Both the position numbers and the translations under genes were made by a program. DNA of 64,000 nt, from contig CM055905.1 in assembly GCA_029582155.1 (NCBI GenBank), positions 5,892,062 to 5,956,061 on the forward strand, in the 5' to 3' direction. The stretch is from Panopea generosa (Eukaryota > Mollusca > Bivalvia > Adapedonta > Hiatellidae). The notes beneath the pieces are model-generated. The model made no database searches. It was not told the origin of the DNA and worked only from the letters and a program-made list of their open reading frames with translations. Shown piece by piece: positions 1-64,000 of this stretch; position 1 is the first letter of the stretch, and every line of letters begins with the position of its first letter.

Positions 1-628
1 ATAAATGGATACATGTCTGACCAAAGATGTGTCATCATGAATCTAGATGCAACAAAAATCCATGAAAACAACAATTTCAGACAATTATAATTTTAACATG
101 TTTTTATTCTTTGAAATAAGGGAATATTACAATTATTTGTTCGAAAAAAAATTTCATATAAAAAAAACATACTTTTTGGAGAGGGGAATGGGACTGATAT
201 TACAGGTTTTGTGGTTAATTAAACCTTCTTTTTTATTCAAAGTAAAATGAGGCAATAGTTTTAAAACATTCACCTAAAACTTGAAATATATCTAAAGCGG
301 AGATTCGCAACGCAGCCAAATTATCTTTTGTTTATCGCCTTAGATAAACTGCAAATGGTCGTTATATCATATAAATTTTTCCTCTAATTATCTTCATGTT
401 CATCGAAGGAAATAAAGTATCTACGGACGGTATCTATAGTATACTCTTTCAGCCATATTACAGTCAAATGAAATAAAATTCCCAAAAATTGGAAGTTAAT
501 ATATGTTCTCAGATATATCATTGCTCCAGGGTATTTGGATAAGAATACGACATAAATGGTGCATAAATATGACACCGATTCTTCTTTTGTAATTTCCAAT
601 TTTTACCTTTTTGAGGACCCTCTGGACT
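1..628. other. AT-rich stretch, nothing recognised
   Basis: No conserved open frame, RNA gene or repeat unit is visible. Short open frames here are uninterrupted only by chance in AT-rich DNA and show no domain motif. Confidence 0.5.
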
Positions 629-630
629 AA

Positions 631-978
631 GTCACGGCTAGATTTCTTGAATCTGCCAACCAATAAATGAAGTTATTCTCAGTACAGTGTATAATTTATA
701 ACTATAGGCCTTGTTTTACAGATCTCATAGCTAGATTTTTATATGTTAACCAATAAATGAAGTTATCAGTATAGTGTCTAATATGTAACAATATACCCTG
801 TCTTACAGATCTCACGGCTAGATTTCTGTATATATGTCAATCAATAAATGAAGATATTCTCAGTATAGTGTCTAGTATTTAACTATAGGCCATGTCTAAT
901 ACAGATCTCATGGCTAGATTTCTATATGTCAACCAATAAATGAAGATATTCTCAGTATAGTGTCTAATATTTTACTAA
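631..978 (+). repeat. 91-bp tandem repeat, four copies (left array)
   Basis: Four units, each with the core CAATAAATGAAG (at 661, 751, 842 and 934), give a 90-92 bp period. Each unit runs from a CACGGCTAGATTTC-like start through the core to CTATAGGCC and ACAGATCTCA. The same unit occurs in opposite orientation at 3851-4003, so the two arrays bracket about 2.9 kb. I infer terminal or subterminal repeats of one mobile element; no transposase is visible between them. Confidence 0.85.
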
Positions 979-2465
979 GATAAAACATTAAGTTGACAGG
1001 AAAGATACATAAAAATAATGGAGATTAAGATCATTGAAAAAAAAACTAGTACAATAATCACCCGTCCGGCTCGGTTGTATACAAAACGTATACATAGCTA
1101 CTAGTCAAGCCCATACCCTTTCACGGCAACCAGCATAGCAGGGTGAGTGACCCCAGTAGCGGGGCTCTAAATATCTTAGCTTCAACTGTGTCCTTTTGGA
1201 TATTTAACTGTTGCCGTTTTGTAGCTGTTGCTGCTGCTGCTGTTTTCTATGTTGATGGTGTTGTTGTTGTTGTTATTGTTTTGTTGTTGTTGTAACTGCT
1301 GATGTTGTTGTTTGTTATTGTTGTAGTTGACGAATGAAAATAAATAAAAAATAATTTTTACTTTACGTCGGCACGACATATAAACAGTAAACAAGCCTTT
1401 GTTGCCGTTGAATTGGATGTTTTATTGTCACATGTGATGCGCTTATATTGTATTCACAATAAATGTACATGTATTGCCAATTTGGCTATTTGATTGTGTT
1501 CTATTTTGTTACTTATACAGTAAAAAGGTAGAGCAAAAATGACGCATGTATCCGACATACCTAAACGCCATTTATAAACATACTCCAATAATAACAAGGT
1601 GTAAGTAACCTTGGCGCTATTTTGTATCACCGATATTGTGTATGCAAGTCATTGCAAACATACCCCCACTGAGACTGGTTTCCCCTGGTAAACGTAAACA
1701 TATTTGTGAATGCATTGTATTGTCTTTCAACACTGCGCCTCACTAAGAATGCATTGTTCTCTATCCTATGAATCCATAAATAGCGAATTGTAAATATGTT
1801 TGTCACCTGGTTTCTCTTCCAAGTTGTTTTCATTTTTTGTCAAACGAATTGTGAATATCAATATGTGCGTACAGTTATCATGCGCTGCATGCTCGACAGC
1901 TGATCAATCTAATCTCATAGCATTCATTGGGTTTAACCAAGGACTTGTATAGACTCTGTATAATTCATTGGGTTTAACGGCTACTAATTATTATCAAGGT
2001 GCACTCGTACCCCGGTTAGCAACGACACACATGTGGCGGTGTGCACTCTTGTAAACAAACCACTGAATATGGCAATGGCACATTATACAGAACTAAATTA
2101 TTATGTTTACTACAATTTGGCGTGCCTTACTTAATGACAATGCCATACAAAACTATATGCACTTGAGTGGTTATATCAACCTGTGGTATCATTTATTATT
2201 TGGTATTATTCACCAATGCATTGACATTGTTTTAATAATACATATAAAAACGCACAGAAACAGTGTTGTATTAGTATCGATGCGATTCGACTCCACTAAT
2301 AATAATGTCCGGTGATCTGTCGCGTATATTAAAATTCATTTGCATTTTAAATACCTAGCAATATTACCTTGGATAAATTTTTGTTTGTCCGGGCGTATAT
2401 TAACCCCTGTACTACATGTCCCAAAGCTATGTGTGTAAATGATGTGAACATATGTGGCTCTTTTA
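979..2465. other. Interior between inverted 91-bp arrays, no gene seen
   Basis: This stretch holds a TTG/CTG low-complexity patch (1221-1330) and a short direct repeat of ATTCATTGGGTTTAAC near 1925 and 1965. No coding region with recognisable motifs was found on either strand. Confidence 0.5.
1221..1330. repeat. TTG/CTG trinucleotide low-complexity tract
   Basis: Interrupted TTG and CTG triplets. Read on the minus strand they give an artificial Gln/Asn-rich open frame, which I do not call a gene. Confidence 0.85.
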
Positions 2466-2785
2466 TTTGATTGAATTGTTGATTGATTAATTGATTGATT
2501 GATTGATTGATTGGATATTTGGTGTCATTTAATGCCATCAATGGCTAACTGACGATCAGTAAACCTAACCACTCTTTCTTCGGATCCTGTTAGGCTAACC
2601 AGTACTCGAGCACATCCATCTCCACAAGTAAGTGTTAATTTCCATCACTTGAACCAGCGTTAATGGACGAATGGTAATGAGACTCAATGTCGTTTATCAA
2701 ACATAACGGAGACTGTAGCCGTGCGGGGATCCGATAGTGAGACGATAGTGAGACGCGCTATACCGACCGAGTTAATCGTACCCGG
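2466..2785 (-). mobile_element. tRNA-derived SINE, family A, near full length
   Basis: On the minus strand a tRNA-like head starts near 2785 (GCCGGGTACGATTAACTCGG), followed by a body shared with copies at 15553-15739, 20104-20263 and 35554-35812. The 3' end is a (AATC)n tail, visible on the plus strand as repeated GATT at 2466-2514. SINEs depend on LINE machinery and are transcribed by RNA polymerase III from the head. This head is degenerate in box B, so it is probably an old copy. Confidence 0.75.
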
Positions 2786-3850
2786 CTGTGTTGTGTTTGG
2801 GTGGCTTTATTGAACTATAAATACTCTCCGTAACACTATCCGACTGTTTACTACCCGGGGTATATAGGTTAATCGTTCTAATTGTATTGTGGTGTATATA
2901 ATCGACACTGACACATACCGGGAAGTCTTCCTGGATCTAGATTATAGCAATATATAAGTGGGAATATAAAAAAAACAAGGTGTTTATTATATGGTATTTA
3001 TTTGTATGGTGAAACTTTCCACATATATTTCTTCCTAGTTCCTTGTCTGATAATATCAATGTATTGTTATACCATCGTCAGCTGTAGTCATATTACTATA
3101 TGTTTTAAATGTTTTTACATAGCTTGTTTATTTTTTCACGACTTTGCTGTTGTGTATATTTAACCCGTTTGGTTAAGTTTAAAGTTTAGAGTTTAAAGTT
3201 TAAGTTTAGTTTGAATTTATTTATTTTACTTCGATTGTAACCCGTTTGGTAATCAACGACTTTGCCATGTTGCTTTATAAATAAGTCTAATATCGATCTA
3301 ATTACAAATGCTTTAAAACTTCCCTGTCTTTGTTAACAGCTAGACATTGCTACCTGCAATTACTTTATATATATTTAAACTACGTTGAAGAATCGATAAT
3401 CTAGGGGGCGTTTTCGCACACAGTAGCTGGAAATCCCCTAAAGTCCACAATGTGATTCATATTATGATAGAAATTAAGGTCAAGCATAGACATTTCACGT
3501 GCACGTGTATGTGCAATTTGAACAATAAGACCTTGAGTGTGCAGCATGATATGACAATAAATAAGTAATCAGTCGTTATGTATATACATGTTTAAAAGAG
3601 AAAGTAGGCTAAAATGAAAAAATGAATGCAATTCTTGTGAAAACGTTATTTATTGGCCCCGAAAAGTAACGCCAAACTCGGATTTTCCAAGAAAGCTAAT
3701 TTTAGAAAATTGATTTGCGCTGTTGGTAGTTTTGTTGCGTATATTATCAGGGATAAATGCAAAAACTTGAATTAAAGAATATATCTTTTAGAGAAAGTTG
3801 TTTATTTTGGGTGCCTAAATAAAAAAAACAGCTATGTCTAATATGCAATA
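2786..3850. other. AT-rich interior, nothing recognised
   Basis: Apart from imperfect GTTTAAAGTTTA-like repeats near 3172-3215, I see no structure or coding signal. Confidence 0.5.
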
Positions 3851-4003
3851 GTAGGGCCTGCAAAAATAAATATATCTTCATTTATTAGTGGGCAGATTCA
3901 AGAAATCTAGCCGTGAGATCTGTAAGACAGGGCCTATAGTTAAATATTAGACACTACACTGAGAATATCTTCATTTATTGGTGGGCAAATTCAAGAAATC
4001 TAG
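3851..4003 (-). repeat. 91-bp repeat, inverted right array
   Basis: Two partial units with CTTCATTTATT at 3878 and 3970 (92-bp spacing). They are the reverse complement of the units at 631-978, including CTAGCCGTGAGATCTGTAAG and GGCCTATAG. Confidence 0.85.
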
Positions 4004-6317
4004 CAACACCGCGTATACTGGTGGAAAGGACATGTGAATGCATACAACATTTAGTGTTGATACTAAAGTCTGTACATGAATATCCAGATTTGTCTGCCAT
4101 TTATAGTGGGTTGTGATCAAATACAATAATATTCAGCAGCTTTCATTATTTAAATAATGTCCGTCCGAGCAACATTGGGTGACAAGCTACGACTGTTTGG
4201 GTATTTATTGTTGAGTTTTCAACTAATTGATATCGTATGTATCGGCCACACAATTTTAATGATTCTAACTACTTATTGGCAGTATATCAAATTGTTGTTG
4301 AAATGGGAATTGTCATAAGCTAACAGTAAAACAAGTTTCTTATATTGTGAATGCCTAATGATGATTTTAAATAATGAATAACGTATGTATCATTCAATTT
4401 CTAACCATAGAACCGTGCTTGAAGCATTGCATTACTCAACCCACAGATCCCTGACGAAGCTATAGCAATATTTTTTTCAGTTGCAATATGGATTGATACC
4501 AATTTAGAGCTAATAAGTGTATCGTTGCCCATAATTCATTAGAACTATACAAGATTATTTTCAATAGTCACGTATGCATCAAGGAACTTGCGTCAATTCT
4601 TTGACATCGGCTTAACGTTGTACATAAGTTAATATGGTAAAAAAAATATCATTGTGTACTGTTGGCGCATGTAGTTATCTTTTGAAAATTAAGTTTTACT
4701 CTTTTACTATACGTTCAACGGTTATGATAGAAGATTACCAGAGATTTATGAACACACGATTAACTTTCGGCATGGAAGTATATAAACCCGACATAGATAT
4801 TATCATTAACTGATGAGCTCCTAAAAGTGTTTTAGGATATATTGGCAGGAGGTAGGAATGGGTGGCCGTACTGGACAACATTATGTCGATCTAATAATAC
4901 ACTTACAAAAGATCACTAACGAAAACGGTAGCAGACGATTAAAAAAAATATGAAAATAACAGATATTCCAAAGTCGAGGCAATGCGGAGAAAGACAATGT
5001 TATGTGTGTGGCTGCATTATTTGCCAAAGGAAATGTTAGTGTACAGGCAGCATTTAGTTTAAACACTATTTTGTTCACATCTTATTATCCGTTTTCTACT
5101 TATAAAGTACAAGCAACATTTCTGCTACAGACATAATATTTATTAAACTTTAATAGCGATGAATATTGTCAAGTATTGGTTTGTCTAATTTAAATACACA
5201 CTTTGACAGGAAATGTCACTTTCTCGGAACATAATGCGTATTTGCCTACCCTGATAAGTATTTCCTTTCAATTTACCGCGTAGAGCTTCCATCCACAGTG
5301 TTTCTATTCAACTTGAAAGGTGCGCGTCACGTGATAACTGTCAAACACGATTTGAAAGTAGGATTGTATGTAAAAACTTAGTTATTTAAGTGTTAAATGT
5401 GCGGTTTTGTGGATTTTTTTGCAGTATGGACATATATAAAGTATTTTTTAACAACCGGTAAGAGTTTTTGCTAATGATATTACATATTTTTAATCAATAC
5501 GAGTGTTTTGGTCTCCGCACTGAAATCGGTGCGGAAAATCCACCCATAAAAAAGCGGATGGAGTATGCACGTAGAGGACGATCAAATAAAAAAATATAAA
5601 AATCGTTCGAAGACGTGCTTTGATATGCACTAACGCTCCATTGTGCTGATACTTTATAACATCATAATTATGTAGACATTGTACAACCTGAGCAGCTGTG
5701 CCAATGGCGGAGATAGACTATTTTAAAAGTTTATTTTAACAATATTTTTTGTTGTCTGACGATTATCACACCGGAAGTGCTAATGATGATGCGCATGCGC
5801 ACTGACATTTTTCATGGGGCTGAAGGATCTCACGCTTCACCGGCCGGACCCCTTTGATTAGCCACACATGAATTTAGCCTGCGACAAAGACTCATATGTC
5901 CCATGTCTTTCTTCAACTATAAATGATTTTCTGTTAAGCTACGAACTGACTTAAAATTTGTATACAAAATATCACGATATTAGTTGGCAATTTACCTGAA
6001 TGCATTTTCCCTGTTGTTCTCCTTCCAAAATTAGCTTTCAAAGCGCTTGGCTGACCGAGATTGCAATCGGAATTTTCTGTCTATTTCGTAGAAAATGGTA
6101 AGAAATGGATATGCGCAGTGTGTAGTCTAGTTACGGAAAAGGCCGAGCACTCTTCGGATTGAAACATGCGCAGAGCGGGTGCAACGATGCCTGTTTTTTC
6201 GGAAACACACACCAAAAGTGAGAGTGAAAGGTGTCTCTCACAACACTATGGGGACATTTGCGGCAACCCAAAATAAATGTGTTATGCGCACACTCATTAA
6301 AATAAGCGACCGTAAAA
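4004..6317. other. No gene or repeat recognised
   Basis: AT-rich DNA. Short open frames on both strands lack any motif I recognise and have no splice-framed pattern. Confidence 0.45.
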
Positions 6318-6360
6318 GTGGGGACATGGACATGTCCCAACAAAAATGTCATGTCCCCAC
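6318..6360. repeat. Inverted repeat around GTGGGGACATG
   Basis: GTGGGGACATG at 6318-6328 and its exact reverse complement CATGTCCCCAC at 6350-6360 are 21 bp apart, with another GACATGTCCC between them. A hairpin is possible. It may be the end of a small dispersed element, but I see no partner copy in the window. Confidence 0.6.
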
Positions 6361-6411
6361 AATGTTGGTTTTTTACTGGATAAATGTCCTCACATCTACG
6401 GAATTACAATA

Positions 6412-6442
6412 CCTCTCTATCTCTCTCTCTCTCTCTCTCCCT

Positions 6443-6497
<55 letters not shown>
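6412..6497. repeat. (CT)n microsatellite
   Basis: A nearly pure CT tract with one CCCT-rich interruption. It creates three overlapping artificial Leu/Ser open frames in the region. Confidence 0.97.
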
Positions 6498-6501
<4 letters not shown>

Positions 6502-6880
6502 CAGCTAACGAGGGAACGGCTGCCCATAACACCCACCCACCCACACCGGGGAAATTTCAAACGTCAGTCTGATGCTGCATTCTAAAATGTTCTTGTGAAA
6601 ATGGAATTCTCTGATGCTAATCCTTATGGTGATAAATTGTCTAATTTTTTTTGTATTACCATTGTCCTTATACTGATCCAGTCCGTGACAGGTTTGGTGA
6701 AAAAAAGCAAGCTTTATATCTACATAGCTCAGTTTAATTTTGAGAAAATACACAGTGATATATTATACCAACGTTTTCATTAAAACTTGCTTCGATTTGT
6801 ATTTATGTACTTTTCCAAAGAGGTTATGTACACTAAACAGGTGTCATTGTACAAAGAATGACAGCTAGTATTACGCATAC

Positions 6881-7178
6881 TATTATAAAACTCTGACAAT
6901 TTCTTTTGAATAAATGTAATAGATATGCACACAAACTGCGCAAATTAAACAAAAAGCGTATGTTTATAGTATATATTTATGCAGACGTTAATATATTTCC
7001 ATATTTGGTTTCAAATTAAAAACATAAAATATCTGAATGTGTCGTACTTAAATGATTTTAAATATCTTTTATAACGATTTTGTTGCTGAGTATTCTCTTA
7101 CTAGAATTAGACTTCATTCATTACAAAATTAAACCTAAATGAAATGTGTATATATGAGACATGAGCATCGCATTCTCG

Positions 7179-7225
<47 letters not shown>

Positions 7226-7520
7226 TATAAAACTCTGACAATTTCTTTTGAATAAATGTAATAGATATGCACACAAACTGCGCAAATTAAACAAAAAGCG
7301 TATGTTTATAGTATATATTTATGCAGACGTTAATATATTTCCATATTTGGTTTCAAATTAAAAACATAAAATATCTGAATGTGTCGTACTTAAATGATTT
7401 TAAATATCTTTTATAACGATTTTGTTGCTGAGTATTCTCTTACTAGAATTAGACTTCATTCATTACAAAATTAAACCTAAATGAAATGTGTATATATGAG
7501 ACATGAGCATCGCATTCTCG

Positions 7521-7576
<56 letters not shown>
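6881..7576. repeat. 342-bp tandem duplication ending in (TGTC)n
   Basis: Two nearly identical copies start with TATTATAAAACTCTGAC at 6881 and 7223. Each ends in a TCTG/TGTC microsatellite (7179-7222 and 7521-7576). The second tract is longer. The identity over about 300 bp of unique sequence suggests a recent duplication or an assembly artefact at the microsatellite. Confidence 0.92.
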
Positions 7577-7577
<1 letters not shown>

Positions 7578-7799
7578 TAATCACTTATTTTTATTTCTCT
7601 GTCGTCTATCATTAGGTGTTCTAATATTATTTCATACCATAATGTTATCATGTTGTTGATGATATTTCTATTTATCGTCGCCACCGTTTTCTCTATGGGC
7701 GACGCCTCCAGAAGAGTATTAGTAATTTTTAGAGTTTTAGAGGATAGTGCAATGATACAGAATACCTTTTTGTAGTGTCCCCGAGTATTGTACCTCAAG

Positions 7800-10700
7800 T
7801 GACACATTCTACTTGTGTGGTTAACCCGTTTGACATTTAACATACAAAAGACAAATGCTACGTACAAGATAATCTACACATGTAAGGTAACCACACGTTT
7901 GGTACCTTAATTACACAAGACAAAGTATCACATGCTTGATAACTACACTAGACATTGACTACATGTACCTGCATGATAACATCCGTTTTGGGATTTTTAT
8001 TACACAAGACAAGTGCTATCTGCAATATAGACACATATTTGGAACATAAGTTGTACAAAACAAGCACAAAGTGCATGATGACCACCCATTTGATAATTTA
8101 ATTACACAAAACAATCACCAACGGCATGATTACTACGCGTTTGGTATTTAAATTACACAAGACAAGAACAAAGTGTATGATAAGCACAGGTTTGGTACAT
8201 CAAGAATACAAGAAAAGTGTAACCTGCATGATAAGCACGTAGCACGTGTTTGGAATTTAAATTACACAAGACAAGCAGCAACTCCATGAGACCATCCGTT
8301 TTGGTACCTACAATACATTAGACAAGCACCAACTCCAAGAGACCATTCGTTTTGGTGCTTACGCAAGCACAAACTGCATGATAAGCACATGTTTGGTACC
8401 TAACTTACATAAATAACGCATAAGCGGCATGAGAACCACACGTCATGTATGTAAATTACACACGACAACCACCAAAGGCATGAGAACCACGCGTTTGGAC
8501 TCGAGAGCGTTTCATATAATCTCTGAGATTTCATCGCAATCGAGATAAAATAAATTAGTATAAACTAATCTAAATTACACATGACACGCACCGACGGCAT
8601 GAGAAACATGCGTTTGGTACCTAAACTACACAGGACAATCACCAACAGTATAAAATGCACTCATTAGATACCTAAATTACATAAGACAAGCGCTACCCGC
8701 ATGATAAGCACGTGTCTGGTACCTAAATTACATGATTTAAGCATAAACGGCATGAGAACCACGTGTTTTTTTAATTATTTACACACGACTAGCACCAACG
8801 GCATGGGGACCACGCGTTTGGTACCTAAACTACACAAAACAATCACTAACTGCATAATAAGCCCAAGTTTGGTACCTAAACTACAAAGGACAATCGCCAA
8901 CAGCATGGTATCTACACGTTTGGTACCTAAATTACACCATTACATCATCAACGCCATGAAAATCACACGTTTTGTATCTTAATTACATAAGACAAGCTGT
9001 AACTGCATGATAAGCACGTGTATGGTACCTAAAATACACAAGACAGGCACCAACGACATGGGAATCACATGTTTAGTACGTAAATTACAAACGAAAAGGA
9101 CCAACGGCAGGAGAACCGCGCATTTGGTACCTAAATAACAGTAGACAAGAACCAACTGCATGATAAGCACACGTTTGGTACCTAAATTACACAATTAAGT
9201 TATAAACGGCATGATAACCAACCGTTAAGTACGTAAATTACAAACGAAAAGCACCGACATGAGAACCACACGTGTAGAACCTTAATTACACAAAGCACTA
9301 TCAGCATGAGAATCTTACGTTTGGTACCGTTATTACATAAGTCAAGCGCTACCCGCATGATAAGCATGTGCCTGGTACTTTAATTACACAATTAAAACTT
9401 AAACAGCATGATAACCACACGTTTGTTACCTTAATTACGCACGACTAGCACCAACGGCATGCGAACCACGCGTTTGGTACATAAATTACACTCGACAAGT
9501 ACCAATTGCACGATAAGCTCACGTTTGGTACCTAAACTACGCAGGACAATCTCCAACAGCATGATATACACACGTTTTGTACCGAAATTACACCATTATA
9601 TCATCAACGCCATGAAAATCACACGTTTGTATCTGAATTGTACAAGAGAAGCGCTACCTGCATGATAAGCACGTGTTTGGTACCTAAATTACACATGCCA
9701 AGCTCCAACTACATGATAAGCACATAGTTGGTATCTAAAATACACAAGACATGCACCAACGGCACGAAAACCACACGTTCAGTACGTAAAATACACATAC
9801 ACCAATTGCATGCGAAACACGCGTTTCGTACCTAAATTACACACGACAAGCACAAACTGCATGATAAGCACGCGTTTGGTATCTTTATTACAATTACACA
9901 ATAAAAGCACCAACAGCATGATATGCACACATTTGGTACATAAATTACAATAATAATTCATCAACGCCATAAGAATCACACGTTTTGTACCTTAATTACA
10001 TGAGAAAAGCGCCCTCACATGATAAGCACGTGTTTGTTACCTAAATCACATAAGACAAACACAAACTGCATGACAAGCACACGTTTGGTACCTAAATCAC
10101 ACAATTAAATCATAAAAAGGCAAGAGAACCGCACGTAATTTACAAACGACAAACACCGACAGCATGAAAACCACGCGTTTGGTACCTAAATTTCACTAGA
10201 CAAGCACCAACGGCATGATAAGCAGACGTTTGGTATCGAAAATACACAAGAGATGCATCGACGACATTAGAACCATACGTTAAGTACGTTAATTACACAG
10301 GAAAATTACAAACGTCATGAGAACACGCGTTTGTATCTAAATAACACACAACAAGCACCAACTGCATGATAAGCACACGTTAGGTACTTTTATTACACAA
10401 TTAAAGCACCAGCAACATGAGAACCACGTGTTTGGTACTGAGATTACACAACACAAAAGAAGGACCAACTGCATAATAACCACACGTTCGGTACCTACAT
10501 TACATAAGGCAAGCACAAATCACACGATAAGCACAGTTAGGTACCTAAATGACACAATTAACATGTGGTTCTCATGCCGTTAGTGTCTGTCTTTTGTATA
10601 TTAGGTATTTAACGTGTGGTACTTCTGCGGTTGGTGATTGTCTTGTGTTATTTAAGTACCAAACACGTCTCAAGCGCTTATCATGCAGGTAACAATAAAC

Positions 10701-11450
10701 TCGTATAGTTTAGGTACCAAACGTAAGTTTTATCATGATCATGATGGTGCTTGTCTTATGTAATTTAGGTACAAACGTGTGGTTCTCATGCCGTTAGTGC
10801 CTGTCTTTTGTATATTAGGTATCAAACGTGTGGTTCTTCTGCGGTTAGTGCTTGTCTTGTGTAATAACAGTACCAAACACGTCTCAAGTGCTTATCAAAA
10901 CATGCTTGTTTGGTACTTAAATTACACAAGAAAAGTACCAACTGCATGCGAACCACACGTTTGATACCTAAAATACACAAGACAGGTACCAAGGGCATGA
11001 GAACCACACGTCTGGTACCAGATTACACAAGGCAATCACTAACTGCATAATAAGCACACGTTTGGTACCTAAATTACACAATTAAAGCACCAACGGCATG
11101 AAAACCACAGGTTTGATGCCTAAATTGCACACGACATGCCTTACCTGCACGATAAGCACGTGTATGATATTTTAAATACACAAGACAGTCAACAACCGCA
11201 TAAGAGAACCACACGTTTGATACCTAAAATACCCAAGATAAGCACCAACGGCATGATATGAACAGGCTTGGTACCTATATTACACAAGACAAGCATCAAC
11301 TTCATTATATGCACACGATTGGTACTTAAATTACACAATTAAGAACCAACAACATTATAACCACACGTTAGGTATCTTAATTACAAAAGACAAGCGCTAC
11401 CTGTATGATAAGCACGTGTTTGGAACATAAATTACAAGGACAAGCATCAT
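7800..11450. repeat. 51-bp satellite array with higher-order structure
   Basis: About 70 diverged units of roughly 51 bp. A typical unit reads ACACGTTTGGTACCTAAATT, then ACACAAGACAAGCACCAACT, then GCATGATAAGC. Spacing of the GCAT core at 8801, 8852 and 8903 is exactly 51. Matching unit series recur 656 bp apart (8691 with 9347; 8791 with 9447), which is higher-order repeat structure. Because 51 is divisible by 3, the array throws up spurious open frames made of 17-residue repeats. A 72-bp unrelated insert sits at about 8499-8570. Confidence 0.93.
10561..10899 (-). repeat. Inverted block inside the 51-bp satellite
   Basis: Units here are in reverse complement (TTAGGTACCAAACGTGTGG-type order), with normal orientation on both sides. 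The block contains an internal direct repeat of about 110 bp, offset by 210 bp (10571-10690 and 10781-10897). Confidence 0.88.
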
Positions 11451-12945
11451 TTGCAGAAGAAAAATATACATTGCTCGGAAATGAGTAAATTTTTGATGAT
11501 TTTTAAAAAAATATATATATTTTAGAACTTTGACAATATCACCGATTGAAAATGTATTATATCAAATGAGTTTTGCCATGTTTTCATGTTTCTTTCTTGA
11601 GTATCATTCGAAAATGAATTAAGGTTTCGGAAAGAACCCATTGAGGATAAAACCGCATATTTTGTCAATATTGATCAATTTTTAATGCGACTTTAAACAT
11701 TTTATTGGACGAAATATTTCTTTTAACCTTTACCAATAACACCGGTATGAACTTTACCAAAACAGTTATATACACATGAGCGTAGGAGCGGTTCAATTAT
11801 TATGGGGACAACCTAAAGAGAGAGTTTATATGGAAACAAACTGTACAATTTTATTGCATGTATTGTATGAACTAACACGTTTACTGTCGTCTATTTGATG
11901 ACTGTGACGTCACCGTGCGTCGACCAACATTAAAGGGATATTGTAAGTGTGGAACGTACATGATTTCAAGTCCTTGAAAGTGACATGTTTATGTCGTTTC
12001 TTTTTGAAAATTGAAGCATGTTTTAGGATTGCGAAGTTAGTAACATGAAGGAAATATATCAAATTAATGGATAAGATATATAAACGGTATGGAAAATTTT
12101 ATATTAATTATTTATTTCAAGTAACGTTGATGATGCACAGATCTGTACTCTGTCGACAACTATTTTTCCAAACGTTATGGCTAACGCAAACAATTCCGGT
12201 TCGACATAACTATAAAATCAGTCCAGGTTTGATCACTTTCCTTAATTAATGTCATTAATATTATTATTATTATTATTATAGTCATTGTTAAAAAACTCAA
12301 ACAAACAAGCAATACTGCGCGACAGAGCAAACAAGTTAATACATTGCGGAAAGCGGTATATCAAAGAAATAACCGATACAAAACCGGTTTGATGAACCGA
12401 TACGGGTCGCTGATCACACACCAAAGGCATGTTACGTAGCGATAGACACTTCCGAAAAACTCCCTTACTATCCGTAATGGCTTAGTCAAAATTGACCTTC
12501 TTTCGCGCAGCGGGTGACAAATCTGCCGCAAGGCGTATTTCACAGCTTATAGTAAAGCATGATAAGGGTAATTTATACGTCCGATAGAAAATATGTGGAT
12601 CGATTTTTTATTAAATTTTGATATGAAAACCGGTTTTGAACTGTAGAAATCGGTCCGAAAAACGAAAAAACCGGTGATTTTAGAAGCCCTGTTTATGACC
12701 ATTAGTAATTCACATATTTGATCTTGTAGTTAGAATAAACCCGAATGTTGTATCACTGGGCTGATACCACCAATATTAACCGAGTGTTCAAATACAAATT
12801 AAACAGATTGAAAACTGAAATGGATGTTGAAGAAAATATTATTATCAAGCAATGCTTCTAAATTCGTAATGAAAGTGAGTATAGTTAATTAGCACACCAG
12901 GTGTTCCTGTGTGTGTTATAAGAGCACGCGGCACACGTCTAGAAT
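11451..12945. other. Region without recognised genes
   Basis: Contains a TATATATA patch (about 11508-11520), an isolated TGACGTCA (CRE-like octamer) near 11905 and two AAACCGG-rich patches near 12380 and 12610-12690. No supported coding or RNA feature. Confidence 0.45.
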
Positions 12946-13105
12946 TGGCAATATTTAAGACGCCAGTTTGAGAGGTTGCGGGTTAGATCATCGCTCGATA
13001 CCAGTAGAGACCATATGCGAGTCACTTGGTTCTCATTGCTATGTTCCTTTATACCACAGACAGACGGTGTATGCGTCTGTCTTCAGAGCACATTGATAAA
13101 GAATC
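12946..13105 (+). mobile_element. Degenerate tRNA-SINE fragment, family E
   Basis: GAGGTTGCGGGTTAGATCAT resembles a decayed box B. It is followed by ATGCGAGTCACTTGGTTCTC, shared in outline with 21260-21420, 30098-30170 and 35310-35420. Box A is not convincing, so this is an old or partial copy. Confidence 0.45.
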
Positions 13106-14962
13106 CAGATAATATATATCTTCTTCCTTGGAGCATCTAAAATGGCCTATACAGTGAAGTTCATTTACATGTATTTCCTTTTATTTCCAGTAATTATTAA
13201 CGTAAGTGGAAATTCATTGTCTCATAATTATGAAGCACAAAGTTTAATAAAAAAAGTGACAAGAATGTGTTTCACCCGACTTCTATGTTAAGTGGATGCA
13301 CATAACCCATTACTAGTGGTAAAACAATGAACGTATCATTCCTGGCTCTGCTCGTTCCCACCTCCCATCACCATCGACACCTTCAACAAGCTTCACAACA
13401 AAGTGCATTTTCCGGCTTACTTTGTTATTAAATTATCTAAAATACATCTGACACCATTGACAGTAGCTTCTAAAATGGCGCGGACAGACAGCAGCAGCTT
13501 CGTTATGATTCGATGTATTACTCTTCGAATAATTAAACTGTTATTCCAAGAAAAGTATTTTATATTCTTAATTATAGAATTATTTAATATACCTTTTTAA
13601 CTTGAAATACAGTGCTTTGAGAACAAAAATACTTTGATTTTAGCTAAATTAATCACATAAATATCGCACTATATTTTGATGGGTGGTGAAGCGACAGTGT
13701 AAGGACTGCATGTTGGCGCAGTAATTTTCATTGTTATTTACCATAATTAACTTTTACTTTTATTATGTTTAACATTTACTTTATTAATCAAACTTTAACA
13801 TATTTATATTAAATAATCAAAAAATATACAATAAGCATAAATAATTGATAACAACGTTATTTGATTGAGGAACTCTTTCGTCATATTTCTTCATACGCCG
13901 TACCCGAGTAAACCCCACTGTTTGGAACAGAAACTGGGTTTTGCCCGGGTAGGTTTTCATGCGTACTGTACACGTATTGTTTAGTTGGTACATTAAATGT
14001 CGTTGTTGATAATCAACTAGGTACATCTGAAGGCTAACACACATGTAGTTGCTTTGTCGTCACTTAACGGTAGGGTGAAAAGTAATACATTGATGCAATC
14101 ATAATTATGTTGTGTATTACCTTCTGTCCCTCGATTCATTTCAATAATGAAAAGGCAAAGAATAATCTGAGTACCTGATTTATAAGAATTATTTAGATTT
14201 ATTTTTATCAACATCGATATGCCGTTTTTATTTGTATAGGAATGAGTACAATTCCAAGTTACTATTTAAGTTATTTTGTTTTTTATCTCGGGTTTGCGTT
14301 GTTTGAATACTGTACAGAATGTTTTTTTTTTCTATCAATTATGAACAAATTTAGAAGATGATAACAATAAATAAAAAATAAAATATTTATTGCAAAATTG
14401 TTACTAAAGGTCACTGGCACGATCATCGACGACTGAGTTGAGTTCGGCAATCGATTATTGTGAGTTGTCACTCTTCCTTATAACTATAGTGTACGCTGAT
14501 TAAACGAAAATTAAGTCAGACAGTTAATCAAACTTGCCTCGGCCATTTCACTAATATGACTGGCAAAACAAGATGAATTACCTCTTTTCCTTTTCCAGGG
14601 AAAAAAATAAGAGACAATATTTAGATTCCTGGGACAATATCGGTTTATTATATAAAGAAATGAAAACCCACTATAAATTAATCGCGAATTTAATCGTTCA
14701 TTAATCGTTTCAAATGTCCGATTAATCGATACAAAAGTTCAAATCCTATTCTTCAGACATCGGCATATATCGTGAACATATAGGGAAATGATGTGGCAGC
14801 AGTTACATTCAACCTTATGACGTTGTTAAGCCTTCGACACGTTCTTATTCGATGTATATTGTGTAATCAATGATGAGCATTTTCAAATATATAACAAATT
14901 GACTTTTATTTACATATTCTTGAAGATTATGTCCTATCATTATGCCATGTTGTTTATTTGTG
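13106..14962. other. AT-rich region, nothing recognised
   Basis: Long A/T-rich stretches and repeated TTAATCG motifs near 14680-14735. No domain, splice-framed exon or RNA gene is visible. Confidence 0.45.
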
Positions 14963-15051
14963 TATCGATTGCGAAACAAGTTATAGCAACTTAGACAAAT
15001 CACGCTCGACTTCTTCCTGGATAGAGCCTGCATTTAGTATATGTGGAAAAA
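14963..15051 (-). mobile_element. SINE family B fragment (3' part)
   Basis: ACAAATCACGCTCGACTTCT and ATATGTGGAAAAAG match the body of the SINE at 19215-19399 (ACAAATTACGCTCGAAGTCT, ATATGCGGAAAAGG). The tRNA head is missing. Confidence 0.65.
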
Positions 15052-15345
15052 GACTGAAAGGAAAGAAGATTGCGACGATATTGATAAACATCGTGGAGAA
15101 ATTTTAAAAAATCGTAAAAAGATAACGAAATTAAGGGGACATTCGCCAGACCAGAATTTTGCATATTGCTATTATATTACAAAATACCTTAGGTACATTA
15201 AAACTTCGTTATTTTATATTCAAAAGACTGAAATGAAAGAAAGTTGCGACGAAATATGTAAACTTCACGAAGAAATGAAAACATAATCGTCTAAAAAAAA
15301 AGACAACGAAATTCGACCAACCTGAAGCAAAATTTTTAAATGTGC
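15046..15345 (+). repeat. Diverged direct duplication, possible old coding relic
   Basis: AAGACTGAAAGGAAAGAAGA at 15050 and AAGACTGAAATGAAAGAAAG at about 15225 begin two copies of a roughly 120-bp unit. Both continue through TTGCGACGA, a GAAGAAAT-like stretch, an AAAAAGA(T/C)AACGAAATT stretch and a CCAGACC/CCAACC end. The first copy stays open as a Lys/Glu-rich peptide; the second is stopped. No family recognised. Confidence 0.5.
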
Positions 15346-15552
15346 TGTTTACAAAATTCTATGATCATTATGTGATACAGTGTTGTATTTTTAATAGTAG
15401 GAACTTATTTGCACATACAACGAAAGGTTGACCTGCTTGTTTTAAAGACAGTGCAGTGATACCTTAAAACTTTAAAAAATGAAGTCCTCAAATGCTCCTA
15501 TATACATGCATCAGTTAAATCCTTTAAAAGTCATCTTTTTAACACCGGTGAT

Positions 15553-15739
15553 GTCTTAACCAGATGGATTAACCAGTTCTTGAGCACACTCCATCTCCGC
15601 AAGTTACTGATAACTTTTCAAATTGAATCAGCGGTGTGAGACGAATGATGATGAGACACAATGTTGCCGGGTGGAGATTCAAACTCACGACATTTGGATT
15701 GATAGTCGGACGCGTAACCGACTGAGTTCATCGGGCCCG
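15553..15739 (-). mobile_element. tRNA-derived SINE, family A, 3'-truncated
   Basis: On the minus strand the head begins CGGGCCCGATGAACTCAGTC and box B is near GTGAGTTTGAATCTCC. The body carries GTCTCATCATCATTCGTCTC. It matches 20104-20263 closely. The (AATC)n tail is absent. Confidence 0.8.
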
Positions 15740-16191
15740 TTCTGATATACATATTTAAGGTAACGTAAAAACTCTGTTATAGGCAGAAACAAAGTTATTT
15801 GTTACGTTTAAAGACAGTTTCTCAGGAACAATTATTATAAATGTATAAATAAATAAAAAACGGTCTCATATTCATTTACAAATAAACACTTATGCTTCAG
15901 ACTAAAAAAATCAGCATAATGAGACAAAAATACACTATATTTTACTCCGATTGGTGAAATTGATAGGAAATCCAAGTTCTTAAAATACATATCACCCACA
16001 TACAGTTAGGCGACTTTGACCTCGTCTCTTTCCAAGATGAAACGCATTCAACAAAATATAACTAATATGACGGATCAAAAGAAATCAGTATGAAATCAAT
16101 GGTCTAATTTGGAACGCCAAAAATTCCTTTTCATTATATTATTTTTGCATATTTAGATTGATATACTAATAGAAATGACAGAAATGTGTTT
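15740..16191. other. No gene recognised
   Basis: AT-rich sequence between two SINE copies; no coding signal. Confidence 0.45.
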
Positions 16192-16442
16192 GTTTATTAT
16201 AGTGTCATCCCTATCAAAAGGGCCAGCCACAATGGGTTTATGAGGCACCTTTATGCTGTACACAGTTGCTTCCCGAAAGCTATCCGTGCCATACGTCAGA
16301 CGACATTCGGTACCCCTCAGTTGAACTAGCCACCGGGTGAGCAACCGGCCGCATCATAAAACCAAGTGTTACCACAGGGATTCGAACCTTCGACCTCCCT
16401 TTCCGAGGCAAACACCTTTACCACTAGGCCACAGAAGACGGT
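16192..16442 (-). mobile_element. tRNA-derived SINE, family F
   Basis: On the minus strand the head reads TGTGGCCTAGTGGTAAAGGT (box A), followed by GAAGGTTCGAATCCCTGTGG (box B) at the usual spacing. An unrelated body of about 170 bp follows, ending near ACACTATAATAAAC. The anticodon region is not flanked by a convincing acceptor stem, so I call it a SINE and not a tRNA gene. Confidence 0.75.
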
Positions 16443-16905
16443 ATTGGGAGGTCCAATTTTCATTACACGCCTTTTCAGATGAAGAAAAAGCAGTGCCAGT
16501 ACCGACAAAGCGCTAATCGCAGCTACACCACTACTATTATACTATTTTATGCTGAACATTGGGTTGTGGTGTCGATGCATGAGAAACGTCCTCGTGTTGC
16601 AATAGGCTAATTGGTATCTTATTGTTCGTTTAAACGTCTCATACCACTATTAGATTTTCAACTGGGACATTGGTATCCGCAACACAGTGAAAACTAAAAA
16701 TCTGTAGGATATGTCTGTGCACAAATTCTCCACTGGTTGAAGATCTGCAATTTTAACATAACATTCATTCTTTGTTGTTGTTTTTTTAAGAATTCTGTGG
16801 TAAAAGTAGGCCAACAATCTACACTCTGTAACATTCTTTTGATCATTAAATGGGATTTAACGTCATTTTCAACCCATTTCAGGTTATATATGGCATATCT
16901 AGTTC

Positions 16906-17585
16906 AAGGTAGCTCGCGGGTTTACACATGGATTTTCGAAAGTCGTCGGATTTTAATGATACTTCCGGTGATTGTTGGAACACATCTTGTCTTTTATATG
17001 ATGTTAATTTTTGGGCAGAAAATATGGCAATTTTGACGTAAGTGGCGCCCCATGGCGACAACCCATATATTCGCTGTTTTCTATGTTTCGGCAGTCTAGT
17101 TCGATCATAAATCGGCCGATTTTTAAAATATAAGCACTCACTTGAATAGGACACTATCCTATAGGAGTTTAGGTACAGTTGTATGCATTAATAAACATTA
17201 ATAAGCGCAGTGAACGCTTGTTTATGAATGAAGGTGATCATTTGCGTATTTATTATGATCTCGAAATGTGTTACAAATTTCCATTTCACGCGAAATATAC
17301 GAGGTAAAAGTTTTTTTATTTTTCTGTATGGTCTTCTACGACGAGCGAGAAACTTGATGAGGGAATAAAAAAAATGGGGGTTTAACCGTGACATTTTTTG
17401 CTAAACAACTTTAAAAGTATTTGAATTACTTTAATAAACGCCGTTTTTTACAGCGTCACGTCGACAACATGGTGACGTTAATGTTTTTACATAATGACAA
17501 ATATGCTGTTGATATGAGTATTATATTTTCTTTTTTGAATTTATATATTAGATTAATGCTCAAAGGTTAAATAACGACATAATGA
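16906..17585 (+). repeat. Left arm of a long inverted repeat
   Basis: From AAGGTAGCTCGCGGGTTTAC to GGTTAAATAACGACATAATG, this arm is the reverse complement of 20586-21255 with scattered mismatches and small indels. Outer ends are 16906 and 21255. Inner ends coincide within a few bases, so the two arms are homologous over their full length of about 675 bp. Confidence 0.92.
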
Positions 17586-17721
17586 CTTATTTTATAATCA
17601 ATTAAAAAAATAAGTTTATAATAATAAATAACACACTAGTGCCGGGTTGGTTCTTCAATATAACGAGTATTCTCACCAGACGGCGATTCAAAGTTTCCTG
17701 TTGGGGATTCGCCGCGAATCG

Positions 17722-17876
17722 CCAACTACCAACCAGCTGCCAGTTGGGGATTCACATTTTCTATTAATTTAAATACATTTTTATTGATTATAATTTTAAA
17801 CATATAACACGAGTAAAATATGTAAACCAAATAGTAACGAATCCGAATCCTCAACTGGCAGCTGGTCGGTAGTTGG
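17722..17876. repeat. 32-bp inverted repeat, hairpin-capable
   Basis: CCAACTACCAACCAGCTGCC at 17722 continues to 17753. Positions 17845-17876 are its reverse complement with two mismatches. Further copies of GGGGATTCG and CCAACTACCAACTG lie just outside (17702-17729 and 17880-17905), giving a nested palindromic cluster. Confidence 0.8.
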
Positions 17877-18267
17877 TTATTCGAATCCCCAACTACCAAC
17901 TGCGAACTACCTACTAACTTTACAGTCATAAAATTACGATTAACAAAACAGCCAGAAAGCGGTTGGTTTATATTAAGTGGATTGCAACTAGACCGGACAT
18001 GAAAAGCATGAGTATACATATCTACTATCTTTACGTTTACGTTTTCAAGAATATCTAAAACAAATGTTTTAAAAATTGATTAGGACTATGTCATTTTCGT
18101 TTTTACCTTTTTTTCACGAATTTCTCAGAAACCTGGTGGTTGGGGATGGGTTGCAGTGAAGTTAAAACATCAACAACATTTTTAACATGGCGAATGATCG
18201 TATCGTTATTTGGGCCTCACTACATCTCGATATTGTATCTAATTTTATTTTTATGGATGGTAATACA

Positions 18268-18345
18268 CACTTGAATGTATATTGCAATGTCACCAAGCTG
18301 AACTGATTTTTTTTTCAAAATCCCAGAGTATTTTAGAAACTAGGC
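18268..18345 (+). repeat. Dispersed direct repeat, copy 1
   Basis: CACTTGAATGTATATTGCAA... through TTTTAGAAAC recurs at 18981-19055 (ACTTGAATGGGTATTGCAAT...). Both are about 78 bp. Function unknown. Confidence 0.65.
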
Positions 18346-18980
18346 TATGTTCAGCACTGTTACACAGCAAACACGTTTAATATCTGGTTCCCATAATTTG
18401 TTGCGTGTTGTGTGCTAATTTGAGGTTAAGCCAGTATCCAGAAAAAATATGTTGGATAACGTTTAACCGAACTGAATGCAGTCCTTGGATTTGCTACACT
18501 ATTTGTAATATTGGACGGATAAACAAAGAATGATTATGTAGTTAAGTTTGCATAAAATTTATGCAACAATAATTAAACCTAATATTTCATACCGATGCTT
18601 ACATGGATATTAACGATTTCCTAAAGTCGCTTAGATATGTGGGCTGTCCGGACGTGGAGCTTACTCATATTAGAAATAAACACATCTTAACATATTGTTG
18701 ATATGAAATCTATTTTTATATTAAAATACAAACACAGAACATATTGTATACAAATGGTATAGCTTCTATTTTAGATAACAAAACATACATAATTTTAGTT
18801 ACGTTGTCAACTTGATATAATGTTTTTTTCTCGTATTTACATTTAGCATAATTATAATTATTGTTATATTCAGTTTTGAGTCACGTATATATTTTATCAA
18901 CAACATATACATGATTCTTAACTTCCGTGATATATTATTATTGTAAAGCATGTGCGTGCATGGGTGCGTGCATGGATGCG

Positions 18981-19055
18981 TGATACTTGAATGGGTATTG
19001 CAATGTCACAAAGCTTATCTGATTTTTTTTCAAATTCTAAAAATACTTTAGAAAC
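18981..19055 (+). repeat. Dispersed direct repeat, copy 2
   Basis: Partner of 18268-18345. Both contain TTGCAATGTCAC, AAGCT and a run of T followed by CAAA. Confidence 0.65.
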
Positions 19056-19063
19056 GGATTCGA

Positions 19064-19148
19064 TGAAAACATCCTGTTTTTATAGATAAAACATCCTGTT
19101 TTTATAGATAAAACATCCTGTTATATAGATAAAACATCCTGTTTTTAG
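19064..19148 (+). repeat. 22-23 bp tandem repeat, four copies
   Basis: AAAACATCCTGTTTTTATAG repeated four times, the third copy shortened. Immediately follows the direct repeat at 18981-19055. Confidence 0.92.
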
Positions 19149-19214
19149 ATGGGAGTAAAGATTTATAATGTGAATATTTTCCATATATATACAACACGTG
19201 CAGATTTAACTGAT

Positions 19215-19399
19215 TTATTTTACTTCAAGTTCTAACAATTTATACAAATTACGCTCGAAGTCTTCCTGTGTATAACCAGTTCTAAGAATATGCGGAAAAG
19301 GTGTTTTGCTCAAGGAAACCACGTATGGCCGTGGGGAGGATCGAACCCACCACCTTGCGATCCTGGGTTCGGTGCTTTACCACTGGACCACGCGCTTTA
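19215..19399 (-). mobile_element. tRNA-derived SINE, family B
   Basis: Minus-strand head GCGCGTGGTCCAGTGGTAAA (box A), then GGTGGGTTCGATCCTCCCCA (box B). The body has GTGGTTTCCTTGAGCAAAAC and a 3' part shared with 14963-15051. Best preserved family B head in the window. Confidence 0.82.
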
Positions 19400-19672
19400 A
19401 CGAGATTTAAAGGCGATTTGATATTATGGTGATAGATTTTCACTAAAAAGAAGAAGTAAATATTCAGTTTGCGAAGAGATAAGCTCTGGGAATGTTTCCG
19501 TTGTTGTGCTAACCTTGCAATCATGTAAGCGTCTGCGCCTGTAAACAGTTATAAAAGATCTGTCTTGTTTAACTATGTGACTTTACAGTGCATATTGGAC
19601 GACTGGTCTTTCATCTTCTAAATAAAAGTGTGTGTTTTTTTTATTCCTTATCAATATTGAATTTTAGCCATA

Positions 19673-19905
19673 ATTTACCACCACAACTACTACCACTACA
19701 TTCACTCCTACCACTACCACTACCATTGCTATTATAAATACCATTTACAATTATATTAGCATTATCATTACCATAACCACAACCACTGTCACTACTGCAA
19801 TCACCATCACAACAACTACAATATTAACTGCCACTACTAATGACACTGCCACTACCACTACACCTACCGATATCAATATCATTATCACAAACACTGTAAC
19901 CATTA
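19673..19905. repeat. ACCACTA/CCA low-complexity tract
   Basis: Interrupted ACCACTACC and ATTATCATTACC trinucleotide-like repeats. Confidence 0.85.
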
Positions 19906-20103
19906 CTGGGTTTGGTATGTATTATCGAAGATGTTAATAAAGCAACTATCATTTCGTAAATTGATTAATTTAATATGATAACTAATAAATCAGCGCAACT
20001 TTTATTGTTTCATTTGTTAGCTTGATATGTTATAAGTTATAATGTTAATATCTATATATATACTATATATCGCACTTCATTTAGTTGCATTTCTTAGCGT
20101 ATA

Positions 20104-20263
20104 GCCGGGCCCGATAAAGCTCAGTCGGTAGCGAGTTTGACTATCAATCAATCCAGGTGCCGTGAGTATGAATCTCCGCCCGGCAACAGTCTCCGTGATG
20201 ATTGATATACGACATTGTGTCTCATTATCATTTGTCTCTCACCGCTGATTCAAGTTTATAACT
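20104..20263 (+). mobile_element. tRNA-derived SINE, family A, 3'-truncated
   Basis: GCCGGGCCCGATAAAGCTCA head, box B region GTGAGTATGAATCTCCGCCC, body GTGTCTCATTATCATTTGTC. Same truncation zone as 15553-15739. It lies just upstream of the open frame at 20273. Confidence 0.78.
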
Positions 20264-20272
20264 GTAGAAGAG

Positions 20273-20530
20273 GTGAACTATAAAATTCAACGGATTTTAA
20301 ATGAAAAGAAATATTTTGATACCTACTCAGATTGGATAAGCCGAAAGTTTGTAACAAAAGGAAACGCGGAATCCCTCGCAGCAAGTGGGTTAAGTAAAAA
20401 CCACATAGAACTGGTGTTGAGACGGTCAGGACTTGACGGACTTGCAGTATTATTTAAAAATGTATTGTCAACTCCAGGGAAGACTGCTTTTAATTTATAT
20501 TCTGCTGTGAATTCCGCAGAAAAATGCTGA
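20273..20530 (+). CDS. Hypothetical 85-codon frame inside inverted-repeat structure, possible coding relic
   Basis: Open frame with a GTG at 20273, preceded in frame by a stop at 20246, ending at a TGA at 20528. The predicted peptide is not low-complexity: it holds a helix-like Lys/Glu-rich start and a central stretch ASGLSKNHIELVLRRSGLDG. That stretch resembles, only in general style, helix-turn-helix-like segments of transposon-encoded proteins. I do not recognise the family. It sits just inside the right inverted arm (20586), where a transposon-borne gene would be expected, and is too short to be a complete transposase. It has no Kozak ATG. It may be a decayed last exon or chance. Confidence 0.3.
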   Translation: MNYKIQRILNEKKYFDTYSDWISRKFVTKGNAESLAASGLSKNHIELVLRRSGLDGLAVLFKNVLSTPGKTAFNLYSAVNSAEKC

Positions 20531-20585
20531 TACATTATGTCGTAATATTTAAATTGTTTTTTCCCCGTAAATGTTTCATACGTAT

Positions 20586-21255
20586 AAGTCATTATGTCGT
20601 TATTTAACCTTTGAGCATTAATCTAATATATAAATTCAAAAAAGAAAATATAATACTCATATCAACAGCATATTTGTCATTATGTAAAAACGTTAACGTC
20701 ACCATGTTGTCGACGTGACGCTGTAAAAAACGGCGCTATTAAAGTAATTCAAATACTTTTAAAGTTGTTTAGCAAAAAATGTCACGGTTAAACCCCCATT
20801 TTTTATTCCCTCAACAAGTGTCTCGCTCGTCGTAGAAGACCATACAGAAAATAAAAAAACTTTTACCTCGTATATTTCGCGTGATATGGAATTTTGTAAC
20901 ACATTACGAGGTCATAATAAATACGCAAATGGTCACCTTCATTCATAAACAAGCGTTTACTGCGCTTATTAATGTTTATTAATGCATACAACTGTACCCA
21001 AACTCCTATAGGATTGAGTGTTATTCAAGTGAGTGCTTATATTTTAAAAATCGGCCAATTAATGATCGGACTAGACTGCCGAAACGGCGAATATATGGGT
21101 TGTCACCAGGGGGCGCCACTTACGTCAAAATCGCCATATTTTCGGCCAAAAAATTACCAACATGTAAAAGACAAGATGTGTTCCAACAATCACCAAAAGT
21201 GTCATTTAAATCCGGCGACTTTCGAAAATCCATGTGTAAACCCGCGAACTACCTT
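20586..21255 (-). repeat. Right arm of a long inverted repeat
   Basis: Reverse complement of 16906-17585. Shared blocks include GTCGACAACATGGTGACG, the TTCTACGACGAGCGAGA block and the GGTTTACACATGGATTTTCG outer end. An open frame of 133 codons crossing this arm is not shared in frame by the left arm, so I treat it as chance. Confidence 0.92.
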
Positions 21256-21259
21256 AAAT

Positions 21260-21420
21260 GGTGAAGGAAGACCTCAGAATGAATCTGAGTGGAACCAACG
21301 TCTCCCGCAAGTGACTCGCACACTATCTCACATAACGTTTTGTACGGAGCGCGGCCTCAGCGCTGAGAGGTAAGTGATCTTGAGACTGCGCCTTAAACCA
21401 CTCGGCCACAAACGTTCCTC
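21260..21420 (-). mobile_element. tRNA-like SINE, family E, abutting the right arm
   Basis: Minus-strand head GTTTGTGGCCGAGTGGTTTA (Leu/Ser-tRNA-like box A). The body has GTGCGAGTCACTTGCGGGAG and GTTGGTTCCACTC. It begins right where the inverted arm ends (21255), so the element could have inserted into or captured that boundary. Confidence 0.6.
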
Positions 21421-21819
21421 TCAATAAGATTAGACCCATCAAGTCTAAAATAACACAGAATTGGCTAGATATTTGGTATCAACATCAAAATTTCAGTGGT
21501 AATTTCTGAATTTTACTAATCATTGAAAAGTCGTAGGAAAAAAGTGATCAGAGCAATATACAGCCCTTAAAGAAGAAAATTGTTTTATTTTTACTTCTAT
21601 TTGTCCGGATTATTCAAGGGAGATAATAGAGCAGTGAGCCCTGAAGAATCAATTCATAGCTATTGGTGACATTTATATCCATTACATTCAATGTTGCTAC
21701 TGCATCTCCTGCTACCACGCTAAAATCTGTGTTTGAATTACTAGAGGAACCTGAAATAAGGCAACACTTGATTTAAACAATTCTTATTCGTATATAATTT
21801 AGCTGGGTCCGCTCACAAG

Positions 21820-22035
21820 TGCTTTCTAAATTAGTTATGACTATTGTGCATTTAACTTATTGGATTTAAACACATTTTATTGGTATATATGTACAATAAA
21901 GATTCAAATGGGCCAACATAAAAGTGCTTTCCAAATTAGTAACGGTCAATTTGCATTTAACTAATTTGATTTAAACAAAGTTTATTTTTATAAATTCAAG
22001 TGCTTTCAAACGCCCTATCTGCACTTAACTAATCA
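21820..22035 (+). repeat. Short diverged tandem repeat, three units
   Basis: AAGTGCTTTC(T/C)AAATTAGT begins units at about 21819 and 21923, with a third, shorter one at about 21997. Each continues to a GCATTTAACT(T/A)AT... and TTTAAACA stretch. Confidence 0.7.
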
Positions 22036-22639
22036 ATTCCAATTCATAAGACGAGTTACACACGATTTTTACGTTGCTGTTAACTTTCTTATACTGTGAT
22101 TATGGAAATGACAAAAGGATGCATTTGAAACGAATACCGCGTCTAATTTGCCTGTCCAATTAAAAAGCATATTAAGCATTACCGTTGCGTATTTGGCGCC
22201 AAGTACAAGATATTTCATATATAAGTGACATAAACGGAAAAGTTTACTTTGCATAAATCATTTTAAGTTTTCCAACTTAGGGTATAGTTGCTGCTTAATT
22301 AGATTGGCATATTCATTCAATTAATATTCAAATGTATGTAATGTTGATATCTTTGTATCAATGCTAATTAAACTACATATTTACACCCTATATACAAGTG
22401 TCGTTCAATTTCCTATGAACGCAAACTCATGAGTGGTTATATTTTTTTGCCAAAGATCGACCTTGTTCGGTTCATTAACTGTCATTTTAAAGATACAACG
22501 TACTCTAACTGTGTAACGGTGCCGGGTATATGCGAAACAGGACAATCTGGTTTTTAAAGAGAGCATCAATAATATAAAGATAGAAGTCAACTTAATGTGT
22601 TGAACATTCATGGGATATACCTATACTGCATGTAATTAT
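22036..22639. other. No gene recognised
   Basis: AT-rich DNA with no repeat partner elsewhere in the window. Confidence 0.4.
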
Positions 22640-24375
22640 AGCTGCACCTGGATTTGGGGTGGCATATAGTAATCGCAGCGTTCATCCGTCCGTCCTTTCG
22701 TCCGTCTGTCCTTCCGTCAGGTATTTTGTGTCCGGCCTGTATCTTTGTCATGCATAGATGGATTTTGTTGATACTTGCTACAAATGATCAACATAACATG
22801 ACCACGTGTCGCGAGTAAGACCCACACCCGTACCTCAAAGATCAAGGTAACAATTTGAGTTTTTTTGAATACATTTTGAGTCTGTGAGAGATTTCGTTTC
22901 CGGCCTGTAATTTTGTCATACATAGATGGTTTTATAAATACTTGCTACAAATGATCAAAATAACATGACGACGTGTCGCAAGTAAGACCCACACAAGTAC
23001 CTCAAAGGTCATGGTCACTATTTGAGTTTGTTTGACAACACTTCGAGTTTGTGTGAGATTTCGTGTCCGGCCTGTAACTTTGTCGTGCATAGATGGATTT
23101 TATAAATACTTGCTTCAAATGATCAACATAACATGACAACGTGTCACGAGTAAGACCCACACCCGTACCGCAAAGGTCAAGGTCACAATTTGAGTTTGTT
23201 TAAATACACTTTGAGTCTTTGTGAGATTTCGTTTCCGGCCTGTAACTTTGTCATGCATAGATGGTTTTATAAATACTTGCTACAAATGATCAACATAACA
23301 TGACGACGTGTCGCAAGTAAGACCCACACCTGTACCGCAAAGGTCAAGGTCACAATTTGAGTTTGTTTGAATACACTTTGAGTCTGTGTGAGATTTAGTG
23401 TCTGGCCTGTAACTTTGTCATGTATAGATGGATTTTAATGATACTTGCTACAATTGATCAACATAACATAACGACGTGTCGCGAGTAAGTCCCACATCCT
23501 TACCTCAAAGGTCAAGGTCACACTTTGAGTCTGTGAGATTTAATGTCCGGCCTGCAACTTTGTCATGCATATATGGATTTTTATAAATACTTGTTATAAA
23601 TGATCAACATAACATGACGACGTGTTGCACTTCATACCCAAACTCCAACTTCAAAGGTCAAGGTCACAATTTAACTTTGTTTGACAACACTTTCAGTCAT
23701 TTTGACATTTCTTGTCCGGTCTGTCATCTATGGATAAATTTTAAAAACACTTGGCTCAGTTGATCAACATGACATAATTAAGTGTCGCATGTAAAACCCA
23801 GAACCTTTCCTCAGAGATCAAGGTCATACTTCCAATTTGTTTGATAGTGTGTGTCTGGTCTGTGACTGTGCCTTTAACTTGGCTAGATTTTTAAAGATGA
23901 CATGACGACGTGTCATAAGTAAAACTTAGACCCATACCTCAAAGGTCAAGGTCACACTTTTAGTATGTATGACAACACTTTGAATCTGTTTGAGATTTCA
24001 AGTATGTCATTTAACTTTATCATACATGGATGGATTTCAAAAACACTTGGCTCAATTTATCAACAATTGATCTGTAACTTTGTCTTACATTTAGGGATTT
24101 TAAAATAGCTTGACACAAGTGATCATCATGTCATGATGATGTTTCAGCGGCATTTAACTGTTGAAATACCCAGACCATTACAGATGTCAAGGTTACACAA
24201 AGGTCATGGTCACACTTTAATGTAAAAAACATGAAATTGCATGTCTCGTCTGAAACATCAGTCCATTACTCTTTATATTCATGGATACATTGCTACCTAT
24301 TATAACATAATTATATTGTTACTTTTAACGACCATTTGGGGGGCATGCGGCACTAACCAGTGACATTTCTTGTTA
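22640..24375 (+). repeat. 166-bp tandem repeat element with AGGTCAAGGTCA motifs
   Basis: Starts with GGGGTGGCATATAGTAATCG and a CCGTCCGTCC-type tract (22680-22720). Units begin CCTGTAACTTTGTCATGCAT at 22737, 22903, 23069, 23238 and 23405, then become shorter and diverged. Each unit has ATGATCAACATAACATGACG, a GTAAGACCCACACC stretch and CAAAGGTCAAGGTCACA. The element closes with GGGGGGCATGCGGCACTAAC and AGTGACATTTCTTGTTAAT. A shorter relative lies at 30940-31435. I know repeats of this look from bivalve genomes, but cannot name the class. Confidence 0.85.
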
Positions 24376-24889
24376 ATAGTATAACTGGCATGTTTGCCTT
24401 TATTGTCAGGATCATATGAATCAAAATAAAGCTGATTTATAAAATTTGTATTTTAAATGTTGATGTTACTGCTACTGCTGTTTCCGTTGCTTTTGCTATT
24501 TGTTTATGCATTCATTATTTCTATTATTTATACGTTTTACCTGTCGTTCTATAACATCAGTCAAGATGTATGCAGCGATATCAACACCGATTTATTTATC
24601 ATTGTAAAGTGTCGACGTAAAAACATCCACATTAATCGGTTTTAGAATAACCGACCTGACGCGAGAGCGGCTATCGCTCTACCCGCTGGCCACGTGGCGT
24701 TGTTTGTCCAAGTAAATAAAATGTAATATAATATTGTGTTAACTTGGAGACCATGAGCTTGTCTATGAAAACTGGCGACCCTGGAAACTTGATCGATCTC
24801 TGATTGGATTATCGACTTGTTTGATTGACAGCCAGCGTCAATAAATTATATTTGCTTTTAATAAAAAAATATGTCCAACTTGTATTTAA
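24376..24889. other. No gene recognised
   Basis: A short hydrophobic frame (24457-24645) is AT/CT-rich low-complexity. Nothing else is supported. Confidence 0.4.
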
Positions 24890-25085
24890 CACTACAGTCA
24901 TCCATCCTCTATATCATTACATTCAAACCTGTATACGTGGTCACCTCTTTTAAGCAGCCACTTATCGTAAGCAGCCACATGTATTATTTCCCATTCATAT
25001 GCTTTCAGAGCAAATTAACCTGCATTAACAACAACCTGTCTTAAAAGGTCAATTTGGCTCCTTTCCTTGACGGGCTGCTTTAGAC
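24890..25085. repeat. Possible dispersed repeat with AGCAGCCAC motifs
   Basis: Contains TTAAGCAGCCACTTATCGTAAGC-like tandem halves of about 20 bp (near 24954 and 24972) and a more distant AGCAGCCCG on the opposite strand near 25070. It resembles dispersed repeats seen in invertebrate genomes. Class unknown. Confidence 0.4.
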
Positions 25086-25503
25086 AGATTTTGTGTACAT
25101 TTTCCACCTTCATGATAGCATGTAATTTATTACTGATTGATCAAACTAAGCAGAAAGGAAATGTAATAGACACAATTGTTCTTCTCTATTTATGCGTTGA
25201 GGTATTACAATTATGATAATACAGAGACAGATAAGCCTTTTTAGGCTTGATATTTCTTAATATGTATTAACTTTTTTTTCTACTATTGTATCTTCATTAT
25301 GCCTGTCACTTTAATAAGGAAATATAAGAACTATAATTTAACTACGCACGTTATAAAGTATGACATTAATCCCAGAAATAATGCCTTGTTCAGGGATCTA
25401 TAATTAACTATTTTGGATCATAACAAATAATATTTATAAAACATCTTTAACAATAATCATGATGACGTTGTTTCTATGCATTTCAAATTTTGCAACACCG
25501 TAC

Positions 25504-25668
25504 AGCGTGTGATCAAGTGAAAGAGCGTCTGATACATGATCGGAGAGTCTTTGGTTCGATCCTCCATCACGGCTATGGAATGTCAATGAGCAATATGCTT
25601 ATCCGCGTATGCTTAGTTCTGATTTTACCAGGAAGAGCGTGATTTGTCTAAGTTGTAAGAACTTTTTT
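25504..25668 (+). mobile_element. tRNA-derived SINE, family B, degenerate head
   Basis: Box B-like CTTTGGTTCGATCCTCCATC, then CACGGCTATGGAATG, ATATGCTTATCCGCG and ACCAGGAAGAGCGTGATTTG. The body aligns with the other family B copies in opposite orientation. Confidence 0.7.
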
Positions 25669-26424
25669 TCTAAATCTATGTGAAATTAATAAGTTTAAAA
25701 GTAACTTATGGCAATTTCAATTAATTTCTACTGAACTCCATTCTGAAAAGTAGATCTTAATGATGCAAATATAACATAAATATGAATAACTCAATGTGTA
25801 CCCAGACCCTAACTTTCGTAACTATTTTTGGAAAAGGCATAATTATTTTACATGGACGTTAAACAATTCTTAAATATCAGTTAAGTTTAAGAAATTTGTT
25901 AAAAGGGTTGAGAAAAAGTAGATGCAGATTGACTCAACCTAGCTGATAAGTGCAGATTCCAATTACTTCTTACATGTATAAAATGGTGCAGTTGAATAGG
26001 TAAGTATGACTACAAGTATCGCATTGTCCCCATTGTGACACAACGCTATATAAGAATGGACGGATGTATGGATTGGTAAGAATATATCTATATATACTTC
26101 ACATATGTCTTGAGGTAACCATTCATGTCCGTTACTTGGCATTTCTGATAATTGGTAAGAATACTTAAGTTTGAGTGATTGGTTGATGAAGGAACGCGCT
26201 CAGCTATGTATTGTCTGTAGCTCTATGATTTGATTATAAAACAGTTTACATAGTCTAACCATTTGTTGTTCAACTAGAAATGTATTGTTCCCTCATTTTG
26301 TTTGTGGGATGTGGGGTCAAATCTAATATAAAATTATGAGTCTCATTTAGATTTACGTTCTATCACTTCATATTTAAATACAAACTATTAACCAGAGTTT
26401 GAGAAAAGCGTCCAACATCTCTGA
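25669..26424. other. No gene recognised
   Basis: AT-rich. A short GGTAAGAATA motif repeats near 26074 and 26154; no other structure. Confidence 0.4.
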
Positions 26425-26625
26425 CAAAGTGTTTTTGTTGCACTAAAAATTATTTATAGCCGCAACCCTAAGTATAAAAACATAGTTTGATGCGGTTGTG
26501 ATTTGGTAAAGAAAATCTCCGACGATAAGTGTTTTTTTTTTGTTACACTAGGTTTTTTTACCGCAACCCGTAGTGTAACAATTGTTAAACAAGGGGTTAT
26601 TTATTTCCACAACCCTTAGTGCATA
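26425..26625. repeat. Hairpin-forming CGCAACCC / GTTACACTA repeat cluster
   Basis: GTTACACTA at about 26541 and TAGTGTAAC at about 26572 are exact inverted repeats around a CGCAACCC core. Similar CGCAACCCTAAG and CACAACCCTTAG motifs lie at about 26460 and 26600. The same vocabulary in regular tandem form is found at 27199-27365. Confidence 0.75.
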
Positions 26626-26739
26626 ATATTTTGTTTGTAAGACTTCTTATATATTATTGTAAAATTTGTCAATTTAAATAAACATGATAACAAATTAACA
26701 ATACTGAAACAACTTGAATGTCCCACCCCCTATTTTTTT

Positions 26740-27105
26740 TAATGGTGACCTTTACCCCAGAAAACAGAAAAGCAAATTCGTCCGAGGTAACTTGGTTCTA
26801 AACACCTATATGAAGTTTAATTAACATTGGATTAAAAATCAGGACGGAAGAGCGTTAACGGTGATTTTCTTCTTTTAGAAACGATGACATTGACCTTGAC
26901 CCGAAAAAGTCGTGAAAGGCATCTGAAGTAGATCTGTTCTGAACATATGTGTGAAGGTTCATCGGCTTAAATCAGATGGAAATAACGCTGGTAGAACATT
27001 GTCATCGATTTCTAGTTTAGTAACGGTGTCATTGACCTAAAACTGTGACTTATTGAAGAACGGAAGGACGGACGGCACTATGCCAACCACCAATTTCACA
27101 AACAA
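26740..27105 (-). repeat. Dispersed repeat with TGACCTTGACC motifs
   Basis: Three diverged units carry GGTGACCTTTACCCCAGAAA, GACATTGACCTTGACCCG and GTCATTGACCTAAAACTG at about 26743, 26886 and 27028. A purine-rich GGAAGGACGGACGGCACTAT end follows. These are the reverse complement of the AGGTCA-type motif of the 22640-24375 element. Confidence 0.6.
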
Positions 27106-27198
27106 CATGTAACAGTATTAAGCAGATAATTGTGTAATTTACCATAACATATAGAGATATTAAAATAGAGAAGTAAATATTTTTGTTATTTTTGTAAG

Positions 27199-27365
27199 GG
27201 ATACGATTGCAACCGTTACACTAAGGGGTTTTGTTACACTAAGGGTTGCGATTGCAACCGTTACACTAAGGGGTTTTGTTACACTAAGGGTTGCGATTGC
27301 AACCGTTTCACTAAGGGGTTTTGTTACACTAAGGGTTGCGATTGCAACCGTTACACTAAGGGTTG
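27199..27365. repeat. 45-bp minisatellite with internal palindrome
   Basis: Four units with GATTGCAACC at 27205, 27250, 27295 and 27340, an exact 45-bp period. Each unit carries GGTTGCGATTGCAACC, a 6-bp-arm palindrome, between TTACACTAAGG blocks. 45 is a multiple of 3, so the minus strand shows an artificial 15-residue repeat. Confidence 0.93.
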
Positions 27366-28734
27366 CCACAATACCTTATATTTACATTTATTTACACAGT
27401 GTACTAAAGATGAATTTATACATAGCGTTATTATGTTATTGGTTGCTTGTTTTCCTTTAGTTGGCTGTTGCTGGCTCCTCGTCGTCGTCCTCAAATTTCT
27501 CTTACCTGGCTAATATTAGTGTTTATAATACACGTGTTTATAAAGTTTTCATTTCCCGTCATTGGTTACAAAGAAATGCAGTCAAGAGCGTAAAGCAAAG
27601 AAAATTATAAATAAATTTTGTTTTCGTAAAATATATTTTCCAACGTGTACCGAACAGGAGACAAAGCATACGTATAACAGTCACCTCAGACATCACATTA
27701 ACATTCAGTACATACGAGAGGTTATCCAGAAGTTCACGGACAAATCTCAAAATATGTAAATGACACGATGGATTTATTTGAAGTTTTACATGTAATATAT
27801 TTAACATAACGTCAAACCGTACGCAACATTTGAAGAAAGTATATAGTGAAATTAAAAAATCTGTTTCAAACATGTCATATATGCCTATCTACTGCAGGTC
27901 AGATTTACGTTACGTCGTAATTTCCCTATTCTTGCGCGTTGCTTTACTCATACTCTTTAACAATAGAGGAACCCTGTGATCTCTCGCACACAAATTATAA
28001 CCACAAAAAAAAAAATAGGGGGTAACAATTAATATTTTAACAGAAAATGTAGAACATGAAACGTGATCCTCTCTTTTAAGCAACTTCATCTCATTTCTAT
28101 TTTGTTTTTCTGTGTTTCTTTAAAATGTTCAGTAGTAGAAAGACTGGTTGAAACAGTGTAAGTACTTAAAATGAGGCATTTGGGTGAATTTGTTGTAATA
28201 CCATGCCATACATTTAAAACTTTTGACTGTTTAAGCCTATCTTAAAATAGTGTTTTTGTTGCTGCTGTGTATTGCTTGGCCAATGGCAATACGATATATA
28301 TCACGATACAGGTATCACGGTTCGCAAGCAATAACACATGATACTGATTATTATTGAAAAGAGAATAAATTAATGAGTAAATTTTATCATTTAGTAAAAT
28401 ATATATATAATATTGTAAGAACCGTACCTTTTTAAATACAATAACTTGCAATAAAAACAATATGTCAATATTTATCTAATAAATAATTAGAACACTTCTT
28501 AGAATACTAAAGGTCAATATTACACAGTTGAATTAATATAAGAAATAAGACATTTCATTGACTTAAACTATATACAGTTTCTCGTCATCACATATATATA
28601 TATATATAATTACATGACAGGTATGATATTTACTTTAAATTGATCTCTGTAATAAAAGATGTTATAATCATATTATGAAATTTTAAATATTTGTGTCATC
28701 AACAAAATCATGAGAATGCACATAATAATGCACA
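27366..28734. other. No gene recognised; short (AT)n at 28592-28608
   Basis: An open frame of about 100 codons on the minus strand (27559-27873) shows no motif. An A-rich run lies at 28003-28015. The TATATA tract at 28592-28608 is the only clear repeat. Confidence 0.4.
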
Positions 28735-29053
28735 TTTTAGGAAATAGTATTTGGAATTGTTACAAAAGCTTCGGAAAATAAATTTACTTATATTTAGAAG
28801 TTCTTTTTTAATTGTAGATTGCAAAAATGTTAAAAACTTAAACATGTTTGGTCTTGTTATACTTCATTCTAATTTTGTTATAGTTAGAACATATTAAAAC
28901 AAAGTGAAACTCATCTTCAATATAATTTGTATTAGACATCTGGCATAGTCTTTCATTTCTTTCTAATGAATGTGGTTCAGAGGTCACTGTGATCGTCTGG
29001 ACCGGTTTCACTTGATGGTAACATTCATGATAGCGAGACCTTTCATAAACCAT
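28735..29053 (-). pseudogene. LINE ORF2 C-terminal remnant, frameshifted
   Basis: The minus strand encodes ERNERLCQMSNTNYIEDEFH followed by FVLICSNYNKIRMKY. This is the cysteine-containing tail typical of Jockey/CR1-like LINE polyproteins, which place C-x2-C..EDEFHF..C downstream of the reverse transcriptase; here the second cysteine of C-x2-C is Ser. After a stop, the next frame continues with KFLTFLQSTIKKELLNISKF, matching the hydrophobic/basic helical end of the same tails. So there is at least one frameshift, and the reverse transcriptase itself is absent. A dead, 5'-truncated copy. Assignment rests on memory of the family, not on a search. Confidence 0.6.
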
Positions 29054-30097
29054 ATTTATATTCTTGTTATGATGAAATTGTTAAACGTTTATATTAAATG
29101 CAATAAAATAAAATTACCTACGCACCCCGTACATGGCATATGCCGGAAGTGGCAAACAAGTGAGCAAGTTGCGGTCAACTGTTTTTCATGTGTTTTACAA
29201 ATTATGTATCAGTTTATCAGTCTTTTAAGTGGTGCACCTAAACCCTATTTTTTCAAAAGCGGCCGAATAATCGTATTGATCGAACTGATATTTAAAAATT
29301 TGCTCAAATATTTTTACCAATTTATACTGGTCATACCTATTACCGCGAGGCTAAAATTTTGTCAACCATTAAATAACAGCATCAATAATAAACAGTAATT
29401 ACGTTACTTATAAGTGTGCTGAGTAATAAACAGTTGCCGATACGAAATGTAAACAAATGCCGACGCTAACGAAAGTTGGGAGTTTTGTGCATTTCCGAGA
29501 TATTGCTGTTATACGGGCATTCGCGGTATTAGGTGTACAAGGGATATATCATGTCTATATATACTCATTGACACCGTTTTGCCAAAAATATACATATTAA
29601 ATATAATATATTGAAAATAATTTGGGCTATGCGCCTAGGTTAAACTAAATAGATTATCCGCTAAAAATTGCAACATATTTTGTGACGTATTACACGAGTC
29701 ACGTGTTTTTATTTTAATTTCAATTGATATTGGTTCGCACGTTGTTAGAAATAGAAATAGAATGACGATGTGAAAGTTATCAAGCAGTATTTAAATTATG
29801 TCTACTTTTAGTATAGGGATATCGTTTAAAGTTAGCAAATCCTATTGAAACATCGATTTAGTCACGTTTTGTTGGATTTGATATACTAAACTATTCGGAT
29901 TGTATTTATTTATGATAACAAGATGCTTTTTATCCATTTTAGAATTTATTTTATTTTTTAAGACGTGTATAGCTTTTTTCCCTGATATACCCCCTTGCTT
30001 TAATTGGCAATACTATTAAACGGTCTCGAGAACTGTTGCTATAAATAAACTTCACTGATCAGATATTAGAGGGACTCATTCCACATGGTTTTATCGG
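29054..30097. other. No gene recognised
   Basis: A 142-codon plus-strand frame (28970-29398) overlaps the LINE remnant on the opposite strand and has no motif. Otherwise AT-rich. Confidence 0.4.
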
Positions 30098-30170
30098 TGA
30101 TTGGGTCTCTTATGTGAGAAAGTTCGCCAGTTACTTGCGGAAGTTCGAGGGTTCGACGCCGATTATTTAT
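30098..30170 (+). mobile_element. SINE family E fragment
   Basis: TGTGAGAAAGTTCGCCAGTT and ACTTGCGGAAGTTCGAGGGT match the post-head body seen (reverse strand) at 21260-21420 and at 35310-35420. No tRNA head remains. Confidence 0.5.
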
Positions 30171-30329
30171 GTTCTGTACGAATAAATCCGGTTTTGATAA
30201 ACTACCCGTTTTCTTTTGGCGTTAAAACATTAAACAAGCATCAAACTGAATATTGTTCATATAAATTTATAACATATACATATGCAGAAGTAAATATCTT
30301 TTAAAAGAATATATGTCCTTAAAGTTAGT

Positions 30330-30565
30330 TTATGCCAAAACCTGATGTCTCCCAAATCAGGTAGATAAACCTCTAATGAAAAAGCAGAGAGTTATATCTG
30401 CCTGTCCAAAAATGCATAGCAATAGAACGCTTATTTTACTGTGACGTCATTCAAACTTTCAGTTCAAGCAACTGACCAATCAACGTGTTCAAATGTGTTT
30501 TTCCACCATTGTTATTTAACGGACCCAATCGGGAGAGCTGGTCATGTTCACTGAACTTCTCTTAT
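30330..30565 (+). mobile_element. Element E, dispersed copy outside the EGF gene
   Basis: Contains CTGTGACGTCATTCAAACTT, AACTGACCAATCAACGTGTT and GGACCCAATCGGGAGAGC. The reverse complements occur beside both B-type EGF exons (51040-51225, 51440-51685, 58590-58765, 59000-59110). About 235 bp, non-coding. I could not define terminal repeats or target duplications, so the class is unknown. It includes a CRE-like TGACGTCA. Confidence 0.65.
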
Positions 30566-30689
30566 TTGTAATAATTTTGTATTTATGTATATTGTGTGGA
30601 TCAGAGTTATCCGGAAAAAAAAACTATTCAAAAACATACCGTATCTTACACGTTTTGTCATTGTTTAAGTTGGAACACATTTTAACTGA

Positions 30690-30791
30690 TTAGAACTCAT
30701 TTTAACGTGCAAAATGATCATGTCAATGAAGTTATAACATTTCAAAAATTTGAGTTGAGGAAAATCTCGAGTTGAGATGTTTAGTGAAACT
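30690..30791 (-). mobile_element. MITE fragment (one end)
   Basis: TTGAGTTGAGGAAAATCTCG and GAGATGTTTAGTGAAAC match the terminal inverted repeat of the MITE at 33850-34088. The adjoining AAAATGATCATGTCAATGAAG matches the reverse complement of its left subterminal region. The other end is missing. Confidence 0.75.
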
Positions 30792-30939
30792 AAGGTCAGG
30801 TAAGTCTTCCAGGATCCGAGGAAACAATGGTTATGTATCTGATCGTCTGTAAGACCTCAATGGCATACACATGACGCTAAATATGTGCTCAGTTTTACGG
30901 GGATTGTTATATAATGTGTGTTGTGTTACATAATAAGCC

Positions 30940-31435
30940 TACGGATCGAACATTCACTAGGACAAGGCGATGTGTCATGCAAATGACTAGGGTCTGTTTT
31001 CCAAAGGTCAAGGTCATAGCTCAAGTGTTTGCAAATCAAATGTATACACTATATTTTTCCTGTCTTGACCGTCTTTAGTTGTGATTACATTTTTAAATAA
31101 CTTGGCACAAATGTTCACTATGACAAGACGATGTGTCATGCGACTTATTTGGGTCTGTTCCTCAAAGGTCAAGGTCACAGCTCTGTCCGTCCGCTGCTCT
31201 CCGGACCTTATCTTCTTTAGTTGTTATTAGATTTTTAAATAACTCGGCACAAATAATTACAAGGACAAGGTGATGTGACATACGAATGACTTTGGTCTCT
31301 TCTTCAAAGGTCAATGTCACAGAAAGACTTGAGTATGTTCTTTTGTTTTGGGGTTACAACTTACATATTTATTCAGTTTTGTTATCTATAACAATGCTTA
31401 TAGTAGCTTTTAACGACCATTTACCTCTCACCACT
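30940..31435 (+). repeat. Short relative of the AGGTCAAGGTCA element
   Basis: Three units, each with GACAAG(G/A)CGATGTGTCATGC-like sequence, a GGTCTGTTC-like stretch and CAAAGGTCAAGGTCA. The end reads TTTTAACGACCATTT, also present near 24326 in the longer element. Confidence 0.75.
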
Positions 31436-31439
31436 GAGG

Positions 31440-31945
31440 CCGTGGGTAAGTTATAACATATAGCCGGTTATAATGTTCGATAAAATATGTTATAATGTGT
31501 TTTTGATATACAATATATATTACCTGTTATAACGTGGTTTCGATATAACATATATAAAACCTGTTATAACGTGTTTCGATATAACATATATGACTTGTTA
31601 TAACGTGGGTTCGATATAATACATACTACCTGTTATAACGTTGGTTTGATATAACATATAATAGCAAATATAAAATATGTTTTAATGTGGGTTCGATATA
31701 CCATATAACACCATATATAAAATATGTTATAACGTGGATTCGATATACCATGTAATAGCATATAAAAATATGTTATAACGTGGTTTCTATATAACATATA
31801 TGACTTGTTATAACGTGGGTAGAGACAATATATATGACCTGTTTTAACGAACGTGGATTTGATATAATACATATTACCTGCTATGACATTAGTTCAATAT
31901 AACATGTTATAGCGTGGTTTCGAAATAACATATATACTATGGTAC
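31440..31945 (+). repeat. AT-rich tandem repeat (GTTATAACGTGG units)
   Basis: About ten units of 33-50 bp built on TGTTATAACGTGG(G/T)TTCGATATAACATATA. Unit length varies. Each unit has the self-complementary core GTTATAAC. It directly follows the AGGTCA element. Confidence 0.88.
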
Positions 31946-32439
31946 GTATTGAGCATGACGTTAATCCCATTCAAAAGATTAATAGGTGTTTAACAATACA
32001 AAACAAAACAAGTATGAACAGGAAATAAACCGTTTTATTTTCTTTCCAAGTGAGTGACAAAAATGTACAGCTTATTGGATGGTGAACTACATACAATACA
32101 TGAGTTCATTTATACCGATTGATATTTGAGTAAAGGTGTTAACATAATAAGTGTTATGCATTTTTAAATATTTTTGACAATTATTCATATTCAAATATTT
32201 CTGTTCAGATAAAAAACAGTTGAATTTTGATGGCTCGACCATGACGAGACATGACACAAATGTTCGAATTAAGAGTCTTTCGAGCCAAGTAGTGTTCAGC
32301 ATCATACCGTACATGTACATGTATAGTACATCGAAATAGAAATTCGGCTGGAACCTGATAAGTAGTTAGAGATATGTGTGGTGTTCCAACTGTCCGTATT
32401 TGAGACAAGTTTTACTATATATTTAAATAAATCATATCT

Positions 32440-32632
32440 TATTGAATTTATTGAAGAAAATTAATATTTAAATATTTGTGTTCAGATCAAACATATTGAA
32501 AATAATGAATATTTAAATATTTGTTCAGATCAAATATATTTAACATAGCGAATATCTCAATATTTGTGCTCAGATCAAATATATTAAAATAAAAGTAATT
32601 GTAAATCCTATGTGCAGAGCAAATGTATCAAA
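32440..32632 (+). repeat. 50-bp AT-rich tandem repeat (TTCAGATCAAA units)
   Basis: Three to four units of AATATTTAAATATTTGTGTTC then AGATCAAA(C/T)ATATT. Isolated relatives lie at about 32190 and 33020-33190. Confidence 0.8.
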
Positions 32633-33199
32633 TATACTGGACGAAACAGCTAACCCGGCACGTTTTATTTCAAACATATTCGTCAGAGTCAAACTTTTGC
32701 GTAACCTTATTAAAATGTGTATAAGACATAGACACTTATGCACTGATTTAACAAAGCCCGGTTTCGTAGCTCTGTACTATTACTCGTGCACATCTGTTTG
32801 GCACGAAATGCTTATATACGAGGGTATTTTTTATACTTTTAGAGGCAATACATAACATGTTGGGAGGCAAGTTAGCTGTTGCGTTCAGTATATTAATGTT
32901 TATCTACCACATTTGGTTAAATGCATGTTAATATCTTTGTCCTCCAATCGATAAGAATTAGAATATACCTTATCCATTATATTTATTTATATTAATATCA
33001 ATTCATATTTAATTTGTTTGTATTCAGATCAATGCTGCTGTTTCACGGTTTATCGTGGTGTAGATCAAATATAGAATGTTTAATATATTGTATAAAACAC
33101 AAAAACTTTTAATTACAAGTCATGTTCATAATCAAATTAATGTATGTTTGAATGTTTATATTCAAATTGAAACAGTCTTAACTAATATCAGTGTTTTTA

Positions 33200-33849
33200 A
33201 ATACGTTGTTGAAGCAGAGACATAAAACAGAGATAGGCAACTACAGGCACTTGTCTAAATTTCAGGTGGCACATTTGACCTTTTTTAATCTAGGAAGCAC
33301 CAATCTTACTGAACCAAAAAACATACTTTTGTGATTTAGGTATTATAAGAAGGGTTTGGTTGTTACTTTGGGTGATGAAGTTTTCTCTTTTGAATTTAAA
33401 AAAAATGGATTTTTTTACCCTTTTGTTTATTTTTGTGTGATCATCTTCTTATAGTTAGCCCAATATTAAGGTAAGAAATAAGAAACACTTCTTTAAATAA
33501 TTATATGAAATGTTCATCACCGAAGGAGAACTTACCTCTTCATCTTTCTACATAAAAGTGTTTTTGGTGTTGTTAAAAGTTGTTTGTTAAATCATGTGCA
33601 CTACCCTTTTTTTAAAAAAAATAAACAATATGTAAAAATTCCAAAATTTTCCGTGTTCAACCCGTCATCATTTAAATTCAGAAAAAAAAGATAATTGGAA
33701 ATAGTCATTTTATTAATCAGATATACTTTTGTACCAAAATTATTACATTCAGACAACAGTTATTAAAGACATAATAAAGGTGCCAGCTAAAATTTCAGCC
33801 TTGTATATTATATTGACATAACCCAGCCAGTCTCTGTAATTAAGTCACT
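33200..33849. other. No gene recognised
   Basis: Would lie 3' of the EGF gene's last exon. A TTTATT at 33709-33714 is AATAAA on the gene's strand and could be a poly(A) signal about 440 bp past the stop, but such hexamers are common in AT-rich DNA. Confidence 0.3.
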
Positions 33850-34088
33850 GGTCCCAGTTTCACTAAACATCTCAACTCACGATTGTCCTCAACTCATTTT
33901 TTTTTAAATGCTATAACTTCATTCACATGGATCATTTTGAATAGCATCCTCTACCAATAAGTAAAGTTTTGTTCTGATTTCAATTACGTGTGGTGGTTTA
34001 GTAGATTATGAGCCCAAATAATCTTGAAAAATTGAAATTTTTGAGTTGAGGAAAATCTCAGTTTGAGATGTTTAGTGAAACCGGACCC
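33850..34088. mobile_element. MITE, 239 bp with about 49-bp terminal inverted repeats
   Basis: The left end GGTCCCAGTTTCACTAAACA...CCTCAACTCA (33850-33895) and the right end TGAGTTGAGG...AGTGAAACCGGACCC (about 34040-34088) are inverted repeats with a few mismatches. The interior is AT-rich and non-coding. A flanking CTGG-like repeat could be the target site, but is not secure. It sits in the probable 3' untranslated region of the EGF gene, 65 bp after its stop. Confidence 0.85.
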
Positions 34089-34152
34089 TGGTTAAAGTTT
34101 TCCAAAATCACTAGGTCCATGCGTAAGGCAGTATGTGTCTTCGGCTGGCTTA

Positions 34153-34283
34153 TTAATAGTAAAGTGGAAAACATTTCCCGTCTTTAGCTTGATATCCAGG
34201 GTAACAAGTACATTCGTAGCTGCCAAGTAAATTTGTACAGAATGAATAATACTGACAGGGCTTGTCCTTACATTCATCGATAT
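34153..34283 (-). CDS. Last exon of EGF-repeat gene: one EGF module then stop
   Basis: The acceptor TATTTTCAG precedes 34283. With the phase-1 codon completed by the upstream exon, the product starts D-I-D-E-C, with six cysteines at residues 5, 10, 16, 25, 27 and 38, and the hydroxylation pattern C-T-N-L-L-G-S-Y-E-C-T-C. This is a calcium-binding EGF domain, normally extracellular. Unlike all other exons in the set there is no GT donor after the sixth cysteine. The frame instead runs F-P-L-Y-Y to a TAA at 34153-34155, so I read it as the terminal exon. A donor lost by mutation in an internal exon is the alternative. The spacing between cysteines 1 and 2 is shorter than in the other exons, so it is the most diverged member. 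Confidence 0.7.
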
Positions 34284-34320
34284 CTGAAAATAGATATAAA
34301 TGATGGTCAACTATTACCTT

Positions 34321-34365
34321 TCGTCATTTTATGCCATCAAGGACTAACAGACCATCAGTTAAACT
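34321..34365 (-). mobile_element. SINE family A 3' fragment
   Basis: CGTCATTTTATGCCATCAAG and GACTAACAGACCATCAGTTA match the 3' body of the copy at 35554-35812. Confidence 0.6.
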
Positions 34366-35062
34366 TTTGTATGCTAAGACTTTCGTATAGTTAAGAGGGC
34401 TCCTCACCCCGAGGTTGTATCACGGTTTTTCTCACAATTTACAGGATTCATTTCAAATACAATGTTTGCATATAAGCCTATTTTACACCACTCCTAGTTT
34501 CTTATTTGGGCGAAGCCCCGGAAATATTGGGATTTTTTAAGGTTTGTCGAGTATACAGATAGAAACCCAATAAAAGTTGGGGGGGGGGGGGTTTGGCGTT
34601 CTTGGTATATTGCACCGTCACACGGGCCATTTGAACGACTTTGTATTTCTAGTTTGTCAGCCCCGGGAATCGAACTATCAACCTCGAGACTAGAAGTATC
34701 GTGTCCTGCCGATAGAGTTAATGGTTCTGGTTTTGAAAACCTGGCTTGGCTTCAAATTTGGCAGTTTTAGTGCTTATTTGAGGTAGAAAAATACATGTGT
34801 ATCTGAATCTTTTATTGAAATGATTCCGCTTTTGAGTTGACAATGAAACAGAGCTTCATAACTTCGACATATCTCGGTTATGAGGTTGTTATCCTGCAGT
34901 TGATGTTGTTCAATTGTTGTATGGTGTTTAGATTTCAACACTTTTTCAGTTATATCGCGACGGTGTCTACTTGAGAAAGTATTGTGAGCGCTGTCACACT
35001 GCAGTTTCATGCTGAAGACAAATGGTATGATACCCCGCTCAATCACGTTATAATGACACTGG
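34366..35062. other. Intron; one tRNA-like remnant at 34653-34722
   Basis: On the minus strand GATAGTTCGATTCCCGGGGC resembles box B, and ACTCTATCGGCAGGACACGA a decayed box A. A G(10) run is at 34581-34590. A 90-codon minus-strand frame (34774-35046) has no motif and no splice framing. Confidence 0.4.
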
Positions 35063-35217
35063 GCCGACCATATCTAGAACTATACCCTAAATGCTAGGTG
35101 CCAATCGCTGGAGCTTTTAGTACCATTTATAAGCTTTGGTATGACCTGATCGTGGTTTGAACATTCCGCATGTGAGGCGGACGCTCTACCACTAGACCAC
35201 CGTTGAGGTCCTAAAAA
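35063..35217 (-). mobile_element. tRNA-derived SINE, family C
   Basis: Minus-strand head GGTGGTCTAGTGGTAGAGCG (box A), CCTCACATGCGGAA anticodon region and a GTTCAAACCACG box B variant. The body GGCACCTAGCATTTAGGGTA matches copies at 38584-38745 and 41129-41295. Confidence 0.78.
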
Positions 35218-35309
35218 ATGTGAACACCAATGTTTTTCAATTGTCAGTGGGTGAATAATACAGTGATTGTCACTTTGATTATCACATTTTATTGTCATAT
35301 CTCAATGGC

Positions 35310-35420
35310 ACAGTGAACTAATGCAATAACTGCTCACAGTCGAAGTGTTGGATTCGATCCTAGTATTGTCAACAATATTTATCTATGAAAGTTTGCCAGT
35401 TATTTGTCATATGCGGTGGG
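35310..35420 (+). mobile_element. SINE family E fragment
   Basis: GTGTTGGATTCGATCCTAGT is a box B-like segment, followed by ATGAAAGTTTGCCAGTTATT, the family E body. Confidence 0.5.
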
Positions 35421-35477
35421 CAAATGAATTATACATTAGTTCTGTAAATACGCTGTTTCCATATATTGATTAAGATT

Positions 35478-35957
35478 TAAAGTATTTATTTTACATCGAT
35501 TGCGAAGGAAGTCGTACAATTTGAACATATAACCCTCGAAGTCCTTCTTGGTAGATTGATTGATTGAATATTTAGCGTCATTTTTATGCCATCGAGGACT
35601 AACAGACCATTAGTTAAACTAACCACTGAAAGGTTAACAAGTACTCGAGCGTATCCCATTTCCACTAGTAACTGATAAATTTCCAACTTGAACCAGTCGT
35701 GAGAGATAAATGATAATGAGACGCAATATCGTATATCAATCATCACGGAGACTGTTGCCGAGCGGAAATTCGAACTCACGACCCACGGATAAATAAACAG
35801 ACGCTAAGCAGGCCTGGCTTTTCTGGGTACAAACAGTACAAAGCATTTGTGGTTAAAGTGTCTTGCCCAAGGACAATACACATAGCCGTGACGGAGGATA
35901 GAACCCGCGACTCTCCAATCCTGAGTCTGGTGCTCTGTCACTTGACCACGCGCCCCA
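35478..35957 (-). mobile_element. SINE family B split by an inserted family A SINE
   Basis: Positions 35815-35957 are the 5' half of a family B SINE on the minus strand (head GGCGCGTGGTCAAGTGACAG, box B GCGGGTTCTATCCTCCGTCA). Positions 35478-35553 are its 3' half (CCTCGAAGTCCTTCTTGGTA). Between them lies a family A copy. Confidence 0.78.
35554..35812 (-). mobile_element. tRNA-derived SINE, family A, nested
   Basis: Full 3' end with a (AATC)n tail (35554-35568). The body includes GCCATCGAGGACTAACAGAC and GAGACGCAATATCGTATATC; the head region is TCGTGAGTTCGAATTTCCGC. Same strand as the host SINE. It must be younger than that host. Confidence 0.82.
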
Positions 35958-36624
35958 AACTTTGATTAAACATACGTATAAAACAAAGTATAGTTGATGT
36001 TTTTTTTATTTCAGTTATTGGCCCATTAAGGACGATTTCTAGCACCAACATCGGCACAAAGGTAGGCGATTTGTAGAAACCTGCCAGAGTCGCTACATAG
36101 CGCTACACTACAACAGATCCTTTTCTGGACGGCACAATCATTTACGGATACTCCAAAAATCGGTCTTTTATATTGTGTTCAATTTAATGAAATATACATA
36201 CTGGCATAAAATAACTGTTTATAACAATTTAATCTGAACATGAAATATAATAGAGACCTAAATATTCAACAAATATATGCACAATTAATATAAAAACTGT
36301 AATTTTGCAACTCCAGTTTATTTAACGATGGCAATGCCGAATTGATTTAGTTCTTAAAATCCCTCATTAGTTAAATTCAAGCTTATAATTACCATTTCCA
36401 TGAAAATTTATATCATATGCATGCATATATTTAAAGTTTTAAATAAATACAAGATGCAAAATATTTTTTTCCATTGCTTGTTTTATCTACATTTTTTTCA
36501 AGGACGGGTATGTTTATGAGGAAGTAAATCCAAACAAATCTGTACGGTAAATTGTGTTTTTTTTTCTCATATTGCATGAACTAATATTAAATTTAAATAC
36601 TGAGAAGTTTAATTAAATTATATC
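35958..36624. other. Intron, nothing recognised
   Basis: AT-rich sequence between the last exon region and the 2.55 kb duplication. Confidence 0.4.
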
Positions 36625-36696
36625 CAGGAAAAATGTGACAACAAATATAGCAATAGTTTTTAAGATGTGAATAGCATTAAGTTTTCTTGTCATTAC

Positions 36697-36819
36697 CTGT
36701 ACATATTTCACCATTCCCGGTGTATCCATCTTTACACGTGCATCTATAGGACCCAACAGTGTTAGTGCAGTAGGCAGCGTGGTCGTCACATTTGTTATGA
36801 CCATTGCATTCGTCAATAT
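36697..36819 (-). CDS. EGF-repeat gene exon: one calcium-binding EGF module
   Basis: 123 bp, acceptor AAATTTCAG, donor ACAG|GTAATG, phase 1 at both ends. Product D-I-D-E-C-N-G..., cysteines at 5, 11, 18, 27, 29 and 40. It has the Asn-hydroxylation pattern C-T-N-T-V-G-S-Y-R-C-T-C and a G-Y-T-G-N-G end. Known role of such modules: rigid, calcium-stabilised rods in extracellular matrix or cell-surface proteins. It is the paralogue of 39264-39386 (second duplication unit), with which it shares the last half almost base for base. The full protein is not identifiable from modules alone; fibrillin-, fibulin- or Notch-like proteins all use them. Confidence 0.88.
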
Positions 36820-38583
36820 CTGAAATTTTATTTAATTCTATATGTGTGTTCAATCCGTATTGACTGGACGATGCTTAAAGAATCTGTCTCATATAGTAGA
36901 AATTGTTTGATCTTTCCCAGGCTTCTTCATTCGAACAAATAAATTCCTATACTATAAAGAAAGGATAAAGAAGCGCCGTTGACTTATAGAGCCACAATGA
37001 CCAAATTATTGTAAGTAATATTAGCATATGCATATTTTAATCATTATTGTTAACCAAACAAAACATTAACGAAATATCTTTACACAAGAATGCAGATTTG
37101 TTTCTGTTTCATCGTATCCGATATATTTTTCGACATGTCAACACATTGGAGTTGTGTGCTTTATTATATATTGGTAATATTCGAATGACCTGGCACATGG
37201 GATAATGTAAAAGAACCGTTAAATGAATATGGCTTTTTTGTCTTCCTTTAAATGTTTGAATGGCATAAAAACACAGAAATCTAATTCAAAAATGAATTAT
37301 ACTTCGTTGAATAACGTGTAATGTTTCTAAGCTAGTAATATATCGATACATCTTTAAATTATTTCGATAAAACGATAGTCAACGATGTTTCCCTTTATCG
37401 TGGAATAAAGTCAATTTTCTGGGCTAGGTACGGATGACCCGTCAACATTCCGGCTGCAGAAAAAGGCAAATATGGTGTGTCTAATGATGTTTAATAAACT
37501 AATATCAATTATTATAAATTGCCCATCGAATATTTATTGACAAACTATATGGAAAAATGCCTTTATTTAGGTCTTAAGTTAAATATTTTCGGCGTATTTT
37601 ACTCGACAGGCAAATTAAAGTGCATGTACATTATTTGTAAATTATCATGGTTTTAACCATAATTGTTTAAATGGTTCTGGTTGGCTGTACCTATAACAAT
37701 GAAAATAATATAAAAAATATAAGATGTTATTGTTTATATTTGCTCGATACAAAGGACATTTATTTGTTTAAAATAATTATAGCGATTTTTCCGGTGTGAT
37801 TTATTTCCCGCACGCTGTAAGAGTTAGACAATACTTATCTCCCTTCAAATAACTTATTTTTTAGCTGTAGTAATTAGACAATATTTCTCTCTCTTTAAAT
37901 AACGTATTTTTTATCTTTAGTATTTAGACAATATTTCTATTTCTTTTAAAAACATTTTTACTCATTTATTTTAGAAATAGCACACTGTCACTTTGTTTAC
38001 ACTGTCAGACAAATGCTTGATGTAAGCAAGATTTGATTGATTTTAATTATTCTAGAGAGGATTTCAGTCTTAATTTAGAATATATCAGATTAACATTATG
38101 TTTTTCTGGCAAAGATTGCACTGGATCAACGAATTACATATGTCCTTGAATGGATTGATTGAAAAGAATCAAAATATTCAATTGATGCTTCGGGAGAGTC
38201 CTGCCATCTTTTGTGGCGAACTGATGCTTAGCATCACGCTATTCTTGTCGGTCTACTGTTATTTTGTTTAGAAGTCGAACTAGATCCCAGGTCCAGGTTT
38301 AACATGGATTTAGCACAAATATGGACATTGTATTTTGGTGCACTTAAAACGTTATTAAGATGTGCGATCGAGATTTATACAGTTAATCGTATGAAAGTTG
38401 TATTTGTCTGAAATGCATGTTCACCATAAAGGACTTATTTTTCATCTCTTTTTTCGATAAACTTTTTGTTTAAAGACACTACGATCTGAATGTATGGAGA
38501 TTTTATTTATTGCACATTAAACTTTTTAAAATTACCTAATATGATATACACACTAGAAGTAGAACACTTCGTAGTTTAAGAAC

Positions 38584-38745
38584 CCCAGTGGTGGTGTAGG
38601 GGTGAGCGTCCACCTCGCATACGGAAGGTCATGGGTTCGATCCCCGGCTGGGTAATACCAAAGACTAAAAATTGGTACTAAAGTCTCCCTCGTTTGGCGC
38701 TCAGCATTTAGGGGATAGCTTTAGACCAGTGCGTGCACAATATGT
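38584..38745 (+). mobile_element. tRNA-derived SINE, family C (unit 1)
   Basis: GGTGGTGTAGGGGTGAGCGT (box A) and CATGGGTTCGATCCCCGGCT (box B), then CTCAGCATTTAGGGGATAGC and ACCAGTGCGTGCACA. The 5' and 3' edges (CCCAG, CTGGGT) still suggest an acceptor stem, but the sequence continues as a SINE body. In an intron, antisense to the EGF gene. Confidence 0.83.
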
Positions 38746-38956
38746 AATAAAGTTTAGTGATGTAAAAATACGTTATATTTATTTAAAATAAACCTTACTT
38801 ATAAATCTGGATATAAGGTTTAGCAATAAACTTTTGTTTGTTGTTAGAATCGACACTTTATCAAGTTACATACTTCTTAAATATTTTAAATACATATAAT
38901 ATATTGTATCAATTTTAGCTTCGCATAAAAATAGATCCATGCTATTTCCAAAATTA

Positions 38957-39130
<174 letters not shown>

Positions 39131-39263
39131 TTAACGGAGTGTCACTATCCTTAACACGTTATTTGTGATATAGTTCTTTGTCAAATTCTATTTAGGAAAA
39201 TGTTACAACAAATATAGCAATCGTTTTTAAGATGTAAATAGCATTAAGATTTCTTGTCATTAC

Positions 39264-39386
39264 CTGTACATATTTTACCATTCCCGGTGTATCCATCTTT
39301 ACACGTGCATCTATAGGACCCAACAGTGTTAGTGCAGTTGGCGGCATCGTCGTCACATTCGTTATCACCCTTGCATTCGTCAATAT
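39264..39386 (-). CDS. EGF-repeat gene exon: one calcium-binding EGF module
   Basis: 123 bp, acceptor AATTTTCAG, donor ACAG|GTAATG, phase 1-1. Product D-I-D-E-C-K-G-D-N-E-C-D-D-D, cysteines at 5, 11, 18, 27, 29 and 40. C-T-N-T-V-G-S-Y-R-C-T-C and G-Y-T-G-N-G are as in its paralogue at 36697. The first half differs more (Asn-Gly-His versus Lys-Gly-Asp), and the second half is almost unchanged. That pattern fits either selection on the calcium/core half or gene conversion. Confidence 0.88.
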
Positions 39387-41128
39387 CTGAAAATTTTAAT
39401 TTAATTTTATATGTGTGTTCAATCCGTATTGACTGGACGATGCTTAAAGAATCTGTCTCATATAGTAGAAATTGTTTGATCTTTCCCAGGCTTCTTCATT
39501 CGAATAAATAAATTCCTATACTATAAAGAAATGACAAAGAGACGCCGTTTGACTTACAGAGCCACAATGACCAAACTTTTGTAATTGATATTAGCATATG
39601 CAAATACAATCATTATTATTAACAAAACAAAAACTTTAACGAAATATCTTTACACAAGAATGCAGATTTGTTTTTTGTTTCATCGTATCCGATATATTTT
39701 TGACATGTCAACACATTGGAGTTGTGTGCTTTATTATATATTGGTCATATTCGAATGACATGGCACATGGGATAATGTAAAGGACCGATAATTGAATATG
39801 GCTTTTTTGTCTTCCTTTAAATGTTTAAATGGCATAAAAACACAGTTATCTAGTTAAAAAATGAGTTATGTTTCGTTTAATTACGTGTAATAAGCTAGTA
39901 ATATATAGATACATCTTTAAATTATTTTGATAAAACGATAGTCAACGATGTTTCCCTTTATCGTGGAATTAGGTCAATTTCCGGGAATGATACTAAAACC
40001 TGGGCTAGGTACGGATGACCCGTCAACATTCCGGCTGCAGAAAAAGGCAAATATGGTGTGTCTAATGATGTTTAATAAACTAATATCAATTATTATAAAT
40101 TGCCTATCGAATATTTATTGACAAATTATATGGAGAAATGCCTTTATTTAGGTCTTGAAGTTAAAAATTTTCGGCGTATTTTACTAATTCCATCAAGTGT
40201 GACAGGCAAATTATAGTACTTGTACATCATTTGTAAATTTTCATGGTTTTAACCATAATTGTTTCAATGGTTCTGGTTGGCTGTACCTATAACAATGAAA
40301 ATAATATAAAAATATAAGCTCTAATTGTTTATATTTGCTCGATACAAAGGACATATATTTGTTTTTTAAAAACATAGCGATTTTGCTGATATGATTTATT
40401 TCCCACACGCTGTAAGAGTTAGACAATATCTATCTCTGTTCAAATAACGTATTTTTAGCTGTAGTTATTAGACAATATTTCTCTCTCTTTAAATAACGTA
40501 TTTTTTAGCTTTAGTAATAGGACAATATTTCTATTTCTTTGAATAACATTTTTACTCATTTATTTTAGAAATAGCGTAGTCACCTTGTTTACACTGTCAG
40601 ACATATGCTTGATGTAAGCAATATTTGATTGGTTTTAATTATTCAAGAGAGGATTTCAGTCTACCTATAGAATATATCAGATTAACAGTATGTTGTCTGG
40701 CAGAGATTACACTGGATCAACGAATTACATATGTCCTTGAATGGATTGATTGAAAAGAATCAAACTATTCAATTGATGCTTCGGGAGAGTCCTGCCATCT
40801 TTTGTGGCGAACAGATGCTTAGCATCACGCTTTTCTTGTCGGTCTACTGTTATTTTGTTTAGAAGTCGAACTAGATCCCAGGTCCAGGTTTAACATGGAT
40901 TTAGCACAAATATGGACATATTATTTTGGTGCACTTAAAACGTTATTAAAATGCGCGATCGAGATTTATACAGTTTATCGTATAAAAGCTGTATTTGTCT
41001 GAAATGCATGTTTACCATGAACGATTTATATTTCATTTCTTTTTTCGATAAACTTTTTGTTTAAAGACTTTATGATCTGAATGTATGGAGATTTTATTTA
41101 TTGCACCTTAAACTTGTTACTATTACCT

Positions 41129-41295
41129 ACAGTGAAGGGGTGAGCGTCCGCCTCGCATGCGGAAGGTCATGGGTTCGATCTCCGGCTGGGTCATACCAAA
41201 TACTTAAAAAAAGTACTACAAACTTCCTCGTTTGCCACTCAGCATTTAGGGGATAGTTCTGGACCAGTGCGTGTACAGTATGTTGTAAAGTTACG
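41129..41295 (+). mobile_element. tRNA-derived SINE, family C (unit 2)
   Basis: GGGGTGAGCGTCCGCCTCGC and CATGGGTTCGATCTCCGGCT. Same position in the duplicon as 38584-38745, so it was duplicated with its surroundings, not inserted anew. Confidence 0.83.
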
Positions 41296-41525
41296 TTATA
41301 TTAGTTATATTTATTTCAAATAAACCTATATCATAAATCTGGCTATAAGGTATAGCAATAAACGTGTGTTAAAAAAACTGTTTCGCTTGTTGTTAGAATC
41401 GACATTTTATCAAGATAAATATTTAAATATTTTAAATATATATAATATATTATATCAATTTTAGCTTCGCAAATAAAAAGGGCCATGCTATTTCCAAAAT
41501 TAAAACAACATATCAAAATGCACTC

Positions 41526-41634
41526 CTGTACAGTCGTTCCCGTCCTCAGTGGACACAATTGTACGACCCCTAAGTATTTACACATATCGCGTTCGTGCCG
41601 CAATTATGTTTACAGTCATAGCAACCATCAATAT
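41526..41634 (-). pseudogene. Dead EGF exon of the EGF-repeat gene
   Basis: Aligns base for base with the live exon 38980-39102 but carries four separate lesions. The calcium-binding D-E-C is D-G-C. An in-frame TAG replaces the Lys codon after V-N-T. A 14-bp deletion removes the segment around the fifth cysteine and shifts the frame. The donor is ACAG|GAGTGC instead of GT. The length is 109 rather than 123 bp. The acceptor is still an AG (TTTTAAG). With no donor and a frameshift it must be skipped; because neighbouring exons are phase 1-1, skipping keeps the frame. Confidence 0.92.
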
Positions 41635-41776
41635 CTTAAAATGACATTAAATTAGAATGACATTAACGGAGTGTCACTATCCTTAACACGTTATTTGTGA
41701 TATAGTTCTTTGTCAGAATCATTATATGAATAATTCATACAGAACTTGTTTGAGAATCAACTGTTACATCTTAGAT

Positions 41777-41897
41777 TATTTTGATACTAGTTATAGAGGC
41801 ATATTTTGATAGTCATAGTGGCGTATTTTGATAATTATTGAGGCATATTTTGATAGTCATAGTGCCGTTTTTTGATAGTTATAGAGACGTATTATGA
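41777..41897 (-). repeat. 22-bp minisatellite, first segment
   Basis: Units of about 22 bp, TAGTGGCGTATTTTGATAGT plus CA, diverged. Separated from the main array by a SINE. Confidence 0.9.
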
Positions 41898-42065
41898 GTA
41901 AGTTTATACTAATTTATTTTAGCTCGAATGCGACAAAAGCTTGGAGCTTATATAAACCGCTTTAGAGTCCGCTTCCTAAGTAGAGGCATCGGTCGAGCTG
42001 GGTACGAACCTGCAACCTCTGGCGGGAGTGCCTAACACTCTATCCATTACACTACCGCCCAAGCT
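41898..42065 (-). mobile_element. tRNA-derived SINE, family D, inside the minisatellite
   Basis: Minus-strand head GGCGGTAGTGTAATGGATAG (box A), AGGTTGCAGGTTCGTACCCA (box B), then CTCTACTTAGGAAGCGGACT and GTCGCATTCGAGCTAAAATA. It interrupts the 22-bp array, so it inserted after the array formed. Confidence 0.82.
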
Positions 42066-43841
42066 TATGACATTTACAGTGGCGTATTTTTATAATCAAA
42101 GTGGCGTATTTTGATTGCAATACTTGTATATTTTGATAGTTATATGTCGTATTTTGATAATTATAATGGCGTATTTTGATATAGTAGCGTATTTTAATTG
42201 TAATAAAGGCGTATTTTGATAGTTATAGCGAAGTAGTGTAACAGTCATAGTGTCGTATTTTGAAAGTTATATAAGCGTATTTTGATAGGCATGGTGGCGT
42301 ATTTTGATAGTCACAGTGGCATATTTTGAAAGTCATAGTGACGTATTTTGATAGTAATAGCGGAGTAGTTTAATAGTCATAGTGGCGTATTTTGATATTT
42401 ATAACGGAATAGTTTACTAATCATAGTGGCGTATTTGGAAAGTTATATAGGCGTATTTAGATAGGCATAGTGGCGTTGTTTATAATCATAGTGGCGTATT
42501 TTGAAGGTTATAAAGGCGTATTTCGATAGGCATAGTGGCGTTATTTATAGTCAAATTGGCGTATTTTGATTGTAATACTGCTATATTTTGATAATTATAG
42601 GTCGTATTTTGATAATTGTAGTGGCGTATTTTGATAAAGTAGCGTATTTTGATTGTAATTAAGGCGTATTTTGATAGTTATAGCTGAGTAGTTTAATAGT
42701 CATAGTGGCGTATTTTGAAAGTTATATAGGCGTATTTTGATAGACATTCTGGCGTATTTTTGTAGTTATATTGACGTATTATGATAGTTTTAATGGAATA
42801 ATTTAATATTCGTAGTGGCGTATTTTGATAGTTATAACGGAATAGTTTAATAGTCATAGTGGCGTATTTTGAAAGTTATATAGACGTATTTTGAAAGGCA
42901 TAGTGGCGTTATTTATAGTAATACTGACGTATTTTATTAGTTATAGTGGCGTATTTTGATAGTCATATTGGCGTATTTTGAAAGTTACATAGGAGTATTT
43001 TGATAGCCATAGTGGCGTAATTTTGTAGCTAAAGTGACGTTTTTTATTAATTATAGTGGCGTATTTTGATAGTCATAGTAACGTATTTGGATAACCATAG
43101 TGGCGTATTTTCATATATACAGTGACGTATTTTATTACTTATAGTGACGTATTTTGATAGCCATAGTGGCGTGTTTTTGTGGTTATAGTGGCGTATTTTA
43201 TTAGCTATAGTGGCGTAATTTGATAGTCATAGTGGTGTTTTTTGAAAGTTTTATAAGCGATTTCTTTAGTCAAAATAGTGGCGTATTTTGATAGTCATAG
43301 TGGCGTATTTTTTTTTAGTTATAGTGGCCTATTTTACTACTTACAGGGACGTATTATGATAGTCATAGTGGCGTATTTAGATAATCATAGTGGCATATTT
43401 AAATAATCATAGTGCCGTATTTTCATAGATACAGTGGCATATTTTATTAATAATAGTGGCGTATTTTGATAGTCAAAGTGGCATATTTAGATCATCATAG
43501 TGGGGTATTTTCATAGTTATATTGACGTATTTTATTACTGACAGTTGCGTATTTTATTACTTTTATAGGTGTATTTTTGTAATTAAAGTGAGGTATTTTG
43601 ATAGTGATAGCGGAGTAGTTTAAGTAGTTATAGTTGCGTATTTTGAAAGTTATATAGACGTATTATGATAGTCATAATGGCATAATTTTGTAGTTCTAGT
43701 GGCGTATCTTATTAATTGTAGTGGCATATTTTAATAGTCAAAGTAACGTATTTTATTAGTTATAGTGGCGTATTAAGATAATCATAGTGGTGTATTTCCA
43801 TAGATACAGTGACGTATTTTGATAGTCATAGTGGTGTATTT
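42066..43841 (-). repeat. 22-bp minisatellite, main array
   Basis: About 80 units of GTGGCGTATTTTGATAGTCATA, with variants in which GTGGCG becomes GTGACG, GTAGCG or AAGGCG. It lies in the long intron between the two EGF exon clusters. No spacers differ systematically, so it is not a CRISPR-type array. Confidence 0.95.
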
Positions 43842-45599
43842 AAGTTACAGAAGCATACACAGACATTTTTAAACATTATTGACTGTTTTATAACTTTATC
43901 ATTGTTAAAGATGATTGCAATAGTTTTTGTCACATATAATACTAATATTCATGGAAATGGTATAAATCAGCTTGAATTTAACTGTTTAACGGTTTTAAAA
44001 ACAAAATCATTTCGGCAGAGTGTCAATTGTTTTTCAATTTTGTAATAAAAATATAGCATTTTTTTTAATATTTTGATATACTGTACGGATAAATTTTTGT
44101 TAATATCTCACAAATTACTCTCTGATAACTATTTTAATTGTCATTAAAATAAAAAAAAAAAAACACTTTACGGCGTAATTTAAGAATAAATTAGCTCTAA
44201 AATCATGGCATGGTTAAATAAAATACAGTTGCAAGATTAACGTTTTTATACTTATTGAGCATACTTGTATAAATGTTAAGATTTCTATTATATTTCATAG
44301 TCTGGTTAAATTGCTATCAACAATACTTTTATACCAGTATGCATATTTCATTGAACACAATAGAAGAGACCAATTTAGGCGTATCAGTAAATATTTGTGT
44401 CATCCGAAATAGTGTCAGTTGTAGTATGTCGTGACTCTTGCAGGTCTCGACAAAATTGCTTCCCTTTGTGCGCTGAGTTGGTGCGCATGAAAAACTATAG
44501 CAATCGTCCTTAATTATAATTTGGTATTGTATTTTATACGAAAATAAATCAAGATAAATAATAATAAAATATTTCACTATACTAGATGAATTTTATTGCA
44601 CTGGCAAATGTTGTGGTAAAAACCTGTAATGGACGCCGCTGCGGCGTTTCGTCCAATACAGCTTTTTGTGGATTTTAACTTGCGTGGATTTCGAATGTAA
44701 GTGAAGCAATTCATGGAATACATGACTTTCTGACGTAACGTAACGCCATGTCGATAAAAGTACGAATATTAAAAAGTTGATTTGTCCAAAGACTGGCTTT
44801 ACATGCTTAAGAAGAGAAAAAAGTTTGAAAGAATTGATGGTTGTCGAATCAACTTCACGATAACAAAAACAGAAATTATAAAAAGGCAACTAATCATATA
44901 CCTTATGATACTCATCAGTTACACGTGCACTGTAATCATATATATGTATTATATTAAACAAAAATCGTCACACACTATTTGCAGACAAACAATCACTAAC
45001 GTGGATATCAACCGATATCATTATAATTATACAGCACATTTAATTTGACATATGGCAGCGACAGTGATATCAAAGTCGTATATCGATCGTCGATTCCATA
45101 ACACTATATCGCTATCAAATTATTGTTCTATTTAATATATATCGTGATAGATGAAAGACCCAATAACGTGGTACCGGTTGATGATTTAAGAGTTAAAAGG
45201 GCAAAGACAGCAAGTTTTATTCACAAAAGTTGTTAAACAGTAATGTCTATTGGATTCAATGTTACGTTCCTTAACTTATCCCGCTGAAACAATTCATAGC
45301 CTTCCCTTTGTATTCATTGTTATATTCACATGTGTAAACCGCGAGATTATTTATATGATTGGTGTAACCATAGCAACTATATGTTTTCTATTAATTATTC
45401 ACTATTTACATGCTGATATATGACATATTAATATCGTACGTTCTCTAATGCAAACATTCAAAAAAATAAATACTTCATCCGAGTTATGAAAAGTATATTG
45501 TATACAAAATAATATAAGTTAACATCAATTGTAAAACATAAAAATTGATGAAGTATCTAATATAATGGTGTATTGCCAATTGCTGTTTTCTTGGTTTCT
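43842..45599. other. Intron, no exon recognised
   Basis: Includes an A-run at 44149-44162 and a GC-rich hairpin at 44632-44656 (GACGCCGCTGCGGCGT). No EGF exon or known repeat found. Confidence 0.45.
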
Positions 45600-45685
45600 T
45601 TTTTCAGTTAAACAAATAAAAATTAAAAAGTTAGTATTTACACAAACCGCGATGCTATGTGTGTTTTCGTAACATTCATCAATGT
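45600..45685 (-). pseudogene. Decayed EGF exon remnant
   Basis: The minus strand encodes I-D-E-C-Y-E-N-T-H-S, then A-V-C-V-N-T-N, the start of an EGF module. The second cysteine region is deleted, and the sequence departs from EGF after V-N-T-N. No AG precedes the expected phase-1 start, and no cysteines 4 to 6 follow. It shares the same abrupt break (after ACTAAC) and 5' flank with 50633-50697, so both descend from one truncated ancestor. Confidence 0.7.
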
Positions 45686-45689
45686 CATT

Positions 45690-45890
45690 CTATTTAAAAA
45701 AAGACAAAACGTTACAGCGGAACCATTGTTGAAAATGTTGTTTGAAGGCAACTTAAAAATGGACAAAAATAATATTATATCCAATTTTAATAACTTTATT
45801 ATAACACTTTAAGTGTATCAGTTCATAACATTTCCAAAAGTTTACACTATTTCAAGCGTTTTAGTCTATAACTGAGCTTAGAATTTGCCA
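45690..45890 (-). repeat. Module K, copy 1
   Basis: GACAAAACGTTACAGCGGAA through TTACACTATTTCAAGCGTTT. Repeated at 50700-50900 and, partly, at 58290-58440. Confidence 0.75.
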
Positions 45891-46112
45891 AATTTTAAAA
45901 TAGTATCTTGGCAATTATTTAGATACAAAATGAAATCGTCAAATTAACTCGTGCTCACGCAATTTGATTGAAAAACTGCGCAAGCGATGCCGCTGAACAC
46001 CATATATCAAGACAAATATATAAGTATCATTGAAATCAAATACTTTCGCAAGACAATGAACTGAAGATGATTTCGGTAGATTGTAGCGTGTGTAGTTTTC
46101 GAAAACTAGTAG

Positions 46113-46620
46113 AGAGGTATATGTTACCACGAGAATTAATAAAGGATGCTAAGAAATGAATGCACTGTTATTATATACTGATAAAACTACCATAAAATGA
46201 TAAGATTGTAAGTGATATACGTAATAATATTGCATATTGAGTAAATAGTAAATCTGATTATAAATATATATATGTAGCTGTTTATATTGACGTATGTGCA
46301 ACATGAGCCACATGTAGGACGTTATCGACGTAAAAGGAGTCAGCCGGTGGTAGTACCGTCATAGGACGCGCAACCCATATATTCGTCATATGGACGACTT
46401 GACATTCCTGATGTCAGGTTGGAGTCGGCATAAGTAACTCAGTACTACACTGTAAAAGGGAAATAAACCCTGTGAAAACACCCATTGCCGATAGGGACGA
46501 TTGGAGATATACCTACTTAACAGGACGCGTACGTTGCGTTTTCAACAATATAAAGCTTATGTAAATCATTCATTAACGTTGCAGAGAAAGTTGCACCACG
46601 ACATCAGTGATCAATATATC
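46113..46620 (+). repeat. Module M, copy 1 (about 505 bp)
   Basis: From GAGAATTAATAAAGGATGCT through GGAGTCAGCCGGTGGTAGTA and GGGAAATAAACCCTGTGAA to CGACATCAGTGAT. Recurs at 53489-53992 with about nine of ten bases kept. No coding frame is conserved between the copies. Confidence 0.82.
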
Positions 46621-46624
46621 TATA

Positions 46625-47145
46625 TATATAAAGGGAGATATTTAAATTCACAACAATGGAATTTACGAATTTTAGGATTTTTCAGATGCTCATTCACAAT
46701 GCATAATATATATATGAAGATAATTATTTGTGAATAACCAAAACATCAATGTACAGACCAGACTACGGCAAGTGCGCCTAGCTACAATGCAAACCATAGA
46801 TACAATATCAAGGCATCTGCCTAACCAATAAATTTGGTGACGACCATGACTTATATACTACGGAATTACATGCAACACATCTGGACAGGGTGGACAAAGT
46901 TACATGCAGGAACTGATAGCTTTATGTGAGTAGGATCCATTTAAGGATTCATAACTACTCACATGCTATATAAAGAACAAATTTATAAATCTGTTGGATC
47001 ATATACATACAGTGAATGCATATATATTTAATTTCAAAAAGGGAGATAATTAAATTATGACATATATATGGAGATAAATATTTGTGAATAACCAAGACAT
47101 AAATGTATAGACCAGACTACGGCGAGTAATCCTACTCAAATAAAT
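46625..47145 (-). repeat. Module P, inverted copies
   Basis: CAGACTACGGCAAGTGCGCC, ATGCAACACATCTGGACAGG and TGAGTAGGATCCATTTAAGG are reverse complements of the P units at 55843-56400 and 60509-61450. One full and one partial unit. This is the only place where a duplicon module is flipped relative to its neighbours. Confidence 0.78.
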
Positions 47146-47147
47146 AG

Positions 47148-47480
47148 TAGAGCACTCGGCCCATTGGGGCTATAAGTCACTGCCAATGAATAGAAGTAAT
47201 ATGCAATTTCATATGATAATAAGCAATGGAACATACATAAATACTGTAGGTAAACTTTCAAAAGCACAAATGTAGATATGGTGTTTAAATAGTAGTATAA
47301 ATAGAGTTTCTCCTTTAGAGATATGCCTTTGTCAAAACTTTTTCCACCTTTCTTTGACAATTGTTCATTAGATATTTCAGTTTATGTATAAATTCTAACA
47401 TTGCATAGTCACTGGTTGCAATGACTTTTTTTAGATTGGCATTTCTTCAGTCGATATCAACAGCACAGTCCTATAGCAAA
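47148..47480 (-). repeat. Module Q, copy 1, with conserved minus-strand frame
   Basis: Contains CACTCGGCCCATTGGGGCTA at one end. On the minus strand a peptide-like stretch V-I-A-T-S-D-Y-A-M-L-E-F-I-H then L-M-N-N-C-Q-R-K-V ends ...T-K-A-Y-L stop. The same reading occurs in the Q copies at 54550, 59393 and 62066 with amino-acid changes. Not a family I recognise; probably the 3' end of an old coding sequence captured in the duplicon. Confidence 0.6.
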
Positions 47481-48589
47481 TTTGATTCGCCTTTCACTGT
47501 CCCTGTGTCACAGCACCGGAAAAGTCTTTGACTAGAACTTTCGCCTTATTCGACCTGTTTCAATTCTCAGAGGAAGAATACCACATGTGAATTGTGCCAA
47601 AATTGACCGTTTACTTTTAATGTTAAATGTTCGTATGTTCTTAATTTCGGCCTATCCGGAATCGTAAGAAACCATATATTTGAAAAATAGTTACTAGCAA
47701 TGTTATGTAAAGTAGCCATGTTTACAGATGTTTTATGATTGAAATGATTAAGTAAATCGAATTCATGCATAATAATGTTACCAGACCAGTTATTTTCACA
47801 AATCTGATAGTAATAATTAAAGACACCACCATTCCACCTATGAAAAGAAGGTGTTGCTTTTTTTAAAATAAATCACTTGAAGTATATGCATCTTGAAAAT
47901 TTGGGTCATGATGATGTTTATCTAGAGTGTATAAAAATGTGTGTATTCATATAGGAAAACCCCAAGAAAGCCAATGTTTTGATTCGTTGGTTGTTCATTA
48001 ATATGGTGTGTGGCTTGATGCCGCATATATCTGCAATAGCACATTCTGTGGAAACAGAAGCCCAAAAAATAATTATTATACAGTTATTTAACGGCAACCC
48101 AAAGGACGGCAGATTGATATGTAATGCTTTAAAAATCGCAACCCAACACTATCTGTGGTCTCAAACGATTTTAAAAGAACACATTAAATGTAATCATTGC
48201 AACAGACAAACAAGAAATAGTTTTACGTTTTAAGTTTTTTTTATGATAATTCAGCTGATATTTATAAGTTTAGCAGATTTATTTTGTAAACGCACTCGAT
48301 TTACTCGCACTTTAATCGATTTCCTGAGTAAACCAATACCGGGTGAAAGCTATAATGGAGCCTGGCATTGATCCTGAAACCTTTGGCGTGAGGAATTACA
48401 CGCCAGCCACGTTAGCAGTATCTCTGATATGTGATTACCACGTACTTTTGTCATGTATTTTTATTTTATATAGTGCATGGTGTATCATAAACAGTTATTT
48501 AAATACTCAATAAATATACATATTGTACGAGAATGAGAAAATATAAATATTCAGTTATATGTAAAATAATATAATAGAAGGAGATCTAT
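47481..48589. other. Intron; degenerate SINE D at about 48290-48425
   Basis: At 48290-48425 the minus strand shows TACTCAGGAAATCGATTAAA and GTTTCAGGATCAATGCCAGG, diverged family D head and body. The rest has short open frames on both strands (about 47950-48230) without recognised motifs. Confidence 0.4.
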
Positions 48590-49149
48590 TGATGACCCTG
48601 CTCAATTGCTTAATATATTTACCAATAATAGAACTTGGAAAACTCTGCGATAAAATTTGTTTTTACAATTGTAACTTGCGTAGCGTAACTCCTTCTTTGG
48701 ACTTGTATAGAATTTTCACTTTCATTTTCAGTGATCGGCCTTTTTGAATATCAGGCAAGTTATGAAAACTGAGATTTGCAGTCGGTTATGAAATAAAAAG
48801 AACTCATGCAGGAACACGTTCCGTTAAAGAGCAGTGTATTTTATTGTTCTGTTAATAAACTTTAACATTAGGATTCAAGGCATTATTTGTATCGGTGAAA
48901 GATAACGAACAACGGGAGATAATTGTGAAAGCAATAAAAATATGAATATAATAAATGAACGTTCATGGGATATGAATTTAAATATAAAAATAAGTACTAA
49001 TACAGATAAGGAAACTGAACTGTTTCACATGTTGTGAATACTCGCGTATTCACTAAAAATAGCGCGAAATCTCGCTTTCCAATATTCAAAGCACCATATT
49101 TGTTACTGCTAAAATTTCCAAATTAAACATTAAGTATGAATGTTCTCAC
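48590..49149 (-). repeat. Flank shared by type A EGF exons
   Basis: Intron 3' of the exon in gene sense. GAGATTTGCAGTCGGTTATG, ATAAATGAACGTTCATGGGA and AAATCTCGCTTTCCAATATC recur at 55020-55554 and 59680-60224 (and a fragment at 50375-50600). It shows that whole exon blocks, not just exons, were copied. Confidence 0.8.
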
Positions 49150-49272
49150 CTGTACATTCCTGCCCGTTCCCTAAGTATCCCTGGTTACAGACACAAGTGA
49201 AACTCCCAATAGTATTCGTGCATGTGGCGTCTGCGTGGCAATTATGTTTACCCTCATTGCATTCATCAGCAT
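49150..49272 (-). CDS. EGF-repeat gene exon, type A (D-A-D-E-C)
   Basis: 123 bp, acceptor AATTTTTCAG, donor ACAG|GTGAGA, phase 1-1. Cysteines at 5, 12, 18, 27, 29 and 40. C-T-N-T-I-G-S-F-T-C-V-C matches the Asp/Asn hydroxylase consensus, then N-Q-G-Y-L-G-N-G-Q-E-C. One base from the exon at 60225, 11 kb away. Followed in the gene by decayed remnant 45600 and then the 39 kb cluster. Confidence 0.9.
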
Positions 49273-49599
49273 CTGAAAAATTTCAATAAAGTTTATACAG
49301 TATTGTGTATGCGGTTCAATGTTACGTTCCTTAGCTAGCTTATCGCGCTGAAACCATTCCTAGCCTCACCTTACTATTCATTTTTATATTCACATGTGTA
49401 AGTCGCTAGATATAATTTATTGTTTGCCTTTTCAACATCAAAAACCAACAAATATATAATAAAAGGACATGTCTAACACATGATAATGGTTTTATATAAG
49501 TGTGCAACATAATTCTTTCATATAATGTAGCTACGGTAATAAAATCTTATAAAACAAAATATTTGAAAGAACGGATGCAATTTATTTCATAAAATAGTA

Positions 49600-49665
49600 G
49601 CGCGTCTTACTATCAACACGGGAGTCGCGAGTTCGAACCCTGCGCGGTCAAAGACTCTGTGATAA
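49600..49665 (+). mobile_element. tRNA-like SINE fragment G, copy 1
   Basis: GCGCGTCTTACTATCAACAC then GTCGCGAGTTCGAACCCTGC (box B). Repeated with the duplicon at 52596-52662 and 57692-57760. Confidence 0.6.
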
Positions 49666-50009
49666 GTGATATATATCTTTAAAATGCATAACGTAAAAGT
49701 TTAAGAGCCCTGATACATTTGTTTAACGGTATACTAGAATCCCAAATGAATAGAACCTGTAACAAAGGCTTCGTTTCAAGATTACAGCTGCAATTTAAAT
49801 ACCAATGTTGCTTCAATTTGGTGCATCTGACATATCAAACCATTCGTATTTTAATTTTTAATGATAATGAGATGTTCTTATTCATTTTAATGATTAGTTT
49901 CTTTCTTGTGTTAAATTTATTTAATTTTTTTGCTACACGAAAACTTACAGAATTTGTCCGTCGATATTTATTTTGTATAACGTGGAAATATTTAGAGTGG
50001 TATATGTTG

Positions 50010-50290
50010 TCATGTTGAGTAAATCTTGATGATTTGTATATTGTATAATTGTAAATTCATAATTGTATTTTGTGTAGAAGTCATATTCCACCTTAGTGAG
50101 TTGTCGGCCCTTGGTCATTTTGTTACCTAACAAAATAACTAAGATCAAAATGATAAAATTAATGCCGTTATTTTAAACCTTTTACTGCCCGGCCCAATCC
50201 AACATATTCTTAATGCCCACTGACGCTTTAGGCTATGTCATACTTATCATTGGAAGCAATTAACATTTCTTGATGCATTTAGTTTTATAA
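50010..50290 (-). repeat. Module T, copy 1
   Basis: GTGAGTTGTCGGCCCTTGGT, CATTTTGTTACCTAACA and CCCACTGACGCTT. Six copies in the region. On the minus strand most copies keep a short reading G-N-K-M-T-K-G-R-Q-L-(T/S)-K-V-E-Y-D ending in a stop; not a family I know. Confidence 0.75.
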
Positions 50291-50632
50291 CTAGGCAAGT
50301 ATCTAAGTACAATAACATATGTATTACAAAATGATAAATAGTAGAGCACTCGGCTCATTAAGGCTATAAGTATAATAATATGAATATAATAAATGAACGT
50401 TTATTGGATATGAAATTATATAAAACAATAAGGACTTATACAGATACGGAAAGGCAACTGATCGGCATTTTATGAACAAACGCGTATTCACGCAAAATCG
50501 CGCGAAATTACTTCGTTTTCAAATATCCAAAGCACCATATTTCTTACGGCTAAAATTTACAAATTGAACATTAACTATCAAAGTTCTCACCTTTACTTAC
50601 TCTTTCAATTAAACGAATAAAATCTAAACAAG

Positions 50633-50697
50633 TTAGTAATTCAAACGAATCGCGTTGTTATCACAGTTATGTGTGTTTTTGTTACATTCATCAATAT
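50633..50697 (-). pseudogene. Truncated EGF exon remnant
   Basis: After an AG acceptor the minus strand reads I-D-E-C-N-K-N-T-H-N-C-D-N-N-A-I. Arg then stands where the third cysteine belongs, and the frame ends at a TAA. No cysteines 4 to 6 and no donor. It occupies the position in the duplicon where a type A exon would be (its flank at 50375-50600 is the type A flank). Confidence 0.8.
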
Positions 50698-50699
50698 CT

Positions 50700-50900
50700 T
50701 TTTAAAAAAAAGACAAAACATTACAGCGGAACTATTGATGGAAATATTTTATTCGAAGCTATCTTCGAAATGGGCAAAAATAATATTACTTCCAATTGAA
50801 GAAATTTTATTATAACACTTTTAAGTTAGTGTATCAGTTCATGACATTTCCAAATTTTAACACTATTTCAAGCATTTTACACTATAGCTGAGCTTATCTG
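50700..50900 (-). repeat. Module K, copy 2
   Basis: GACAAAACATTACAGCGGAA through ACACTATTTCAAGCATTTTA. Matches 45690-45890. Confidence 0.75.
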
Positions 50901-51039
50901 TAAGAACACTAACGTTTAAGTCGAATCCGTAACTATATGTGGACGAAAATTTGTCATCTTGATCAATAGAGTATCAGATTAAATTTGAAAAAAGGAACGT
51001 TGCAGTTAACTTATATGCTAACTAGTATGTGGAACACAT

Positions 51040-51225
51040 CCAACTCTCCCGCTTGGTTCCATTACAAAGCTATGAGATTTGAGCACGTTGATTGGTCAGT
51101 TGCTTCAGTGAAAGCTGAATGACGTCACAGTTTTGTAAGCGTTTAATAGTTATACTTATAGGACAAGCAAATAATTCCTTGATGTTTTATTTCATTAGTG
51201 TTGAACAAACTTAATTCGGGAGATA
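51040..51225 (-). mobile_element. Element E beside B exon, left copy
   Basis: GAGCACGTTGATTGGTCAGT and TGAATGACGTCACAG, reverse complement of 30330-30565. Ends about 30 bp before the B exon. Confidence 0.7.
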
Positions 51226-51254
51226 TCATGGATTATGATAGACTATATTCTCAC

Positions 51255-51377
51255 CAATACAAGTTGTCCCATCCCCAAAGTATCCTTTGTTACATTGACA
51301 TGTGAAAGAGCCAACAGTATTTGTACACATAGCATTGTTATCACAATTATCACTCCCGTTGGCGCATTCATCAGTGT
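51255..51377 (-). CDS. EGF-repeat gene exon, type B, non-canonical acceptor
   Basis: Exactly 123 bp between the expected boundaries. Donor ATTG|GTGAGA is good. The acceptor is ACATTTTCTG, i.e. TG where AG is required. Product D-T-D-E-C-A-N-G-S-D-N-C, cysteines at 5, 12, 18, 27, 29 and 40, C-T-N-T-V-G-S-F-T-C-Q-C, G-Y-F-G-D-G. No AG lies in the preceding 35 bases, and the nearest one upstream would put the module out of frame. Either a rare TG acceptor is used, or the exon is skipped although its coding sequence is intact. Confidence 0.6.
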
Positions 51378-51439
51378 CAGAAAATGTAGACAACATGACA
51401 TAACAGAAAAAACTTTGTTAGAATTATTGCTTTTTGAGG

Positions 51440-51685
51440 GACTTCAGCACAAGTTGTAGTTCGGACCCCGCTCTCCCAATTGGGTCCGTAAAATAGCAAT
51501 GTTGGGAAAGCCATATTTGAGCACGTTGATTCGTAAATTGTTTCAACTGAAAGTTTGAATGACGACATAGTTAATAAGCGTTTAATTTATATGAATTGTG
51601 GTACAGGCATAGAATTCCCTGCGTTTTCATTGGTGGTTAATAGACCTTATTCGGGAAATATCAGGTTCTGGGATAGACTAGACTC
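51440..51685 (-). mobile_element. Element E beside B exon, right copy
   Basis: GCTCTCCCAATTGGGTCCGT, GAGCACGTTGATTCG and TGAATGACGACATAG. Direct orientation relative to the left copy; the B exon lies between them. Confidence 0.7.
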
Positions 51686-52154
51686 TATTATTTTCCTAGA
51701 ATACCCCGAACAGATAAAGGTGGTAGGGGTAAAACTTTAGTTCTTCTATTCTTCTTCTCAAGGGCTTATATTGCAGTATTGTTTTTTCATTCCGTACTAT
51801 GTGTTAAGAGGTTAGTATTTTAGAAATGACAACTGAATATTTGATGCTGTGCCAGATTTTTAGGATATTTTGTGTCATTTTAGAGTTGATGGTTCGAACC
51901 GCATCGCGGGAGAATAATTGACATATTATTACTCTGGATATTGATATGTATCACAAATTCAATACATTAAAAACCTGGTCAGGGTACGTTTTGTTATCTT
52001 TATAATTGAAGTCCTGAAGGTGTGAATAATTTCAGCCCAAATACATGCTGCAGATTCACGCAAAATCGCGCGAAATCTCGTTTTCCAATATCCAAACATC
52101 ATATTTGTTACGGCTAAAATTTGCTAATTAAATATTTACTACTTATGATCTTAC

Positions 52155-52277
52155 CTGTACATTCCTGCCCGTTCCCTAAGTATCCCTGGTTACAGACACA
52201 AGTGAAACTCCCAATAGTATTCGTGCATGTGGCGTCTGCGTGGCAATTATGTGTACCCTCATTGCATTCATTAGCAT
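52155..52277 (-). CDS. EGF-repeat gene exon, type A (D-A-N-E-C)
   Basis: 123 bp, acceptor AATATTTTAG, donor ACAG|GTAAGA, phase 1-1. Cysteines at 5, 12, 18, 27, 29 and 40; N-E-G-T-H-N-C variant. Asn replaces Asp at position 3, still allowed in the calcium consensus. The last 80 or so bases are identical to exons 49150, 55555 and 60225. Confidence 0.9.
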
Positions 52278-53488
52278 CTAAAATATTTTGATAAAGTTTT
52301 AAAACATTATTGTCTATTGGATTCAATGTTACGTTCCTTTGCTTATTCCGATGAAACCATTCCTAGCCTCACCTTGGTATTCATTTTTATATTCTCATGT
52401 GTAAGTCGCGAGATTAGTTATATAATTTATTGTTTGCCTTTTTAACATCATAAACAAACAGATATATAATAAAAGGACATGTCTAACACATGATAATTGT
52501 TTAATAACGTAAGTCTTTCATATAATGTAGCTACGATAATAAAATATCATAAAACAATTTATACTTGAAAGAACGGATGCAATTTATTTCATAAAATAGT
52601 ATCGCGACTTACTATCAACACAGGGGTCGCGAGTTCGAATCCCCGCGCGGTCTAAGGCTCCGTGATGAGTGATATATATCTTTAAAATGTATAATTGAAA
52701 TGTTAAAGAGCTCTGATACATTTGTTAAAGGTATACTAGAATCCCAAATGAATAGAACCTGTAACAAAGGCTTATAGCTTAATGTAGTCGTATGTCGATT
52801 TTTTGCGACTGATAAATGTAGGCTTGTAATACAAAAAAATAACCATACTCCAATATTGCAGCACGTAAAATATTGTAACAAACAGTTATTTCATGGACAC
52901 AACTGCTAAATTGTTAAAAATGACGCAAAACGTTCAGCACAATATTTCAAATCAGATGGTTATATCAAATCTTATAAAAGTCAATATATTAGGATTTTTC
53001 ACAATTTTAGAATACGCAATAAAAAGTCCAATATAGCATGCCGATATATATTCAAGGAACCCGTATTGCAGATTTTTATTTAAACATGCCAAAGCATATA
53101 TTGAAAAGCCTTTCCTAACTTGGGATACGGGCCTAGGTTGAAAAATGGCAACATATTTTGATTTCAATTTGATCCGTTATACAGGTTCACAAACGTATCT
53201 GCAAACGTAGTAAAAATTGTTTTATCTTAGAAAGTCAGAATGACAATGCGAAGCTCGTCAAGCAGTATGTTAGTGTTGTCTAGTTTCGTTTCAAGATTAC
53301 AGTTCCAATTTAAATACCAATATGCCAAAATTTGGTGGATTTGACATACCAAACCATTGACATTTTATTTATTAATGATAATGAGATGTTCTTTTTCATT
53401 TTAATAATTAGTTTATTTCTTGTGTTAAATTTATTCTTTGTTTTTTTGCAAAGCAAAAAGGTTACAGCATATAATGTGGAAATATTTA
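52278..53488 (-). repeat. Type A exon 5' flank duplicon with tRNA-like fragment G
   Basis: TTGGATTCAATGTTACGTTC, AAAAGGACATGTCTAACACA and the tRNA-like GTCGCGAGTTCGAATCCCCG (52596-52662) recur at 49273-50000 and 57357-58090. Positions 52785-53280 are inserted unique sequence that interrupts the shared block (GAACCTGTAACAAAGGCTT, then CGTTTCAAGATTACAG). Confidence 0.75.
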
Positions 53489-53992
53489 GAGTGGTATAAG
53501 CTACCATGAGAATTAATAGACGATGCTAGGAACTGAATGCACTGTTATTATATACCGATAAGACTACCATGAAATAGTTAGATTGTACGTAATATACGTA
53601 ATACTATTGCATATTAAATAAATAGGTAATCTGATTGTATATACATATATTTGTAGCCGTTTCTATTGACGTATGTGCAACGTGAGTCACACGTAGTACG
53701 TTATCGACATACCAGGAGTCAGCCGGTGTTAGTACCGTCATAGGACACTCAACACACATATTCGTCATACGGACGACTTGACATTCCCAAGGTCAGGTTG
53801 GAGTCGGTATTTGTAACTCAGTACTACACGGTACACGGGAAATAAACCCTGTGAATACATCCATCGCCGGAAGTGACGATAGGAGATATACCTACGCATC
53901 TGGACGTCGACGTAGCGTTTTAATCATTATAAAGCTTATGTAAATCATTCATTAACGTTACAAAGAAAGTTGCATTACGACATCAATGATAT
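53489..53992 (+). repeat. Module M, copy 2
   Basis: Partner of 46113-46620 (GGAGTCAGCCGGTGTTAGTA, GGGAAATAAACCCTGTGAA). Confidence 0.82.
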
Positions 53993-54115
53993 ATATGTAT
54001 AATAGTAAAAAGCAGTTTGCATCACAACATAAGTGATATATAAGTAAATAGCAGTTTGTTTCGCGACATCAGTGGTATATTAGTAAATAGCAGTTTGTAT
54101 CACGACATAATTATA
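53985..54115 (+). repeat. Module S, about 45-bp minisatellite
   Basis: Three or four units of GATATATTAGTAAATAGCAG plus TTTGTATCACGACATCAGT. Also at 56465-56565 and 61525-61630. Confidence 0.8.
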
Positions 54116-54189
54116 TAAGACAAAAGCTGATTAAAGTGAACTGTGTTAACACGATTACATCTCAGAACATTGTTAGACCGGCATCTGTT

Positions 54190-54480
54190 TTTATGTTGAG
54201 TAAATCGTGTTGATTTGTGTATATATTGTATAATTGTAAATTCATAATTTTATTTGGTGTGGTAGTCATATTCTACCTTACTGAGCTGTCGGCCCTTGGT
54301 CATTTTGTTACCTAACACAATAACTAAGATCAAAATGACAAAATTAATGCCGTTATTTTAAACCATTTACTGCCCCGCCCAATCAAACATATTCTTAAGG
54401 CCCACTGACGCTTCTCTCTATGTCATACTTATCGTTGGAAGAAATTAGTATTTCTTGATACATTTAGTTTAATAAGTATG
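54190..54480 (-). repeat. Module T, copy 2
   Basis: GAGCTGTCGGCCCTTGGTCA and CCCACTGACGCTTCTC. See 50010-50290. Confidence 0.75.
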
Positions 54481-54549
54481 TACGTATCTAAGTAAACAGT
54501 TTATTATAGTGACATGTGCATGACAGTACAATAATATATATATTATAAA

Positions 54550-54880
54550 ATGATAAATAGTAGATCACTCGGCCCATTGGGGCTATAAGTCACTGCCAAT
54601 GAATAAAAATAATATGCAATTTCATATGATAATAAGCAATGGCACATAAATAGAATACTGTAGGTAAACTTTCAAAAGCACAAATATAGATATGGTGATT
54701 AAATAGAAGTGTACATAGAGTTTCGCCTTTACAGATATGCCTTTGTCAAAACCTTTCCCACCTTTCTTTGACAATTGTTCATTAGATATTTCAGTTTATG
54801 TACAAATTCTAACATTGTATAGTCACTGGTTGCAATGACATCTTGTAGATTGGCATTTCTGAAGTCACCATAAAAAGCAC
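54550..54880 (-). repeat. Module Q, copy 2
   Basis: CACTCGGCCCATTGGGGCTA. Minus-strand reading V-I-A-T-S-D-Y-T-M-L-E-F-V-H, then T-K-A-Y-L stop. Confidence 0.65.
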
Positions 54881-55554
54881 AGTCCTATAGGAAATTTGAT
54901 TCGCCTTTCACTGTTCCTGTGTCACAGCACCGGAAACGTCTCTAAATAGGACTTTCGCCTACGTTCGACCTGTTTCAATTCTCAGTGGAAGAATACCACA
55001 CATGTAAATATGAATATCCAGTAATATGAAAAATAACATAATAGAAGAATATCTATTGATGAACCAGCTCAATTACTCAATATATTTACTAATTATAGAA
55101 CTTTGGACTTAAATAGATTTTTAACTTTCATTTTCAGTGATTTGCCTTTTTGAATTCCGGGCAAGTTATGAAAACTGAGATTTGCAATTGGTTATGAAAT
55201 AAAAAGAAGGCATACAGGAACACGTTACGTTCAACAGCCGTGTATTTTACTGTTCTGTTAATAAACTTTAACATAAGTATTCAAGGTAATATTTCTATTG
55301 GTGAAAGATAACAGAAGACGGGCGATAATTGGGAAGGCAATAATATTATGAATAAAATAAATGAACGTTCATTGGATATGAATTGATATATAACAATAAG
55401 GACGTATACAGATAAGGAAACTCAACTGATTGACATGTTGTGACACTCGCGTATTCACGCAAAATCGTGCGAAATCTCGTTTTCCAATATCCAAAGCACC
55501 ATATATGTTACGGCTAAAATTTGCAAATTTTACATTAACTATGATTGTTCTGAC

Positions 55555-55677
55555 CTGTACATTCCTGCCCGTTCCCTAAGTATCCCTGGTTACAGACACA
55601 AGTGAAACTCCCAATAGTATTCGTGCATGTGGCGTCTGCATGACAATTATGTTTACTCTCATTGCATTCATCAGAAT
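55555..55677 (-). CDS. EGF-repeat gene exon, type A (D-S-D-E-C, N-E-S)
   Basis: 123 bp, acceptor GAAATTTTCAG, donor ACAG|GTCAGA, phase 1-1. Cysteines at 5, 12, 18, 27, 29 and 40, N-E-S-K-H-N-C. Three bases from exon 60225; two of these (TGT CAT for TGC CAC) are silent. The donor has C at +3, weaker than A or G, and it is shared with 60225. Confidence 0.88.
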
Positions 55678-55842
55678 CTGAAAATTTCACTAAAGTTTAT
55701 AAACAATATTATATATTGGGTTCAATGTTGCGTTCCTTAGCTTATCATGCTGAAACCATTCTTAGCCTCCCCTTGGTATTCATTTTAGTATTCACATGTG
55801 TAAGTCGCAAGATTAGTTATATAATTAATAGTTTGCCTGTGA

Positions 55843-56400
55843 GTAGTCATGAATCCTTAACTGGATCCTACTCACATAAATCTATCAGTTCATGTATATA
55901 AATTTGTCTACCCTGTCCAGATGGGTTGCATGTAATTCCATAGTATATAAGTCATGGTCGACACCAAATTTATTGGTTTGGCAGAAGCCTTGATATTGTA
56001 TCTATGTTTTGCATTGTAGCTAGGTGCACTCGCTGTAGTCTTGTATGTACATTTATGTCTTGGTTATTGACAAATAATTATCTCCCTATATATAATTTGT
56101 CCTTTATTATGCATGTGAGTAGTCATGCATCCTTAACTGGATCCTACTCATATAAAGCTATCAATTCATGTATGTAAATTTGTCCACCCTGTCCAGATAT
56201 GAAGCATGTAATTCCATAGTATATAAGTCATGGTCGACACCAATTTATTGGTTTGGCAGAAGCCTTGGTATCGTATATATCGATTGCATTGTAGCTAGGC
56301 ACTCTCGCAGTAGTCTGGTCTGTACATTTATGTTTTGGTTATTCAAAAACAATTATCTCCATATATTTATTATGCATTATGAATGAACATCTGAAAAGAT
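55843..56400 (+). repeat. Module P, two tandem units of about 270 bp
   Basis: Each unit begins GTGAGTAGTCATG and carries CCTTAACTGGATCCTACTCA, TGGTCGACACCAA and TTGCATTGTAGCTAGG. Confidence 0.85.
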
Positions 56401-56464
56401 CCCAAACATCGTAAATTCCGTTGTTGTGAATTTAATTATCTCCCTTTATATATATAATACTAAA

Positions 56465-56565
56465 GAGTAGTTTTCATCCCAACATCAGTGATATATTAGT
56501 AAATAGCAGTTTGTATCACGACATCAGGGATATATTAGTAAATAGCAGTTTGTATCACGACATAT
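56465..56565 (+). repeat. Module S, copy 2
   Basis: Two units of GATATATTAGTAAATAGCAG. Confidence 0.8.
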
Positions 56566-56644
56566 ATAAGACAAAAGCTGATTAAAGTGAACAGTGTTAA
56601 CACGATTACATCTTAGAACATTATTAGACCGGTATCTGTTTTCA

Positions 56645-56930
56645 TGATGAATACATCTTGTTGATTTGTATATATTGTATAATTGTAAATTCATAATTTT
56701 ATTTTGTGTAATAGTCATATTCTACCTTGGTGAGTTGTCGGCCATTGGTCATTTTGTTACTTAACACAATAACTCAGATCAAAATGATAAAATGAATGCC
56801 GTTATTTTAAACCTTATACTGCCCCGCCCAACCAAACATATTCTTAAGGCCCACTGACGCTTCAGTCTAGGTCATCCTTATCATTGGAAGCAATTAGCAT
56901 TTCTTGATGTATTTAGTTTATAAGTAAGTA
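56645..56930 (-). repeat. Module T, copy 3
   Basis: GTGAGTTGTCGGCCATTGGT variant. The minus-strand reading becomes S-N-K-M-T-N-G-R-Q-L. Confidence 0.75.
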
Positions 56931-57004
56931 AGTTTCAAAGAAAATAATTTATTATAGTGACATATGCATGACAGTACAATAATAACTGTATTACATAATG
57001 ATAA

Positions 57005-57200
57005 ATAAGAGAGCACTCGGCCCATTGGGGCTATAAGTACACTGCCAATGAATAAAAGTAATATGCAATTTCATATGATAATAAACAATGGAACAAATAT
57101 TGAATACTGTAGGTAAACTTTCAAAAGTACAAATGTAGATATGGTGATTAAATAGTAGTGTACATAGTGTTTCCTTTACAGATATGCCTTTGTCAAAATT
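57005..57200 (-). repeat. Module Q, copy 3, truncated at exon boundary
   Basis: Stops at TTTGTCAAAA (57191-57200), where the type A exon flank (TTTGCAAATTAAACATTTACTA) begins. This is a junction created by a deletion or recombination. Confidence 0.7.
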
Positions 57201-57233
57201 TGCAAATTAAACATTTACTACTAATGTTCTCAC

Positions 57234-57356
57234 CTGTACATTCCTGCCCGTTCCCTAAGTATCCCTGGTTACAAACACAGGTGAAACTCCCAATAGTATT
57301 CGTGCATGTGGCGTCTGCGTGGCAATTATGTGTACCCTCATTGCATTCATAAGCAT
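57234..57356 (-). CDS. EGF-repeat gene exon, type A (D-A-Y-E-C)
   Basis: 123 bp, acceptor AATTTTTCAG, donor ACAG|GTGAGA, phase 1-1. Cysteines at 5, 12, 18, 27, 29 and 40. Position 3, normally the calcium-ligand Asp/Asn, is Tyr, so calcium binding by this module is probably weakened. D1, E4 and N20 remain. It is the most diverged A copy in the second half (ACC and GTT instead of ACT and GTC, both silent). Confidence 0.88.
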
Positions 57357-58090
57357 CTGAAAAATTTCAATAAAGTTTATAAACAGTATTGTCTATTGGA
57401 TTCAATGTTACGTTCCTTTGCTTATTCCGATGAAACCATTCCTAGCCTCACCTTGGTATTCATTTTTATATTCACATGGGTAAGTCTCGAGATTGGTTAT
57501 ATAATTTATTGTTTGCCTTTCTTACATCATAAACCAACAAATATATAATATATAATAAAATAACCTGTCATACACATGATGATGATTTTATATTAGTTTG
57601 CAATATAATTTTTTCATATAATGTAGCTACGGTAATAAAATCTTATAAAACAAAATATTTGAAAGAAGGATGCAATTTATTTAATAAAATAGTAGCGCGT
57701 CTTACTATCAACACAGGGGTCGCAAGTTCTAATCCATGCGCGGTCAAAGGCTCCGTGATGAGTGATATATATCTTTAAAATGTATAACGGAAAAGTTAAA
57801 GAGCCCTGATACATTTGTTTAACGGTATACTCGAATCCCAAATGAATAGAACCTGTAACAAAGGCTTCGTTTCAAGATTATAGCTGCAATTCACATACCG
57901 ATTTGCCTCAATTTGGTGCATTTGACATATCAAACCATTCGCATTTTATTTATTAATGATAATGAGATGTTCTTATTCATTTTAATAATCAGTTTCTTTC
58001 TTGTGTTAAATTTATTTTATGTTTTTTGCTTAACAATTTGTCCAGCGATATTTATTTTGTATAACGTGGAAATATTAAGAGTGGTATATA
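57357..58090 (-). repeat. Type A exon 5' flank duplicon
   Basis: Same order as 49273-50000 and 52278-52770, including the tRNA-like fragment at 57692-57760 with a decayed box B (GTCGCAAGTTCTAATCCATG). Confidence 0.75.
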
Positions 58091-58094
58091 TTTT

Positions 58095-58290
58095 CATGTT
58101 GGGTAAATCTTGTTGATTTGTATATATTGTACAATTGTAAATTCATAATTTTATTTTATGTAGTAGTCATACTCTAATTTAGTGAGTTGTCGGCCCTTGG
58201 TCATTTTGTTACCTAACACAAGGCCCACTGACGCTTCAGTTTAAATCATACTTATCATTGGAAGCAATTAGTATTTCTTCATACGTTTAG
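58095..58290 (-). repeat. Module T, copy 4, internally deleted
   Basis: GTGAGTTGTCGGCCCTTGGT, then a jump from CCTAACACA to AGGCCCACTGACGCTT. Confidence 0.75.
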
Positions 58291-58440
58291 TTTTAGCCAT
58301 CTTCAAAATGGACAAAATTAATATAATTTCCAATTGAAGAAATTTTATCATAACACTTTTAAGTTAGTGTATCAGTTCATAACATTTCCAAATGTTTACA
58401 CTATTTCAAGCATTTTAGACTATAGCTGAGCTTATCTGTA
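58291..58440 (-). repeat. Module K, copy 3, partial
   Basis: AAATGGACAAAATTAATATA, TATCAGTTCATAACATTTCC and ACACTATTTCAAGC. Here no truncated exon accompanies it. Confidence 0.7.
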
Positions 58441-58589
58441 AGAACACACACTAACGTTTAAGTCGAATCCGTAACTATATGTGGAAGCAATTAGTAATCT
58501 TGATCAATAGAGTATCAGATTAAATTTGAAAAAGGGAACGTTGCAGTTAACTTATATGCTAACTAGTATGTTGAACACAACCAACTCTC

Positions 58590-58765
58590 CCGCTTGGTTC
58601 CATTACAAAGCTATGAGATTTGAGCATGTTAATTGGTCAGTTACTTCAGTGAAAGCTGAATGACGTCACAGTTTTGTTAGCGTTTAATAGTTATAATTAT
58701 AGGACAATCAAATATTTCCTTGATGTTTTATTTCATTAGTGTTGAACAAACTTAATTCGGGAAAT
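58590..58765 (-). mobile_element. Element E beside second B exon, left copy
   Basis: GAGCATGTTAATTGGTCAGT and TGAATGACGTCACAG. Same placement as 51040-51225. Confidence 0.7.
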
Positions 58766-58795
58766 ATCATGGATTATGATAGACTATATTCTCAC

Positions 58796-58918
58796 CAATA
58801 CAAGTTGTCCCATCCCCAAAGTATCCTTTGTTACATTGACATGTGAAAGTGCCAACAGTATTTGTACACATAGCATTGTCATCACAATTATCACTCCCGT
58901 TGGCGCATTCATCAGTGT
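58796..58918 (-). CDS. EGF-repeat gene exon, type B, non-canonical acceptor
   Basis: 123 bp, donor ATTG|GTGAGA, acceptor ACATTTTCTG (TG, not AG), identical to the other B copy. Product D-T-D-E-C-A-N-G-S-D-N-C, cysteines at 5, 12, 18, 27, 29 and 40. It differs from 51255-51377 by N14D and S24T only. The frame is intact. Confidence 0.6.
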
Positions 58919-58999
58919 CAGAAAATGTAGACAACATGACATAACAGAAAAAACTTTGTTAGAATTATTGCTTTTTGAGGGACTCCAGCACAAGTTGTA

Positions 59000-59110
59000 G
59001 TTCGGACCCTGCTCTCCCAATTGGGTCCGTAAAATAGCAATGTTGGGAAAGCCATATTTGAGCACGTTGATTTGTTAATTGCTTCAACTGAAAGTTTGAA
59101 TGACGACATA
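59000..59110 (-). mobile_element. Element E beside second B exon, right copy, truncated
   Basis: GCTCTCCCAATTGGGTCCGT and GAGCACGTTGATTTG. Cut at 59107, where module T begins. Confidence 0.7.
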
Positions 59111-59320
59111 TAGTTACTGAACTGTCGGCCCTTGGTCATTTTGTTACCTAACACAATAACTAAGATCAAAATGATAAAATTAATGCCGTTATTTTAAACC
59201 TTTTACTGACCCGCCCAATCTAACATATTCTTAAGGCCCGCTGACGCTTCTGTCTTGGTCATAATTATCATTGGAAGCAATTAGTATTTCTTGATACATT
59301 TAGTTTAATTAGTAAGTAAG
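59107..59320 (-). repeat. Module T, copy 5
   Basis: ACTGTCGGCCCTTGGTCATT, CCCGCTGACGCTTC. Confidence 0.75.
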
Positions 59321-59392
59321 TATCTAAGTCAACAGTTTATTATAGTGACATGTGCATGACAGTACAATAATATATATATTATAAAATGATAA

Positions 59393-59670
59393 ATAGTATA
59401 TCACTCGGCCCATTGGGGCTATAAGTCACTGCCAATGAATAAAAGTAATATGCAATTTCATATGATAAAAAGCAATGGAACATAAATAGAATACTGTGGA
59501 ACACTTTCAAAAGTACAAATGTAGATATGGTGATAAAATAGTAGTGAACATAGAGTTTATACTATACAGATATGCGTTTGTCAAAACCTTTCCCACCTTT
59601 CTTTGACAATTGTTCATTAGATATTTCAGTTTATGTATAAATTCTAACATTGTATAGTCACTGGTTGCAT
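59393..59670 (-). repeat. Module Q, copy 4
   Basis: CACTCGGCCCATTGGGGCTA. The minus-strand reading A-T-S-D-Y-T-M-L-E-F-I-H is kept. Joined to the type A flank at about 59670. Confidence 0.65.
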
Positions 59671-60224
59671 GAACCTGCCCAATTACTCAATATATTTACT
59701 AATTATAGAACTTTGAAAATTCTGCAATAAAATTTGTATTTACAATTGTAACTTGCTTAGCGTAACTCCTTCATTGGACTTAAATAGATTTTTAACTTTC
59801 ATTTTCAGTGATCTGCCTTTTTGAATTCCGGGCAAGTTATGAAAACTGAGATTTGCAATTGGTTATGAAATAAAAAGAAGGCATACAGGAACACGTTACG
59901 TTCAACAGCCGTGTATTTTACTGTTCTGTTAATAAACTTTAACATAAGTATTCAAGGTATTATTTCTATCGGTGAAAGATAACGGAAGACGGGAGATAAT
60001 TGGGAAGGCAGTAATAATATGAATATAATAAATGAACGTTCATGGGACATGAATTTATATATAACAATAAGGACGTATACAGATAAGGAAACTCAACTGA
60101 TTGACATGTTGTGACACTCGCGTATTAACGCAAAATCGTTCGAAATCTCGTTTTCCAATATCCAAAGCACCATATTTGTTACGGCTAAAATTTGCAATTT
60201 AACATTAACTATGAATGTTCTGAC

Positions 60225-60347
60225 CTGTACATTCCTGCCCGTTCCCTAAGTATCCCTGGTTACAGACACAAGTGAAACTCCCAATAGTATTCGTGCATGT
60301 GGCGTCTGCGTGGCAATTATGTTTACCCTCATTGCATTCATCAGAAT
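60225..60347 (-). CDS. EGF-repeat gene exon, type A (D-S-D-E-C), most 5' in window
   Basis: 123 bp, acceptor AATTTTTCAG, donor ACAG|GTCAGA, phase 1-1. Cysteines at 5, 12, 18, 27, 29 and 40; C-T-N-T-I-G-S-F-T-C-V-C; N-Q-G-Y-L-G-N-G-Q-E-C. First exon of the gene visible here. No signal peptide or start codon is in the window, so further exons must lie at higher coordinates. Confidence 0.9.
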
Positions 60348-60508
60348 CTGAAAAATTTCACTAAATTTTAGAAACAATATTGTATATTGGGTTCAATGTT
60401 AAGTTCCTTAGCTTATCGCGCTGAAACCATTCTTAGCCTCCCCTTGGTATTCATTTTAGTATACGCAAGTGTAAGTCGCAAGATTGGTTATATAATTCAT
60501 TGTTTGCC

Positions 60509-61396
60509 TATGAGTAGTCATGAATCCTTAACTGGATCCTACTCGCATAAATTTATCAGTTAATGTATGTAAATTCCATAGTATATAAGTCAAGGTCGAC
60601 ACCAAATTTATTGGTTTGGCAGAGGCCTTGATATTGTATCTGTGTTTTGCTTTGTAGCTAGGTGCACTCGCCGTAGTCTGGTATGTACATTTATGTCTTG
60701 GTTATTGACAAATACTTATCTCCATATATATAATTTGTCCTTTATTATGCATGTGAGTAGTAATGAATCCTTAACTGGATCCTACTCATATAAGCTATCA
60801 GTTCATGTATGTAAATTTGTCCACCCTGTCCAGATGTGTTGCATGTAATTCCATAGTATATAAGTCATGGTCGACACCAATTTATTGGTTTGGCAGAAGC
60901 CTTGATATTGTATCTATGGTTTGCATTGTAGCTAGTCGCACTCGCAGTAGTCTGGTCTGTACATTTATGTTTTGGTTATTCACAAATAATTATCTCCATA
61001 TATATATCATGCCTTATGAATGAACATCTGATAAGATCCCAAACATCGTAAATTCCGTTGTTGTGAATTTAATTATCTCCCTTTATGAAATTAAATATAT
61101 ATGAATTCACTGTATCTTTATGATCCAACGGGTTAAATATTCTGTCCTTTACAAAGCATGTGGGTAGTCATGAATCCTTAACTGGATCTTACTCATAGAA
61201 AGCTATCAGTTCATGTATGTAAATTTGTCCACCCTGTCAAGATGTTAATTCCATAGTATATAAGTCATGGTCGACACCAAATTTATTGATTTGGCAGAGG
61301 CCATGATATTGTATCTATGGTTTGCATTGTAGCTAGGCGCACTCGCAGTAGTCTGGTCTGTACATTTATGTCTTGGTTATTTACAAATAATAATCT

Positions 61397-61434
<38 letters not shown>

Positions 61435-61450
61435 TGCATTTTGAATGAGC
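60509..61450 (+). repeat. Module P, three tandem units, with (AT)n
   Basis: Units start at about 60509, 60753 and 61145 with GAGTAGT(C/A)ATGAATCCTTAACTGGAT. The last contains an (AT)n run at 61398-61431. Confidence 0.85.
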
Positions 61451-61524
61451 ATCCGAAAAGATCCCAAAAATCGTAAATTCCGTTGTTGTGAATTTAATTA
61501 TCTCCCTTTATATATATAATACTA

Positions 61525-61630
61525 AAGAGTAGTTTTCATCGCAACATCAGTGATATATTAGTAAATAGCAGTTTGTATCGCGACATCAGGGATATATTAG
61601 TAAATAGCAGTTTGTATCACGACATATATA
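61525..61630 (+). repeat. Module S, copy 3
   Basis: Two units of GATATATTAGTAAATAGCAG, nearly identical to 56465-56565. Confidence 0.8.
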
Positions 61631-61704
61631 AGACAAAAGCTGATTAAAGTGAACAATGTTAACACGATTACATCTTAGAACATTATTAGACCGGTATCTG
61701 TTTT

Positions 61705-61985
61705 CATGATGAATAAATCTTGTTGATTTGTATATATTGTACAATTGTAAATTCATAATTTTATTTTATTGAGTATTCATATTCTACCTTAGTGAGTTGT
61801 CGGCCCTTGGTCATTTTGTTACTTAACACAATAACTAAGATCAAAATGATAAAATTAATGCCGATATTTTAAACATTTTACTGACCCGCCCAATCTAACA
61901 TATTCTTAAGGCCCACTGACGCTTCAGTCTAGGTCATACTTATCATTGGTAGCAATTAGTATTTCTTGATACATTTAGTTTAATA
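61705..61985 (-). repeat. Module T, copy 6
   Basis: GTGAGTTGTCGGCCCTTGGT, CCCACTGACGCTTCAG. Confidence 0.75.
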
Positions 61986-62065
61986 AGTAAGTAAGTATCT
62001 AGGTAAACAGTTTATTATAGTGACATGTGCATGACAGTACAATAATATATATATTATAAAATGAT

Positions 62066-62370
62066 AAATAGTAGAGCACTTGGCCCATTAGGGCTATAAG
62101 TCACTGCCAATGAATAAAAATAATATGCAATTTCATATGATAAAAAGCAATGGAACATAAATAGAATACTGTAGGTAAACTTTCAAAAGCACAAATGTAG
62201 ATATGGTGATTAAATAATAGTGTACATAGAGTTTCTCCTATACAGATATGCCTTTGTCAAAACCTTTCCCATCTTTCTTGGACAATTGTTCATTAGATGT
62301 TCCAGTTCATGTATAAATTCTAACATTGAATAGTCACTGGTTGCAATGACATCTTGTTGATTGGCATTTA
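62066..62370 (-). repeat. Module Q, copy 5, longest conserved frame
   Basis: Minus-strand reading N-A-N-Q-Q-D-V-I-A-T-S-D-Y-S-M-L-E-F-I-H, then L-M-N-N-C-P-R-K-M-G-K-V-L-T-K-A-Y-L. Here the final stop of the other copies is a Tyr codon, so the frame runs on. It also extends further upstream (to 62413) than in the other copies. Confidence 0.65.
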
Positions 62371-62834
62371 GTTTAAACAATATTTTATTCACATAAGGAC
62401 ATATATTTAGCATACATTTAACAATAAAGTCATACGTTTAACGAAATATGTGGAAAGGATACAGAAAAAAGCTTTAGAAGCTTGTGTAAATCTGCTTCCA
62501 TAAGTTATTTTACATTTTTTATAAACTTTATCGTATTGTTCCGAAATAATTTCAATTTGGCCAAATGTGCAAAAATTGGTTAAAGAAATAATGGTTTATT
62601 CAGAATATTTCAAAAACTAAAAAAGAGAGTATTGGTTGAAGAGAAAGAAAGAAAGAAAGAGACTCCACTGATTTTCTTTTCTTTATCGGTTCATTCCGAT
62701 ACAGGGGATAGGTATTTTCCAAGTTGATGTTTATCAATCCAATCCATTCATTAACCATTGTTTCTTACTATCCAAGATCAAATAGAGGCTTGTTGTTATA
62801 ATTAAGTAGGTAAAAAAACATAACAAGTCATTAT
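62371..62834. other. LINE 3' side, AAAG tract
   Basis: Purine tract GAAAGAAAGAAAGAAAGA at about 62643-62661 and AT-rich sequence after the LINE frame. Likely LINE 3' untranslated sequence; the boundary is not defined. Confidence 0.45.
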
Positions 62835-64000
62835 CTATTTAACTGTGTGCGATATTCAAAACGTTTGGTCTTTATAATATAATTTTGAACTGTCATGAAA
62901 ATCGATTTGTTGTCATTTAATGTAAGATTTTCATTACCATACAGAAGATCATTCAAGGAATGATCATGTGGATAAGCTAATTTTATTTCAGCCATCATTC
63001 TTTGTCTATATTGGTGAAATAGTCTGCACCTGAATAAATAATGATATGTGTCCTCAATTTCACCACAAAGACAATTTGGACTTGCAACTATGTTTTTATT
63101 GAATAAATGTTGATTCAAGTTACTGCAATTTGTACGAAGTCGTGTATGATATGTTTAGGCAGTTCGGTTTCCTGTATAATAATGATTTGGAACCTTTTGT
63201 TCATTAGCGTTGATATTTGATTTGAATATATTAAGGGAAGTCGACTCTCTTATGAGGTGAGGAAGAGAATTCCATACACGCACAGAAGACGGTAAGAATG
63301 AGTTAAAATATAATTGAGTATTACATGAAAACGTCCTAAGGTCTTGTGCATTTCGGATGTTATAGCCAACAAGATTCCCAACATTTTCAGGTAAGCGTGA
63401 ACATAGGTACGAAGGAGATAGTCCATTATGCATTTTATAATAAAGGATAAGCTTGTGTTTTTGTCTTCTTGTTTTTAAGGATTCCCAACAGGTCTCTTTG
63501 TACAGAGCTGATATAGAAACAAGTTTTGTTGCTCCCGTTACTATTCTTGCTGCTTCCAACTAAATCTTTTCTATTTCATTAACTTCATACAAAGGGCAAT
63601 TATCCCAGACAATGTTAGCATATTCTAGAATTGGGCGTATAAAAGTAGTATATGTAATCTCAAGTGATTTTCTATCTAATTGGAATTTTAAAAGTCGCAT
63701 AATGTTTATTCTTTTCCATGCCTTTTTTTTATGTATTGAATGTGTTCATGCCATGGTCCATTATTTGAAAAAGAAGGCCCAGATGTTTATGAGTAATAAC
63801 TTCTTGTATAACAGTTTGATTCATAGAAATATTTGGATGTATCGGTTTGTTGTTTTTATGGGTAATAACCATCGATTCTGTTTTATTTGGATTAAAATTA
63901 ACAAGCCATTTATCAGCCCAGTTGTGAATTTTTCTGAGATCAGAATTTAACATAGAAGCGGCAAGATCTGATGATTCTACTATAATAAAAAGACTAGTAT
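62835..64000 (-). mobile_element. LINE reverse transcriptase, C-terminal part, decayed and cut by window edge
   Basis: Minus strand. At the edge T-S-L-F-I-I-V is what normally follows the catalytic Y-x-D-D, which would lie just outside the window. Then come W-A-D-K-W-L-V-N-F-N-P-N-K-T-E (palm motif D) and H-K-H-L-G-L (motif E). A frameshift near 63770 moves to a frame reading F-I-R-P-I-L-E-Y-A-N-I-V-W-D, followed by a TAG near 63560, then E-A-A-R-I-V-T-G-A-T-K and S-F-L-P-S-S-V-R-V-W-N-S-L-P (63155-63559). After a TAA comes the tail C-L-C-G-E-I-E-D-T-Y-H-Y-L-F-R-C. This order is typical of Jockey/CR1-like LINEs of molluscs. At least one frameshift and two stops: inactive. Confidence 0.85.

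What the first reader, a model, noticed from the sequence alone, without database searches (positions are those of the whole stretch)
34153..60347. Array of interchangeable 123-bp, phase 1-1 EGF exons growing by duplicon birth and death
Ten internal exons of identical length and phase, one terminal exon and three decayed exons all lie on one strand over 26 kb, embedded in a mosaic of shared modules. Symmetric exons allow any gain or loss without a frame change, so the protein's EGF count could vary between individuals. This looks like a locus that makes length variants of an extracellular protein by copying exon blocks.
Basis: partly seen in the sequence, partly recalled or inferred. Interest (0 to 1): 0.8.

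Follow-up and report, generated by a model that had tools for sequence, protein, structure and literature searches.

The report
EGF exon array differing between copies
An animal gene carries a long string of interchangeable EGF-domain exons, and the genome assembly holds two versions of the gene, very likely the two parental copies, in which the string is built differently, so individuals probably make EGF proteins of different make-up.

Summary
The window has ten 123-bp phase 1-1 EGF frames plus a terminal EGF exon on the minus strand. Eight of ten have AG/GT borders; two have a TG acceptor. Four decayed exons and five half-exon relics lie among them. EGF exons continue beyond the window, C12:5928758-6021619.

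A second version lies about 300 kb away, 92.9-98.7% identical in the chained blocks. The versions meet at exactly 500 N; contig 2 is homologous to contig 1 from its first base, and contig 1 ends in a satellite that contig 2 also has. That is the usual mark of unmerged alleles. They hold 26 and 25 splice-ready exons of different make-up (A14 C9 B0 against A18 C1 B3); 15 of 26 and 16 of 25 pair colinearly.

Best reading: a secreted calcium-binding EGF chain whose domain make-up is set by haplotype through unequal exchange of multi-exon units, as in human LPA KIV-2. A real tandem duplication is not excluded. Joint splicing and function are untested.

The parts
34153..34282 (-). terminal exon: last EGF domain, then stop codon; no transmembrane segment follows
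   Evidence: EGF_CA E=1.6e-9
36697..36819 (-). D-type EGF exon, 123 bp, phase 1-1, AG/GT
38980..39102 (-). E-type EGF exon, 123 bp, AG/GT
39264..39386 (-). D-type EGF exon, 123 bp, AG/GT; D+E unit tandemly duplicated (36615-39183 against 39183-41715, 87%)
41526..41634 (-). decayed E-type exon: two stops in the frame read, 109 nt, donor lost (GA); decayed likewise in the other version
45288..45388 (-). decayed EGF exon
   Evidence: E=6e-5; its own sequence was in that model
45597..45685 (-). decayed EGF exon (first half recognisable)
   Evidence: E=1.2e-5
49150..49272 (-). A1-type EGF exon, AG/GT
49357..49410 (-). half-exon relic upstream of an A exon (similar relics at 52359-52421, 55757-55821, 57438-57494, 60428-60489)
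   Evidence: E=0.0023; the others 2.7e-4 to 4.6e-6
50582..50697 (-). decayed EGF exon (DIDECNKNTHNC..)
   Evidence: E=9.1e-11
51255..51377 (-). B-type EGF frame with TG instead of AG acceptor: predicted skipped, or a rare GT-TG intron
52155..52277 (-). A2-type EGF exon, AG/GT
55555..55677 (-). A3-type EGF exon, AG/GT
57234..57356 (-). A1-type EGF exon, AG/GT
58796..58918 (-). B-type EGF frame with TG acceptor
60225..60347 (-). A3-type EGF exon, AG/GT; EGF exons continue beyond the window to C12:6021619

Best explanation
It is about the 3' third of one large gene for an extracellular calcium-binding EGF-repeat protein. Its internal EGF exons are amplified as multi-exon genomic units: an A1-A3-A2/A3-B unit (successive A1 exons lie about 3-18 kb apart, from the coordinates) and a 1.41-kb C unit. 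The units are gained and lost by unequal exchange, and because each exon is 123 bp and phase 1-1, any gain or loss keeps the reading frame. The assembly holds both haplotypes of the sequenced animal end to end, and the haplotypes encode EGF chains of similar total length (26 and 25 splice-ready 123-bp exons) but different composition. Shown: the exons, splice dinucleotides, phases, unit structure and the difference between the two versions. Inferred: that the versions are alleles, that the exons join one mRNA, the exchange mechanism, and an extracellular structural or adhesive role.
For: 51 exons of both versions pass AG/GT, no stop, 123 bp, minus strand (selection criteria); all 51 also have six cysteines and the Asx-hydroxylation motif, which were not criteria. 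EGF_CA matches 8 of 9 exon types given; NELL2, ADGRE5, NEL, uromodulin and Notch lead the PDB hits, fibrillin is lower. The versions match at 96-99% in the flank pieces tested and at 97% or more in 11 of the first 13 blocks of the chain. They are joined at exactly 500 N; homology starts at the first base after the gap (5777995 with 5526229), and contig 1 ends in a satellite that contig 2 also holds. Composition differs. Exon types largely cluster by type across units and versions, with exceptions. Seven of eight intervals between the nine splice-ready C exons of R1 are 1406-1418 bp. A-type exons at 86% identity or more were listed only at this locus (150 of 1602 candidates scored).
Against: No RNA. 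The join is a gap, so a true tandem duplication is not excluded. On the left of the array the versions are not colinear: about 49 kb in R2 (5.793-5.842 Mb) stand where R1 has about 20 kb; probes L038 and L040 (600 bp each) found no counterpart in the listed rows, and L045 only an 85-bp piece at 92% and a 126-bp piece at 76%. The 5' part of the array is more diverged (93-96%) than the 3' part. Selection evidence is weak: unique changes in A exons are 19 nonsynonymous to 9 synonymous, no departure from neutral (p=0.34). Exon against flank difference in 15 matched pairs gives p=0.0006 with, and p=0.09 without, one misaligned flank. No N-terminal domain was recognised.
Confidence: 0.72

Rival explanations
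1. The two versions are a real head-to-tail duplication of a 250-300 kb segment on one chromosome: two paralogous EGF-array genes that have diverged by about 1-7%, with no claim about variation between individuals.
For: Same strand and order, about 300 kb apart; a 20/49 kb segment without clear homology and 4-7% divergence in the 5' array are high for alleles.
Against: The join is exactly a 500-N scaffold gap, contig 1 ends in satellite, and homology starts at the first base of contig 2: expected of unmerged alleles, a coincidence for a real duplication.
Confidence: 0.18
2. The exons are mostly non-functional debris of segmental duplication; the expressed gene uses only a few of them.
For: Four decayed exons, five half relics and two TG-acceptor exons in the window; no clear purifying selection.
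Against: All 32 exons classed as A keep frame, splice dinucleotides and six cysteines (the class was assigned by a protein motif that includes a cysteine, so a badly decayed copy could have been missed). None of 28 unique A-exon changes removes a cysteine or makes a stop (p=0.016). In 76 non-independent pairs with homologous flanks synonymous change about equals intron change (1.08) and nonsynonymous change is 0.40 of it.
Confidence: 0.15
3. The difference between the versions is an assembly error: units collapsed or expanded inside each contig.
For: Unit arrays are hard to assemble; read data were not available here.
Against: No N inside the compared stretches; A and C exon units differ from their closest relative in the same version by about 0.4-13%, apart from matches of overlapping neighbours; the differences include types and an inverted exon, not only counts.
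Confidence: 0.12

Closest known systems
[quoted passage not shown]
   Same: Multi-kb genomic unit with exons of one extracellular disulfide-rich domain, tandemly repeated inside one gene; copy number differs between alleles and gives protein isoforms of different size.
   Different: Here EGF, not kringle; several exon types in mixed units, with decayed and inverted copies; the versions differ more in composition than in total. LPA size variation is measured in people; here it rests on one assembly.
Calcium-binding EGF repeat proteins (NELL2, ADGRE5, uromodulin, fibrillin, Notch)
   Same: EGF_CA modules with Asx-hydroxylation motif; these are among the PDB sequence matches of a seven-domain composite.
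   Different: No other domain of those families was seen; ends after the last EGF with a stop codon, no transmembrane or ZP segment; exon copies differ between two versions.
Gene presence-absence variation in mussels (PMC7653742, PMC10138031: search listing with start of abstract)
   Same: Large structural differences between individuals or haplotypes in an invertebrate.
   Different: There whole genes vary; here exon units inside one gene. Whether this animal is a mollusc was not tested.

Membership tests
Calcium-binding EGF (EGF_CA) domain | match to PF07645 over its gathering score | tested here: met
   8 of 9 single exon types over the cut-off (A 50.0, B 46.9, C 51.9, D 44.4, E 46.9, terminal 38.2, two 5' types 41.7 and 46.3 bits against 27); the most 5' exon type had no match
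Calcium-binding EGF (EGF_CA) domain | six cysteines and C-x-[DN]-x4-[FY]-x-C-x-C (motif recalled) | tested here: met
   51 of 51 splice-ready exons; 49 of 51 also fit the N-terminal D-x-[DNH]-[ED]-C pattern
Symmetric (phase 1-1) EGF exons | each internal exon one domain, phase 1 at both ends | tested here: met
   51 of 51 are 123 bp between AG and GT by selection; three 5' exons fit the same phase by inspection
Coding exon-unit copy-number polymorphism (LPA KIV-2 type) | repeated genomic unit carrying whole exons inside one gene | tested here: met
   'one gene' rests on phase, strand and order only
Coding exon-unit copy-number polymorphism (LPA KIV-2 type) | copy number differs between alleles | tested here: inconclusive
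   two versions differ; their allelism is very likely but unproven
Coding exon-unit copy-number polymorphism (LPA KIV-2 type) | protein isoforms of different size | not testable with these tools
   no RNA or protein data
Fibrillin, NELL or uromodulin orthologue | the non-EGF domains of those families | tested here: inconclusive
   open frames of about 33 kb upstream were read by eye and no non-EGF domain was recognised; that stretch was not scanned against Pfam (searches failed)

The most novel reading that the evidence does not exclude
The locus is a standing generator of allelic diversity in an extracellular recognition protein: total chain length is held near constant (26 and 25 exons, only two versions seen) while haplotypes swap EGF types in blocks, and TG-acceptor B exons act as a reserve of optional domains.
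Probability: 0.1. Interest if true: 0.8.

Novelty: new member of a known kind. Interest (0 to 1): 0.52.

Why it matters
If the two versions are alleles, one animal makes two EGF chains that differ in a large share of their modules. That would be a clear counterpart of LPA KIV-2 in another animal and another domain, and would make the birth, death and exchange of protein-domain exons directly measurable within a population. It is also a caution: an unmerged haplotype can look like a pair of tandem genes.

Tried and rejected
Chance resemblance: rejected. Exons spread as part of a genome-wide transposon: rejected; A-type matches at 86% identity or more were listed only at C12:5.64-6.01 Mb (150 of 1602 candidates scored), although pieces of the intervening DNA are genome-wide repeats. 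Purifying selection as proof of function: the pairwise ratios looked good (pN/pS 0.37 for A), but the count of unique changes did not support them for A (p=0.34) or B (p=0.32) and only weakly for C (p=0.039), and the exon-against-flank test fell from p=0.0006 to p=0.09 once a misaligned flank was taken out, so it is not used as proof. Constraint on TG-acceptor B exons: 5 nonsynonymous to 4 synonymous, cannot tell. N-terminal domain: open frames of 33 kb upstream were printed and read by eye only, nothing recognised. A second unmerged overlap elsewhere in the assembly as a control was not sought. No structure was predicted.

Of 17 short probes around the join, 6 found a counterpart in the other version (L032, L033, L034, L035, L041, L046; L034 is satellite). 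Eleven did not in the listed rows, and the listing was cut. For five of these (L042, L043, L044, L047, L048) none was expected if the contigs overlap as described. Of the other six (L036, L037, L038, L039, L040, L045), three were re-tested at 600 bp: L045 gave two short pieces, L040 and L038 no counterpart. L036, L037 and L039 were not re-tested.

Papers: nothing on an EGF exon array of this kind was seen in the listings; one search was for LPA, for TG acceptors, for unmerged haplotypes. No paper was opened.
Full report
WHERE IT IS. The window is C12:5892062-5956061 of a 1.47-Gb genome in 39 contigs.

CHECK OF THE OBSERVATION. On the minus strand the window has ten 123-bp frames, each coding one EGF domain, phase 1 at both ends, plus a last EGF exon that ends with TAA at 34153. 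Eight of the ten have AG/GT borders; the frames at 51255 and 58796 have TG where AG should be. A more sensitive scan finds four decayed exons and, just upstream of each of the five A-type exons, a weak relic of the second half of another EGF exon (E 0.0023 to 4.6e-6, not independent of each other). The D+E exon pair is itself a tandem duplication, 36615-39183 against 39183-41715 at 87%, and the second E has decayed. So birth and death are visible inside the window.

THE ARRAY IS LONGER THAN THE WINDOW. With neighbouring DNA fetched, 123-bp EGF exons run from 5928758 to about 6016132, the last splice-ready one at 6014752. Further EGF-like exons of the same phase, by inspection, lie at about 6017, 6021 and 6023 kb; the first two match EGF_CA, the third matched no Pfam family. 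A genome search with A, D and E domains lists the close matches (80% identity or more) only at C12:5.63-6.01 Mb. The next best by E-value is 48% identical on C10; single E-domain matches of 57-64% lie on C8 and C14 (150 of 1602 candidates scored).

A SECOND VERSION. That search showed a second cluster at 5.63-5.68 Mb. Version R1 (5626062-5706061 fetched) and version R2 (5842062-6056061) form a colinear chain of 19 blocks at 92.9-98.7%; of the first 13 blocks (the 3' and central part) 11 are at 97% or more, the others being 96.5% and a 92.9% block that covers the 22-bp satellite. Flank pieces match at 96-99%. The two versions meet at 5777495-5777994, a run of exactly 500 N. The first base after the gap is homologous to 5526229, and the 2606 bases tested match at a displayed 100%. 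The last 3.4 kb before the gap are a satellite that R2 also has, at 6077226-6083537. This is what two unmerged allelic contigs look like. False duplications in assemblies are the subject of PMC9516828 (search listing and start of abstract only). Against a simple allelic picture, a segment of about 49 kb in R2 (5.793-5.842 Mb) stands where R1 has about 20 kb, and probes from it found little or no counterpart.

HOW THE VERSIONS DIFFER. Splice-ready exons (AG, GT, 123 bp, no stop, minus strand): R1 26 (A14, C9, D2, E1), R2 25 (A18, B3, C1, D2, E1). In one best colinear chain, which depends on my scoring, 15 of 26 R1 exons and 16 of 25 R2 exons have a partner; one R2 partner, the B exon at 6004965, faces a TG-acceptor copy in R1. 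In order, 5' to 3', R1 reads: x c C C x C C C x C C C C A1 b A1 A3 A2 b x A1 A3 A3 b A1 A3 A2 b x A1 A3 A2 b A1 e D E D. R2 reads: x c C c(inverted) c B B A1 B A1 A3 A3 A2 b A1 A3 A3 A2 b x A1 A3 b A1 A3 A3 b A1 A3 A2 b A1 x e D E D. Here b is B with a TG acceptor, lower-case c and e are copies not splice-ready, and x is a decayed or other exon; the first x in each string is a 5' EGF exon of a different length, not a decayed one. The strings hold what the first exon model found at E 1e-3 or better, so weaker decayed copies are not in them. In a tree of the 32 A exons with flanks, the A1, A2 and A3 types largely group by type across units and versions; exceptions are one A3 exon (5967721) beside A1, one A1-labelled pair (5684069, 6005809) beside A2, and A1 falling in several groups. 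This fits copying and loss of older multi-exon units. In R1 seven of eight intervals between the nine splice-ready C exons are 1406-1418 bp, the other is 569; R2 keeps one good C exon and an inverted one.

FUNCTION. EGF_CA and EGF_3 match the array types A to E. All 51 splice-ready exons keep six cysteines and the hydroxylation motif. The closest solved sequences are EGF chains of NELL2, ADGRE5, NEL, uromodulin and Notch, with fibrillin lower. The last exon ends with a stop and no transmembrane segment, which suggests a secreted or matrix protein; signal peptide and N-terminus were not found. Constraint is modest: no lost cysteine or stop among 28 unique A-exon changes (p=0.016), but the nonsynonymous share is as expected without selection (p=0.34).

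TG ACCEPTORS. Ten of 13 B exons, five in each version, have the same TG acceptor; the three with AG are at the 5' end of R2. TG acceptors were shown to work as alternative sites in 36 human genes (PMC2374985, search listing and start of abstract), so skipping is likely but not certain.

MECHANISM. Most likely unequal exchange between units carrying near-identical exon-intron blocks; the phase 1-1, 123-bp exons make every gain or loss frame-neutral. The blocks contain pieces of genome-wide repeats, which could help pairing; this is inference.

VERDICT. It works like LPA KIV-2. Whether it is a member of that kind depends on proof of allelism and of joint splicing.

Noticed in passing
C12:5777495-5777994: A 500-N scaffold gap between two 250-300 kb near-identical segments: probably an unmerged haplotype, so genes between 5.53 and 6.08 Mb may be counted twice in annotation.
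   Followed up: yes
C12:5793000-5842000 against 5540000-5560000: A segment of about 49 kb in one version and 20 kb in the other without clear homology between the parts probed, next to otherwise 98-99% identical DNA.
   Followed up: partly
window 7888-11449: 51-bp satellite in direct and inverted blocks; also a perfect 342-bp tandem pair at 6880-7565.
   Followed up: no
window 42078-43841: 22-bp tandem repeat of about 80 copies between the D/E exons and the A exons; G exceeds C on the + strand here (skew 0.22 over 40001-44000).
   Followed up: no
window 49357-49410, 52359-52421, 55757-55821, 57438-57494, 60428-60489: Each A exon in the window has a weak relic of the second half of another EGF exon just upstream, which suggests that the ancestral unit carried two adjacent exons, as the D/E pair still does.
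   Followed up: partly
C12:6007837-6008710: Fragments that look to me like a Tc1-type transposase (recognised by eye, no search) inside the array, in a stretch not paired with the other version in the chain.
   Followed up: no
C12:6013026-6013148: A C-type EGF exon on the opposite strand, seen in R2 only, 39 bp from a truncated copy: probably an inversion that took an exon out of use.
   Followed up: no
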